A DNA stretch of 64,000 bases from Asparagopsis taxiformis (Eukaryota > Rhodophyta > Florideophyceae > Bonnemaisoniales > Bonnemaisoniaceae): assembly GCA_030407315.1 (NCBI GenBank), contig JALQPE010000192.1:124001-188000 (forward strand), written 5' to 3'. Within the stretch, counting starts at the first letter, position 1. Each line of letters opens with the position of its first letter. The translations under genes and the position numbers were made by a program. This document shows positions 1-64,000 of the stretch, piece after piece. Under the pieces are notes generated by a model that had not been told where the DNA came from, did no database searches, and saw only the letters and a list, made by a program, of their open reading frames with translations.

Positions 1-760
1 GCCTTGTCAGGGCGTGTTGAACCGTAACGCGCTCGTGAACTTGCGTTTCGCACGTCGCTCGGTCGCGGAGGCGATCGGGTGGTACAACGGCGGAACGCGC
101 AGGGTCGATCGCAACACGGGATTCGCGGGCCGGCGCAAGCCGTGATCTCAGGGTGAGATCACCGAGTAAACTCGAGCTCAACACGATCCACGCAGGGGTC
201 GTAAATCCCTGGCCTAGCGGTATGCGACGCAACGCGCGGTCTCGCGGTGCGACGCAATTCGACGGTCGGTAAACGCAGCGCGCGCGCACGTACGTCGGCG
301 ATCGTGAGCAATCCGCACGCAACGTCGTAACGCAATCGGTCCTCGCGACGCGCTCAACGCTTAACTCGTAGCTGCGAAAGTGCTGACTGTTTATTGGTAG
401 GGTGCGAAGCCATGCGACCACTAATAGCTAACTTACTTGGGACAGGCTGTCCTTGTGTGGCCGGCCGGCGGCGGCCGCACGCTCGCACGCAAAAAGGGAA
501 ATATTTTGGGAAAAAGACTTTCGTCATAAAAAACCCAAAAAAGGGAAATAAAGGGAAATTCGCGGAAATCGCTACACGTGGCGCGGCTCGCGGTTTCGTG
601 GCAACGTACGCGCGCACGCGCTCGCTTTGACGCTCCGTGACACGTAATCAAGGCGCCACGCGTACGCTCGCTTACTAAACTAACTCAAACGGATGCTTGC
701 GGACTAACGTAAACGCGCGCGCTCGCATCGGTTCCATCGACCAACTTAAATTGCACCACA
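1..760 (-). repeat. 3' LTR of the gypsy element
   Basis: This stretch is identical to 59361-60120. On the minus strand it begins TGTGGTGCAA at 760, the expected TG start, directly next to a polypurine tract. The other LTR end is cut by the window start. Short ORFs inside it occur identically in both LTRs and are not counted as genes. The antisense ORF starts about 190 bp beyond this LTR on the plus strand, so the LTR may also promote antisense transcription (inference). Confidence 0.92.
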
Positions 761-768
761 CTCCCCCC
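761..768 (-). other. Polypurine tract of the gypsy element
   Basis: On the minus strand GGGGGGAG lies immediately before the TG that starts the 3' LTR. This is the position and composition expected of the plus-strand primer of reverse transcription. It confirms that the retrotransposon runs on the minus strand and that 1-760 is its 3' LTR. Confidence 0.8.
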
Positions 769-947
769 GACTAACTTCACAGCGCGTCCTCGCGCGAAAC
801 GTTCTTGTGCACACTTTCAACTTTCTCCTGTCTTGTTCTCTTCTTCCAATCTTCTTCTTCTCTTCCATCCTTCTGTCTCCATTCCATCCTTCTTCTCCAT
901 CCCGCGTGCGTTCGTTCCGTTATCGCTGCACGCGCTCGCGCTTCGCG

Positions 948-1922
948 ATGTCGCGCGATAATAACGCTCTGCCGAGTTGGCTTCGCGCCGGCGCTGCACC
1001 TCGCGACGAACCGTCGACGCCCACGAACGCGTCTCCTCGCCCTGCGCGCATCGCGTTTCCTTCTCTTTCAAGCCCGGAGAGTCCCTGTTACATGTCCATG
1101 GCGCAAGCATCCTCCTCCACCGTACCCGTAACCGCGAGCAGCCGTGGCGGCAGTGGCGTCGTCGCTTCGTCTGACGTTGTCGCTACGGTGGATGCGACCG
1201 CGACTCCAACTTCTGCGTCTGCTGCGCGTTCTGGGAGCGGCGTCCCGCTTCGTTCGGTTCCTGCGCCAGCGTCCGTTTCGCTTCCGTCGGCCGCGCAAGA
1301 CGCTCCCGAGTCGATTCCGTGCGCGCGCTACGACGACCCGATCGCGTTCCGTTTCATGCCACGCCCTATGCCGACGTGGGCGGAATTGGGCCGCCGCCAC
1401 TTCTACCCGCAGCGCTTTCAGTGGACGCGCATCGCTGATGTGTCACGCTATGCCGTGTTACCCGGCCATAAGGATGCGCAAGCGGTGTGGGACGCGCGGC
1501 GCGAATCGGCGTTGTGCGATTTGGCGGTCCCCGCGAACTTACCGTGCGACGCGTACTTCCTCGAAGACGAAGCCGACGAACGGCTCGTACGCCACTTGGC
1601 TCTGTTGCGCGTGATGCGTCGCGACGAATTTGCGCGAGTCGATCCATGGGCCGCGGCGCCCAGTGCGGGCTTCTTACTTGACGGCGGCGTTCCGTGGAAC
1701 GAAGTCGAACACGAAGGGGAGGCGAGCGTGCCATGGTTCCTGAACGCGGATATGCGCCCGGAAGCGCGGCGCGAGTTGCGTTTGCGGCGCACGTCGGGCT
1801 ACTTCGTTACGTATCGCGATATCGAATTTCGCGAGTTTCCTGATGACCGCGTCGCCGCTTTCTTCCCGCGATACGATGCGCGCGATTGGCCGGAAGCGCC
1901 CGACTCGTTGTCGGTGCCGCTT
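948..1922 (+). pseudogene. Antisense ORF of gypsy element, N-terminal part
   Basis: This is the first 325 codons of an ORF on the strand opposite gag-pol, lying between integrase and the 3' LTR. It is broken at codon 325 by element 1. The ATG at 948 is chosen because the in-frame stretch from 807 is only a pyrimidine-rich leader. Residues 1-150 are Ser/Ala/Pro-rich and probably disordered. From about residue 130 the chain is compact and rich in Arg, Trp and Asp. I recognise no family. Removing element 1 and one TT duplication joins this part in frame to 23299-25281, giving about 985 residues. The CG-rich third positions match the gypsy pol genes, so the ORF belongs to the retrotransposon and not to element 1. 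Confidence 0.7.
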
Positions 1923-1956
1923 CGTCTGTGTTCTCGGAAATGGACGCGGACGTCCA
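1923..1956 (+). repeat. Left terminal inverted repeat of element 1
   Basis: A 34-bp repeat beginning CGTCTGTGTTCTCGGAA and ending in the GGACGTCC palindrome context. It matches the reverse complement of 23263-23296 at 32 of 34 positions. The next 150 bp repeat the motifs GGACGTCC and CTAGTA, likely transposase-binding motifs (inference). Confidence 0.9.
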
Positions 1957-3650
1957 CAACCTCTAGTACACCTAGTATTACTAGGCGGACGTCCATGTTC
2001 TCCAGTATTTTTGGATGTCCGCCTAGAACCGGACGTCCATGTGGTCTAGTACGTCTAGTATTACTAAGGCGACATTCATTGTTTCTAGTACCACGGATGT
2101 CCCCCTCGGGATGGACTTCCGCCATGTCTATGTCCACCTAGGACGGGCGCCGGTTCAGAAATTCAAAAATTTCGAGCCCAGAAATTTCTGCCGCCGTGCT
2201 CGACATGGATGTCCGCATCCATCACGGCGACCACTCTATTTTTCCTTGTCGGTCGACTCCAATTTCGTCTTTAATTTTTTCATCCTCTCGCTCACACCCC
2301 CTTCCAGTTGGTGCTCACCTCCTCCGTACTGTACCTCAAACACCCCCAATACCACTCTAGCACGCATTTTTAGCTACCTATCCCCGCTTCCACGGTGCAC
2401 ACCTCCATTCCATACCTACTTTTCTGCTCTACCGTACAGATTTCGTATAACCAGTCCTCATACTACCTCAGAATAGGGCAAAAACACCCCCTATCTCCTC
2501 GACCATGCTCTCCCCCATCACCTTTGCAACGTATTGTTCTTCAATACCCTCTCTCCTCTACCTTCAACCCCTCTCCTTCGCCCTCTCCACAAACTTCCCC
2601 TGCAGCTTACTCTTCCAAAACCTCTCAGTCCCCATCCCGTACCCGACCTGCTCCACCCCTCCCTCCCTCAGCTGCTCCATGCCCCCACGCCATCCGCATC
2701 TTCGATACCGTATACACCACCACAACTGGCCCACGCTCCCGCTCCCCCGCCGTCTCCCCAGAAACCTCCCCGCTCTGAAACACATATCAACCCCCCACTT
2801 CGCACCCTTCCTCCCACTCCCCTCCCTCCCCAAATACAATAACCCCCTTCTTCTCCATCACATCCCCACTCACCACAGCCAGAACAGACGCCACCCCCCT
2901 TCCCGCCTCTTTCTCCTCACTTTCCTAAAAACCCCCTCCTCTCGGCGCCTTCAACCGCACCCTCCTACGGTCCCACCTAAACACCTCCTCCGCCCTCACT
3001 ACCCCAACACCCCGCAGCGTCTCCCAAATCCCCATAATATGCTTTTCGGCACTCCTCTCCGAATCACACTCCATTCTAAACCCGCACTCCGTACATTTCC
3101 ACCTCCCCCTGTACCATCCCAGGATTCCATCCCCCTTAGAACACATCCTCATACCACAGAAGAATTTTCTTCCTCTCATACCTCATCCTTGAAACCTCCA
3201 TCTCCTCCATGTAAATTTCGATGTAAATATTTTCTCCACTATGCAATCTCAAACATGTATGAGCCTATGCCTTTCCGCTTTGTCAACCCTGAATATTGGT
3301 ACTCATGTATTCATAAAATAGGGCCACCCACATCCCTATCCCGTTCTGCAAGCTTTACAAACCACTAGACGCATACTCCAGAACTATACAACAAACACTA
3401 CTCGCTATTTCAGACGACGCGGTACACAAGTAGCGTAGTCTCAACCTTCCGTGCAGCCTTCCCTGATGCGTACAAGTGCGAAACACGTCTAGACTACTAC
3501 TACTACGATATAGTATATCAGAAGTGACTGCTGGAATTTTCGGCACAGGAGATGCTGGGCCACCAAATTGATTTTTCGGAAATTTTAGAATTTCTGGGCT
3601 GGCCAGCAATGCAATCGAGCTGGACATCCACCGGACGTCCATTTCAGGTT
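1957..3650. other. Left subterminal region of element 1
   Basis: About 1.7 kb with strong strand asymmetry: the plus strand from about 2230 to 3200 is very pyrimidine-rich. It is nearly collinear with 35260-36930 of element 2, with small indels. The long plus-strand ORFs here are proline/serine-rich translations of the pyrimidine tract and I do not call them genes. A possible zinc-finger exon lies on the minus strand at 2925-3179. The end of the region (3560-3655) is a partial copy of the subterminal repeat described at 3834-4050. Confidence 0.7.
2925..3179 (-). CDS. Possible zinc-finger exon
   Basis: A short minus-strand ORF of about 84 codons with a WKCTECGF...ECDSERSAEKHIMG segment: a CxxC pair, a third Cys and a His as in a degenerate zinc finger, followed by a basic tail (RWDRRRVRLK). 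A counterpart occurs in element 2 (36149-36466), with several amino-acid changes but the same Cys and His. No start or splice context is convincing, and the plus strand is pyrimidine-rich, so chance is possible. If real it may be one exon of a DNA-binding protein of the element. Confidence 0.25.
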   Translation of the reverse strand: MRGRKFFCGMRMCSKGDGILGWYRGRWKCTECGFRMECDSERSAEKHIMGIWETLRGVGVVRAEEVFRWDRRRVRLKAPRGGGF

Positions 3651-3833
3651 GGTCGTGAGAGAGCGGGGCGGGACCATGATGGAACAAGGACCAAGACCTG
3701 TCCCTGGCGTATTGAGCCTGAAATTGACCCTTCGTCAGACGCCATTTAGCCTTACAGTTGGTGCTTACAGAAGCCAGTGATAGCCCCGATCGGGGCCGGC
3801 GGTCGGTTCCTGGGGCCGTTGTGGCCAAATTAG

Positions 3834-4050
3834 ACACCCTGATTTGAATTAAAATTTGGGCTATTCTCAAAAACATGCACATGTGAACATGTTTTTGAGA
3901 TGGGGGTGTGCCGTACGGCACAATCGACCGCCCAAATCGATGTTTTTTGCAATATTTTTTTGTGCCCGAAATTGTAGAATTTCTGGGCCGGCCAGGAATG
4001 CATTTGAGCTGGACATCCACCGGACGTCCATTTCAGGTTGATCGTGTATC
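3834..4050 (+). repeat. Subterminal repeat copy with two hairpins
   Basis: First complete copy of a roughly 215-bp repeat. In order it has: CACCCTGATTTGAATT; an imperfect palindrome with 12-bp arms (CTCAAAAACATG / CATGTTTTTGAG); the palindrome GTGCCGTACGGCAC; an A/T-rich tract; a TTCTGGGC...GGCCAGC block; and GGACATCCACCGGACGTCC. The last block resembles the transposon termini. A conserved lead-in of about 80 bp (GGGGCCGTTGTGGCCAAATTAG) precedes several copies. Confidence 0.8.
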
Positions 4051-4313
4051 GTGCACGTCCACCCATTACCAGAAGCAAGTTGGCGATGAAGCACGTATAA
4101 ACCCAATTGTTCTGCTATTTCTAGCATAGACCATCGAGTCTAGAGATGTGAGGGAATCGTCCTGGAATCATGCTCCAACCCACTAGGGAATGGACAATCT
4201 AGTTTGAAAGCATGGAACGGAAGTGCATTATAGTAGGTTCATAGATTGAAAGTGATAAAGGAGATGATTATATTCTCGATAATTGTTTGCTAAAGTAGTT
4301 GTTGTTAAGATAT
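4051..4313. other. Intergenic sequence downstream of the dioxygenase gene
   Basis: No ORF of interest. Part of it (about 4230-4313) is conserved downstream of the same gene in element 4 (63670-63750), consistent with a 3' untranslated region on the minus strand. Confidence 0.5.
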
Positions 4314-7300
4314 CTAGCCGTCGGAAAACTGTTCTTCCTCTTCGTCCTCACTATGATAGTGAACTAGATATCCAGGTTGTCCCGGCAGAAGAGGCACTAA
4401 CGGGGCCCCACTCCGTGTGTGCATTACATCCTTGCGAGGTTCTGTCGTCTTCATCCGCATCATTCGGAGCTGCCCTGTCTTCGGCCTACCATCTTTCTTG
4501 ACCGGGATGGGAACAACTGTCTTGTGGCGAACATTGACAGGTGCCGGTTGACTTTGCCTTGCAGACCGGCGCGGAGCATTGGCGATTACTTCTTCTTCGA
4601 ATCCCAACCGCCTGATGAAACCAAACGAAACATTGTCGGGAATCGGATACGACGCATTCCTGAAATAAGTGTGATACCTCGTTGTCGTGTGTGACACAAC
4701 TCTGTCGACATGCCCTGACCCGGCATGTTGTACATGGCCGTGACGGATGAAGACTGAACGTGGCGGAACGATTACCTTCTTCAGCTTCATCGTCTTGGCG
4801 TACATATCTAATTCCAGCGCTTTGGAAAAGACGTACTTGTGGGACCCTGGACACACCCAGATAGGGAATGGGTCATCTCCGTTGGCAATAACAAAGTAAC
4901 CCGGAAGTTGATCTTTGCGGTCGCGAGGAGGAACAGGGAAATCATTGTGTGGGACCTGCCGAGGACACCCCTTTCCCGTTATCAAAAACCGTCCCCCAGA
5001 TGCCGGCATGACAAGTTTTTCTCCCGCTAAACCGCACTCCTCCAGCCCTATCAGCCGGACAAGGATTCCCAGCCACACATCCAGCAGGGCTCGTCGCGTC
5101 ACAAACTTGAACCGGTCGGTATGCGTCTCGTCGTTCTCTGCATAGTCAACCAGGCACTGGCGTGTAGACGTGAAGCGAGCCCTCCCCTCATTCCGGTTCT
5201 TCTCATCTGTTTCATCGTCCCCTGTATTGACAATGGGACTCCACAGCTGCCGGTTCCCAGGGTCCTTGTGCACCTCCTCACCCTCCCACGTTCCCAAAAA
5301 GTACCCAAACAATTCCTGGTTAGGAATTTCTTCCATGAGACCCAAGTCAAATGGGAACTTGTCCGACGCATCGAGGTAGCTTACATCCGCGAAATTGTGC
5401 ATCACCGTATACCCTCGCTCGTTGATTTCCGTTCGGCAATTGTGGAAGTACGCCATACCAGTGCCGGCCTCATACGAATCCTTCCAGCTTGTAGACATTC
5501 GCGCAACCTGGGCGAAGTCCAGCCTCGAGGGTAGAAACGTCGATGTAGGCTCACACATCGCCTTGGCAGCCATCTTCCACGCTGCGAAGAACATCGGATA
5601 GACGTGATCGATTTCGAATAGCATACGAGCCCGATGTTCTTCCGGAATATGCAGCCCCTCAAACACAGGGTCCATCGCCACTTGCTTCAAATACCTCACC
5701 TCTCTGCCCTCCTCATCGATTTCCACACTCTCCAATAACAACCTGAGCTCAATCGGGGGCAGACAGCCAACCCTCACCGATGCGATGACATCCGCGGGAC
5801 GCTGCGCCAGATGATGCCCTTCGGCTCGGTCTTCGAAATCGTCAGGAAGAGACGGCATACGGTCGTCGAAGAGGAGGTCGTCTTCAGAAGGAGAGTCACG
5901 AACGATGTAACCGTCTTCATCGACTTCCACTCCTTCCGGAACAGTGAATGTAATTGTCACTTCGCGGACCCCCTTGCTTTCGACTTGGCCCTCGTCTGCA
6001 CCCTGTTTGTCTTCCTCGTCCGAAGCGGTATGGACAGATTCTTGGTTGGAGGGAGTCGCACCAGCACGTTGGTTATCTTGGGGGACAATCTCAACGGCAG
6101 AATCGGGGGAATGGGCGGAGTCTTCGTCAACCTCATCACCGGAAGCAGTGGCTTGTTGTTGATCGGTGGGTTTATCAACAACGGCCTGCTCTTCTTCCCC
6201 GGCGGATTGTTGTACCACAACCGGCTCTTCTTCCTCGAGGCGTGTGCTCCCCGTCGAGCGAAGTCGCTGTGAACGGCGGCGGAGGCCATGCGAAGCAGGC
6301 TCATGTTCGACATTCCGCTGCTTCTTGTGAGTGAGTCTCACATTGGCAGCAGAAGGGCGGCGTTTGCGTCGAGCCTTAGTCTTCTTCTTCAATGTCGGAT
6401 TGAAAAACTCTTTCAAGTTCGTTTCCAAATCCTGTAAACGCGTGGTTCTCCGTCGCATTCGAACCTCACTGCTCCGGTCGTCCCCTCTATACATTGCAAT
6501 GGCATTGGTGAGATGCCATTGCAACTCCTTCGGCTGCTTAACCGACCCAATTGCCATCTCTGTGCTCAGAAATGACTTGCGCATAATACTCTTTGGGCGC
6601 CCAAACGCAGCGTACAGAGAATTTGCTATTGCAGTCACGCGACGGACGTATGTATAAAAGTCGTTCACGTCAAAGCGTCCATCCGGACGTCCGCCATGAG
6701 CAGGGTTCAAGTACTCCGAAAGACCACGCAAGACGAAGACAAAGTTTTCTTCCAGCAACTCGCGCACTATCTTGTGGTCCAGGTGCGTTATCCCAATCTC
6801 GTTGCGGCGCTCGGAATTGTTCAGCTCACGCAACACGTCGTCGAGAACAGGATGCTTCAGCGTTGCTATAGCCAAACGCGTCCACCGCCGAGCCGTGTTC
6901 GTCGAATTCATCATCCCCATGAACTGCGCCTCGAACAATGTTCGGATGACATCAGACTCACGCAAGTCGCCAGCGTTTTCCACGTTGTTTGCAACAGCAA
7001 TCGTACGGATGAACTGCTGGATGGACGACAAGATTCGAACCAGGGAGCGCTCCGTCAGTTGCGTCCCAGTCGTATGGTTCGACTCTGCACTCTTGTGGAT
7101 GATCTCATGAGGCTGGAGATCACTGTCGTCCTTGCGGCGAAGGTAGTACACATCCAGAGGCTGAGTAACCCAGCGCAAGCGGTTTGCCTCCTGTGGCAGC
7201 TTGGTTCTGTGCATACGGGTGAGGCGCGTGAAGTCATCCGCAATGCTATGCATAGCATTGAGACGATGCAGTCCGTCGATCACGGTCACGTTCGCATTGG

Positions 7301-8246
7301 CATGGAATTTGCCATTCTGGAACAGACGCGTGTCGGCGGGCAGATGCGTGTTCTGCGACCTCAGCACCGTCACAGTGATACGCGAAGAGCTCACATACCC
7401 CACAGCCAACATATTGTTGCGCAGGTCCTCCACGTGGTCTTCTTTCACATCCCGAAGGGTCACGGCCGGTTCCACTAGCTGCCTCACCAACACAGTCGCT
7501 CCTTCTCCGACGTAATCCGACGTCACAAACTTGGGCACCATAATTTGCGTCCCCTGCTGCTCACGAATGCTTTCCGCCACCTCCGGTTCGTCGTCCACCT
7601 CGGTTACGTCCTGCGTAGTAGCTTCGGTGACGTTGGAGCGAGCAGGGTGCTTCGTGCCTCCACTGGAGGCTCTGGCAGAGCGAGCAGGGCGCTTCGTGCC
7701 TCCCGAAACCGGGACGGAGCGTGCTGGATGCTTCGTACCCCCCGAACCAGTGATTTCGCCTGCTGGACCGGTACTGGGCATCCGTCCCGAGCTGGCCTGG
7801 TTCGTCGCTGCGTTGAAGTTTGACGCTGCAGCAGGGGTACGAATGTCGCTAGAGCCATCCTCCGCAGCGGGGCGCATCATCCGAGTATCCCAAGGGTAAA
7901 ACGCCGCGGCGTATGCTCCACCCATCGTCTCCGGCGGTCCCTCGGCGCCATCAAACATGTACGGGAACGGGAGGTCCTTGAACTTGTCCTTAGTCGCAAT
8001 GTTGCGCACGACGATATAGTCCGCCTCGTCGGTTTCCGGCAGCTTGTGGTTGTGCAGCGTGCGCGGAAGGCCAACATCGCCACCAGCAGTGCTCACCGAA
8101 GCCGTCCCAATATGCACAGCCGCACCGTCCACGTCCGCAAACAAGTCGACATCGACGCCGCGCTTGAGTCCGCGCGACTCCGCTGACGCGCTCACTTGAT
8201 CGCCGCAAACCGTTGAAAACAAACTGCTGAAATGCGTATCCGCCAT
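4314..8246 (-). CDS. ParB-like domain / 2OG-Fe(II) dioxygenase fusion protein
   Basis: Intact 1310-residue ORF. The start is the ATG at 8246 (MADTHFSS); an in-frame extension to 8429 looks like leader sequence. The N-terminal 240 residues are low complexity, with three GTK(H/R)PARS basic repeats. Residues about 245-420 resemble a ParB/sulfiredoxin-type domain, with VIDGLHRLNAM matching its D-G-x-H-R-x-x-A motif, followed by an alpha-helical stretch to about 560. Residues 600-850 are charged linker. Residues about 860-1215 form a double-stranded beta-helix dioxygenase: HND metal motif near 1098, distal His in HGHVQHAG near 1169, 2-oxoglutarate-binding Arg in RYHTYF near 1188. This pattern fits nucleic-acid-modifying dioxygenases such as TET/JBP, which fungal transposons are known to carry. 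The substrate is inferred, not shown. Acidic C-terminus. A decayed second copy is at 60121-63664. Confidence 0.8.
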   Translation of the reverse strand: MADTHFSSLFSTVCGDQVSASAESRGLKRGVDVDLFADVDGAAVHIGTASVSTAGGDVGLPRTLHNHKLPETDEADYIVVRNIATKDKFKDLPFPYMFDGAEGPPETMGGAYAAAFYPWDTRMMRPAAEDGSSDIRTPAAASNFNAATNQASSGRMPSTGPAGEITGSGGTKHPARSVPVSGGTKRPARSARASSGGTKHPARSNVTEATTQDVTEVDDEPEVAESIREQQGTQIMVPKFVTSDYVGEGATVLVRQLVEPAVTLRDVKEDHVEDLRNNMLAVGYVSSSRITVTVLRSQNTHLPADTRLFQNGKFHANANVTVIDGLHRLNAMHSIADDFTRLTRMHRTKLPQEANRLRWVTQPLDVYYLRRKDDSDLQPHEIIHKSAESNHTTGTQLTERSLVRILSSIQQFIRTIAVANNVENAGDLRESDVIRTLFEAQFMGMMNSTNTARRWTRLAIATLKHPVLDDVLRELNNSERRNEIGITHLDHKIVRELLEENFVFVLRGLSEYLNPAHGGRPDGRFDVNDFYTYVRRVTAIANSLYAAFGRPKSIMRKSFLSTEMAIGSVKQPKELQWHLTNAIAMYRGDDRSSEVRMRRRTTRLQDLETNLKEFFNPTLKKKTKARRKRRPSAANVRLTHKKQRNVEHEPASHGLRRRSQRLRSTGSTRLEEEEPVVVQQSAGEEEQAVVDKPTDQQQATASGDEVDEDSAHSPDSAVEIVPQDNQRAGATPSNQESVHTASDEEDKQGADEGQVESKGVREVTITFTVPEGVEVDEDGYIVRDSPSEDDLLFDDRMPSLPDDFEDRAEGHHLAQRPADVIASVRVGCLPPIELRLLLESVEIDEEGREVRYLKQVAMDPVFEGLHIPEEHRARMLFEIDHVYPMFFAAWKMAAKAMCEPTSTFLPSRLDFAQVARMSTSWKDSYEAGTGMAYFHNCRTEINERGYTVMHNFADVSYLDASDKFPFDLGLMEEIPNQELFGYFLGTWEGEEVHKDPGNRQLWSPIVNTGDDETDEKNRNEGRARFTSTRQCLVDYAENDETHTDRFKFVTRRALLDVWLGILVRLIGLEECGLAGEKLVMPASGGRFLITGKGCPRQVPHNDFPVPPRDRKDQLPGYFVIANGDDPFPIWVCPGSHKYVFSKALELDMYAKTMKLKKVIVPPRSVFIRHGHVQHAGSGHVDRVVSHTTTRYHTYFRNASYPIPDNVSFGFIRRLGFEEEVIANAPRRSARQSQPAPVNVRHKTVVPIPVKKDGRPKTGQLRMMRMKTTEPRKDVMHTRSGAPLVPLLPGQPGYLVHYHSEDEEEEQFSDG

Positions 8247-8429
8247 GGTTGTTGAGTTGGAAAGGAAAAGAGATGGTTGACGTTGACGTATTCGAGTGAT
8301 GTGGATGGTATGTTTCACGTTAAGTTGAAGAATGGTCGTGAACGCCAATCGCTGGAAATAATAACACAATACAACCGAAATTTTGTTAGGTACACACCTA
8401 TCGTGACCGCTGGAATGCAAGACAGGCAA

Positions 8430-8589
8430 TCGAGATGTGAGTGTCCGTTCAGAACGGGCCCGAGTCGGGCTCTCGAAACCTGACGAGGTGGCGTGAAGCA
8501 GGCAGTGTCCTTGATGTGTAATGTGTTAAAATTACAGCTGTCAAGCTAGGCGGCTTTTGGGGCGGCTGCGAGCACCCCTTTATCCGGGG
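8430..8589. other. Upstream region of the dioxygenase gene
   Basis: Presumed promoter side of the minus-strand gene. I see no clear TATA box or other signal. It leads directly into a subterminal repeat copy. Confidence 0.3.
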
Positions 8590-8810
8590 AACACCCTGAT
8601 TTGAGTTAAAATTTGGGCTATTCTCAAAAACATGCACATGTGAACATGTTTTTGAGATGGGGGTGTGCCGTACGGCACAATCGACCCGCCCAAATCGTTG
8701 ATTTTTTACAATTTTTTTGTGCCCGAAATTTTAGAATTTCTGGGCTGGCCAGCAGTGCATCTGAGATGGACATCCACCGGACGTCCATTTCAGGTTGGTC
8801 GTGTGCTGCC
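8590..8810 (+). repeat. Subterminal repeat copy
   Basis: Second full copy of the repeat at 3834-4050, same orientation, with both hairpins intact. It starts after CCCGGGGAACACCCTG, without the usual GGGGCCGTTGTGG lead-in. Confidence 0.8.
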
Positions 8811-9094
8811 TACATCCACGCATTGCAGCAACTAAGCAGGCGGGTTCACTACTAATATAAAGTGCACGGAATATGAGTAACGTGATGGGTGAGTAGTGTT
8901 TCTGTTGAGGGAGTAAGGCGGGACCATGATGAAACACGGAAGAAGATTTCTCCCTAGCATAACTTAGGCTTGAAGCCTGGAATCGACCCATCTTCCGGCG
9001 CCATTTAGCCTCACAGTTAGTGCTTACAGAAGCCAGTGATGACCCCGCTCGGGGCGGCGGCCGGTTCCTGGGGCCGTTGTGGCCAAATTAGACA

Positions 9095-9302
9095 CCCTGA
9101 TTTGAATTAAAATTTGGGCTATTCTCAAAAACATGCACATGTGAACATGTTTTTGAAATGGGGGTGTGCCGTACGGCACAAACGACCCGCTGAAATCGTT
9201 GATTTTTTACAATTTTTTTGTGCCCGAAATTTTAGAATTTCCGGGCTGGCCAGCAGTGCAATCGAGCTGGACATCCACCGGACGTCCATTTCAGGTTGGT
9301 CG
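9095..9302 (+). repeat. Subterminal repeat copy
   Basis: Third full copy, same orientation. It is preceded by the lead-in (9000-9094) that includes CTTACAGAAGCCAGTGA and GGGGCCGTTGTGGCC. The hairpin arm has one change (TTTTTGAAATGG). Confidence 0.8.
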
Positions 9303-9394
9303 TGAGAGAGTGGGGTGGGACCATGATGGAACAAGGACCAAGACCTGTCCCTGGCGTATTGAGCCTGAAATTGACCCTTTGTCAGACGCCATTT

Positions 9395-9650
9395 AGCCTT
9401 ACAGTTAGTGCTTACAGAAGCCAGTGACAACCCCACTCGGGGCGGCGGCCAGTGCCTGGGGCCGTTGTGGCCAAATTAGACACCCTGATTTGAATTAAAA
9501 TTTGGGCTATTCTCAAAAACATGCACATGTGAACATGTTTTTGAGATGGGGGTGTGCCGTACGGCACAATCGGCCGCCCAAATCAAGGTTTTTTACAATA
9601 TTTTTGCTGCCCGAAATTCTACAATTTCTGGGCTGGCCAGTAATGCATTA
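9395..9650 (+). repeat. Subterminal repeat copy, truncated
   Basis: Fourth copy with its lead-in (9395-9480). It stops after the TTTCTGGGCTGGCCAG block at about 9645 and lacks the GGACGTCC end. Unique sequence follows. Confidence 0.75.
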
Positions 9651-10754
9651 GCTATGTGCTCTAAACCGATTCTAACAAGCAGAAAGAATCCACTCCTTCA
9701 TGACGATGCTCTCGAATTGAGTGCAATGCAACGGACTCCCTCCAGGAGAACGACAAAGCATCGTCTTTTGCAAGACATTTTCGTACGAAAAATAATCGAA
9801 ACACATATTTGACTTTAACCTAACAGCTATCGCGAGCACCGTACTCAGCTAAATTTCCTCTGTAATTTCCTTCCTCCAACCAATCAATAGCCGCTTGGTC
9901 ACAGGCTTAAAAGCCTTCCACTATTTGTCCTATCCATCGAAGAGGGTTCGATCCAGGCCTTGATGGGTGTGGAACCCGAGAACTTGAAAATGGAACATAT
10001 TGCGACAGAGATGAGATGTCATTCTCTTTCGTTTACTTTTTTCTAACAAGATTCTAAACGTCTACGCAGCGGAACGAACCCAATGTCGTCCGTCCGTTTT
10101 CAGCCCGGTGAGATGTTTTTGCCATTAACGGAGGTGGAGGCGGCTATGGAGGAAGCCTGCGGTTCGGGTATTCTTTCCATTAACGGAGGTGGAGGTGGCG
10201 GCTATGGAGGAAGCCTGGAGAACATGTGAGATGTCAGTACCCATGGATCACAAGAAAAACATGTAGAGGTCCAGTTTGGATATTGTTGCCATTAACGGAG
10301 GCGGAGGAGGCGGCTACGGAGGAAGCCTGGATAACATGTGACTCACATCTTGGAGATGTCAGTACCCATGGATGAGAAGAAAGCATGTTGAGGTGCGGTT
10401 CGGATATTCTTTCCATTAACGGAGGCGGAGGAGGCGGCTACGGTGGAAGCCTGGAGAAGAATAGAATAGTCCTATACCCATGGATCACAAGTAGACGTAG
10501 TTGGGCTCCTTTTCGAAGCCCATTCGTCTCTTGAATAAATTTAGCACCCAAATCATATACGATTGCCGAGTTGACACCCCGTATGTCTCGTTGGTAGAAA
10601 TAGCAGGGGTTCCACCACTCAGCTGGCGGGAAGTAGTTACTGATTATATGAGATATGGCTTAGCTCCCGCCAAAACCGATAGCTCTGGGCTCAGGTTCTC
10701 CAAATGTGGTTATACGAATGTGTTCTGACAATGGTAGAAGACGAATATCTGCAT
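9651..10754. repeat. Unique spacer with four Gly-rich-coding direct repeats
   Basis: No convincing gene. Four copies of a 38-45-bp G-rich repeat begin with CATTAACGGAGG at about 10121, 10177, 10290 and 10413. Read on the plus strand the core encodes I-N-G-G-G-G-Y-G-G-S-L with a variable number of Gly codons. The last three copies are spaced 113-123 bp apart, and the spacers share TACCCATGGAT and AAACATGT motifs. I see no long reading frame connecting them; they could be remnants of repeated exons. Confidence 0.6.
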
Positions 10755-10935
10755 CCTGATTTGAATTAAAATTTGGGCTATTCTCAAAAACATGCACATG
10801 TGAACATGTTTTTGAGATGGGGGTGTGCCGTACGGCACAATCGACCGCCGAAATCGATGTTTTTTGCAAAATTTTTTCTGCCCGAAATTGTAGAATTTCT
10901 GGGCTGGCCAGCAATGCATCTGAGTCGGACATCCC
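10755..10935 (+). repeat. Subterminal repeat copy
   Basis: Fifth copy, same orientation, with both palindromes. It ends at GGACATCCCCACGTCC, so its terminal block is diverged. It lies upstream of the methyltransferase gene and may hold or flank its promoter. Confidence 0.75.
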
Positions 10936-11268
10936 CACGTCCAGTGGCCGTCCGGATGTCGCTCACCTGGTAAGCGTGAGGCACCTGTGACAACCTATGT
11001 GACTGGCGGCCTTGCAGTACAACACTCAAAGGCAGGGAATCACAATCTTTTTAAAATTTTTTCTCTACCACGTATCCGTCACAACTTATTACCTACACCG
11101 GTTACGGGTTTCAAGACCTTTCCAGTGCTGTGTACCCGTATACTCTGTTCCGTTCGATATCAACCAGTGTTCCTCACGAAAGAGTGCAAACGTCACGAGA
11201 TACGTCGTCAAATTTGACTGTCTCGCCGAGCGGTCGCCATCCTGTACCGAATTTCCACTCATTCCATT

Positions 11269-14200
11269 ATGACGAATAAGCGCAGGCGCAACAGCAATCC
11301 GATCGTTGACGACGCAACCGTGCCAATTCTGCGCGAACCCGCTAGCCCTTGGGAGGATTCTAGTGACATGGGTACACGTCGAAACGTAGGTCGCGCCGCC
11401 CGCGAAACTACTCTCGCTGGCAAAGACTTCCTCCGCCTCTTGCTGGATTTATTCGCCCACTCAAGTTTCGCAGACTTGACGGACAAGCCGGGAGGTTTCA
11501 CATACGCGGACCTTGGCGCTTGGGTTGCGCAGGGCACGGAAGAACAATTTGTGGCGCTGCAAGGTCGACTCAGCATGTCCTTCAGCGGTCGTTCGAAGAA
11601 TGCTGGAGTCGAGGCGGATGTTGCCGAAATCGTCATGGCAGAGATGAACGTTGAGCGAGCCAAGCAGATTGTTCGTCTGGCATTACCCATTGCCGAGTTT
11701 TCAAGAAAGCAGATGAGCGTATCGGGCAATGGGTTGAGCACTGCATCCTTTCTGGGATCGTGCCGCAGACCTTCCTTATTGGATGTAACATGCTTCCTTC
11801 GCCACTACAGGCGCCGCAGCGCGGGGAACCAAGCGCCTTCGTTCTTGCTCCACCGGAAACGTTCGAGGTATTGATGTATTTCCAAGCGTTGTCTATCATC
11901 CGAAATCACAACAAGAACCTGCCGCGTCGCCGAATAGGCGATGCGGCCGAAGAGGGGAACGAAGCCGCACGCGTCCCAGCCCATCGGAAAAGCACTAATC
12001 GAGCTTGTTACGTGGTTCAAGTTTTATACCATGCTTGGACCGATGTGGCCTACGCCGCAAAGTTTTCCAGCTTCGAAGAGTTGATGGCGCCGTACATCAT
12101 TTTCGACAGCAGTGAGCATTGGTTTGACGTGCTCGATGAAGGTCTATTCGCACCGATGGAGCAGAAGCTAGATCTCTACCACAACAAAGCTCCCCTATCT
12201 CATCCTGATGGATATGGTGGAAAAGTAGAGACAAGAACCAGTGCGCAGCACAGTGCATTTAGGGACCTTGTGAGGAAGTTCTTCGACCGGTTGCAGTTTC
12301 TTATCGTCAACCCGGACCTGTACACCTGGCCGGAGTCCGACCGCTGGGGGGCGCTGGAAATATACTTCTCAAGCGGAAATCCGGACAAGCTGCCAGCGTA
12401 CTTTGACACCCTCGACGAAGACGTTATGGCTGTCCTCCGCCCGGCACCACAAGCCGCGGACGCAGAAAAGGTCCCCAAGCCGGTTGATGACACTCCCACT
12501 CGTCGCAACACAGGAGGGAGAGGTTTGGTTCCGTCGACAAGACACACAACCAGGCTTCAACTTGGACCTGGGAGGACCAGTCTTACTGCCCAAGGGCCGT
12601 CTCCCCCGTCACCGTCACCCCATGCGACAGAAGAGCAGGAAAGTGAAGGGCAGGCTCTCGCAAAGGACTTTCTTTCGAAAATGAGTCAGTATTGCCGGGT
12701 GTACGACGTCCCTTTCGAAGATTTGGTCAGTGCCGACGAGAGCCGAGAACACGTGCCCATCACGGGCAACGTTCAGCTCATTCTGACTGATCCGCCCTAC
12801 AATGTTCGTCGTAAGAGGAACGATTCCAACTCTTCGTACGACAGGCTAACTGCAGAAGATATGCAGGCTAGCATCGAAGTGTTTGACGAGCTGTTGCGCC
12901 CCGGTGGCCACGGCATCGTGTTCTGCTCCGTTTTGCAGTTCTACGAATGGTTCCATTACTTGGAAACGTACAAAGGACCGCAGTCAGAAGGCCCAACCGA
13001 TGCTGCTGCCAGTGATGACGGGTCGGATGAAGAAGAGGTTACGTCCATGAATTCGGACTCCGAAGCATCGCAGCACAGTGGCGAAGAAAGTGCGGATGAG
13101 GAGGAGGACGAGGAGGAGGAGGACGTCGTTCGGAATTCAGTTTTCTTCGTTGACGAGGTACCTCTGTTGTTTGTCCGACTACCTGGGCACCTCTATCAAA
13201 TGCCGGGGCGGAAGAGGTACCAACGCATGAACATGGCAGAGGTCGCTATCCACTTCTGGAAGCGAGGTGTTCCGTTCAAGACCGGAAGCGAGATGGTGGC
13301 CTATAGGAACCACGGATACATGGACGGCACGTACCCGGCGTGGTGCAACGTCACCATCAATATGCCCGCCATCGATTCGAATGAGATGGTGTGGCGAACA
13401 AGGAGCACAACCGGTGCTACGGTCAGAGTTCGTGCAGAGCAGAAGAGCGTCGCTCTCATGATGGAGTTGATCAGCCAGCATTCACAGCCTGGTGATATTG
13501 TTGTCGATCCATTCTCTGGCACTTTCGCAACGGGAAAAGCAGCTATGAGCTTGCCTGAGCACCGTGTTTTCGTCGGCAGTGACATGGACAAATTGTGTGT
13601 GGTACGATCGCTTCCAAAGCTGTGTGCAGTCATGTCACGTGTAATTCTTTCAAACAACACTGACATGAGGGTCACGACAGAAGCGAAACAGAGTGCTGAG
13701 AAGTTCTTGGCGTCCCCCTCTGTCACGATGCGTACGCAGAGGGAACGCAGGATCATCGAACCCCCACCTGGCCTTCCCCTGTACCAGAGGTTCCCGAAAT
13801 ATATTCGGCAGTACCTCTGGCAGCTGTGCCCAGAGTCGATTGCGTCGCGCGAGCACATGGAGAAACCGGTACATTATTGGCCACCTTCCCTGCGCCGCTG
13901 GTTGCAAACTGAAAACCCTCGCGTGATGCGGGCACACGATTGTGTTGCGAAAAAATTGAGCGTTCGACCATCGCTGATTAAGCATCCAAATGCAGGAAGA
14001 GGGCTCTTCGCTGAACAGACATTTAATGTTGGCGACGAAGTATGTGCATACTACGGAACTGTTGTGTACTCTGATATGAGCAAGGAGTCGATGAGGTTCG
14101 CGTACGGAGAGGGTCACATGGCGATAACGAAGGAAACATTCTTGATGTATGCCATCAAGCTGTATGCAACAGCGGAGGACGACGAAAACATCGAGCATCC

Positions 14201-14468
14201 AATTTGGATTGTTCCGGCTCCGTTCTGTTCGGCGCAGTTCATCAACGACCCGCGGTATTTGCGAGGTGAGGACACTCCGGCGGAAGACACCAGGCGGATG
14301 GCCAACGTCGAGTTTGTCGAGAACTACAGCAGCGGTTCGACGGGGAAGAAGCTCAAGGCGAAGGACCTAGAAAATCCGAAGATCATTGTAGTACGTGCAA
14401 TCCGCGATATCCGTCCGGGGCAGGAGCTCTACGTTCATTATGGGACAGCGTTTAGAGCATGGAATTAG
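11269..14468 (+). pseudogene. Beta-class DNA amino-methyltransferase fused to SET domain, one frameshift
   Basis: About 1065 residues from the ATG at 11269. The first frame stays in a protein-like phase until a T-run near 11700, after which the sensible reading continues one frame over to 14468. One missing base in this run would explain the shift; a tiny intron or recoding is possible. TDPPYN (about residue 506) is the catalytic motif of N6-adenine or N4-cytosine methyltransferases. Motif I, DPFSGTFATGKAA (about 744), follows it, which is the beta-class order. Between them lies an acidic, low-complexity insert (13020-13130) in the target-recognition region. From about 902 comes a SET domain: AGRGLFA, FINDPR...NVEF and GQELYVHYG, as in protein-lysine methyltransferases; no Cys-rich post-SET is visible. 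The predicted role is writing DNA and protein methyl marks. DPPY favours adenine, but N4-cytosine is not excluded. Confidence 0.8.
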
Positions 14469-14689
14469 GGTCACGAAAGATGTTTTCATTTCGACTACAA
14501 ATAAAGCTACGTTCCAGAGTTGAAGTATATCATATAATGCAGAATGTCCAGCCACCATTAGTCCAGGGTGAAACCTATTGAGCAGTACTCGCCTGTCAAA
14601 AACCAATCGTTCACACTCTAGGTGCACTTCGTCCGAGCAGTGAACCTGACTGCTTGGTTGCTGTTATGCGTGCAGATGCAAAATACAAG
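14469..14689. other. Downstream region of the methyltransferase gene
   Basis: Short A/T-rich stretch with AAATAAAG near 14500, a possible polyadenylation signal shortly after the stop codon. No other feature seen. Confidence 0.4.
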
Positions 14690-14905
14690 ACCAAGTTGAA
14701 ATGGACGCCCGGTGGATGTCCAGCTCAGTTGCATTGCTGTCCAGCCCAGAAATTCTACAATTCAGGGCAGAAAAAAATATTGCAAAAAACATCGATTTCA
14801 GCGGGTCGATTGTGCCGTACGGCACACCCCCATCTCAAAAACATGTTCACATGTGCATGTTTTTGAGAATAGCCCAAATTTTAATTCAAATCAGGACGTC
14901 TTCCG
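14690..14905 (-). repeat. Subterminal repeat copy, inverted
   Basis: Sixth copy, in the opposite orientation to the others. It lies between the methyltransferase and coiled-coil genes and keeps both palindromes. Because the repeat is inside the element as well as near its ends, it may regulate the genes rather than serve only as a transposition site (inference). Confidence 0.8.
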
Positions 14906-15128
14906 GACATAGGGGTGCTCGCGGCCTAGCTCTACAGCTGTAATTGTACCTCAATAAATACTGTTGATGACTGCCTACCGTATACAATCTGGGCTGTTGG
15001 CGTATTCTCCGGTACTTGACCTGACCTGAACGTTCATCGCAGACCGTTGTGGTTACCGACACTATACAGCAATCTTTTTTGTATCTCGTGCAACTCAATC
15101 CTTCCATCGCTTCCGGGAAGGCTTCATT

Positions 15129-17414
15129 ATGCCGCCGCGTATTGCGAAGAAAGCTCCAAAGCCTCCGGGCCTCCAGAAAACCCGGTCAGCAGCTGCTGTA
15201 TCGAGTGCCCGACAATCCCGTGCGAAGAAGCGGTCTGGGCCTACCGGCAGCATTGAACCGCGGTCCGGTAGTCGCAAGACGGACCGGCGCAGAACTGGGG
15301 ATCCGCAGCGAGAAAGTGAGGAAGGAGGAACGGCGCGGAGAGAGATGGGGCTTGACCGAGGCAAGCGTGCTCGCAGGGACAGTGAACATCATGATGATGA
15401 CATGATAGTGGCTCAAAACATGTTGGAATTGCGGCAGAGTGCTATGGCAAAGGTAGTTCCTCCCGGGTTGGCAGATGCGGAGGTGCTGCAGACGGAGTCC
15501 CAGCCGGGGGTTCGCGAGACACTGGAGGCTGTGACCCCCACTGCGCCAACTATGCCGAGTACATCAGCCCCAGCAGGTAATGCAGTCGGGGACCCGAGGA
15601 TAGCGGCAAGGGATGTTGTTTCTGAGCAACGTTCACAGGATGCCAACTATCATCGGCGGTCAGGTGGTACTGAGGGGAGAGAGCAGCCGGAGTGCGGGCC
15701 TCGTCACAACAGACTGTCATTGGTGCCAAATATGCGCGTAACGCCCCCGCGACGTCAGGCTATTGCCGATGGAGGACATCATATTCCCGATAGCGTGGGA
15801 GATGGGGGGACGGTGAGGGCAGAGAGGTTGCATCCGCCGGAATCCATCGATTTAATGGCGAGTCGCATCAATGCGCAGAAGAAGAAGATCGCGGAGCTGG
15901 AAAAAAAAGTGTTTAGCCAGGACATAGCAAACAAGGCGCTCACCACGGAGATAGTTGCGTTGGAGGCTAAGGTGAAGACTCTGCAGGCGGAAAATGCCAG
16001 CCTTACTGCAATTGCGAGAACAGGTAGAATCAGTGATCACGGTGGCGGTAAGTCGAACATACAGAAAGCCATTCCTGTGAAATACCTTGGAGTTCTTAGG
16101 GCGGTTGAGGAAAACCTGACAAAGTGGTGCAAGAACGAGACTATGGAGCTGGACCCTATAGCGGAACAAACGCAGAGACGTTGGACTGGACGTACCATCG
16201 AGGTAGAGCCGGTAGAAGGGACACTTTGGAGCGAAAACGGTGTAGGATATATTGCTACCCCTCCGGGCTATATCATCAAGAATCTGCAGTGGTATACACC
16301 TTCGTACAGAGACGAGAGTGATCTGCTGAATGACTTGGTGCGACACGTACTGCGTCAAAGTCCGTGGTGTGATGTGTTTTCCGATGAGGAGCAGCGTGTG
16401 TGCTGTCAAGAGGCTGTGGCGGGGAGCAAGGAATTGAAAGTGAAGGTGACGCAGAAACTGTCCGACGTGATGAGTGCACGGAAGCGTAATGCGAGGGACA
16501 GATTGTTCGGTTCGCTGGGGTACACGAAATTAATGTCTAGATGCACGACGCTGACGACGCGAGCTGAGATGGACGAGCGAGAGGATCAAAAGCGCGAAGC
16601 GTCTGAGAAGCTTTTGAAACGGGAAAGCAACGGTGATTTGGATATGGGGAGGTGGCGAACGGCACCGTTCTCAGAGCTGCGATACAGCAAAGGCATGGTT
16701 CCTGACAGCTTCGAAATGGAAGTGAATGGTGATGCATGGTTTAACAACCGAGTAGCTGTGAATGTGCTGGACATCTTCAGGGGTTATTCGATACGACCAG
16801 AACAAGTAATGGACATAGAGACGAGCATACTAACGCTGGCGCGCCTGGATGCTTGGCTAGTGACTACTGTGGAGTGTTTGGATGAACCGAAGGGGAAAGG
16901 AGGTGCACGGCAGAAGGAGTTTACAAGGCGGTACAGTCAATATGTGGGGGTAGCTTTTCAGCAATTAGTTGGTATGGTGGTGTACTGCATGTCTTGTCTC
17001 CAAGGCTCGCAAGCAAGGGAAGAAACGGACGTTGTCGAGAGCGAACAGCGGACTAGTGCACAGTCACGGCATGTGTTTGCAAGCCGTACTGTGACGAGAG
17101 AGGCTGTTGAAGTGTGGCAAAGCGGAGAGGGGTCTGGAATTGTTCATGTCGTTGATGATGTAAACCGCTGCTCATCACTTGTTCTAGTGTCCGAGGATTG
17201 GATTCAATCGCATATTACGTCAAACCTCGGTGCTGTAATGGATTGTGTGATTGCGCAAGGACTAATTGGCGCAGAACTTTTCGTCGTTGACCCATATGCT
17301 GGACACCTGAGTGCAAACCTGAATGTCGAAATCAATGCCCCACAGTATGGGGGCATGGAGCGGCGCCATGCAGCCACTGCTGATAACGGTTTTGGCGTAA
17401 TGGAGGATGGTTGA
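15129..17414 (+). CDS. Coiled-coil protein of unknown function
   Basis: Intact 761-residue ORF starting at the ATG of MPPRIAKKA. Residues 1-235 are Pro-, Arg- and Ser-rich with basic patches, probably disordered and perhaps nuclear. Residues about 241-297 form a clear heptad coiled coil (KKKIAELEKKVF...LEAKVKTLQAEN). Residues 310-761 look globular, with conserved-looking Trp/Cys/Tyr but no motif I recognise. The region around 440-500 is highly charged and helical. It is co-oriented with the methyltransferase gene, 660 bp downstream, and converges on the transposase gene with 77 bp between stops. Possible roles are an accessory transposition protein or a structural partner of the modifying enzymes; neither is shown by sequence. 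Confidence 0.7.
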   Translation: MPPRIAKKAPKPPGLQKTRSAAAVSSARQSRAKKRSGPTGSIEPRSGSRKTDRRRTGDPQRESEEGGTARREMGLDRGKRARRDSEHHDDDMIVAQNMLELRQSAMAKVVPPGLADAEVLQTESQPGVRETLEAVTPTAPTMPSTSAPAGNAVGDPRIAARDVVSEQRSQDANYHRRSGGTEGREQPECGPRHNRLSLVPNMRVTPPRRQAIADGGHHIPDSVGDGGTVRAERLHPPESIDLMASRINAQKKKIAELEKKVFSQDIANKALTTEIVALEAKVKTLQAENASLTAIARTGRISDHGGGKSNIQKAIPVKYLGVLRAVEENLTKWCKNETMELDPIAEQTQRRWTGRTIEVEPVEGTLWSENGVGYIATPPGYIIKNLQWYTPSYRDESDLLNDLVRHVLRQSPWCDVFSDEEQRVCCQEAVAGSKELKVKVTQKLSDVMSARKRNARDRLFGSLGYTKLMSRCTTLTTRAEMDEREDQKREASEKLLKRESNGDLDMGRWRTAPFSELRYSKGMVPDSFEMEVNGDAWFNNRVAVNVLDIFRGYSIRPEQVMDIETSILTLARLDAWLVTTVECLDEPKGKGGARQKEFTRRYSQYVGVAFQQLVGMVVYCMSCLQGSQAREETDVVESEQRTSAQSRHVFASRTVTREAVEVWQSGEGSGIVHVVDDVNRCSSLVLVSEDWIQSHITSNLGAVMDCVIAQGLIGAELFVVDPYAGHLSANLNVEINAPQYGGMERRHAATADNGFGVMEDG

Positions 17415-17491
17415 AATTAGTGCAGTAAATGTGACGTTGACTAGAAGGCTTATCATGTAGTACATTATCAATAGAGTGCTGCGATTTAGAT

Positions 17492-20400
17492 TTATTCTTC
17501 TTCATTATCATCTGTGAACTGGTAATCAGTGTTGGTGTAGAAGCGGTTGAGATAGAAACGGTGGTCCGACCAGTGCATTTGTTTCGTAAATGGCTTGACT
17601 GGAAAGTTACTTCGTACGATGTGCACGGTGCCAGATATAGTAGATGCAGGAATGAGGTCAAACCAAGGACCACCTGCACTGTGGGATGCAGTGTCATTGC
17701 TGTCAACGGATCCGTTGTCCGGGTCCCATGTGGACCACTTTAAACAAATGCACCCAAGTGATTTTTCCACAGCGGTTTTTGGGGCAAAGCAGGTCATATA
17801 CTGAACGAAAGCGAGTTCTACAGGTTGAAACAGGTTTGGAGACTGCAGGCGTACCAGTGCCAGGACGCGCCCTACCCATATGGTTCTGTAGTCATCGGCA
17901 GTTCCGGAGATGACGACAAAGGAGTACTGCGATCTCTTTGCGGGGCCGAATGATGAAGTTGCAAAGACGCGCTGCTGCTTGTGCCTCGACACGTTTGTGG
18001 GGCGAAGCATGCCACTGTGCGGGTCAAAGTCGTCGGCATCTGGGACGTACCCTCCCATGACGTAGGCGGACTTTACCACGGTGACGGAAATGTCCATGTC
18101 ATGTATTGGAGGGCCTTCTGCCGTGGCGCGCAGTCTAGCGAGGGTGAGGAACGCTTGTGCAGCTGTGTCACCGAGTTGCTGGAATAGCGTTATGGTGCCA
18201 GACGGGAACGAGGAGTTGTGCAGAGGCAAAAGAGTGGCAGGATCGGGCTGTCCGTCGATATCTGCAACGAGGAGGGTTGCATCCGGCAGCAGGGAGGCAA
18301 AGTCGTGCAGTGCAACGGTGAATCCGTCGCGAACGAGTACTGCACCGTCTGTGGGCGATATCATGCGTGGGTTTCCCAATTTGTTCGATGGGGTGTGACC
18401 AGTTGGAGTGGCCAAGGAGAATTCCATGTGGCGAATAGTCTCTTCCATGGCTGTGGAGCGCCTTCGAGAGGTTTTCCTATAACTCTGTTTGAACAGAAGA
18501 TGCGAGTGTTCGTAAGGGCCTGCATCAATATGTTCCAGGGCGCCATATCTCTGCAAGTCACCGGGAAGATGGTCTAGAAGATGGAACTTGAAAGTTTTGA
18601 GACCTGTGGTGTGGAATGGGCCGAGGGTGGAGAGCATTGATTGTTTGAAATAGGAAATGGAGTTTTGGAGGCTTTCTAGTTCGGCGGCAGTCCAGTGCTT
18701 GATGCGACCGCGTTTCATGACCCATGCGACGAGGTCAGAGTATTGCGTGCAGATGGAAGTGAGGGGGGCTGTATCTACTTCGTCACAGCATGTGTCAATG
18801 AATGCTGCGATGAAAGGGAACACCATGTCGACATGGTGATAGTCTTTGGCTGCGAGCATGCCGCGTATGCCGTCCTCCGTGAAGAGGCCGTTCAAATTGG
18901 TGCCCTTCTCACCCTTGGAGAAGTCGACATGAAGACCGGTGATGTAGTAGTCGCGTTCGATAGCGGACAGAATGCTGTTTGAGCCGGCGAGGATGGATTT
19001 TTTGACCTTCTTGAAGGTGCGAGGTGTCCCGGAACGGGAGGCAGTGGTGGTGGTGAGGTCTGGGGAGCTGAGGCGGTGGACAATGCACTGTTTGATGAGC
19101 TTTGAGATGCCGAGGTGGAGATTGTGCAGAGGCTCGAAGGAGAAAATGTTGTAGGGGTCTAGGGGACTGTTGGTGGGTAAAAGAGCGGTCGATTCGAGGA
19201 CAGAGTGTTGTTCGAGGAGGGAGAGAGCTTCGAGCGGAGCAGTTGTATGCTCCTGAGCGCTCTCTTGGCGTGCAGAGCGTGTATCATCGAGGGAGCGGGG
19301 CTGGTGTGGCGCGCTGGATTCAAGTTGAGTGGCGGGGATGTAGCAGCGGTGGCAGGGATGTGTGGTGGTAGTGCTGTTGCGAGTGCATGACAGCTCTTTG
19401 GCCTCTGGAAAGTCGCAGCAATAATTGGCTAGGATGGGAAAGCATTGGCGGGCAGTTGCAGTGGAGTCTGTGCAGGGGAACCCGGAAGAGAACGCGGTGG
19501 ATAGGGACGAAAACACTTTTTCGAGTGCTTTATGAAGAATATCAATTTTGCGAGCGCGACTAGCAGAACTAGAGGTTGTCGGCATTTCATCACCGAACAA
19601 GGCGTTGGACGAAGGGTTAACAATGTACGGAAGATACCCGACGATGGTGAGGCCGGTACGGATGCAGTGGCGACGGAGGGGGGCGGAGAAGTTGAGCAGT
19701 GTGACGTGTATGGGGTATGCGACGATTGCGGAGCTCTTGAGGCTTGTGCTGCTCTTGTCGGAGTACACTTGGAGGAGGCCGGCAAAGGAGGAAGGTGTGG
19801 GATCAGTTTCCTCTGCCCATACGACCTGTGGATCTTCCGAGAGCTGCACGCGCTGTCTAGTAACCTGGTGCAGCGTTTTCGCGAATTCTGTGTGTAGGGG
19901 ATGAGAAAATATTGCGGTGCCGTCTGGGGCGGTCTGTGGGGAGGGGTGGAAGAGAGTATTTTGGTCGTTAGCCAGTGCTAACTGCCTGCGGAGCATGTCG
20001 ACTGGGTCGCGGAGGTACAGCTGTGCCGAGTACTTACCAGTTTTGTCTGGAATGATGTGGCTCTTGTAACCTTCGGTGCGGAAATGTGTTTCGACCATGG
20101 AAGCGGTAACGTGGCGACATTCTTCTACGGTGCGAACGGCGCTGTTGAACTTTTCTAGGGAGAATGCGGGGTCTTGTAGGATGGTGATGACTTCGCTCAC
20201 GCGGCCAGCGCCGGCCTTGTACTCGAGGGTTGTGAGACTGGCGGCGAGGGATTGCACGAGGAGGTCTGCGCGGGAGGGGGTTGAGGTTGGTGGCAGTGGA
20301 GCGTCACAGGGTGAGTCGCTGGAGGAAGCACGACAAGATTCTGGGTCTGGGGAGCTGGGTTGCGGGGAATCATGGTCGCCGTTTCGAGCAGGCTCATGGG

Positions 20401-20725
20401 TGACGGCAGGGACACGAGCGTTGTTGAAATGTTGGGGAGAGGGGTTGAAACGGTAGCGACACGTTCGCTCATGCAGCGCGAGCGCATAAGCATCTACGCA
20501 GTAGTAGAAACACCCTTCATACTTGCATTCCATGTCGAGTTTTGACGCAAAAGGGAGGATTGCGAGCTGAACAGGGGAGACTGGTGCCGTCCAGATGCGA
20601 CCAATTTTATTTTTGTGGTGCTTTCGAGACTTGGAATGTAACGTGTTCGTTCGTAGTTTTGTGGGTAGTAGTTTTGTGCTCACTCCAGCTGACATCCCAA
20701 CGGTGGAATTTAACCGAGACTTCAA
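17492..20725 (-). CDS. Plavaka-like (CMC superfamily) transposase
   Basis: Intact 1077-codon ORF. The N-terminus has a C-x4-C...H-x4-C zinc finger (residues about 67-89: CKYEGC...HERTC). The core resembles fungal Plavaka transposases: YSDKSSTSL near residue 322, with a likely catalytic Asp, followed by YPIHVTLLNF and IVGYLPYI, then QCFPILANYCCDFPEAKEL and CHRCYIP, and EPLHNLHLGISKLIKQCI near 530-545. I recognise these from the family and could not align them here. The start may be 20725, or the ATG at 20533 directly before the zinc finger: the first 40 or so codons overlap sequence (20600-20815) retained in element 2, which lacks the rest of the gene. It would act in the nucleus on the element's terminal repeats. 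Confidence 0.78.
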   Translation of the reverse strand: MKSRLNSTVGMSAGVSTKLLPTKLRTNTLHSKSRKHHKNKIGRIWTAPVSPVQLAILPFASKLDMECKYEGCFYYCVDAYALALHERTCRYRFNPSPQHFNNARVPAVTHEPARNGDHDSPQPSSPDPESCRASSSDSPCDAPLPPTSTPSRADLLVQSLAASLTTLEYKAGAGRVSEVITILQDPAFSLEKFNSAVRTVEECRHVTASMVETHFRTEGYKSHIIPDKTGKYSAQLYLRDPVDMLRRQLALANDQNTLFHPSPQTAPDGTAIFSHPLHTEFAKTLHQVTRQRVQLSEDPQVVWAEETDPTPSSFAGLLQVYSDKSSTSLKSSAIVAYPIHVTLLNFSAPLRRHCIRTGLTIVGYLPYIVNPSSNALFGDEMPTTSSSASRARKIDILHKALEKVFSSLSTAFSSGFPCTDSTATARQCFPILANYCCDFPEAKELSCTRNSTTTTHPCHRCYIPATQLESSAPHQPRSLDDTRSARQESAQEHTTAPLEALSLLEQHSVLESTALLPTNSPLDPYNIFSFEPLHNLHLGISKLIKQCIVHRLSSPDLTTTTASRSGTPRTFKKVKKSILAGSNSILSAIERDYYITGLHVDFSKGEKGTNLNGLFTEDGIRGMLAAKDYHHVDMVFPFIAAFIDTCCDEVDTAPLTSICTQYSDLVAWVMKRGRIKHWTAAELESLQNSISYFKQSMLSTLGPFHTTGLKTFKFHLLDHLPGDLQRYGALEHIDAGPYEHSHLLFKQSYRKTSRRRSTAMEETIRHMEFSLATPTGHTPSNKLGNPRMISPTDGAVLVRDGFTVALHDFASLLPDATLLVADIDGQPDPATLLPLHNSSFPSGTITLFQQLGDTAAQAFLTLARLRATAEGPPIHDMDISVTVVKSAYVMGGYVPDADDFDPHSGMLRPTNVSRHKQQRVFATSSFGPAKRSQYSFVVISGTADDYRTIWVGRVLALVRLQSPNLFQPVELAFVQYMTCFAPKTAVEKSLGCICLKWSTWDPDNGSVDSNDTASHSAGGPWFDLIPASTISGTVHIVRSNFPVKPFTKQMHWSDHRFYLNRFYTNTDYQFTDDNEEE

Positions 20726-21300
20726 TCATTTCCAACTGTTACATCACATTGCGTGCTGGCAACGTGTGCATGGAAGGACGAACGACTGCCCTGGGAGATG
20801 AATTTTCAATTAATTCATTTGTAATAATAAACTTTTTTATTTCTGAACTTCGTGGAATCTGAATGTGCTTTACAGCGGATATGCCACGGATCATGTAAGG
20901 AAAGCAAATGGATTCTCATATATATGATTATATGTTTATATTCGTTGTTCTCGATCCGGATCTCATTGTTCGGGGAATCAGTGACCATGGCTTGGGCCAT
21001 ACTCAATCTCACTGCCGGCGATGATTTCGAGTATGCACAGAAAGACTTAAGCGGACGCTGAAAGCTGTCCGGTCGACGCCGCAGGCTCCACTCCGCCCTC
21101 ATCACCGACTGATATTCTTTGACCGACTTTGCTTTGTACGTGCGCGAATCTTGATCAAGATTCGCGCACGTACCTTCGTTCCATCCTCTACCCTCGAGGG
21201 TATGCGTTGAGGGAAGCGTGGGTTTTGAGTCTGACTATTTCCGTTGATGCGATATTTTTCATGGGAAGCCTGTTGACTGATGGTGTGTATTAAGCGGAGG
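20726..21300. other. Region between transposase start and micro-exon array
   Basis: Conserved in element 2 (about 44380-44830). It contains an A/T-rich stretch at 20805-20840, a possible promoter for the minus-strand transposase. An inverted repeat of about 18 bp (TACGTGCGCGAATCTTGATC and its complement) occurs at 21136-21172. No gene seen. Confidence 0.4.
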
Positions 21301-22232
21301 ATGGAAGAGAGGTACGTGAAGTTTTGAAAGTATGGTGCGAGGGAAGGTTGGTTTTGAGTCTGACTGTTGTGGTTGATTCCAATGTTGTGTAGATGATGCA
21401 GGAATGTTGATGACGGAAGGTAAGTTTCATTGAGTGCCAAGATGTGCTTTGCGAAGATATGGACTGCTGACTATGATTATTATTCATTGCAAGGTTTTTG
21501 GATCATGGTTTGTATTGTGTGTAGGATGGATGAGAGGTACATTTGCGAGTTCTCAGGGTATGTAGCGAGGGAAACGTTGGTTTTCAATCTGACTGTTGCG
21601 ATTGATTCCGATGTTGCGTAGGTGATGGAGGAATAGTGATGACGGAAGGTAAGTCACATTGGGCGCCCAGACCGGTTGTGCGAAGATGCGGAATGCTGAC
21701 TACTTTTCTTGGCTACACGATTACGTGATTTATGGTTTTTATTGTGTGCAGGGTGGAACAGGTAAGGTAAGTGTGCGAGTTTTGAAAGTAAGCAGCGAGG
21801 GAAGGTTGGTTTTGAGTCTGACTATTTCCGTTGATGCGATATTTTTCATTGGAAGCCTATTGAGTCATGGTGTGTATTGTGTGGAGCGAAGGTAAGTGTG
21901 CGAGTTTTGAAAGTAAGCAGCGAGGGAAGGTTGGTTTTGGGTCTGACTGTTGTGGTTGATTCCGATGTTGTGTAGATGGTGCAGGAATGTTGATCACAGA
22001 AGGTAAGTTTCACTGAGCACCAAGACTTGTTTTGCAAAGATATGGACTGCTGACTTTGATTATTCATTGCAAGGTTTTTGGATCATGGTTTGTATTTTGT
22101 GTAGGATGGATGAGAGGTAAGTAAGGAAGTTTCTAGGATATCTGTCGTAGTAAGCGTTGCTTTTGAATCTGACTGTTGGGGTTGATGTTTTGTATGTGAT
22201 GCAGGAGTGGTGAAGCAGGAACGGCAGGACTG
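21301..22232 (+). other. Micro-exon array in element 1
   Basis: Alternating exon-like units of 27 and 12 nt between intron-like units with GTAAGT-type donors, CTGAC motifs and TAG/CAG acceptors. 27-nt units: 21393-21419, 21622-21648, 21976-22002. 12-nt units: 21525-21536, 22105-22116. A terminal unit starts at 22205. Introns are about 102-105 nt after 27-nt units and 85-88 nt after 12-nt units. All introns fall in phase 1 and the frame stays open through most units; the 27-nt unit encodes roughly DAGMLMTE and the 12-nt unit GWMR. The unit at 21752 is degenerate. The final unit meets a TGA after about 9 codons, whereas in element 2 it stays open. This is either a decayed micro-exon gene or a satellite with splice-like sequences. 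Confidence 0.55.
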
Positions 22233-22559
22233 AAGGAGAGTGAAGAAGGGATGTAGGAAGATGGGGAATGAAGCTGTGAGGTGTTTCTGGTATGTGTATA
22301 TTTTGGGGCATACGATAGAAGTGAGAGTGGGTTTCAAGTGGTGTAAGATTTTGCTGACCATGTTCGTGTTTGATGTCTTGATGATTTAATGGGCTGGGGT
22401 GGTGTCGAGGAAAGCGGGATGGAATTGGGAAGGAGCGGATTTTTTGTAATCAAGGTCGTGAGGGTTCTTGAAGTATGTGCGGATGGTGGTGCATGGCGTT
22501 CGGATGGTAGGGAGAACGCGATAGTGAGGGAGATGGGTGATCGACGATATGCTGACAGG
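22233..22559. other. Post-array region of element 1
   Basis: Nearly the same as 46200-46545 of element 2. It holds the remains of the last exon of the micro-exon array. No other gene is recognised. Confidence 0.4.
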
Positions 22560-22735
22560 TATTTTGTATTCCGGCTGGATACGTATTTCATATTCTGGCT
22601 GGATACATATTCCGTATTCTGGCTGGATACGTATTTCGTATTCTGGCTGGATACGTATTCCGTATTCTGGCTGGATACGTATTTCCTATTCTAACCGGGT
22701 ATTTATTTCCTATTCTGACCAGATATGTATTTCCT
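22560..22735 (+). repeat. 24-bp tandem repeat
   Basis: About seven units of a 24-bp repeat around TATTCTGGCTGGATACGTAT, the last units diverged (CTAACCGGGTATTTATTTCC). Element 2 has fewer units at 46545-46680, so the array varies in length between copies. Confidence 0.8.
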
Positions 22736-22865
22736 ATTCTAGAGAGACGTATTGTATACGAGCAGTTTCGTAAATGAGAGAATAAAATACGGTCCGATAT
22801 GGGCCCTGAATTTACCATCCGCTGTAATTTCTTCCCTCCCGGTTTTCGCTGATATATTGTATACT

Positions 22866-23166
22866 GGATGTCGGGTCCTAGTATTCCGCCGAACGTACTA
22901 GAGAAAGTGGATGTCGGGTCCTAGTATTCCGCCAAACGTACTAGAGAAAGTGGATGTCGGGTCCTAGTATTCCGCCATATGTACTAGAGAAAGTGGATGT
23001 CGGGTCCTAGTATTCCGCCAAACGTACTAGAGAAAGTGGATGTCGGGTCCTAGTATTCCGCCATATGTACTAGAGAAAGTGGATGTCGGGTCCTAGTATT
23101 CCGCCATATGTACTAGAGAAAGTGGATGTCGGGCCCTAGTATTCCGCCATATGTACTAGAGAAAGT
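22866..23166 (+). repeat. 43-bp tandem repeat, seven units
   Basis: Seven head-to-tail 43-bp units starting GGATGTCGGGTCCTAGTATT, each also containing GTACTAGAGAAAGT. Units start at 22866, 22909, 22952, 22995, 23038, 23081 and 23124. Element 2 also has seven. The repeats share the CTAGTA/TACTAG motif with the left end, suggesting transposase-binding sites (inference). Confidence 0.9.
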
Positions 23167-23262
23167 GGACGTCCGCATCCAAAAAAATTTTTTTTTTTCG
23201 GACGCGGACGTTCATTTGTTCTAGTAAATCTCGGGGCCGACTAGGACCCGTACTAGAGAGAC

Positions 23263-23296
23263 TGGACGTCCGCGTCCACTTCCGAAAACACAGACG
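23263..23296 (-). repeat. Right terminal inverted repeat of element 1
   Basis: Inverted match of 1923-1956. It is preceded by a tract (23167-23262) with GGACGTCCGCATCC, a run of A then T, GGACGCGGACG and CTAGTA motifs. The TT duplication follows at 23297-23298. Confidence 0.9.
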
Positions 23297-23298
23297 TT

Positions 23299-25281
23299 CC
23301 CTGCGTATTCCATTACGCACCGTCGGTACTGCTCGGGCGCGACGTTCCGGTCGAGGCTCGTTCGTATTTCTGGGCTATTGCTCTGAGCGAGTGGGTGGTG
23401 ATGGTTGCCGCCGCGTGGCTTCACGTCGCTTACGTCGAGCGCCGCTTCTTGCGCTTAAACGAAAAACTGATCGCGGGAATCGAGCGCGTCGGCGTTTCGG
23501 CGATCGTGCGGGGCGGAACGTATACGGCGGCGCACCTCGAGAGTCTCCTGACCGAGCATCGCGCGTGCGCGTGGGAGGAAACTCCAGTTTTCGATCTCGC
23601 GCCTGGTATGGATTTCAAGGAGGGCGGGCAATGGTTGCCCTGGAGCGCGGAGCGTGGCGTCGTCGACTGGGCGCATGGTTCGCTTGGCGTTCACCGGCAT
23701 ACTGAAATTCCACATCTCCTTCCCAAGTCGCCGCGTAATCCGTCGCGCGACGCGTTTGCGAATTTGGAAGCGCGCGATGTCGTTACCGTTGATGCAGTGT
23801 TATCCGCGCTATCAACTAACGAACTGCATGTTATGCGCGCGACCGATTCGCGCGAGTACGCGCAGTATCTTGGCATGGCGGCGCTATTGGCGATCGAGCG
23901 TAGGCGCTTCCGAGACGGCCGGTATTCTCTTTTCTCCGAGCCGCCGCGCGCTCCTATCGACATCGAGCGACTCGACGCGGCGCTGCGCGCGGAGTACGTG
24001 AAGGTTTACAACGAGTTGCAGGCTTTGAAAGCGGCGTCTTCCTGCCACGGCGGGGCTGCGGCGTCCAGCAGTGCGGGCGAAGGCGGGGCGGCGGTCAGCA
24101 GCGCGGCGAAGAGCGGCGCGGGTGACGGGGCTGCTGCGGGCAGCCGCATGGGCGCAGGCGCTGCAGAGGCTGAGAACGTGGCGGCAGGTGACGCGGCGCC
24201 CGCTGTCAACGAGACGGGTGCTGTTTTGGCCGAATCAGACGCGAACGTGTTGCGGGGCCAGCTTGCCGCCGCCGAAAAGGGGCGGGACGAGGCGTTGGCG
24301 CGCGTGTCGTTGCTCGAAGGAGCTCGCGACGACGCTTTGGCGCGAATAGCTTCCGCCGTGGAGGACCGCAACGAAGCGCTGGCGCGTCTGGCGTCGGTCG
24401 AGCAGAGCCGTGACGAGGCGGTGGCGTGGGTAACGACGATTGCGCAAGCGCGCGACGACGCTGCGGCGCGCCTTACCAAAGCGAACGCAACGCGCGACGA
24501 AGCGGTGAGTCTCGTGCACGAGGCTGAAAAGACACTTAAGGACGCGGCTGGACGCGAGGCGACGTTAGAGCGCAGGGCCGGGGAAGATGCGACGCGGATC
24601 GAGCGGATGCACAAGGACATCGGCGACCTGCAAGAACGCGTGGCGAATTACGAGCGAGCTGCCAGCGGCAATCGTGCGATGATCACGGCCCTCCAAGAAC
24701 GTTGCGAGGCTGCTACTTCGGCACAGGAACGGGCGGAACGCGCGCTTAGCGATGTCGAAACGAACCTCGCGGGCGAACGTCAACGGGGTGCGGAGCGTGT
24801 CGCTGCGGTGCGTCGGGCGTATACTGCGCGTGAACGGGAGACCGTTCGTAGGATCCAGGATACGATCGAACGCACACACCGCCTCGGCACGACGCTGAAT
24901 GATATCGTTGGCTTAGTGCAGCGGTCGCCCGAAACCTCCGCGGCGGGGGTGGTGTCTAACAGCGAGACGCAGTCTGTCAGCGGTCTTAACGAGGGGGCGG
25001 AACGGGAAGGTGATGCGTCGGTCGCGGTGGGAAGCGATGGGGCCGGTCGCGGAGGTGCGCGTCCGACGAATCGCACTCGCGCGGCGGCCGCAGCGGCTGC
25101 AAGTCCCGGCGTTCCTCCTTTGCGTCTCGGCGTGCAAGACGGGCGCGTCGTGCGCGTGCTGAATTCCGAGCGACGACGCAATCACCAAGCAGACACGGCT
25201 TCAAGTCGTGCTCGTGCGCGCGGCGCAACGGGCAGTTCTTCGAGCCGACGCACGCGCCGCGAGGATAACGCACGTGAGTGA
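23299..25281 (+). pseudogene. Antisense ORF of gypsy element, C-terminal part
   Basis: 660 codons and a stop, continuing the ORF of 948-1922 in frame once element 1 and one TT are removed. The first 220 residues are globular, with Trp and Arg. Then comes an Ala/Gly/Ser-rich linker and a long coiled coil (about 24230-24940) built of repeats such as RDEALARVSLLEGARDD, then a basic Arg/Ser-rich tail. No retroviral envelope or enzyme motif is seen. A structural or nucleic-acid-packaging role is conceivable. It lies opposite to gag-pol, between integrase and the 3' LTR, as do antisense ORFs known in some plant gypsy elements. Confidence 0.7.
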
Positions 25282-26517
25282 GCTTCTTCGTCCCCATCTG
25301 GGCTAGCCGGTAGTCCATTCTACTCCCTTGATTAAACTTCTTGTGTTTTGTTAACTTCGCCTTGGCCATCCTTCCTTTCGTACGCGCGGCGCGAATTGCG
25401 TTTGCGGCGCATGCGTAGGCGCGACGGTGTACCGCGCGCGACTGCGGCTGCGTCCAGCGGCTCCTCGGAGTGCCGTGCGGACGTCCGGTCGGGGAGCTAC
25501 TAGCAATGGTTCGGTGCGAGTTTCGTCGCGCGAGTCGCCGCTTGAAGCGGTGTTTGCCCAGTGACCGCGTCGACGCTCGGGATTCGCGAGCGACGCGGTT
25601 GGGGCCGCGTGGGGCGAGGCGGGAAAGAGGGGGATAGAGCTGCTGGCCGGTAGGCATACAGAACGGGCGCGTTCTCTTCGTGCTTATCGTCGCGCGTTCG
25701 TCGCGTTTTCGTTCGCTTTTTCGCTTCGCGTTTCGTCGCGCTTCGTCGCGTTTCGTCGCGTTTCGTTCGCGCTTCGTCTAGTTTCGTTCGCGCTTCGTCG
25801 CGTCTCGTTCGCGCTTCGTCTAGTTTCGTTCGCGCTTCGTCGCGTCTCGTTCGCGCTTCGTCTAGTTTCGTTCGCGTCTCGGGGGCTGGGTTTCTAATGC
25901 TCTGGTTTTTAGCGAGCGTCTAGGTGTGTTCCCGCCCCCGGAGGATTGGGGTTCGCCATGGCCTTCTTGGACGAAGAGGACGGGCGTGTGGGTGGCATCC
26001 CCCTTTCCAGCGGAGGCTTTCGCTTGCTGGTATTCTGCGTCGTTCCCTGCCACCCGTATGGTTCGTCGCGTGCGCGCGTATGTGAACAGCCAATCCGGGG
26101 GTGCCATCAGGAAGTATCTCGCCACGGCGTCGGGGCAGATCGGCGCCGTCCATTTTTGGCCTGCCCCGGCCTCGGCTCGTTTTTCAGCCTATAATCTTCC
26201 AGCCCCGTAAATGGCCATGCTGTATGGGCCAATCCCTCCCCCGCAACGACCAATCCGGTGTGCGCGCCTCCCTTTTTCGTGCGTAATTGCGCTTTCGGGC
26301 GTGCCCACTCCTGGGGATTCTGGCGTTGTCGGCATGGGGGATGGGGAGCGAAAGGCACATGGACTCCCGGCTTCGGTTGCCGCTTGGGTTCGTGCAGGAG
26401 CGGAAGACGGACGGTGGAATGCGACGGTTGTGCGGTGACGACGATTGCGTGGTAGCGCGGCGATGCGACGCTTGGCGATTGCGCGGCGAAAGATGAACGC
26501 GATTGCGTAGCGTACGC
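25282..26517. other. Non-coding part of the gypsy element
   Basis: No gene supported. A CG-rich tandem repeat lies at 25690-25880 and short unsupported ORFs elsewhere. The sequence continues beyond element 3 at 52776. Confidence 0.5.
25690..25880 (+). repeat. Short tandem repeat CGCGCTTCGTCTAGTTTCGTT
   Basis: Repeated T/C/G-rich units of about 9-18 bp combine into a 37-bp period (TCGTTCGCGCTTCGTCTAGT followed by TTCGTTCGCGCTTCG). It lies in the untranslated region between the antisense ORF and integrase. Confidence 0.75.
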
Positions 26518-26519
26518 TA

Positions 26520-27200
26520 CGGTGTTGAAAAGGGGGCCTCAGACAGTACTGCGAGACAGTGATTTTTACTGTCTGAGACAGTAAAAATCACTATGCGGCA
26601 AATGAAAATTAATGCCACACTTGGAGACAGTGATTTGCACTGTCTGGCAGACAGTACGGAACACTGTCTGCAGACAGTAAAAAACACTGTCTCACAGTAC
26701 TGTCTGAGGCAGTGAATGGAGACAGTAAAAATTAATGATTTATTCAATAGTTGGATATGATGTAATTTACTGTACTGGGCAGTGTTGGCGGATAGTGTTT
26801 TGTATTGGCCAAGGCAACATGGCCGGATAGTAAAATATGCTGCCTGGGACAATAGATGGAACCAACACGGTGCACTGTCCTGGGCAGTACCTGGAGACAG
26901 TGATTTTCACTGTCCTGGGCAGTACCTGTAGACAGTACTTTGTGCTGCCCTGGGCAGTACCTGTAGACAGTATTTCGTGCTGCCCTGGGCAGCACCTGTA
27001 GACAGTACTTTGTGCTGCCCTGGGCAGCACCTGTAGACAGTACTTTGTGCTGCCCTGGGCAGCACCTGTAGACAGTATTTCGTGCTGCCCTGGGCAGCAC
27101 CTGTAGACAGTACTTTGTGCTGCCCTGGGCAGCACCTGGAGACAGTAAAAGTAGTGTCCTGATATAGTAAAATTCGGTGTCTGGGAGTGGTGGATGAGAT
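26520..27200 (+). repeat. Left subterminal palindrome array of element 3
   Basis: Dense ACTGTC/GACAGT motifs, many paired as hairpins such as GACAGTAAAAATCACTGTC. From about 26875 to 27142 there is a 35-bp tandem repeat of about seven units (CTGCCCTGGGCAG plus ACCTGTAGACAGTA), itself partly palindromic. The right end, 52430-52765, has the same motif family. Confidence 0.85.
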
Positions 27201-27847
27201 GGAGCGTCACGCTGTCGTGGGCATCTTTCTGGGGTAGAGGAAGGCAGTTCTAGCGCTATGAGGATGGGGCATGGACGGTATTCATATGGGAATGGACAGA
27301 ATAGTACGGCTAGGAATTTTTATTTCGTAGTGACTATGAGCTAGCGAGAGGTATACGCGGTAGGATAGGTAGCAATCTAAGAGGGGGCGATATGGGAAGC
27401 TTCACTCTGGATTTGTTTATTTGCGCAGGCTACATTGAGAATAAACAATCCCTATGTTAAAAATGCTACTACAACTAACACTATTCCGACGAGTAAAACT
27501 AAAACTACTAGAAAAGTCTAGAAATCTATCAACTGATTGAGCTGCATGTATAAGCTAGGAAATGAAGAGAAGAAGAAAAAATGATGTAGAGAAAGGAAAC
27601 AAGTTAGTGACGTTGAATTGGAGAGGGAAATTGATGGTGATTAGGAGACTAACGTACCTTAACAAATACCATTGCATCCCAAATTGAGATATGTACTCAC
27701 AGGCAGAAAAGAAAAGTAGTGGAGAAGTGGTAAGAGAGAAAGATAAATGAAAGTAGAAGTGGAACACTCACCGACTGGAAACCTTAGAAAGAGAAAACGA
27801 ATAGAAAACTGGGTTAGTGGCGTGAGTTGTGGAAACGTACCATCATG
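27201..27847. other. AT-rich stretch of element 3
   Basis: No supported gene. Only short ORFs in low-complexity A/T-rich sequence. Confidence 0.4.
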
Positions 27848-27992
27848 GTTCATATCCGTCGGAGACAAAGCAACAACTTTGGCCTTGGAAGCCGTATTGA
27901 TGATCTAAAACTTACGCTTTGGAAGCAGTTTAGATGATCTATACGGCTTCCACAGCCAAAGTTGTTGCTTTGTTTCCGACGGATATGAAGAT
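27848..27992. repeat. Long hairpin
   Basis: Inverted repeat with arms of about 55-60 bp. The left arm starts ATATCCGTCGGAGACAAAGC and the right arm is its near-complement ending in GTTTCCGACGGATAT. The loop is about 25 bp and the arms differ by a few bases. It is the size of a small foldback element or MITE. Confidence 0.75.
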
Positions 27993-28814
27993 GGAAACAG
28001 GGATTTCCAGAATCTGTTGTTTAAGTAGCACTCTGCGGGCGGAAATGACGTGTAGGAGAACAATAGAGGGATGAATTTGAAACGGAGCGGTGCGATGGGA
28101 GGCCCAGAAAAACGATACCTAGGGTGCGAATTACGCTTTGAAGCACATGACCTGGCAGAACAGGCGCAAAATTATTGTATCTTCTACCGCCTTCTCTAGT
28201 CTATAATGACGTCATCACTACAGAAATATAGGAAAAACACTAGCATATGGGGCCTACTGGAAAGGGGGAGGCGAGGAGTAGGAAAAATGGCGCACTTTCC
28301 TGGACGAGGAGTCCGCGCTTCCAGTGATGATTTGGACGGTATATATCGATGACGTCATTGAATGCTCTGAGCACACTTGGCAGGCAGTCAAAGCGGGCCA
28401 CGTAGATGGTGGCGGTTAGGAAATAGCAGTGTGGAAGAAATTTTATAATTTTCATGTTGCAAGCGAGCAGTGAATCTGCATTTTAATAAATAAATATATG
28501 CTAATTTAAGATATCACACCGAGTACGATTAAACGAGAGATCATGTTTTCACCTCGTGAATAGGGCCTAGAATATGGTAGAGTATACAACTAGGAACTAC
28601 GTGTATGAGAAAATCAGATTCGGTATTAGTGCTTAGAGCATCACCGCGTAATAAACGTAAATGGATACGTCTTTGACAGGTCTGTCTTGAGGGAATGCGA
28701 TACAAGATAGCAAAACCATTTTGAGTAGGTCCAGCCCGGATATAATAGCAATAATTCAGCAGAAAGTAATAAGCATAGGACAAATCATTGTGGTGAACCA
28801 GTTCATCTGATCGA
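27993..28814. other. Unannotated part of element 3
   Basis: No gene or repeat family recognised. Short ORFs on both strands lack any supporting feature. Confidence 0.35.
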
Positions 28815-29492
28815 ATGAAACCCTCGAAAGGTTTCGTAACGGTTGAATGTAGTGGCAGAGAAGTAGCGGAGAAGATTAATTCTCCCTCAGCTAGCGAGAC
28901 AATCATCACTACTGCCCAGTCCAGTTCGCCTGAAATGCAAGTTGACCCTCACAAAGTGAATGTCAGAGGTTGTTCACAAGTGGTTGAAGAAGTCTGCAAC
29001 GATGGAGCAATTCTTGCGAACAGATTTGGTAGCAGAAAACTCGAAAGGGGTCGGGGATATTGATCATCGCATTGAAGAGCGCATTTTATTCGTCTTTGTT
29101 GACTTTCATGACGACTTGATAGACAGAAGCAGTCTGAGAACCAAGAATGGGATGTTTACAAACAGTTTTGATGACAAACTGGAATATGCTCGGGGACAAA
29201 GGCAATGCATCTTACCAAGGCCGAAGAGGAAAGAGAACGGAGTCGAATGAAAACAAGTCCAGGTTGGATAAGAAGCGAAGAAGATAACCCAAGATTCTCT
29301 GAACCCGGTATGCCTGATAAAAACAATGAGACTGAGCCTCCCCTGGAAAAGAATAGGAGATTCACTGCAGGGAAACGAACGACTGGAGAAGAAGCACTAG
29401 TTTTCACTGATGAGCAAGAAAACTCCCTTTCAGACGGCACATTTCCTGAAAAACTATTTGAGATGTTGCCTTTATGCATTCCTTCCAGCTAG
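28815..29492 (+). pseudogene. Hypothetical broken ORF
   Basis: Three overlapping or adjacent plus-strand reading frames (28815-29063, 28960-29250, 29205-29492) with acidic, Ser/Glu-rich and then basic composition (RERSRMKTS, KRTTGEEALVF). The change of frame twice suggests indels in a former gene. No family recognised; chance ORFs remain possible. Confidence 0.25.
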
Positions 29493-29744
29493 AGAGTGAA
29501 GTATTGTATCGCAGGAGATATAAAATACTGAGCTCCTTATGAGCAAGAGAGGAAACGATGGCGGGTGGCACTGGAATAGAACGAGAAGGCGATGAGCGTA
29601 ATGACGCAGTCGTCTTCGTCTGCAACATTGAGAGGATCAGGAAGGCTTACGGAGGAGGCAGTTTCGGCAGAGCGCCGACAGAAAAGTCATGGTAACGATC
29701 GTAGCGATGACTTTGTTCTGAGGCAACAAATTATTACAGCAGCC

Positions 29745-32700
29745 ACGATTTTTACCCGGGAAAAAACTTTTCAGTAACTTTTTTACCCGGTAAAAACTCT
29801 TCGGTCACTGTGATAGCAATGTTTCCTCACAGCAGCCAGGATTTTTTTACCTGGTAAAAATTTCTTGGTGATTTTGTACCTGGTAAAAATTCTTGGTGAT
29901 TTTTTTACCCGGTAAAAATTCTCCAGTCACTGTAATGGCAACGTTTCCTTACAGCAAAGCCATCGTTACGATGACTTTGCTGTAAGGAAACGTTTCATTA
30001 CAGCAGCCACAATTTTTTACCCGGTAAAAAATTCTCCTGTCACTGTAATGGAGACCTTTCCTTACAGCAAAGTCATCGTAACGATGACTTTGCTGTAAGC
30101 ATCCCTTGTAAACGGCTTCTAGTGTAAGCGTCTGGGAGTTTAGTCACTCTCCCACCTTGGCAAGGATAGGAAGGGAAGTGTGAAGTCGGGAACATCGCGA
30201 GCGGTTTGTTTGGACGGGTGTTGATGGCTCTGGGGAGCACTCTGCGCTACGCTCAACCGGGTCTGGGCTGGATGCAATACATGGTATGGCAGCAAGAGTG
30301 CACAAAATTTGTGCCACCATTTTCTCAAGGCAGAGACTCGGACGGGCGAAATCCGACCTCGCTGAAAAGAGCTAGAACAGGTCTGGAGTACATCCAAGAC
30401 CGCTGGAAAGGTACTATCAGAAATTTTCCTGAGCATGCAAGGGGCTTTCCTCACCGAAATCGAGCATAGCGGTTCTGCGACCAAAGCTTACTCATGAAGG
30501 AGGTAGGGTGCTGGGTACCACACCAACCATAGCTACTTACATTTGCAGTGTACTCTAGCGATCTAGTTAGTATTCTACTTCCTCACTGTACAATGATTTT
30601 CAGGAAGTTGGATATGCTCTGGGCCTGGCACAGGAGAGAAAGAAGGAAGGGTAGGCATGCAGAAGTATACAGGCAGTAGTATGTGAAGACTATGGCAGTG
30701 GTAGAGAAGTATTGCATGCACCACAGGGGCGGGCAGAGTGACACTAGAGACGTGGTGCGCAGGGCAAAGGGAGGTGGAGATGATGGAGGGCAACAGACAT
30801 GAGAGCGAGGGTTGAGACCAACGGCTTACAGATGGAGCAGTTTACTAGGGATGCTTACAGCAAAGTCATCGTTACGATGACTTTGCTGTAAGGAAAGGTT
30901 TCATTACAGTAGCCATGATTTCTTTACCCGGTAAAAAATTCTTCGGCCACTGTAATGAAAACATTTTCTTATAGCAAAGTCATCGTAACGATGACTTTGC
31001 TGTAAGCATCCCTGGTAAACTGCCTCAGCTGTAAGCGGCTGGGAGCTTGGTCCCTGCCTCACCTTGGGAAGGGTGAGCAAGGAATTCTGAAGCCGGAAAA
31101 CATGGCAAAGGGATGGTTTGGACGGCTGTTGGCGGCGTTGGGGAGCACTCTGCGTCGTGCTCACCCGGTCTGGGCTGGGTACCCTATCTGGTACGGCGGC
31201 AGGAGTGCACAAAATATGAAACACAATTTTCGCAAGAGTGAAATTCTGACTGTCGAAACTCAACCTCCCTAAAATGAACTAGAGCTGGCGTGAGCACCTC
31301 CACGACGTCTGGAAAGGTACTGACAGCACGTTTTCGGAGCATGGGCGTAGCTGTCCTCTCTGAGATCAAGCATAGAGTATCCGTGGCCAGATTCTATTCC
31401 TAGTGCCATGTGGCACAGTGACCACACCGAATTACCCTTTTTAGCACACTATAGATTTGTGCTACTAGGAATCTAGCTGTCTTCTATACTAATATAGTTG
31501 GTAAGTAGGCAAGCCTAGGATTGTAGGACTATCAGGAAGGATGTGAGGTTAGGTATGCAGCAACATGAAGGGGATAGTATGAGTAGACTATGGCGGTGGT
31601 AGGCAAGGATTGCACTCACCGAAGGGTCGGCTGGAGTGACACCGGAGTCGGCATAGAAGGGAGGTTGGGATAGGCTGGGATGAAGGAAGACAAGAGACAT
31701 GAGAGAGAGGGTGAAGCCAGACCGCTTACAGCTGAGGCAGTTTACCGAGGGTGCTGACAGCAAAGTCATCGTTACGATGACTTTGCTGTAAGAAAAGAAA
31801 ACATTACAGCAGGCATGATTTTTTACCCGGTAAAAAAATTCTTGGTGATTTTTTACCCGGTAAAAATTCTTGGTGATTTTTTACCCGGTAAAAATTCTTC
31901 GCCCACTGTAATGTTTTCTTTTCTTACAGAAAAGTCATCGTAACGATGACTTTGCTGTAAGCATCCCTGGTAAACTGCCTCAGCTGTAAGTGGCAGGAGA
32001 GCTTGGTCCCTCTCTTACCTTGGGAAGGGTGAGATAGGAATTGTGAAGTCGAGAACATTGTGGAAGGATGGTTTCGACGGCTTCGGGCGGCTTTGAAGAG
32101 CAATCTGTGTCTTGTTCACCCAGCCTGAACTACCTAAAAATTTCAGTTTTGCGAGAGGAGCACGCAAAATTACAACCACCATGGTGGTGGGAAAATGCAT
32201 TTTCTCACGACAGAGATTCTGGCGGTCGAAATTCAAACTCGTTAAAATGGACTAGAGTTGGTGTGAACACCTCCAGGACCTTTAGAAAGGTACTACCTGC
32301 ACATTTTCCGAGGCTACAAGAAGCTGATCTCTCCAATATCAAGCATAGATTTTCGGTGCGCAAAATCTACTCCTGGTGCTGTGTAGCACATTGACTATAC
32401 AAAACCGTCCGTTTCCCGTTATAATAAACTATACTCTCAAGAAGGAATGAATCTAGATATTCACTTTACATCGATGGTTATGAAGTAGGTTAGCCTAGGA
32501 TTGAAGGACAGAAGGTAAAGGATAGGATGGTAGGCGTGGGGTAAAATGAAGGTGGTGGTATGAGTAGAATATGGAAGTGGCAGACAGGAATGTAATGCAC
32601 AGGAGGGGCGTGTGAAGTGACACCAGAGGCGCGGTGCGTCACAGGAAGGGAGACTGGAATGATGAAGGAGGATTAGAGACATGAGAGATAGGTTGTTGAG
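29745..32700. repeat. Palindrome-bounded tandem modules
   Basis: Copies of a 37-39-bp near-perfect palindrome, TTACAGCAAAGTCATCG followed by its complement, occur near 29951, 30061, 30855, 30969, 31755 and 31923. Pairs flank TTTTTACCCGGTAAAAA-type short palindromes. After the second palindrome of each pair comes a related module of 0.8-0.9 kb (starting GCATCCCTGGTAAAC, with CACCTTGGGAAGGGTGAG), seen three times (30100, 31007, 31961). No gene is supported. Confidence 0.8.
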
Positions 32701-32887
32701 GCATGCTTCCAGCTCTATTATATAATTACATTGCTCCTCTATAGGCTACGCAATCCATTCCAGCAGTTTTAGTAAAAATGGACTATATGAATGTTTCATT
32801 TCAATATCAGCATTGTACAGTTGAGCCTCTTCAAGGTCCGAAAACTTGTCCAGAGTACGCTTCCAGGCCACTTGAAGGCATCCAGAA

Positions 32888-33575
32888 CACTTGCACTTCG
32901 TTCTTACAAAGTTCAATTTTGGCTATCACATCTCCAGTTGTGGGAGTCTGGTGACCAAAAATCGATGCATTCTGGAATCCCTACAACGCAAGTCAGCAGC
33001 TTTACGGACGCATAAAACACTTTTCCGTACTCCCTAGAGCCACTCCAGCCCTTACGGATCACTTGCACTTCGTTCCGACAAAGTTCAATTTTGGCCATCA
33101 CATCTCCAGTTGTGAGAATCTGGCGAGCAAAAATTACTGAACTCCTGAAGCTCTACCTCGCAAGCCACCAGCTTTCAGGGCGAATAAAACCGGTTACAGT
33201 ACTCCCCAGACCCACTCCAACCCTCCCAGACCACTTGCACTTCGTTCCGACAAAGTTCACTTTTGGCCATCACATCTCCAGTTGTGGGAATCTGGTGACC
33301 AAAAATCGATGTATTCTGTCGGCCCTAGCGCGCAAGCCGGAAGCTCTACGAACGCATAGAACACTTTTCCGTACTCACTAGAGCCACTCCAACCCTTACG
33401 GATCACTTCCACATCATTCGGACATAGTTCAATTTTGGCCATCACATCTCCAGTTGTGGGAATCTGGTGACCGAAAATCGATGAATTCTACCAGCCCTAC
33501 CATGCAAGCCAGAAGCTTTGAGTGCAATTAAAACACGTTTTAGTGCTTCCTAGAACCACCCCAACCCTTCCAGAC
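32888..33575 (+). repeat. 172-bp tandem repeat, four units
   Basis: Four diverged units starting at about 32888, 33060, 33232 and 33403, each with ACTTGCACTTCGTTCCGAC, TTGGCCATCACATCTCCAG and GGTGACCAAAAATCGATG blocks. The ORFs across them are products of the repeat. Confidence 0.8.
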
Positions 33576-33675
33576 CACTTTGCAGCCTTTTTTGCGGGGT
33601 CCGAAATCGTCTCCTTCCCGAGTGAGAAACACCAGTCCCTCCCATATGCTTACAGAGAAGTTGGTTTACCATGGT

Positions 33676-34100
33676 TTCTTACAGCAAAGTCATCGTTAAG
33701 ATGACTTTGCTGTAATGTTTCGTTTTCTTACAGCAAAGTCATCGTAACGATGACTTTGCTGTAATGTTTTTTTTCTTACAGCAAAGTCATCGTAACGATG
33801 ACTTTGCTGTAATGTTTTGTTTCCTTACAGCAAAGTCATCGTTAAGATGACTTTGCTGTAATGTTTTGTTTTCTTACAGCAAAGTCATCGTAACGATGAC
33901 TTTGCTGTAAGCAACCGCGGTAAACTGCCTTTGCTGTAAGGAAACTGAATAGCAGTTCCGACAGCTTGTCCTGAGAAAGCAAATCCGCCTTAACGATGAC
34001 TTTGCTGTAAGAAAACAGAGTACTTACAGTTCTGACAGCTTGTCCTGAAGAAGAAAATCCGCCTTAACGATGACTTTGCTGTAAGAAAACAGAGTAATTA
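33676..34100. repeat. Cluster of TTACAGC palindromes
   Basis: Five full copies of the palindrome described at 29745-32700 lie end to end with only about 10-12 bp between them (from 33676 to 33911). Two half-copies follow near 33990 and 34057, each preceded by a CAGCTTGTCC block. Single-stranded, this would fold into a row of hairpins. Confidence 0.85.
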
Positions 34101-34281
34101 CAGTTCCGACAGCTTGTCCCGAAGACCCATTCTCCCGCACAAGTTTATGGTCTGTTACCTTCTTCAGAGTTCTATTGACGTTCCCAGTCTGAAGTGTCGT
34201 ACCACTTGATCCTCACTCTTGTACTATATTTGTATGGATAAATACATTAGAATCATCGTTGCTGGACAGCATCTTTTCTGT

Positions 34282-34671
34282 TTATTGTTGGTGATAAATC
34301 GGTACCGAGGGTTCAAATGCTGCTGTTCCATAGTTGACAATAAAGTCGTTGCGAACAGATGCATACAAGTACCTCTTCCTACATGTGCGCAGCACGGACA
34401 TGAAACTCAATCCCAATATGATATTATCACTCAATATGGCGACTAGCAATCCATCCTCATCTCTCGGTAACAACTCCTTCGCCGTTTCGCCGAAAACCTT
34501 TTCCGTCATCCCCATTAAGCCGTCCAGAATGGACTGATAAACCCCAAACTTGTGCACCCCACGATGCAGACTTGCAAACGCGATAAATCGGCGTCCAATC
34601 AAGCCCGAAATGAGACCTGTTCCCTCATTGTAGAGCTTTGCAGCTGCGTACCACACATGCAAACCACTCAA
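34282..34671 (-). CDS. Hypothetical ORF in element 3
   Basis: A 129-codon ORF with balanced composition (LYNEGTGLISGLIGRRF, KELLPRDEDGLLVAILSD) and a hydrophobic middle that could be helical. No known domain. It lies beside the insertion site of element 2 and might be one exon of a larger gene on this strand. Confidence 0.3.
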   Translation of the reverse strand: MSGLHVWYAAAKLYNEGTGLISGLIGRRFIAFASLHRGVHKFGVYQSILDGLMGMTEKVFGETAKELLPRDEDGLLVAILSDNIILGLSFMSVLRTCRKRYLYASVRNDFIVNYGTAAFEPSVPIYHQQ

Positions 34672-34906
34672 CGAAACCTTACTAGACTGGTTGCCTCCAA
34701 CCTGTCATTCTCTGCAACAATTCTTTTCACATCTTCGAAGATGTTTGCCTATCGACCAATGTGAAGCCTCCGAGTACGATAACATCATGCGTGTTGTCCG
34801 TATTCATCATAGTTGCAGGCACTAATAATTCGCCACTCGAAGCTGCTGCCGTTGCTTGCAGTTCATCTAAAACATATGTAAAGTCTTCTTCTGAACCCTG
34901 AAGCCC

Positions 34907-35225
34907 ATGAGCGATCGCTCGAGGATGAGTAGTTCTGTGGGAGGTGGGCGTAGGAGCGCGTCAGGTGGCGGAACGAAGGGTGGAGACGCTGCAGCATCCA
35001 TTGATGGTGTAGTGAAATTGCGGGAGGCAGACGCACGGCAACATTCATCAGTTTCCCCTGATCGCCCTACCTCAGTAGTAATTGAGACGACTATTCCCCG
35101 ACATGATCATCAATCATTCCGTTACTGCACGCTTCACTGCTCTGTAAAAATGGATATTCAACGCCCGTTGCATTGCAAAATTATTGCCAGCATGTATGAG
35201 AATGGTCGTAGAGTGGAGAGAGCTA
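34907..35225 (+). pseudogene. Hypothetical ORF truncated by element 2
   Basis: A plus-strand ORF of 106 codons reaching the left end of element 2. It starts with a Ser/Gly/Arg-rich stretch. If element 2 and one TA are removed, the frame continues for five codons past 47238 and then stops, so the insertion would have cut only the extreme end. No domain recognised. Confidence 0.3.
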
Positions 35226-35259
35226 CGTCTGTGTTCTCGGAAATGGACGCGGACGTCCA

Positions 35260-36670
35260 CAACCTCTAGTACACCTAGTATTACTAGGCGGACGTCCATG
35301 TTCTCCAGTATTTTTGGATGTCCGCCTAGATCCGGACGTCCATGCGGTCTAGTACGTCTAGTATTACTAGGACGACATTCATTGTTTCTAGTACCACGGA
35401 TGTCCCCCTCGGGATGGACTTCCGCCATGTCTATGTCAACCTAGGACGGGCGCCGGTTCAGAAATTCAAAAATTTCGACCCCAGAAATTTCTGCCGCCTT
35501 GCTCGACATGGATGTCCGCATCCATCACGGCGACCACTCTATTTTTCCTTGTCGGTCGACTCCAATTTTGTCTTTAATTTTTTCATCCTCTCGCTCACAC
35601 CCCCTTCCATTTGGTGCTCACCTCCCCCGTACTGTACCTCAAACACCCCCAATACCACTCTAGAACGCATTTTCAGCTACCTATCCCCGCTTCCACGGTG
35701 CACACCTCCATTCCATACCTACTTTTCTGCTCTACCGTACAGATTTCTTATAACCAGTCCTCATACTACCTCAGAATAGGGAAAAACATCCCCTATCCCC
35801 TCGACCATGCTCTCCCCCATCACCTTTGCAACGTATTGTTCTTCAATACCCTCTCTCCTCTACCTTCAACCCCTCTCCTTCGCCCTCTCCACAAACTTCC
35901 CCTGCAGCTTACTCTTCGACCTGCTCCACCCCTCCCTCCCTCACCTGCTCCATGCCCCCACGCCATCCGCATCTTCGATACCGTATACACCACCACCACC
36001 ACCACCGGCCCACGCTCCCGCTCCCCCGCCGTCTCCCCAGAAACCTCCCCGCTCTGAAACACATATCAACCCCCCACTTCGCACCCATCCTCCCACTCCC
36101 CTCCCTCCCCAAATACAATAACCCTCTTCTTCCCCATCACATCCCCACTCACCACAGCCAGAACAGACGCCACCCCCCTTCCCACCTCTTTCTCCTCACT
36201 TTCCTAAAACCCCCTCCTCTCGGGGCCTTCAACCGCACCCTCCTACGGTCCCACCTAAACACCTCCTCCGCCCTCACTACCCCAACACCCCGCAGCGTCT
36301 CCCCAATCCCCATAATATGCTTGTCGGCACTCCTCTCCGAATCACACTCCAATCTAAACCCGCACTCCGTACATTTCCACTTCCCCCTGTACCATCCCAT
36401 CCCAAGATTCCATCCACCCCCCACAGAACACATCCTCATACCACAGAAGAATTTTCTTCCTCTCATACCTCATCCTTAAAACCTCCATCTCTTCCATGTA
36501 AATTTCGATGTAAATATTTTCTCCACTATGCAAACTCATACATGTATGAGCGTATGCCTTTCCGCTTCGTCAACCCTGAATATTTGTATTCATGTATTCA
36601 TAAAATGGAGCCACCCACATCCCTATCCCGTTCTGCAAGCTTTACAAACCACCAGACGCATACTCCACAA
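35260..36670. other. Left region of element 2, matching element 1
   Basis: Collinear with 1957-3380. It includes the pyrimidine-rich strand and the minus-strand ORF with the possible zinc finger (36149-36466). No further gene is supported. Confidence 0.6.
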
Positions 36671-36672
36671 CT

Positions 36673-39461
36673 ATACAACAAACACTACTCGCTATTTCAG
36701 ACGACGCGGTACACAAGTAGCGTAGTCTCAACCTTCCGTGACGCCTTCCCTGATGCGTACAAGTGCGAAACACGTCTAGACGTATATCACAAGTGAGCGC
36801 GGGAATTTTCGGCACAGGAGATGCTGGGCCACCAAATTGATTTTTCGGAAATTTTAGAATTTCTGGGCTGGCCAGCAATGCAATCGAGCTGGACATCCAC
36901 CGGACGTCCATTTCAGGTTGATCGTGAGAGAGTAGGGCGGGACCATGATGAAACAAGGACCAAGACCTGTCCCTGACGTGTTGAGCCTGAAATCGACCCT
37001 TCGTAAGACGCGATTTTGGCTTACAGTTGGTGCTTACAGAAGCCAGTGATGACCCCGGTCGGGGCGGCAGCCGGTTCCTGGGGCCGTTGTGGCCAAATTA
37101 GACACCTTGATTTGAATTGAAATTTGGGCTATTCTCAAAAACATGCACATGTGAACATGTTTTTGAGATGGGGGTCTGCCGTACGGCACAATCGACCCGC
37201 CCAAATCGATGATTTTTCACAATTTTTTTCTGCCCGAAATTTTAGAATTTCTGGGCTCGCCAGCAATGCAATTGAGCCGGACATCCACCGGACGTCCATT
37301 TCAGGTTGGTCGTGTGCTGCCCACATCCATGCATTGCAGCAACTAAGCAGGCGGGCTCACTACTCATACAAAGTGCACGGAATATGAGTAACGTGATGTG
37401 TGAGTGTTGTTTGTCGTGAGGATGTAAGGTGGGACCATGATGAAACAGGGAAAAAGATGTCTCCCTAGCATAACTTGGGCTTGAAGCCTGGAATCGACCC
37501 TTCGTAAGACGCGATTTTGGCTTACAGTTAGTGCTTACCGAAGCCAGTGACGGCCCCGGTCGGGGCGGCAGCCGGTTCCTGGGGCCGTTGTGGCCAAATT
37601 AGACACCTTGATTTGAATTGAAATTTGGGCTATTCTCAAAAACATGCACATGTGAACATGTTTTTGAGATGGGGGTCTGCCGTACGGCACAATCGACCCG
37701 CCCAAATCGATGATTTTTCACAATTTTTTTCTGCCCGAAATTTTAGAATTTCTGGGCTCGCCAGCAATGCAATTGAGCCGGACATCCACCAGACGTCCAT
37801 TCTGGGTTGTTCGTATGCTGCTCACATCTACGCATTACAGCAACCACGCAGGCGGGCCCACTGCTCATACGAAGTGCACGTAGCATGTGCAGCATGATGG
37901 ATGAGCAGTGTTTGTCGTGAGAAAGTGGGGTGGGAGCATGTCGAAACAAGGACCAAAACTTCGCCCTGGCGTATTGAGCCTGAGCCTGGAATCGACCCTT
38001 CGTGAGATGTGGCTTTGCTTACAGTTGGTGCTTACAGAAGCCAGTGACGGCCCCGGCCGGGGCAGCAGCCGGTTCCTGGGGCCGTTGTGGCCAAATTAGA
38101 CACCTTGATTTGAATTGAAATTTGGGCTATTCTCAAAAACATGCACATGTGAACATGTTTTTGAGATGGGGGTGTGCCGTACGGCACTTTCGACCGCCCA
38201 AATCGATATAATTTTGCAATTTTTTTCTGACTGAAATTTTAGAATTTCTGGGCTCGCCAGCAATGCAATTGAGCTGGACATTCACCGGACGTCCATTTCA
38301 GGTTGGTCGAGTATTGCACATGGATACAGTTTTGCAGCTATTTCTCAGCCCAACATTTTAGAATTTCAGGGCTGACCAGCAATGTAACCGAGCCGGACTT
38401 CTACTGGACGTCCATTTCAAGTTAGGCTAGTGCTGCACATTTGCTCGCATCGCAGCAACTAAGCAAGTGTTGACAGCACCGAGATGCCATGCAGACAAGG
38501 GAGAATCGGCTGCAAACGGCTTCCCTGGTCGGCGGCTGGATGTCTGGATGTGAATGGCTGCAAGCATGGAAATCTTGCTACCGCACAGCGCATACACACT
38601 GCAGCAGCACATCACTGACGCATGCGAAAGTTGGGTGCTGCAGTGCGTGGTTGTTTGTGTGTTTGTGTGTTTGTGTGTTTGTGTGTTTGTGTGTGTGTTT
38701 GTGTGTTTGTGTGTTTGTGTGTGTTGTGTGTTTGTGTGTTTGTGTGTTTGTGTGTTGTGTGTTTGTGTGTTTGTGTCTTTGTGTCTTTGTGTCTTTGTGT
38801 GTGTATGACGAACCTTGTGGTATCCCTAGGCGTGCACTGGTACAAAAAGTTTGGACTGCCCCATCGGTCGTACTTTGGCGCATTTACATGCATCGGAGAA
38901 CGACCAAGGAGGTAGAGCAGCAATCACTGTTGGCTGAGCGTCCAAACTGGAGGGCTTGGGGCAATGGTTCTATAGCAGTCATTTATAGGACGCCCACCGT
39001 TGATGACTGAGATCCACGGTGGGTTTAGTATTCATGGTGTTGTCCTGCATTGGCGGACGTCGAAGACGAGTACTTCCAGTGAGCGTCCAAGGTGAACAGC
39101 TCAGCAGAGGATTATGATGTGGATGTGAAGGCATGGATGAGGCCAGCAGGAACGTTTCTGCAAGATGGGCGTGAGTGGGTAAGTGAGCGGGGAGGGGCCG
39201 CTCGGGGCGCTTGGTAGCTTCTGGGGCCGTTGTGGCCAAATTAGAATCAAGCCTATGTCCGGCAGACGTCCTGAATTGCTTTATTTTTTGGGCTATTCTC
39301 AAAAACATGCACATGTGAACATGTTTTTGAGATGGGGGTGTGCCGTACGGCACTTTCGACCGCCCAAATCGATGTATTTTTGCATTTTTTTTCTGACTGA
39401 AATTTTAGAATTTCTGGGCTCGCCAGCAATGCAATTGCGCTGGTCATTCACCGGACGTCTA
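36673..39461 (+). repeat. Left arm of a large inverted repeat in element 2
   Basis: Inverted counterpart of 42080-44245. It contains subterminal repeat copies at about 36830 (partial), 37105, 37605, 38100, 38340 (partial) and 39225, with roughly 500-bp modules at 37020, 37520 and 38020 (CTTACAGTTGGTGCTTACAG lead-in). It is longer than the right arm because of an extra module and a longer microsatellite. Confidence 0.85.
38648..38806 (+). repeat. GTGTTT microsatellite
   Basis: About 155 bp of GTGTTTGTGT-type repeats, ending in GTCTTT variants. The counterpart in the other arm (42742-42772) is only about 30 bp, so the tract has expanded or contracted since the inverted duplication. Confidence 0.9.
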
Positions 39462-42079
39462 TATGCGCTCAAGCGATTGCTGTCTGCTTCAAATACCTGA
39501 TACATTATTGCCCCACACGACATAAAGTCCCCCAACATGCGACGCCCATCAAACATAAACATTTTCATGCTCTTACTACATTCTAGTCGCACACATACAT
39601 CCATCTTCAAACAAAAAATGTCATTTAAACACCACCAGTCCCGCTTCATCGTACGCCAATACCGCCCAGTCGCCCAGCAGACAAGCTAGCCGTGCAGAAA
39701 ATAAGCACTGCCATCTACGACGGAAACGACTGGATCTCATCATCGCTCTCAGCATTTCCAACAAGCCCAACATGTTTCCCCTACGTCACCCTGCAAAACG
39801 ATACCATTGTATACTTCTGCATTCTCCGTCAATTGCATTCATTCAATCTGCGCAATGAATTCTTCAATCTCGAAACCGGCCGGGTTTTCTGCCCATCCTG
39901 CAATAAGGGCATTGGAGAAAGTTCTCTAGCAATGGCCACTAAAGCCTTGATGCAACTACACGGTGCTGATTGCTTCTATCGCTTCCTCAAATCTGTCGAC
40001 ATTTACAACATACCATCCATCCGACACATTTCCAAACTAAACTAGACTGTTCATTGACAAACTCGTGTGTAGCCCCATTTAGACCACTCACCACTGGTAT
40101 CTGCTGAGTCACCGCGCACTGCCCTGGTGCTCCCTCCTGAATTCGCTTGGGCTGTCTCAATACATTCCGTACTATGCCTATGAAGCAGTCCCGTTATGGA
40201 TCAGCGTTCTGCGTGTTCAGCACATCATCCCCACGTTACCAGAGCTGCAATTTCTCAGCGGTACGGGTATCATCAATCCTTAGCACAGATGTGATACAGC
40301 AGCCGATGCAGGTCAATTTCTAGACTCGTAATTTTGCACTCAAGAAGGGAGATCGGTATGGAAATTGTCCAGGCATAACAAACCGCCTGTCCTGCTCTCC
40401 TGCAGAGCAAGCTCCATCGATCCAGTCGATCAGGAACCTGACGACATGTAGTCGGCGTTCGTTCCGGACGCGGAAAGGGCAAATTTTTGTGTGGCGTTTG
40501 CAGATTCAGTCGCAACGGGAAGCGATGAAACTTTCCGCATGGCGTTTGACTGCGGTTTATCTGAGACAGACATCGAGCGATCGGTGTTTCTGTCCAGATG
40601 AAGCTGGAGATCAATGCCGTATTTGAGCTGATAATTGGAGCAAAGATTTGAAACAAATTTTCTGTGCAAATTTACGACACGACACGGCGGAGGGTGGATA
40701 ACTCAACGTTAGATGTTATTGGTTGAGCCAACATTACAAGACCGTACCGACGACACGCGCAATCATTGATTTTTCGCTCATTGCTTAGAGAGCAAAACTG
40801 TCCAATGGTCGTATCAAGTTAGACCAGCACATATTTCCGCAACATCTTGGTGGAACGAAGTCGGTGCTCACGAAAGCCTGAGAGCTGCCTTGAGTCGAGG
40901 ATTTTGTACGCCGCCTTATCTGTGGTAGTTTCATACTGCGTTGTTTCACCGTTGGACTTGTGCCACGCACACTTGGATCTCTCTCCATACGTACGTGTAG
41001 ATAAGATGTGAATTGAGCTACAATAGCATACCAAACTGGAAACCAGTATCTACATGCTTTGTGAGAATATAATGCCTCTTCCTCGAGAAAAGGCCTCCTT
41101 CGGAATACTAGATTTCATTCAACCATATCCATCCATCTCCCATCGCTTCAGCATGAAATCATCACCATTCCATCCATCACAACGTTCGTCTCTATCCAAA
41201 CACTACTCTCCACACATCTCCCCGATCTTTCAGTCCGACCGTACCCGGCGGCGGCCGAGAGAAACGTACTGGCCATTGTTAAAAGTATCTACGACGGCAA
41301 TGAGCGCATATATTAAATCATTCTCTATGTGCACACAGACCCTGATTGCCTCTCGTTTGTGGCAGAAATGAAACAAACACAAAGACTGCAACTCGTCCAT
41401 GCGAGAAGCAAAAGCTACAGATTTTTAGCAAGTATCGATAGCTACAAAGAACCACTGCAACGTTTATTCTAGACTTGTATACATTTTCATTAGCACTTAC
41501 ATTACCATACACGAATAGTATTGCATTAAAGATTTTTATGAGAATGACAGGGGTCAGCGGCCGGGTTCCCTCCAGCTCAGCTTGGCTCAGCTCCGGATGC
41601 AGATGTGGTGAAGGGAAGAGAGAAAAGTCAGATATTCTACCATGATCTGATTTGATTTGCAATCTGAGAACTTCTTGACTCCCAAAAGGTGTAAACAGTA
41701 TCCCTGCATATTGGCATCGACCAAAAGAACTGCAGCACTAACTCAATTTTCATTGCAGAGATCAGCACAACGTATTCGTCTTGAGTGTCACAAGTTGCAA
41801 TTAGATGGCGCTGACTCGAAGCTAGGAGAGTTGGTAGTTGTGCCGAGTCGGCGTCTTCGGTTTGATCGCTCGTGTAAATATCCAAGCAAAATGGCAGGCA
41901 AGGAGATACAAAGCCACGCAACAATCAAGCTTACCACATTCCCCAGCCAGAATCACCATAGAAATCCTTGCAGTCTGCATCACACAGATCATCTTACGCA
42001 GTGCGTGCTGCCCAGGTCGTTATTCGGCCCTATCCAGAAACACTTTCAGGCCTAGTGCAACCAGTAGATCTGAAATGGA
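39462..42079. other. Spacer between inverted-repeat arms of element 2
   Basis: About 2.6 kb found only once in the window. It contains a hypothetical ORF at 39692-40045 and otherwise unsupported short ORFs. I see no termini that would mark it as a separate insertion. It may be captured host or transposon sequence. Confidence 0.4.
39692..40045 (+). CDS. Hypothetical ORF in element 2 spacer
   Basis: A 117-codon ORF with balanced composition and a single FCPSCNKG Cys pair in its middle. Half of a zinc-binding site could be present, but no second pair is visible. The neighbouring frames look random. No family recognised. Confidence 0.3.
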   Translation: MQKISTAIYDGNDWISSSLSAFPTSPTCFPYVTLQNDTIVYFCILRQLHSFNLRNEFFNLETGRVFCPSCNKGIGESSLAMATKALMQLHGADCFYRFLKSVDIYNIPSIRHISKLN

Positions 42080-44245
42080 AATGGACGTCCGGTGAATGAC
42101 CAGCGCAATTGCATTGCTGGCGAGCCCAGAAATTCTAAAATTTCAGTCAGAAAAAAAATGCAAAAATACATCGATTTGGGCGGTCGAAAGTGCCGTACGG
42201 CACACCCCCATCTCAAAAACATGTTCACATGTGCATGTTTTTGAGAATAGCCCAAAAAATAAAGCAATTCAGGACGTCCGCCGGACATAGGCTTGATTCT
42301 AATTTGGCCACAACGGCCCCAGAAGCTACCAAGCGCCCCGAGCGGCCCCTCCCCGCTCACTTACCCACTCACGCCCATCTTGCAGAAACGTTCCTGCTGG
42401 CCTCATCCATGCCTTCACATCCACATCATAATCCTCTGCTGAGCTGTTCACCTTGGACGCTCACTGGAAGTACTCGTCTTCGACGTCCGCCAATGCAGGA
42501 CAACACCATGAATACTAAACCCACCGTGGATCTCAGTCATCAACGGTGGGCGTCCTATAAATGACTGCTATAGAACCATTGCCCCAAGCCCTCCAGTTTG
42601 GACGCTCAGCCAACAGCGATTGCTGCTCTACCTCCTTGGTCGTTCTCCGATGCATGTAAATGCGCCAAAGTACGACCGATGGGGCAGTCCAAACTTTTTG
42701 AACCAGTGCACGCCTAGGGATACCACAAGGTTCGTCATACACACACAAACACACAAACACACAAACAACCACGCACTGCAGCACCCAACTTTCGCATGCG
42801 TCAGTGATGTGCTGCTGCAGTGTGTATGCGCTGTGCGGTAGCAAGATTTCCATGCTTGCAGCCATTCACATCCAGACATCCAGCCGCCGACCAGGGAAGC
42901 CGTTTGCAGCCGATTCCCCCTTGTCTGCATGGCATCTCGGTGCTGTCAACACTTGCTTAGTTGCTGCGATGCGAGCAAATGTGCAGCACTAGCCTAACTT
43001 GAAATGGACGTCCAGTGGAAGTCCGGCTCGGTTACATTGCTGGTCAGCCCTGAAATTCTAAAATGTTGGGCTGAGAAATAGCTGCAAAACTGTATCCATG
43101 TGCAATACTCGACCAACCTGAAATGGACGTCCGGTGAATGTCCAGCTCAATTGCATTGCTGGCGAGCCCAGAAATTCTAAAATTTCAGTCAGAAAAAAAT
43201 TGCAAAATTATATCGATTTGGGCGGTCGAAAGTGCCGTACGGCACACCCCCATCTCAAAAACATGTTCACATGTGCATGTTTTTGAGAATAGCCCAAATT
43301 TCAATTCAAATCAAGGTGTCTAATTTGGCCACAACGGCCCCAGGAACCGGCTGCTGCCCCGGCCGGGGCCGTCACTGGCTTCTGTAAGCACCAACTGTAA
43401 GCAAAGCCACATCTCACGAAGGGTCGATTCCAGGCTTCAAGCCCAAGTTATGCTAGGGAGACATCTTTTTCCCTGTTTCATCATGGTCCCACCTTACATC
43501 CTCACGACAAACAACACTCACACATCACGTTACTCATATTCCGTGCACTTTGTATGAGTAGTGAGCCCGCCTGCTTAGTTGCTGCAATGCATGGATGTGG
43601 GCAGCACACGACCAACCTGAAATGGACGTCCTGTGGATGTCCAGCTCGATTGCACTGCTGGCCAGCCCAGAAATTCTAAAATTTCGGGCAGAAAAAAATT
43701 GTGAAAAATCATCGATTTGGGCGGGTCGATTGTGCCGTACGGCAGACCCCCATCTCAAAAACATGTTCACATGTGCATGTTTTTGAGAATAGCCCAAATT
43801 TCAATTCAAATCAAGGTGTCTAATTTGGCCACAACGGCCCCAGGAACCGGCTGCTGCCCCGACCGGGGTCATCACTGGCTTCTGTAAGCACTAACTGTAA
43901 GCCAAAATCGCGTCTTACGAAGGGTCGATTTCAGGCTCAACACGTCAGGGACAGGTCTTGGTCCTTGTTTCATCATGGTCCCGCCCTACTCTCTCACGAT
44001 CAACCTGAAATGGACGTCCGGTGGATGTCCAGCTCGATTGCATTGCTGGCCAGCCCAGAAATTCTAAAATTTCCGAAAAATCAATTTGGTGGCTCAGCAT
44101 CTCCTGTGCAGAAAACTCTCGCACTCATTTCTGATATACGTTTTGACGTGTTTTTTACTTTTAAGCATCAGGAAAGGCGTTACGGAAAATTGGGACTACG
44201 CCACTTGTGAGCCGCGTCGTCTGAGATAGCGAGTAGAGTTTGTTG
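42080..44245 (-). repeat. Right arm of a large inverted repeat in element 2
   Basis: Reverse-complement counterpart of the left arm, nearly identical over 42080-43100 versus 38350-39460. Subterminal repeat copies lie at about 42080-42330, 43000-43060, 43115-43330, 43610-43830 and 44005-44090. It ends in the ACTATACAACAAAC block that also begins the left arm. Confidence 0.85.
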
Positions 44246-44760
44246 TATAGTATTTATATTGTACTCCAAATGTGCGTTCGAGACCTCGTTTGTAATGTTC
44301 TCGTGGTTTTGTGGGTATCAGTTTTGTGCTCACTTCTGGCAGCCCAATGGTGGAATGTGCCTGAGCGATCAATCATCACCGCTAGGTCACACATTTTGCT
44401 GGCAACGTGCGCTTGGAAGGATGAATGACCGCCGTGGGAGATGGATTTTCAATTAATTCATTTGAAATAATAAAATTATATTAATTGCGAACTTCATGGA
44501 ATAAGTTTGTGCTTTACAGTGGATATTACAGGGATCATTTAAGGGAAGCAAATGGATTGTGATATATATGATTATACCATTCCGATGTTCTCGATCCGGA
44601 TCTCATCATTCGGGAGTTCAGAGACCATGGCTTGGGCCATTATTAATCTCAATACCGGCGATGATATGGAGTATGCACAGCAGGACTTAAGCTGACGTTG
44701 AAAGCTGTCCAGTCGACGCCGCAGGTTAACCTGTGGAATTCCACTTCTCCGCCGTCACTG
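44246..44760. other. Remnant of the transposase 5' region
   Basis: Matches 20600-21100 of element 1: the region of the transposase start and its upstream sequence. The gene itself is missing, which marks element 2 as a deletion derivative. Confidence 0.6.
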
Positions 44761-46374
44761 GCTGAGGTTCTTTGGTCGTGTTTCCTTTGTTTGGTGTAGA
44801 GGATAGAACGACGGTGAGTATGCCAGTTTGGAGAGTATGCAGCGAGGGAAGCGTGTGTTTTGAGTCGTACTGTTGTCGTTGATGCGATATTGATTCATTA
44901 GAAGCTTCGTGAGTCATGGTTTGCATGTTGTGAACCATGGGAGGCAGGTAAGTAAGTGAGTCTCGCGGGTGTGCAATAAGGGATGCATGGGTTTTTAGTC
45001 TGACTGTTCTGGTTCATTTTGATGTTGTATAGGTGGTGCAGGAATAGTGATGAAGTAAGGTAAGTTTCATTGAGCTGAAAGACGGGTTTCGCGATGAAAT
45101 GGAATGCTGACTACATTTTTTCGTTGCACGATTTGTGAATTATTGGTTGTATTGTTTGTATGATGCAACGAGATGAAGAGGTTAAGTGCGTCCTGAGGGT
45201 ATGAAGCGAGGGAAGTGTTTGTTTTAAATGTGACTGTCGTCTTTTATGCAATATTTATTTATTGGGAGCTTAGTGAGTCATGGTGCATATTTGCTGAAGG
45301 GTGGAAAGGAGGTAGGTGAGCATTTGAGGGGTGCAGTGAGTGGAATGTGGGTTTTGAGTCTGACTGCTGTGGTTGATGTTGATTTTGTGTAGGTGATTCT
45401 GGAATGGTGATGACGGAAGGTAAGTTACATTGAGCGCCTAGTTAAGTTGCGCGAAGATATGGAATGCTGACTACATTTTTTTGTACAATTTTTGACTTAT
45501 GGTTTCTATTGTGTGCAGGATACAACGAGGGTAAGTGAGTTCTGAGGGTATGCAGCGAGGGAAGCATGGGTTTTCAGTCCGACTGTTGTTGTTGATTTCG
45601 ATTTTTTGTAGGTGATGCAGGAATGGTGATGACGGAAGGTAAGTTGCATTTAGCGCGCAGTCCGGTGGTGCGAAGATGCGGAATGTTGACTTCATTTGTT
45701 GGTTGTGAGATTTTCGACTTTTGGTATGTATTGTGTGTAGAATGAAACGAGAGTAAGTGAGTTCTGAGGGTATGCATCGAGAGAAGTGTTTGTTTCGAAT
45801 CTGACTATTGCAGTTAATGCGATATTTATTCATTGGAAGCTTATCCAGTCATGGTGCGTATTGTGTCGAGCGAAGGAAAGTGCGGAAGTTTTGAGAGTAT
45901 GCTGAGAGGGACATGTGGGTTTTGAGTCCGACTGTTGTGGTTGATTTCGATTTTATGCAGGTGATGCTGGAATGGTGATGACAGAAGGTAAGTTTCATTG
46001 AGCGCCAAGACTTGTTTTGCGAAGATATGGACTGCTGACTTTGATTATTCATTGCAAGGTTTTTGGATCATGGTTTGTATTGTGTGTAGGATGGATGAGA
46101 GGTAAGTAAGGGATTTTCTAAGATATCTGGCGTGGTAAGCGTTGCTTTTGAATCTGACTGTTGGGGTTGATGTTGTGTATGTGATGCAGGAGTGGTGAAG
46201 CAGGAATGGCAGGACTCAGGGAGAGTGAAGAAGGGATCTAGGAAGATGGGGAATGAAGCTGTGAGGTGTTTCTGGTATGTGTATATTTTCAGGCATACGA
46301 TAGAAGTAAGAGTGGGTTTCAAGTCGTGTAAGATTTTGCTGACCATGTTCGTGTTTCATGTCTTGATGATTTAA
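44761..46374 (+). other. Micro-exon array in element 2
   Basis: Longer version of the array in element 1. 27-nt exon-like units: 45033-45059, 45393-45419, 45612-45638, 45961-45987. 12-nt units: 45519-45530, 45741-45752, 46090-46101. The last exon-like unit starts at 46190 and, in the phase set by the preceding units, stays open for about 61 codons to a TAA at 46374. Introns carry GTAAGT-type donors, CTGAC near the middle or 3' third, and TAG/CAG acceptors. The 27-nt units encode near-identical D-A-G-M-V-M-T-E peptides. Stops occur in the units at 45033 and 45741, so the array as a whole is not an intact gene unless those units are skipped; the last three units are open together. Confidence 0.55.
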
Positions 46375-46544
46375 TGGGCTGGGGTGGTGTCGAGGAAAGC
46401 GGGGATGGTATTGGGAAGGAGCAGATTTTTTGTAATCTAGGTCGTGAGGGTTCTTGAAGTATGTGCGGATGGTGGTGCATGGCGTTCGGATGGTAGGGAG
46501 AACGCGATAGTGAGGGAGATGGGTGATCGACGGTATGCTGACAG

Positions 46545-46680
46545 GTATTTTGTATTCTGGCTGGATACGTATTCCATATTCTAGCTGGATACATATTCCG
46601 TATCCTGGCTTGATACGTATTTCCTATTCTAACCGGGTATTTATTTCCTATTCTGACCAGATATGTATTTCCTATTCTAG
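46545..46680 (+). repeat. 24-bp tandem repeat, short version
   Basis: Counterpart of 22560-22735 with about five units, again ending in CTAACCGGGTATTTATTTCC. Confidence 0.75.
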
Positions 46681-46803
46681 AGAGACGTATTGTATACGAG
46701 CAGTTTCGTAAATGAGAGAATAAAATACGGTCCGATATGGGCCCTTAATTTACCATCCGCTGTAATTTCTTCCCTCCGGGTTTTTGCTGATATATTGTAT
46801 ACT

Positions 46804-47104
46804 GGATGTCGGGTCCTAGTATCCGGCCAAACGTACTAGAAAAACTGGATGTCGGGTCCTAGTACTCCGCCAAACGTACTAGAGAAAGTGGATGTCGGGT
46901 CCTAGTATTCCGCCGAACGTACTAGAGAAAGTGGATGTCGGGTCCTAGGATCCCGCTGAATGTACTAGAGAAATTGGATGTCGGGTCCTAGTATTCCGCT
47001 GAATGTACTAGAGAAATTGGATGTCGGGTCCTAGTATTCCGCCGAACGTACTAGAGAAAGTGGATGTCGGGTCCTAGTATTCCGCCGAACGTACTAGAGA
47101 AAGT
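46804..47104 (+). repeat. 43-bp tandem repeat, seven units
   Basis: Counterpart of 22866-23166, also seven units, with a few more substitutions (for example GATCCCGCTGAATG variants). Confidence 0.9.
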
Positions 47105-47238
47105 GGACGTCCGCATCCAAAAAATTTTTATTTTTTTTCGGACGCGGACGTTCATTTGTTCTAGTAAATCTCGGGGCCGACTAGGACCCGTACTAGAGAG
47201 ACTGGACGTCCGCGTCCACTTCCGAAAACACAGACGTA

Positions 47239-47900
47239 TCCTACAGATTGCATAATGCGTGTAAATGGGGGAGTCTTGATATTTGTCGAGGGTATCTAAA
47301 ATTGTAGACGGCTTCGAAAAGATCGGCGCACATGAGCGCTCAGAACACGACGAAAAATCGCCCGCTTCACTCGGGACTGAAAACGAAACCAACGCCGCAA
47401 GAAGAGCGTTATGCGAATCTTCAACGGAATTCGTCGTCATATACGGTGCAATAATATTCACATAAGTCCCCCCCGGCACCTAGGAACAACAACACCAGTA
47501 GAGCCAGATCCAGAATAAAACTTCAATCATTTTCACAATGGCACAAACCATCCAGACGATCCTCAATGGCGGGTAGCGAGGATATTTTCTTACGCTCCAT
47601 CAACACAAAGGCGTCGTTGTGGTTGTTTATCCGCTGCTACTTGATAGGCAGACTTTTTGTGATGACTTCCATTAGGCGTATTCGAAGCCGCAATCCAATA
47701 CGCCCAACTATCAGCCGCCGCGAGGAACGCCCTTTCATCACTAGCTCTCAAATACGCCGCCAATAACTGAAAACAGGCGTCCAAAAAACAGATGCTTCTT
47801 GCATCAATTTGTCGACATTCGCATCTGGAAGGTCACGCACATCTTCTGCAATTGCATGACGGCCGACATCGGGATCTGGCGTTTCCTTCGGGGCATGGGA
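47239..47900. other. Element 3 sequence right of element 2
   Basis: Short ORFs on both strands without supporting features. They could be fragments of the genes seen left of element 2. Confidence 0.3.
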
Positions 47901-47907
47901 AGCCAAG

Positions 47908-48186
47908 ATGAGTTGGGGTGCAAATCATGTGCAGCAGCTGATGGGAAGTTTTCGAATAAGCGACAACTTCGTACGGGCAGTTTCGACTGGACAGAAACAT
48001 ACATTAAAATGGGAGGCAAATTATGTCATGATTCGTTGGTGCTTGCGACACCCCGAGTACGAGTCCCGTGAATATTGGTGTGCCCGCTACGAAAATGCTG
48101 AAATGAATACGTTGCTTCTCGATGTCATGTTTAAGTGCATGGAAGGGTCGAAAGACTTGTTGGTCACGTATAAATCTCTTCGGTAG
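47908..48186 (+). CDS. Hypothetical small protein
   Basis: A 92-codon ORF with protein-like composition (RWCLRHPEYESREYWCARYENAEMN, ending KSLR). A Trp/Tyr/Cys-rich centre is unusual for random sequence. No domain recognised and no neighbour gives a role. Confidence 0.35.
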   Translation: MSWGANHVQQLMGSFRISDNFVRAVSTGQKHTLKWEANYVMIRWCLRHPEYESREYWCARYENAEMNTLLLDVMFKCMEGSKDLLVTYKSLR

Positions 48187-48385
48187 TTTATCCCGATAGC
48201 AAATCATGTTCTGCGAGCGAGATGAAATGATCCGCGATGAAGCTAGAAGCGCCATTTGTCTGTAGACGTACATTTTGCCCTGTCCTTCCCAATATCTTCA
48301 CAGTTTTGAGTGTAATCGCCGTTCTCGCAGACACTACTCGACGTCTATCCGCCACCCAACTGCAACGACTTGATCACCAAAATTC

Positions 48386-48820
48386 ATGTGCACCCGCGGC
48401 AGTAATTTCAACGCTCTCCAATCAAGACTGCGAAGCAATCCGTTCTTTGGATGCGGATTCCGCGTCGTTGCAAGTTTTAAACTGCCTTCTTACAGATATG
48501 GGCGCTCCATTACCCACGCATTGTCTCTCGCGCGCAACGGTGCAGAGATGTCTGCAGAACGCCTCCAGTCACATCATTGCATCATATACCATGGTGCGTT
48601 AACGATCGTGATCCATCGATGGATGATCATTTGTCACACCACCTCCGCCTATGTGAATCTGGCAGAGTGTCATACTGCCCTTGAGAGAATTGACTACTCG
48701 ATGCGGGTTACGACGAGCATTATCAATGATATGCGTGAATGCTCGCAGGAAACTTGGAAACAAATACTGTACATGAGCAATGCGATCGGCGGTTTGGATG
48801 GTAGATTGTTGAAGAAGTGA
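48386..48820 (+). CDS. Hypothetical protein
   Basis: A 144-codon ORF whose C-terminal half looks helical (ECHTALERIDYSMRVTTS, ETWKQILYMSNAIGG). It overlaps a 201-codon ORF on the other strand (48599-49204), which also has a protein-like helical region; at most one is likely to be real. No family recognised. Confidence 0.3.
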   Translation: MCTRGSNFNALQSRLRSNPFFGCGFRVVASFKLPSYRYGRSITHALSLARNGAEMSAERLQSHHCIIYHGALTIVIHRWMIICHTTSAYVNLAECHTALERIDYSMRVTTSIINDMRECSQETWKQILYMSNAIGGLDGRLLKK

Positions 48821-49447
48821 AGATTGTGAGAAGATCGTGTCTCTTGCGAGTACCTTCTTCAGTTTATTCATTTGGTTAAGTATAATCTTCTGTCCTGTGA
48901 CCGGCGGCGGTCTCTGGGACAGGCTGTCTGTTATTAGCATCCTGACAGTTGACTGAGGTGCCGCTTGGCGACGTTTGTTTAGTATTAGCATCCTGACAAA
49001 GATGTTCTCTGTCTTGAGAGGTTTTATTGCGTCGCAGCGGTCCGCGACGGGGATTAAATACTGTGTGATTACTCTAAGGAGTTCCTGTAAGTAATAGTTA
49101 TTCGTCATAGATTGCAAGCATCTACCAAGCTTGCTCTCACAGTCATTCACGACGCTTCCGAGAAGAGCATACCGCATCTTACGGATTTCATTATCCATAG
49201 TCACAGAAATATCATGTCCAAAGCGACTCCGATCGCTTCAACACATGCTAATAATGGCAAAGGTACGGAGAGGAATGAGATGTTTAGAAGTAATTTAACG
49301 CTCGTGAGTGGAAACTGGACGCTGCTTTGGGCAAACGTAATCGCGATGGGCAGATATCAAAAACAGAGATGTATGTGGAAAGTTGCGTTCATTTCATGCT
49401 TGGCTAAAACTTTCTGTCTGTGTGTAGAGATTGTACTCTGCTATTTT

Positions 49448-49840
49448 TCAGATATGGAATTTGCATCGATACAAATTATACAATGGACGATTCGCTGCAG
49501 TTCTAGTCTTGTCTGTTTCAATTCCACCGTTCGTCATGTATTGCGAAAAGAATTGCATAAAGCAATGCAGTGATTCATCACCGGTACATTCGAGGGGAAG
49601 CAATCGGGCTGTCGGATGAAGAAACCAAATGCAAATTGATCCATTTCCAAGGCCAATTTTCTGCAATCTCCATGCATTAACGACTAATTCCGCCGCTTCT
49701 CCGCCGTCATCCCGTTCATGCCATGCGGGCAATTGTGCTGTCAACACTATGAACAACTTTTCCAACAGCGTTGTAATGGATGAAATGATCTCAAATCCCA
49801 TTTGCGTTTCTGCAAACTTCTCAAACTCCAGACCACCCAT
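49448..49840 (-). CDS. Hypothetical ORF
   Basis: A 130-codon minus-strand ORF beginning with a helical, hydrophobic segment (FEIISSITTLLEKLFIVL). Possibly an exon of the same minus-strand gene as 48599-49204, but no splice sites were verified. Confidence 0.28.
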   Translation of the reverse strand: MGGLEFEKFAETQMGFEIISSITTLLEKLFIVLTAQLPAWHERDDGGEAAELVVNAWRLQKIGLGNGSICIWFLHPTARLLPLECTGDESLHCFMQFFSQYMTNGGIETDKTRTAANRPLYNLYRCKFHI

Positions 49841-50247
49841 CGATAAATCATCGTTTCATGTATCTTCGTAGTGGATCCTTCCGTATCCGTTCAACACCCT
49901 CCTACTACACCTCCCAGATTATGAAGTGTTTTATCACCACTGAACCCTACACCCTGTATAGTCATACAACCAGCGAACATTTTTGCGGCACAATCAGCTG
50001 GACTAGTTGGCTTCTATCTCCTCCTTCGGTTTCACTTCGCCATTGGTAATGAGTCTCAAAGTCTTCAGATACAGGCATGGTTTAATTCAAAAGCTGCGAA
50101 CATGGTATCGAAAGCCAATATCTCATCCATGTTCGCGAAACAAGCCTAAATTTTTGACTCTTTCGAATCGACGATAGGGCCACAACTCGCTCCATACCAC
50201 AGCTCTTATTCCTTTAAACAAGGAAGCAACCTCGAAACATCCACTAA
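49841..50247. other. Gap without a gene
   Basis: Nothing recognised apart from short ORFs. Confidence 0.3.
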
Positions 50248-51348
50248 ATGTGTACTATCGTATTCCAGACCTGCTATTCGAAAATTATGCAGTCGAATGG
50301 CATAGCAGATGATGTTGCATACATTAATTTCTGCTCGGGTGATGCTGCACAGTTTTCGAGTCTTCAGCTTGTACAATTTTCATCTGATGAAGAGGTGCTA
50401 TCCGTGTCCAGGGGTGATAATCAAGATGCTCTCATCGTCCGTGTGTCCTCCGGATATTCCTGTCTAAACCTTACCATTTCATTTTCGTTTGACCGCTTTG
50501 TTGCCAATGTCCAGTATACACTCGTGGCGCAAAACGCTGCGAATGAGCAAGTATGCAATGTGTCCATATCGTTTATAGTTGCAGGCTTGAAAATTTATAG
50601 AGAGAGCACAGTACAATCCTCTGCGAGGGTCTCGGTGAGAAAAGACGTACCGAGCAATGAGAATCCGGCCATTACAAAAACTATTGTTTCTGGAACTGAG
50701 AATGACATTACCTCAAACTATGAGGCAGTTATTTCGTCACCCGTAGAAATCCTCCTGGTGAAGGTCCATTACCCTGATGGCACGGATTCAAATGAAAAAC
50801 CAGTGGCAGATGTAGTGTCTTCTTTGAGAACCCTGGCTATGGAGACCCAAACGGAAGCCACCCCTCCGATTTTCTTAGATAATTCTCAATGTCTTATCTT
50901 TGGTTTCTCCGCAGAGACTTCTGATGACCATTCGAATTGCGGAGCGTTATTTCTTGTAGAAGAACCCTCGGCAGGTCGATCCGAAATTTCTCTGGCTCCT
51001 CGTTTCAGACCATATAGGGATGGATCTATAGAATTAACATTCACGTGGCCGTCTCTGACAGAAGAGGATGAAGATCTTGCCGAAGAAGAGTACACTAATA
51101 TGTTGCCAGTCAATATTGTGGGCTCATCCTGGAGAGTTCTTCGCGTGGGCAACGACATTTTCCGTGAAGTGGATGGTTTATACCAACAGCGTGAAGATGG
51201 TTTATATTCTACGACGTTTTTATCTCAACTGGGCAGTGGCACAAACTTGAACTGGCATATCAACGTAGCATTTCCGGATGGAACATCATCGACTGCAAAA
51301 ATAGTGAGCAATCAAGTCTTCGACCTTCTTTCATACAATGACGAATAG
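50248..51348 (+). CDS. Hypothetical beta-rich protein
   Basis: The only long intact ORF of element 3 (366 residues). It alternates polar and hydrophobic residues as in beta-strands, with several Gly/Asp/Asn turns and a Glu-rich stretch near 270-285. PDGTDSNEK and PDGTSSTAK segments suggest two related beta-sandwich repeats. There is no signal peptide, membrane helix or catalytic motif I recognise. It could be a structural or binding protein of the element. Confidence 0.55.
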   Translation: MCTIVFQTCYSKIMQSNGIADDVAYINFCSGDAAQFSSLQLVQFSSDEEVLSVSRGDNQDALIVRVSSGYSCLNLTISFSFDRFVANVQYTLVAQNAANEQVCNVSISFIVAGLKIYRESTVQSSARVSVRKDVPSNENPAITKTIVSGTENDITSNYEAVISSPVEILLVKVHYPDGTDSNEKPVADVVSSLRTLAMETQTEATPPIFLDNSQCLIFGFSAETSDDHSNCGALFLVEEPSAGRSEISLAPRFRPYRDGSIELTFTWPSLTEEDEDLAEEEYTNMLPVNIVGSSWRVLRVGNDIFREVDGLYQQREDGLYSTTFLSQLGSGTNLNWHINVAFPDGTSSTAKIVSNQVFDLLSYNDE

Positions 51349-51479
51349 GCCTGCCAGGCTTGCAGACAAGAGACAGAAGCAAGGGAATTAGGCAAGCCCG
51401 CCTGGTCTAGATGGGCGAGGAGATTGGCCTGGAAATTGGCTAGCATGGAGAGGGGCGTCTGCAGAGCAACGCGAGCATT

Positions 51480-51860
51480 CTAGGCACAAAAGCGGTGCGA
51501 AATCTGCGTCTCGGCGCGTTGTAACTCCAGAGAGTGCTGCAGCACGAAGACGGACATGACGTGACATATGCGCTCGTGCTCGTCGGCGAGGACGCGGCGA
51601 AGTTCGAGCAACATGGAGTTGCGCAGCGACGATTGCACATGGGCCATCGCAATGGCGCCTGCGCGCCCGAAGAAATAGAAGGCGGAGGGGTGGTGGAGCG
51701 AAAGGGCCAGGGTACGAAGCAGGATTCGAAAGGCATCTATGCGTTGTGTGTCATCGGTGAACATCAACCAGTCAGTTGGGAAGCGACAACGCAGCGTTAC
51801 GCTGCATGTGAATACATAATTCGGTAGTGGCGGCGAACAGGAGCGCATTTGGCGTCGCAT
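51480..51860 (-). CDS. Hypothetical small protein
   Basis: A 126-codon ORF with a helical, Leu/Arg-rich C-terminal half (RRVLADEHERICHVMSVFVL). Local GC content is higher than in the neighbouring element 3 sequence. No family recognised. Confidence 0.35.
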   Translation of the reverse strand: MRRQMRSCSPPLPNYVFTCSVTLRCRFPTDWLMFTDDTQRIDAFRILLRTLALSLHHPSAFYFFGRAGAIAMAHVQSSLRNSMLLELRRVLADEHERICHVMSVFVLQHSLELQRAETQISHRFCA

Positions 51861-52429
51861 CGGTGTCGATCAATTGTTCACCTGAATTGATGTGCGTTTG
51901 TCATGGATTGTGATTGGCGACATGATCCATGAAAGTGTTTGTTGCAAAATAGTCCAGAACGTGTTGTGGGCTAGGGAGTTTGGTTAATTCTTGCATTTGA
52001 CCTTTCAGTGCACCTGTCGACACCATTTCCGGACACCTGTCTCTACGAACGTTCTGCTCGCCCATTGGCTGTCTCACTAGCTGGCGATGTTTACAATATC
52101 ACCCAGCTATAGTTGATCAACGGATTTAGAAGCTCCTTTCCACGCCCGCCACCAAGGTTTAGCACGGTATTAACAACTATATACTTCTCAGTCTTCGATA
52201 GATTGCACCAATCATACTATTCTTTCTTGTCCTTGTCTTTTTCAGTTCCATTTGTACCTGTCGATAACCGGCATGAGTCAACCAGCCTAGCACTCCAGTG
52301 CCACACTTCAATTCTACTTTCAGCCATCTTAGTACTCAGGTCTAGCACCAAATCATTTACCTTCATACTAAAAATACGCAGCTTATTTCCTCTCCAGTCC
52401 ACTCCATCAGACAGTGTTGTGAACCAATG
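51861..52429. other. Gap without a gene
   Basis: No supported ORF or repeat until the right palindrome array of element 3 begins at about 52430. Confidence 0.3.
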
Positions 52430-52765
52430 CACGGTGCTACCCGCAGACAATACAATTTGCTATCTACACTACTGTCTACAGATTTCCCCAGACAGTGCAG
52501 GAATCCAATACAATGCATTGCCTCAGACAGTAAAATGTACTGTCTGCACATACTGTCTGGCGGCAACACTTCCGGACAGTAAAATTTACTGTTCTGGACA
52601 TTAAATTTTACTGTTTTTGGTACTGTCCAGATTTCGTGCCAGTTTATTGCTGCAGCAGTATTCTGAAATTTCCAGACAGTAAATTTTACTGTCTCCGCGC
52701 ACTGTCTTGGCCAGACAGTAATTTTTACTGTCTCAGACAGTAAATTTACTATCTTTTTCCATTCC
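52430..52765 (-). repeat. Right subterminal palindrome array of element 3
   Basis: Repeated CAGACAGTAAATTTTACTGTC-type hairpins and single ACTGTC motifs, inverted relative to 26520-27200, ending at the CAACACCG terminus. The last hairpin, TTACTGTCTCAGACAGTAA, is almost perfect. Confidence 0.85.
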
Positions 52766-52964
52766 CAACACCGTAGTGGTCGGTCAAGCGCGGTCGCGTT
52801 GCGTCGAACGGTTGCGCGGCATACGATGGGAACAATTGCGTGGCAAACGGTGGCGCAGCTGCGCGGCGTGCGACGACAGGTGGCGATGGGAGGCTTGGCC
52901 CGCGTGTTTATCTACGCGTCGGTTCCGCTGGGCGTAACTGGCGTGTTCAGCCCCGTTCCGCGCG

Positions 52965-54956
52965 TCAGTTGCGCGGTGCATGCGAAGGCGTTCGTCGACT
53001 CGCGATGCGCGCGCTCGCGCGGCTAGGTGGCGTTATACGTGGGGCGTCGCCGCGTGCCGGTCGCTTTCTACGATTGCGCGGTGCCGTGGCGTCAATCTCG
53101 GTGTGGCGCGCAGTGTTTTCAGAGGCGGAGCGTCCGCGGTCGCGGCGGAAACGGGCAACGATGGGCGCGGGTAACGAGCTTCCGGGCTCCCAAGTGTCGT
53201 CGCGCGGAGAGAAGCCCTTCCAGCGGACACGAAATACGGGCGCACCGGTGTCGTCGACACCTTCAGCCGTCAATCTGTCAATCATGAACTCTCGCGTCCT
53301 ATATCCTGCTTCAGGATTTACCTTGCGTGCGTCATCGAATACGCGTTCGTCTGTGTCCTCCGCGTCAGCCGTCCCTTCTTCGCCGCTTGGCGTAACCGGC
53401 GCGTGCGTCGCGTTGCGCGGTGCTAGGCGAATACGGTCGGAGCTGACGAGTTCGGGCACACCATCGATTATGATTTCGTAAGTGTGCCCGCGGCAGCTTG
53501 TAACCGGGAAGGGGCCCGACACGGGGTAGTCCAACTTCGAAGTGCGCGTTCCGTCGTCGCGCTGCGTTCGTGTCGTCGCTCCCGCGCGAGTGTCTAGATA
53601 TACTTGATCGCCAACCTTGATGCTCTTGTTCACCGCGCGTGCGCCGCGGTCGAAGTCGCGTTTGTATCTCGCTTGCGCTTTCGTCAACGCGTTCGCTGCG
53701 CGCGCATACGCGTCGGATAGCTTCGCGAGAAACTCCATGCGGAGGAACGGCGTGCTGCGAATCGTGTCGACCTGCTCCGTCCCCAGCGATACGGGGTAGC
53801 GCGTGAGCGTAAGTTCGAACGGCGACGTATTCGTCGAGCGGTGTATCGCGCGGTTATATGCGTACGATAGCGCGTCTAAATGCTCGTCCCAATTCTTTCG
53901 CTCTTCGTCGACGTAATGGCGCAGCGTCGCGACGATGGTACGGTTCATGCGCTCGACCTGCCCGTTCGACTGCGGGTGATAGGTAGTCGTGAAGATGTTA
54001 CGCGTTCCCATTAGCGCGCACGTTTCCTGAAACAGCTTCGAGCGGAACTGCGGTCCGTTATCTGAAAGTAGCGTGCGTGGCGGTCCGTAAACGAAGACCC
54101 AATCTCGGCAAAACGCTTTCGCGACGGCTAGCGCGGATACGCGCCCGAGCGCGATGAGTCGACAAAGCTTGCTGTAGCGATCGGCGATTACGAGTACGAA
54201 GCGGCGTTGGCGCGGAGTCTCGGGCAGCGGTCCCAGAATATCGATAGCGACGTCTTCGAGCGGGCGCGTAGCGGGGAATAGCTTCAGGGCGTTCGTATGG
54301 CGATATTGCGTAACGCGGTTGCGCGCGCACGCATCGCATTGTCTCACCGTGGTGTAGACGTCTACGCTCATCATCGGCCAGTAATACGCGCGTCGAATTG
54401 CGTCGTACATGCGTCGCGCGCCCGGGTGTCCTGCAGTTACCGCATAATGGTTCGCTCGCAAAATGCGCCCCTTAATCGCTTCGGGCACGACTATCTGCGT
54501 GGCGCCGTCGAGCGGAGCGGTCCTCATGAGTATCCCGTCGGGGGACAAATGGAAGCGCGATCGCGGTGCGGTTTCGACGTCGCGTTTCGCGTTCTGGCAG
54601 AATTCGTCCGTCGCTTGCTCGCGAATCCACTCGTCAGTGGATACGGGCGGTTCGACGCACGACCGAGTTGCCAGTAGGCAGTATAGACTCGGGTAGTATT
54701 CTACGTAGTCGCATAATAGCGCGGCGTCAGTTCGAGCATATGCGTCCGTGTGCGGTTCGACGATGTTCGCGGCGCCGAAGCAGGGTATCTCGTCCGGTAT
54801 TTCCGATTCATCGCAGCTTCGCGTGGCCATTCGCGAGAGCGCGTCGGCAATAACGTGGCGTTTTCCTTCTTGTATTCGACGTCGAACTCGAACTCGGCGA
54901 GTCGCAATCGCCAGCGCGCGAGTCGTCCTTCCGCGGACGTCATGTTCAGGATCCAA
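52965..54956 (-). pseudogene. pol: Gypsy integrase with chromodomain (pol, C-terminal part)
   Basis: C-terminal part of pol. Meaningful sequence starts near 54866, where GKRHVIADALSR (the end of the RNase H connection) appears in this frame; upstream the pol reading is in another frame, so a one-base deletion separates the two. Integrase motifs: HHCC zinc region (HYAVTAGHPG... CDACARN), then D in VAIDILGPLP, D in LLSDNGPQF and E in NGQVERMNRT. The C-terminal FRVRWKGFSPRDDTWEP segment is a chromodomain, which in chromoviruses directs integration to marked chromatin. Apart from the shift at its start the ORF is undamaged. Confidence 0.9.
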
Positions 54957-57103
54957 CGCAACGAATTATGGTCGGTGCGAACCGTGAACTTCCGTCCTTC
55001 CAAATATGCGCGTAATAGCAAAACTGCCCATACGACTGCGAGGCATTCGCGTTCCGTCGTCGAATAGTTGCGCTCCGCGTCGTTAAGCGTGCGCGACCAG
55101 TATCCGACTGGGTGTAACACGTCGTCGTCCGCGTCTAACTGAAGTAGCGCGCATCCGATTTGCCCTTGCGACGCGTCGGTATCGAGCACATACGGGTGTC
55201 CCTCGCGCGGTAGGCAGAGAATTGGCGGAGACAGCATCGCTTGTCGCAATGATTCGAACGCGCGCGTTTGCTCCGGCGTCGGCGCGGGTAAGCTGTCTCC
55301 TTGGTCCTTCTTTAGCAACTGCGTAAGCGGCGCCGCGACGAACGCGAATTTTTCGACGAATCGGCGGTACACGTTGCAAGTTCCTAGAAAACTTCGCAAC
55401 TGCGTCTTCGTCGTCGGGTACGTCGCATCGCGCAGTGCGTCGCACTTCGTTGTCGGTACGGAGCGCTTCCCAGGCGAAATAGTATGTCCCAGGTAGTCCA
55501 CCGAGCGCTTGAAGAACTCGGTCTTCGCGAACTTTAGCGAAACGCCTGCGCGTCCGAGGATTCCCAGTATTTCGTCGACGTGGTGCACGTGCGCGTTTAC
55601 GTCGGCGGAGAAGATGATTACGTCATCCAGGTAGACAAGGCAATGTTGCCACTTCACGTTCGCGAGCAAAATGTCAAGCGCGCGCTGAAACGTCGCGGGC
55701 GCGTTCGAAAGCCCAAAAGGCATGCGGCGGAAACGATACGTACCAACGTGCGATGTAAACGTAGTCTTATGGCGGTCGGCGTGCGCCACTGGGATCTGCC
55801 AGTATCCTGAATTGCAGTCCAGCGTAGTGAAAACCGTCGCGTTACCGAGCGAGTCGACGCAATCGTCCATGCGCGGGATCGGATACGCGCCCTTAACGGT
55901 GGCGGCGTTTAAGCGGCGGTAGTCGATGCAGAAGCGGGAAGTCCCGTCCTTCTTGGGTACGACTACGACCGGGCTCGCCCATTCCGAGGTAGCAGGCTCG
56001 ATCACTCCAGCGCGGAGCATCTTTTCCACTTGCGTACGGATAATTTCGCGCGACGCGTGTCCGGCGCGGTACGGCGGTTGGTTGACGGGGGTCGCCCCCG
56101 GAACCAGTTCGATACGGTGTTCTGTCGCGTGGATGGCTCCAAGCGTTCCATTCCACATTCGCTCGTGCTTTCGCAGCATCTCGATAATTCGCGCGTGTAG
56201 GTCGTCGTCTACCCGCTCATCGCGTAGCGTCGTGCGTAAGAGGTCTTCCCAAGGCGGCGTCGCGCTCGCAATTTCGTTGGTCTCGCGCGGGTCCGGCGGT
56301 GTCGTAACGTTGCGTCGCGTCGCGTCGTCGGGCGGTCGGTCTTGCGGGCTCGGCGCTTCCTGAGCGACTTGTAGACACCCCACGGGGTTGGGCACGGCGG
56401 TGCCCACCTTCATGCCTTTGGGCAATACTTGTAGACGAGTGCCAGCGTTGTGTACCTGTACTCGGAAGGGTACATTCCTTCGAACTAGCGTCTCCCCGTT
56501 GGTTAAACGGAGTAGTTTCTGCGCGTAGAGGTTAGTCGCGGGAACTACAATGCAGCGCCCTTCAGCGCTCGTGGTAACGTCGATCGCTCGCGTCGCGTTC
56601 GGCGGAATCGATGTGCAGCGCGCAACGTGAATAGGCGCGAAGCCTGTGGGTCGGGTCGCCTTCGCGGTCGGCGCGCGGCGCGGTTTCGTCGGCGTACGCG
56701 GAAGCATCGGGACGTGGTCGCCATAGCGGGTTCGCAACGCGCGCTGCGGTCCAGTGTAGATAATTTCGACTACGCGGTCGATGAAGTCCGCTCCCAAGAT
56801 ACATGGGACGGATAAACGTGGCATCACCAAAAAGGTTTGGAGGTGCGCTCGGGCACCTAGAGAAACGCTAAGTCGCAGCGACGCGTTTGGCGCGAGGCGT
56901 CGTCCGTTCGCGTCGATAATCGCGCAGCGCAGCGTCGGCGGCGTAGCGTGGCGCTTCCAGTCGGCGCCTAGTACGTTTTCGCGAATGAGGCTCGGGCCTG
57001 CGCCAGTATCCAGCACGGCGGTCACTGCGGTGGCCGTGCGTTGATTATACCCGACGCGGGTCTCGAGTTTGTAGTTCGCGGTAGGGGTCTGAAACAGGAC
57101 CAC
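54701..57103 (-). pseudogene. pol: Gypsy protease-reverse transcriptase-RNase H (pol, N-terminal part)
   Basis: An 800-codon ORF. Aspartic protease with VLDTGAGPS near 57000; reverse transcriptase with CIDYRRLNAATVKG, FRRMPFGLSNAPATFQ and catalytic YLDD (near 55630); RNase H with VLDTDASQG near 55175 and VRTDHNSLRW. After the FDVEYKKE segment (about 54868) the frame runs into unrelated residues, while integrase continues in the next frame, so pol is split by an indel. The order protease-RT-RNase H-integrase is that of Ty3/gypsy. Confidence 0.92.
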
Positions 57104-58737
57104 TGTTTCGGGTGGTAACGGAGGCGGTTTTTCGCGCGGCGGTTGTGTCGTCGCGCTTCGCGTGTCCGTTGGGTGAGGAGGAGCCGGCCCACCCGCTACG
57201 GCTCCTCGTAGGCGTTTCCCGGGTCTTCTGCAAAACGAACCGAGTGGGGCGTGAGCTGCTCGCTGTCATGCGCGTCGTATTCGCGCGTCCGATCGTTTTC
57301 GCGCTCGCGTGCGCTCTCGTTTTCGCGCGTTCGCTCGTTGCCGTCGACGCGCTGTCGCTCGGTCTCGTTCGTGTCGGCGTGCGCGGAGATTTCGAAGACC
57401 TGAACGTTGCGTTGCAGGTTCAGTTCTTCGGGCGTTAGGCGCGCTCGTCGTCGGCGTCATCGCTCGGTGCGTGTCCCCGTGGCTCTGCGCCATAGAGACT
57501 AGCTCTCGAAAGGTGTATCGCCGCGGGTCACGAGACAGCGCGTCCCGCACGAGGTGTTGCGCGTAGGGGCGTAGACCATCGACGAAAATAGAAACAAGCG
57601 TTCGCTCGCTAAACGCATCGCCGCAGCGCAGCGCTCGTCGTCGTAATCGCGTAGCGAATTGCGTTTCGGTTTCCTTCGGGTCTTGCGTTTGTTGCGCCAC
57701 GTCGCGGTACGCTTGCGCGGCGCAACGTCGCCTTCGCGCGCGTAGGTTAGTAAGAGCCACTGAACGGCTTCCGCGTAGCACGTAATCGAATCGACGCCCG
57801 CGCGCGCTCCTCGGAACGTTCGTCCCACGTACGTTTGGAACGTGTCGCGCGCCTCGTCGGCCAGGAAATACTTGAGAATCGGCAGCGCTGCGCCTTCGGA
57901 TACGCCGGTGTCATCGCATGCGATCTTGAAGTACTTCAGAAACGATAGTACCGCGATTCCGTCAGTGCCCGTGAAATTCTCTCCTTGCATCGAATGGCGC
58001 ACCATTTTCGCGGTGTTGGCCAGTTCGCTCGCGATTTCCCGATTAAACGCGCGGTCCGTATTTCGCAAGCGATACGTGCGGTACGAAAGCGCGCGAGTGA
58101 ACAGCTCGTTCAACGGCTGGATCTCTACCAGCCCGGGGTGCGCGGGTCCGTCGTCGCTATTCGAGCGCGGGTGATCATCGAATGACAGGTCCTGGCGCGC
58201 CAGTTCCAGCCATCCTTCGGGATCCGCGGTACGCGCGTAATTCGTCGGAGTCGCGCGCGCTGCGGTTCGCGTTCGGTTTTCGCGCGTAACGACGCTCGCG
58301 CGGTCGGTATTGTGCTCCTCGCGGGAGTCCATCGTAGTGACGATTAGGTTGTGGACTTGCGCCCTCATCTGAGCCGTTAGTCCACGTGATTGGCCCTTGA
58401 TGGCGCGGTCCACAGCCGCTCGGACTTCTGCCTGGAGCATGCATTGGAACGTAGGGTCGTCCACTACTTGTCGAACCAAGCTCGGAAGCGTTGCGGACGG
58501 CGTAGCGTGCACGTCGGAAACGCGGAACTCGGCCTCGCGCTTCGTTGCGGCGCCATCGTCGGACGTTTGCGCGTCGTCGTCAATGCTCGCGAGCGCTTGC
58601 GTCGGTAGCGGCGGCCACGGGGAAGCGGTAGGGTCAGGGATGTGTGAAGCGACCAGTGCGTCGACTGCGTGCGTTTGCGACGCGACTGGCGGCGGTTCGG
58701 TCGGCGCATTCGATCGCTCGCGCGTAGGGGGATCCAT
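57104..58737 (-). pseudogene. gag: Gypsy gag, frameshifted
   Basis: The first frame runs from the ATG at 58737 (MDPPTRERSN) to 57499. Its core (NELFTRALSYRTYRLR... GTDGIAVLSFLKYFKIACDD) is a retrotransposon gag domain. Near 57718 the sensible reading moves to the frame of 57781-57266 (AYRDVAQQTQDPKETETQFA), which ends in an Arg-rich tail. At least one indel therefore breaks gag. No CCHC zinc knuckle is visible in any frame before protease. The stretch 57104-57265 joins gag to pol. Confidence 0.82.
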
Positions 58738-59360
58738 CGGCGCGGTCGCGTTCGATCGTCGCCTAGGGAAAAGGGAAAAAGGGATGATGGGGAAGGAGAA
58801 AGGGGAATTCGGCGCGCGTCAAAATCTCGCGTCGGCGCGTCGAAAAATTGGCAAGTAAAAAGGGAAGCGCTTCCCGAAAATTGTCTGCGTATCGGGCGCG
58901 CGTAGTAGGGGTGAGGGGGACGAGTTCGCTCGCAGGAGGGCTTCTTCCTCGCTCGGAACGCGCAAAGACGGGTCTCGATCGTCCGCGAACCCAATATTTT
59001 CGGCACCGCCGAGCCCGCATTAGGGTTGCGAACTAGCGCGCGCACGCGCTGCGTCGATCGCTTCGTTCCGCGCGGCGAATCGTCGTAGTAGTGATAGGGT
59101 AGTTATACAAAACCAGAGAGGCTGTAGCACCGCTTCCGGGATAGCGATACGCGCGCACGCGTCAATCGCCCTCGCTGTCGCGCACGACGAACGGAGAAAG
59201 GGAAAGCTAGAGTAAGCGATAGGTTTGGCGTCCCGTGTTTCCCCAAGCGGAGTTTCTGTGCTTCGCTGAGTTCGCACGTCGGTTCGCGCAATTCTAGGTC
59301 GAGAGACCAGTTGTAGGACCAGCCGGGATGGCGGTCACTAAGAGAGTTCTAGAATCGCTT
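58738..59360 (-). other. 5' untranslated region of the gypsy element
   Basis: Between the 5' LTR and gag. No gene. The primer-binding site should lie just inside the LTR, but I could not match it to a tRNA, and the exact inner LTR boundary is not determined because the other copy is cut by the window edge. Confidence 0.6.
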
Positions 59361-60120
59361 GCCTTGTCAGGGCGTGTTGAACCGTAACGCGCTCGTGAAC
59401 TTGCGTTTCGCACGTCGCTCGGTCGCGGAGGCGATCGGGTGGTACAACGGCGGAACGCGCAGGGTCGATCGCAACACGGGATTCGCGGGCCGGCGCAAGC
59501 CGTGATCTCAGGGTGAGATCACCGAGTAAACTCGAGCTCAACACGATCCACGCAGGGGTCGTAAATCCCTGGCCTAGCGGTATGCGACGCAACGCGCGGT
59601 CTCGCGGTGCGACGCAATTCGACGGTCGGTAAACGCAGCGCGCGCGCACGTACGTCGGCGATCGTGAGCAATCCGCACGCAACGTCGTAACGCAATCGGT
59701 CCTCGCGACGCGCTCAACGCTTAACTCGTAGCTGCGAAAGTGCTGACTGTTTATTGGTAGGGTGCGAAGCCATGCGACCACTAATAGCTAACTTACTTGG
59801 GACAGGCTGTCCTTGTGTGGCCGGCCGGCGGCGGCCGCACGCTCGCACGCAAAAAGGGAAATATTTTGGGAAAAAGACTTTCGTCATAAAAAACCCAAAA
59901 AAGGGAAATAAAGGGAAATTCGCGGAAATCGCTACACGTGGCGCGGCTCGCGGTTTCGTGGCAACGTACGCGCGCACGCGCTCGCTTTGACGCTCCGTGA
60001 CACGTAATCAAGGCGCCACGCGTACGCTCGCTTACTAAACTAACTCAAACGGATGCTTGCGGACTAACGTAAACGCGCGCGCTCGCATCGGTTCCATCGA
60101 CCAACTTAAATTGCACCACA
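59361..60120 (-). repeat. 5' LTR of the gypsy element
   Basis: Identical to 1-760. The outer end TGTGGTGCAA at 60120 abuts the host ParB-dioxygenase gene, which resumes at 60121 with GCTTG, the likely target-site duplication; the partner copy lies left of the window. The LTR may extend a little below 59361. Confidence 0.92.
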
Positions 60121-63100
60121 GCTTGCGCTGGGTTACTCAGCCTCTGGATTTGTACTACCTTCGCCGCAAGGACGACAGTGATCTTCAGCCTCATGAGATC
60201 ATCCACAAGAGTGCAGAGTCGAACCATACGACTGGGACGCAACTGACGGAGCGCTCCCTGGTTCGAATCTTGTCGTCCATCCAGCAGTTCATCCGTACGA
60301 TTGCTGTTGCAAATAACGTGGAAAACGCTGGCGACTTGCGTGAGTCTGATGTCATCCGAACATTGTTCGAGGCGCAGTTCATGGGGATGATGAATTCAAC
60401 GAACACGGCCCGGCGGTGGACGCGTTTGGCTATAGCAACGCTGAAGCATCCTGTTCTCGACGACGTGTTGCGTGATTTGAACACTTCCGAGCGCCGCAAC
60501 GAGATTGGGATAACGCACCTGGACCACAAGATAGTGCGCGAGTTGCAGGAAGAAAACTTTGTCTTCGTCTTGCGTGGTCTTTCGGAGTACTTGAACCCTG
60601 CTCATGGTGGACGCCCGGATGGACGCTTTGACGTGAACGACTTTTATACATACGTCCGTCACGTGACTGCAATAGAAAGTTCTCTGTACGCTGCGTATGG
60701 GCGCCCAAAGAGTATTATGCGCAAGTCATTTCTGAGCACAGAGATGGCAATTGGGTCGGTTAAGCAGCCGAAGGAGTTGCAATGGCATCTCACCAATGCC
60801 ATTGCAATGAATAGAGGGGACGACCGGAGCAGTGAGGTTCGAATGCGACGGAGAACCACGCGTTTACAGGATTTGGAAACGAACTTGAAAGAGTTTTTCA
60901 ATCCGACATTGAGGAAGAAGACTAAGGCTCGACGCAAACGCCGACCTTCTGCTGCCAATGTGAGACTCACTCACAAGAAGCACCGAAACATCGATCAGGA
61001 GTCTGCTTCGCGTGGCATCCGCCGTTCACAGCGAAATCGCTCGAAGTGAAGCACACACCCCGAGCAAGAAGGCCTGGTCGTGGTAGCAAAACCCACCGAG
61101 GAAGAACAGCCGGCCGCGGTTGGTCAACCCACTGAGCAACCACAAGCCACTGGTTCCGGTGATGAGCGTGATGCCGATTCCCCCCTTCTGCCCTTTCGAT
61201 TGTTCCCCAACAAAACCAAGGTGCTGGCGCGACTCCCTCCAACCAAGAATCTGTCCATACCGCTTCGGACGAGGAAGACAAACAGGGTGCAGACGAGGGC
61301 CAAGTCGAAAGCAAGGGGGTCCGCGAAGTGACAATTACACTCACTGTTCCCGAAGGAGTCGAGGTCGATGAAGACGGTTACATCCTTCGTGACTCCGCTT
61401 CTGATGACGACCTCCTATTTGACGACCGTATGCCATCTCTTCCTGAAGATTTCGAAGGCACACTCGAAGCCGAAGGGCATCATCTGGGGCAGCGTCCTGC
61501 GGACATCATCGCGTCGGTGAGGGTTGGCTGTCTGCCCCCGATTGATCTCAGGTTGTTACTGGAGAGTGTGGAAATCGATGAAGCTGGCAGGGAGGTGAGA
61601 TATTTGAAGAAAGTGGCAATGGACCCTGTGTTCGAGGGGCTGCATATTCCGGAAGAACATCGGGCTCGTGTGCTATTCGAAATAGATCACGTCTATCCGA
61701 TGTTCTTCGCAGCGTGGAAGATGGCTGCCAAGGCTATGTGTGAGCCTACATCGACGTTTCTACCCTCGAGGCTGGACTTCGCCCAGGTTGCGCGAATGTC
61801 TACAAGCTGGAAGGATTCGTATGAGGCCGGCACTGGTATGGCGTACTTCCACAATTGCCGAACGGAAATAAACGAGCGAGGGTATACGGTGATGCACAAT
61901 TTCGCGGATGCAACCTACCTCGATACGTCGGACAAGTTCCCATTTGACTTGGGTCTCATGGAAGAAATTCCTAACCAGGAATTGTTTGGGTACCTTTTGG
62001 GAACGTGGGAGGGTGAGGAGGTGCACAAGGACCCTGGGAACCGGCAGCTGTGGAGTCCCATTGTCAATACAGGGGATGATGATACAGATGAGAAGAATCT
62101 GAATGAGGGGAGGGCTCGCTTCACGTCTACGCGCCAGTGCCTGGTTGACTATGCAGAGAACGACGAGACGCATATCGACCGGTTCAAGTTTGTGACGCGG
62201 CGAGTCCTGCTGGATGTGTGGTTGGGAATCCTTGTCCAGTTGATAGGGCTGGAAGATTGCGGCTTGCCGGGAGAAAAACTTCTCATGCCGGCATCTGGGG
62301 GACGGTTTTTGATAACGGGAAAGGGGTGTCCTCGGCAGGTCCCACACAATGATTTCCCTGTTCCTCCTCGCGACCGCAAAGATCAACTTCCGGGTTACTT
62401 TGTTATTGCCAGCGGAGATGACCCATTCCCAATTTGGGTGTGTCCAGGGTCCCACAAGTACGTCTTTTCCAAAGCGCTGGAATTAGATATGTACGCCAAG
62501 ACGATGAAGCTGAAAAAGGTAATCGTTCCACCACGTTCAGTCTTCATCGGTCACGGCCATGTACAACACGCCGGGGCAGGGCATGTCGACAGAGTTGTGT
62601 CCCACACGACAACTAGGTATCACACGTATTTCAGGAATGCGTCGTATCCGATTCCCGACAATGTTTCCTTTGGTTTCATTGTAGCAGGTAGAAATCCGCT
62701 AGAGCGGCAAACCACCCGACAGGTGTCCCGAGCCTCGGTAGAGGAAGTGGTAGAGCAGATGAACCTTATAGGTACCCAGCGGGTAGTCTCGTAAGAGAGA
62801 AGGTGTCGTTACCCGGAGGAGGTTGTGCGACAAAGGGGTGCTCACGCGAGAGGCGTATGGATACAGCGAGTGACGTAATCCGTCGAGCTGTTGGCTAACC
62901 CTAAGGTTTTTCCGGAAAGGGGTTGAACAATAGGTATGCGAACACTGTTCCAATGGGTCGTAATTCCACTTGAGTTTACGTTACTCTAGAAACCGTGCCC
63001 ACTGGCTATTCCAGTGGCGTATTTATACTAAGTCTACTGTAAGCTAGGGTTAGTGGTTAGGAATAAATACCCAGTTATTGACCAACCAGAGCCCAGTTAA

Positions 63101-63664
63101 CGGCACTCGCCTACCTGCGAGGTTATTGCCAGTTAGGCTTACATTGTAATGTACAGCTGGTTAGCTTAAGTTAGAAATTTGCCCCTTGTGGGGTCTTGGC
63201 CGGGGCCGATAGGCCCGAGTGGGGTTATTTGTCAGCCTTAGCTTGTCCCAAATATAGGAAACACGCCAGTTGGCTGGTGCCTTCTGATTGGCACATCCCT
63301 TAAGTGGGTACCCGATAGGGAAGCGACACGCCTTGATCGGCGAGGACCGCCAGGCGGTACGACATTCATCAGGCGGTTGGGATTCGAAGAAGAAGTAATC
63401 CCCAATGCTCCGCGCCGGTCTGCCAGGCAAAGTCAACCAGCACCTGTCAATGTTCGCCACAAGACGGTTGTTCCCATCCCGGTCAAGAAAGATCGTGGGC
63501 CGAGGACAGGGCAGCTCGGACTCCTTCGGGTGAGGAAGAAAAATCCCTCAACGGCTGAAGAGAACATCAGGAGAACTTCAACTCCACAGCTGCCGATAGG
63601 GCCTGTGCAAGGAGACTCTAGTTATAGCGAGGAAGAAGAGGAAGAACAATTTTCCGACAGCTAG
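60121..63664 (+). pseudogene. Decayed copy of the ParB-like/dioxygenase gene
   Basis: Corresponds to the element 1 protein from about residue 355 to the end; the first part is cut off by the gypsy insertion. Reading frames: 60121-61049, ending in a TGA after a basic stretch; 61080-61331 in part; then 61328 onwards, which holds the dioxygenase domain with HND, HGHVQHAG and RYHTYF all conserved. Indels near 61040 and 61190 break the linker only. A solo LTR at 62680-63364 interrupts the end, after which the last 100 or so codons continue to the stop at 63664. The dioxygenase half could still be expressed as a separate protein, but nothing shows that it is. Confidence 0.8.
62680..63364. mobile_element. 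Solo LTR in the dioxygenase pseudogene
   Basis: A 685-bp insertion beginning TGTAGCAGG and ending ACGACA, flanked by a 5-bp duplication TTCAT (62675-62679 and 63365-63369). The undisturbed sequence in element 1 shows one TTCAT at this place. TG...CA ends and a 5-bp duplication are those of an LTR. It is unrelated to the gypsy LTR at 59361-60120. No internal retrotransposon genes, so it is a solo LTR; its orientation is unknown. Confidence 0.85.
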
Positions 63665-63917
63665 ATACTTCAAGAGAAACTACATTAGTAAACAATATCG
63701 AGAATATAATCATCGCCTTTATCGCTCTCGTTCTATGATCCATTTCTAATCAGCTTCCGTATCATGCTCTCAGACCCGTTTTTCCATTGCAATCCAGGAC
63801 GATTCCGACACATCTCTGAACTAGACTAGATGGTCTATGCCATAATTAGAAAAACAATCGGGCCTGAACATGCTTCATCGCCTATTAGGTTCCGGTAATG
63901 GGTGCAAGTTTGAAACA

Positions 63918-64000
63918 CACGACCAGCTTCAGTTGGACGTTCGGTAGATGTCCGTCTCGGTTGCATTGATAGCCGGCCCAGAGATTCAAAAATTTCGGGC
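63918..64000 (-). repeat. Subterminal repeat copy, cut by window end
   Basis: Diverged start of an inverted copy: TTGGACGTTCGGTAGATGTCC, then GTTGCATTGATAGCCGGCCC and a TTCAAAAATTTCGGGC block. The order after the gene matches element 1. Confidence 0.65.

Follow-up and report, generated by a model that had tools for sequence, protein, structure and literature searches.

A high-copy Plavaka transposon of a red alga carrying a methyltransferase-SET fusion and a putative ParB-like/oxygenase protein

Positions 1923-23296 of the window (the whole stretch of 64,000 nucleotides of Asparagopsis taxiformis DNA that was analysed) make up a single DNA transposon, bounded by terminal inverted repeats of 34 bp and flanked by a target duplication of 2 bp (TT). 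The element is a high-copy Plavaka transposon of a red alga. We tentatively favour, as possible though short of probable, the reading that it carries its own epigenetic kit and would mark itself and edit that mark rather than attack the 5-methylcytosine (5mC) of its host. Transposons with one mark-changing gene are already known; this one has a predicted writer together with a candidate editor. The features of the window are given below.

1923..1956, forward strand: left terminal inverted repeat, starting CGTCTGTG; target duplication TT at 1921-1922
3865..3900: 36-bp imperfect palindrome (30/36 positions), inside a 252-bp repeat
4314..8525, reverse strand: putative ParB-like and oxygenase-like open reading frame, 1403 codons stop to stop; ParB-like region within about 6246-7628, oxygenase-like region within about 4566-5978
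8622..8657, and at 9123 (one mismatch), 9511, 10782 and, reversed, 14833: further copies of the 36-bp palindrome
9096..14901: segment with the methyltransferase gene, ending in inverted repeats; inverted in other copies, for example C503
11218..11874, forward strand: N-terminal part of the methyltransferase-SET gene, by comparison with the protein P0001; out of frame with the remainder in the window copy
11655..14468, forward strand: main part of the methyltransferase-SET fusion; N6_N4_Mtase at about 12771-13592, SET at about 13995-14444
15030..17414, forward strand: coiled-coil protein, 794 codons, tail to tail with the transposase gene
17492..20725, reverse strand: Plavaka transposase open reading frame; domain at about 19100-20053, C(2)C at residue 458, H(3)H at residue 715
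22822..23216, forward strand: 43-bp subterminal tandem repeats
23263..23296, reverse strand: right terminal inverted repeat; target duplication TT at 23297-23298
35226..47236: second element with the same termini and target duplication TA; a non-autonomous relative without a long open reading frame of the four genes
60118..62679, forward strand: interrupted copy of the oxygenase gene, inside a third, reversed element that runs off the window

A preliminary description of this DNA had proposed one mobile unit bounded by terminal repeats and holding four genes, which the terminal repeats, the target duplication and empty insertion sites bear out. The repeats at 1923-1956 and 23263-23296 are identical at 32 of 34 positions. 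The flanks, joined minus one TT, match all 40 genomic places scored (among 318 candidates) end to end, with 98-99% identity over 400 bases, and a reading frame is open across them for 1051 codons. The borders of the element are exact because the empty sites match the joined flanks. Across the 141.5-Mb assembly, a 33-base terminal repeat pattern that leaves two positions free has 1212 + 1206 occurrences, against 0 for the reversed control. Marker copies of the oxygenase, methyltransferase and transposase (909, 971 and 940, respectively; reversed controls, 0) are often linked, and the genome holds many copies that hardly differ from one another. Were every marker copy complete, some 900 copies of 21 kb would make up about 14% of the assembly, an upper figure because many copies are truncated. 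An Rfam search of the window gave no matches.

The transposase matches PF18759 in Pfam (E 4e-24, 85.9 bits vs a cut-off of 26.3), carries the motifs CHRC at 458 and HLLDH at 715, and has 123 scored matches genome-wide, among 1208 candidates. Plavaka elements have target duplications of 2-3 bp, and those found here are TT/TT at 1923-23296 and TA/TA at the second element, 35226-47236. The earlier label of a Plavaka-like transposon thus holds, given the profile match and the 2-bp duplication. The element ends in CGTCTG..CAGACG, not in the TGT..ACA or CATCA..TGATG of PlavakaA/PlavakaB; it is Plavaka by its transposase, yet by its termini it belongs to neither described sublineage.

The gene described earlier as a DPPY methyltransferase-SET fusion is confirmed as such by PF01555 (E 2.4e-15) and PF00856 (E 7.6e-7, 30 bits vs a cut-off of 22.4), both above the Pfam cut-offs. 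It is split over two frames in the window copy (11218-11874 and 11655-14468) and lies in one open frame of 1154 codons in the C503 copy. In P0001, DPPY (at 507) precedes the FxGxG-type motif (DPFSGTF, at 746), which is the beta-class order, and the methyltransferase profile matches the DpnA chain among PDB sequences (1e-13). The protein is accordingly named here a predicted beta-class DNA amino-methyltransferase of bacterial type. A viral origin was considered and rejected, as viral contigs gave one 43-residue match among the 600 stretches listed. NHSC is the usual SET motif; its place is taken by NDPRY in P0001-P0003, NDPKY in P0004 and NDAKY in P0005. Given this replacement the SET domain may be altered, a deviation that by itself is no proof of inactivity. 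With the SET profile, weak matches to KMT2 and EZH2 chains were obtained (E 0.0013-0.0093). The relatives P0002-P0005 of the fusion are in the range of 28-36% identity, and those of the ParB-like/oxygenase protein (P0006-P0010) are at 32-41%.

The preliminary description had also named a ParB-like/2OG-Fe(II) dioxygenase fusion, and here the outcome is mixed. The oxygenase motif stands: H1193, D1195, H1267 and R1283 (HxD...H...R) are invariant in 7/7 aligned sequences, that is, the window protein and six relatives. Support from domain models was lacking. Pfam gave no family, neither Tet_JBP nor ParB, for the window protein, the six relatives or their consensus; NCBIfam gave no match for the window protein; and PHROGs, searched with the consensus, gave no ParB match and for the oxygenase part only an 18-residue holin match (E 0.014). 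PDB sequence searches stayed at chance level (best E 0.76, 0.19 and 3), and the best phage matches of the two consensus regions, ParB-like and oxygenase, had E values of only 3 and 0.5. Both names, ParB-like and 2OG-Fe(II) oxygenase, are putative and rest on alignment motifs; for the ParB-like region these are a [VI]DG.HR motif and a helix-turn-helix-like stretch spotted by eye. Membership of TET/JBP was rejected, with no Tet_JBP match in the 7 members scanned, as was a viral origin, with no relative in scans of viral contigs. The C-terminal region found relatives, and a search seeded from the first 500 residues found none. In the C110 copy the oxygenase gene lies in two frames.

The remaining cargo gene, previously called an unknown coiled-coil protein, keeps that description: its Pfam coiled-coil matches are weak and below cut-off. 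It is weakly constrained, with a pN/pS of 0.66 (about 0.9-1.3 for pairs reached through another gene). From distinct substitutions between copies, pN/pS is 0.17 for the methyltransferase, 0.24 for the oxygenase and 0.33 for the transposase, and purifying selection thus acts on three of the four genes: transposase, methyltransferase-SET and oxygenase-like protein.

The genes also travel together. Of the 971 methyltransferase sites, 100 were listed; oxygenase and transposase both lie within reach of 27 of these, the oxygenase alone of 25, the transposase alone of 24 and neither of 24. These marker counts replace a table of best-scoring protein matches. Of its 49 methyltransferase matches, 9 had a listed oxygenase nearby and 17 a listed transposase, and for 25 no partner was listed; partner counts in that table are low because only the best copies were scored in each search. 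Relatives of the methyltransferase-SET and oxygenase proteins lie on contigs of equal size (P0004/P0008, 15,726; P0005/P0009, 7,918), so both cargo families seem to co-occur in diverged relatives. Two outcomes named beforehand as fatal to the idea of a four-gene unit, genes that never co-occur and a host sequence captured once, were therefore not what we found: all four genes are together in other copies, three are under purifying selection, and the methyltransferase-SET and ParB-like/oxygenase families turn up again in diverged relatives.

Genomic copies carry the methyltransferase segment in either of two orientations. A single inversion is disfavoured because orientation does not follow the relatedness of the oxygenase copies, though exchange between copies could also produce that pattern. 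Repeats of 252 bp flank the cargo region, inverted at its right end.

Phycobilisome genes are present in the host genome, and a single contig holds 11 of the 13; this rules out a fungus and identifies a red alga. Another red alga, Gracilaria domingensis, is the source of one of the oxygenase relatives. The fungal frame of the earlier account thus falls away. No PF00145 candidate for a C5-cytosine methyltransferase was found in the host genome, in a search that gave a signal for 10 of 14 controls (by their names, prokaryotes without exception); an assembly gap or an intron-split gene may account for this. The CpG observed/expected ratio is 0.97 in the element and 0.83 in the second element, vs 1.59-1.66 in the flanks, and TpG/CpA is 1.13 and 1.26 in the two elements vs 0.76-0.80 in the flanks, a combination that could be mild 5mC decay.

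In the self-marking reading, the methyltransferase would write an amino-methyl mark, 6mA being likelier than 4mC because of the DPPY motif, and the SET domain would write histone lysine methylation. Together these marks would hold the chromatin of the element in a state that allows expression and transposition. The element would also recruit its ParB-like/oxygenase protein to its own DNA, the internal palindromes being possible sites, and there the oxygenase would oxidise or remove the element-made mark and so tune the frequency of jumping. A fuller version, which we think unlikely, is a self-sufficient epigenetic system in a host without 5mC, with a fused DNA/histone methyl writer, a DNA-targeted oxygenase editing the writer's mark, and a flippable writer segment that may serve as an on/off switch.

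In the leading rival reading, which is somewhat unlikely, the methyl mark is not erased: the oxygenase would convert the base to a further-modified form, or its substrate would be a protein, either a histone or the transposase. The invariant HxD...H...R residues and the lack of Tet_JBP or any other Pfam match agree with this, as does a PGSHK-type stretch like that of phytanoyl-CoA-type oxygenases; against it, the fusion of the putative oxygenase to a ParB-like region and its association with a DNA methyltransferase suggest that DNA is the substrate. Methylation might instead serve transposition, a terminal mark separating replicated from unreplicated copies or blocking the transposase. Dam methylation plays such a role for some bacterial elements, and a bacterial-type beta-class enzyme retained under selection would suit it, but this analogy leaves the SET domain and the oxygenase unaccounted for, and we judge it improbable. 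A little less probable still is that the two cargo genes form a second element or passenger module, bracketed by inverted repeats and nested in a plain Plavaka transposon. The flanking 252-bp repeats and the apparent co-occurrence of the cargo pair in diverged relatives speak for such a module; yet the same repeats occur in the non-autonomous element at 35226-47236 without cargo genes, the window has no second transposase among its open reading frames, and the whole unit inserts between fixed terminal repeats.

That the oxygenase removes host 5mC to escape silencing, as proposed for fungal TET+ transposons, is improbable here, slightly more so than the nested module. TET/JBP genes do occur in Plavaka and other fungal transposons (PMC12730594), and the CpG and TpG/CpA shifts run in the right direction, but the element's CpG is still near expectation, Tet_JBP is missing from all 7 oxygenase members, and the search that found no C5-methyltransferase in the host makes host 5mC a less likely target than the marks of the element itself. 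Host genes captured once and useless to the element are scarcely credible in view of the selection between copies, the hundreds of copies and the diverged families.

The 4mC of bdelloid rotifers (PMC8885841) is likewise a bacterial-type amino-methyl mark in a eukaryote. There the enzyme is encoded by the host and not by a transposon. Closest to the self-marking element are the TET+ Plavaka transposons of Agaricomycetes (Kojima 2025, PMC12730594), which, in the sections cited, also combine a Plavaka transposase, a 2-bp duplication and a putative DNA-base oxygenase gene. Here, in contrast, the host is a red alga, the termini are CGTCTG..CAGACG, and the oxygenase lacks a Tet_JBP match and has a ParB-like region fused to it (the term 'ParB' has 0 occurrences in the main text of that paper). 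The methyltransferase-SET fusion is a further difference, those sections making no mention of one. SET genes are carried by HarbingerS and MuDR transposons of Phytophthora (as cited in the same sections), which are other superfamilies, whereas the present element has its SET domain in one protein with a DNA methyltransferase. The giant repeats of Amoebidium are also large Plavaka-associated units, and their genes have relatives in red algae and dinoflagellates according to the authors; they form tandem clusters with tyrosine recombinases, and cargo of the present kind is absent from the cited part of the account (PMC11244446).

Published PacBio data for Asparagopsis taxiformis exist (PMC12115072), and any 6mA or 4mC that the elements carry might already show up there. 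A writer and a candidate editor, in a host with no 5mC writer found, make a self-run epigenetic state of a mobile element directly testable.

The Plavaka-type DNA transposon at 1923-23296 is bounded by terminal inverted repeats (TIRs) of 34 bp, identical at 32 of 34 positions. It is flanked by TT on both sides and the second element in the window with these ends (35226-47236) by TA on both sides, which points to a target duplication of 2 bp and to the termini CGTCTG..CAGACG. When the flanks of 1923-23296 are joined minus one TT, all 400 bases find a 98-99% match at each of the 40 scored places (318 candidates), and an open frame of 1051 codons runs across the junction. These places are empty sites within repeated target sequence. 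Together, the TIRs, the duplication and the empty sites bear out the proposal of the preliminary description that this is a single element bounded by terminal repeats. The interrupted target with its long frame (750-1922 and 23299-25281) is itself repeated, its junction occurring in 40 other scored genome copies. The TIR pattern (33 bases, two free) has 1212 and 1206 occurrences in the genome and none in the reversed control. The element carries four genes:

4314-8525, minus strand: oxygenase-like protein, with relatives of its C-terminal domain and invariant H/D/H/R residues
11655-14468, plus strand: methyltransferase-SET protein (PF01555, 2.4e-15; PF00856, 7.6e-7)
15030-17414, plus strand: coiled-coil protein, weak coiled-coil model matches only
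17492-20725, minus strand: transposase (PF18759, 4e-24), with C(2)C and H(3)H motifs

These genes had been described as one mobile unit, and they do travel jointly: all four are present in copies on two other contigs of the genome, C503 and C110, the oxygenase gene of the latter being split over two frames. Thirty-base markers (up to 2 mismatches; reversed controls 0) detected 909 copies of the oxygenase, 971 of the methyltransferase and 940 of the transposase genome-wide. Among 100 methyltransferase sites listed of the 971, each a zero-mismatch place, 27 have both oxygenase and transposase in reach, 25 the oxygenase only, 24 the transposase only and 24 neither; these linkage figures are a lower bound, since the listed places are all zero-mismatch and copies are truncated where contigs end (of the 73 incomplete sites, 21 are no more than 9 kb from the start of their contig). 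There are also deleted copies, 35226-47236 being one. In the 19 linked sites arranged as in the window, the transposase marker sits +6.86 to +6.88 kb away; the position of the oxygenase marker ranges from -5.2 to -7.9 kb, and the intervening sequence contains repeats. Of the 49 scored methyltransferase loci, 20 were cut out, among them that of the window, and every one of the 20 runs on into adjoining element sequence. Short repeats, glycine-rich by eye, separate the oxygenase and methyltransferase genes at 10112-10494.

The window's contig, C192, is a nest of these elements. The 12-kb element at 35226-47236 shares the termini and palindromes, has long internal inverted repeats and none of the four genes as a long ORF, and is apparently mobilised in trans. 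At 59000-64000 lies a third copy, in reverse orientation, whose oxygenase gene is interrupted; past it comes a further copy (locus L009), in which the transposase can be aligned with small indels but contains no stop. ORFs at 52965-58818 (CpG o/e 1.72) resemble by eye those of a Ty3/gypsy-type retrotransposon (protease, reverse transcriptase, integrase, chromodomain).

C(2)C and H(3)H motifs of this kind are given for Plavaka by Kojima 2025 (PMC12730594), although by its termini the element falls in neither PlavakaA nor PlavakaB. Plavaka elements with TET have been published from fungi (PMC12730594) and Plavaka giant repeats from Amoebidium (PMC11244446); among the titles and abstract openings listed from the open PMC literature, none describes this cargo set.

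The best solved relative of the methyltransferase part is DpnA (1e-13), and the SET part weakly matches the solved KMT2B (0.0013) and EZH2 (0.0027). The N-terminal part lies in a different frame (11218-11874) in the window copy; the C503 gene is a single frame of 1154 codons. The family comprises P0001, at 98% identity, and four relatives at 28-36%. Both domains are present in P0001-P0004 (for P0001 and P0003 the sole source is the precomputed Pfam annotation), and the SET match of P0005 (19.1 bits) is under the cut-off.

The oxygenase-like protein has no relevant match among curated models (Pfam, NCBIfam, PHROGs) or solved sequences (PDB), the PHROGs search giving only an 18-residue holin match (0.014). 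Its C-terminal domain has six relatives (E 1.9e-78 to 6.2e-28), and H1193, D1195, H1267 and R1283 are invariant in all seven aligned sequences. Upstream, a stretch carrying a [VI]DG.HR motif, common to five of the six relatives, resembles ParB by eye and is absent from the 699-aa protein of Gracilaria domingensis. As to the earlier assignment as a ParB-like/2OG dioxygenase fusion, the invariant residues are of the HxD...H...R type and the ParB resemblance is visual; no curated model supports it.

Compared with the C503 copy, the segment 9096-14901, which holds the methyltransferase gene, runs in the opposite direction, and its ends sit in inverted repeats about 130-290 bp long. The C503 order is found in 15 and the window order in 5 of the 20 cut-out loci; the 27 sites with both partners, sorted by hand, divide into 19 window, 5 C503 and 3 composite (C41, C81, C164). 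Orientation does not track relatedness, since the oxygenase sequence of a window-type copy (locus L037) differs at 4 positions from C503-type C110 and at 30 from the window copy. Recombination between the inverted repeats is the plain reading of the two orientations, and the inversion could possibly act as a switch.

Counting distinct substitutions against the majority base, the methyltransferase has a pN/pS of 0.17 (27 rows), the oxygenase one of 0.24 (11), the transposase 0.33 (16) and the coiled coil 0.66 (11), in rows that include partial copies, count some copies (the window's, C503's) twice and, being picked by protein score, are biased toward conservation. When copies reached via another gene are compared with the window copy, pN/pS is 0.29-0.33 in two oxygenase copies, 0.20-0.22 in three long transposase copies and 0.9-1.3 in the coiled coil. 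Methyltransferase copies so reached show 0, 0.57 and 0.57; with only 2-3 changes apiece, these last values are uninformative.

A search of the genome (141.5 Mb in 3156 contigs) found 13 phycobilisome matches. Contig C469 has 11 of these, and adjacent ORFs there look by eye like atpB and allophycocyanin; the host is thus a red alga, as is Gracilaria domingensis, the source of oxygenase-like relative P0011. The published Asparagopsis taxiformis L6 assembly has 142.47 Mb in 3308 contigs, with DNA transposons at 33.48% (PMC12115072).

A PF00145 search gave no candidate in the host assembly and was positive in 10 of 14 controls, whose names are all prokaryotic; this lowers the likelihood of 5mC as the substrate and favours a mark that the element itself writes. 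The dinucleotide composition speaks against this: CpG o/e, 1.59-1.66 in the flanks, falls to 0.97 in 1923-23296 and 0.83 in 35226-47236, and TpG/CpA rises from 0.76-0.80 to 1.13-1.26 in the elements, in a comparison with flanks that differ in kind (repeated coding sequence); mild 5mC decay possibly lies behind the lower CpG. In eukaryotes, 6mA is tied to transcriptionally permissive chromatin (2025 Nature Genetics, PMC12695648), and a SET domain near KMT2 would point the same way. The MT-A70 enzymes treated in that paper are a different class from the element's methyltransferase, and 'red alga' and 'Rhodophyt' do not occur in it. A 36-bp palindrome (30 of 36 positions), in six copies beside the cargo genes and seven in non-autonomous 35226-47236, may serve as the site that the ParB-like region or the coiled coil binds.

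Among diverged relatives, methyltransferase-SET protein P0004 and oxygenase-like P0008 have the same longest listed contig (15,726), as do P0005 and P0009 (7,918), and all four come from one source. The equal sizes suggest that each pair lies on one shared contig, in which case the two cargo genes would have stayed paired across large divergence.
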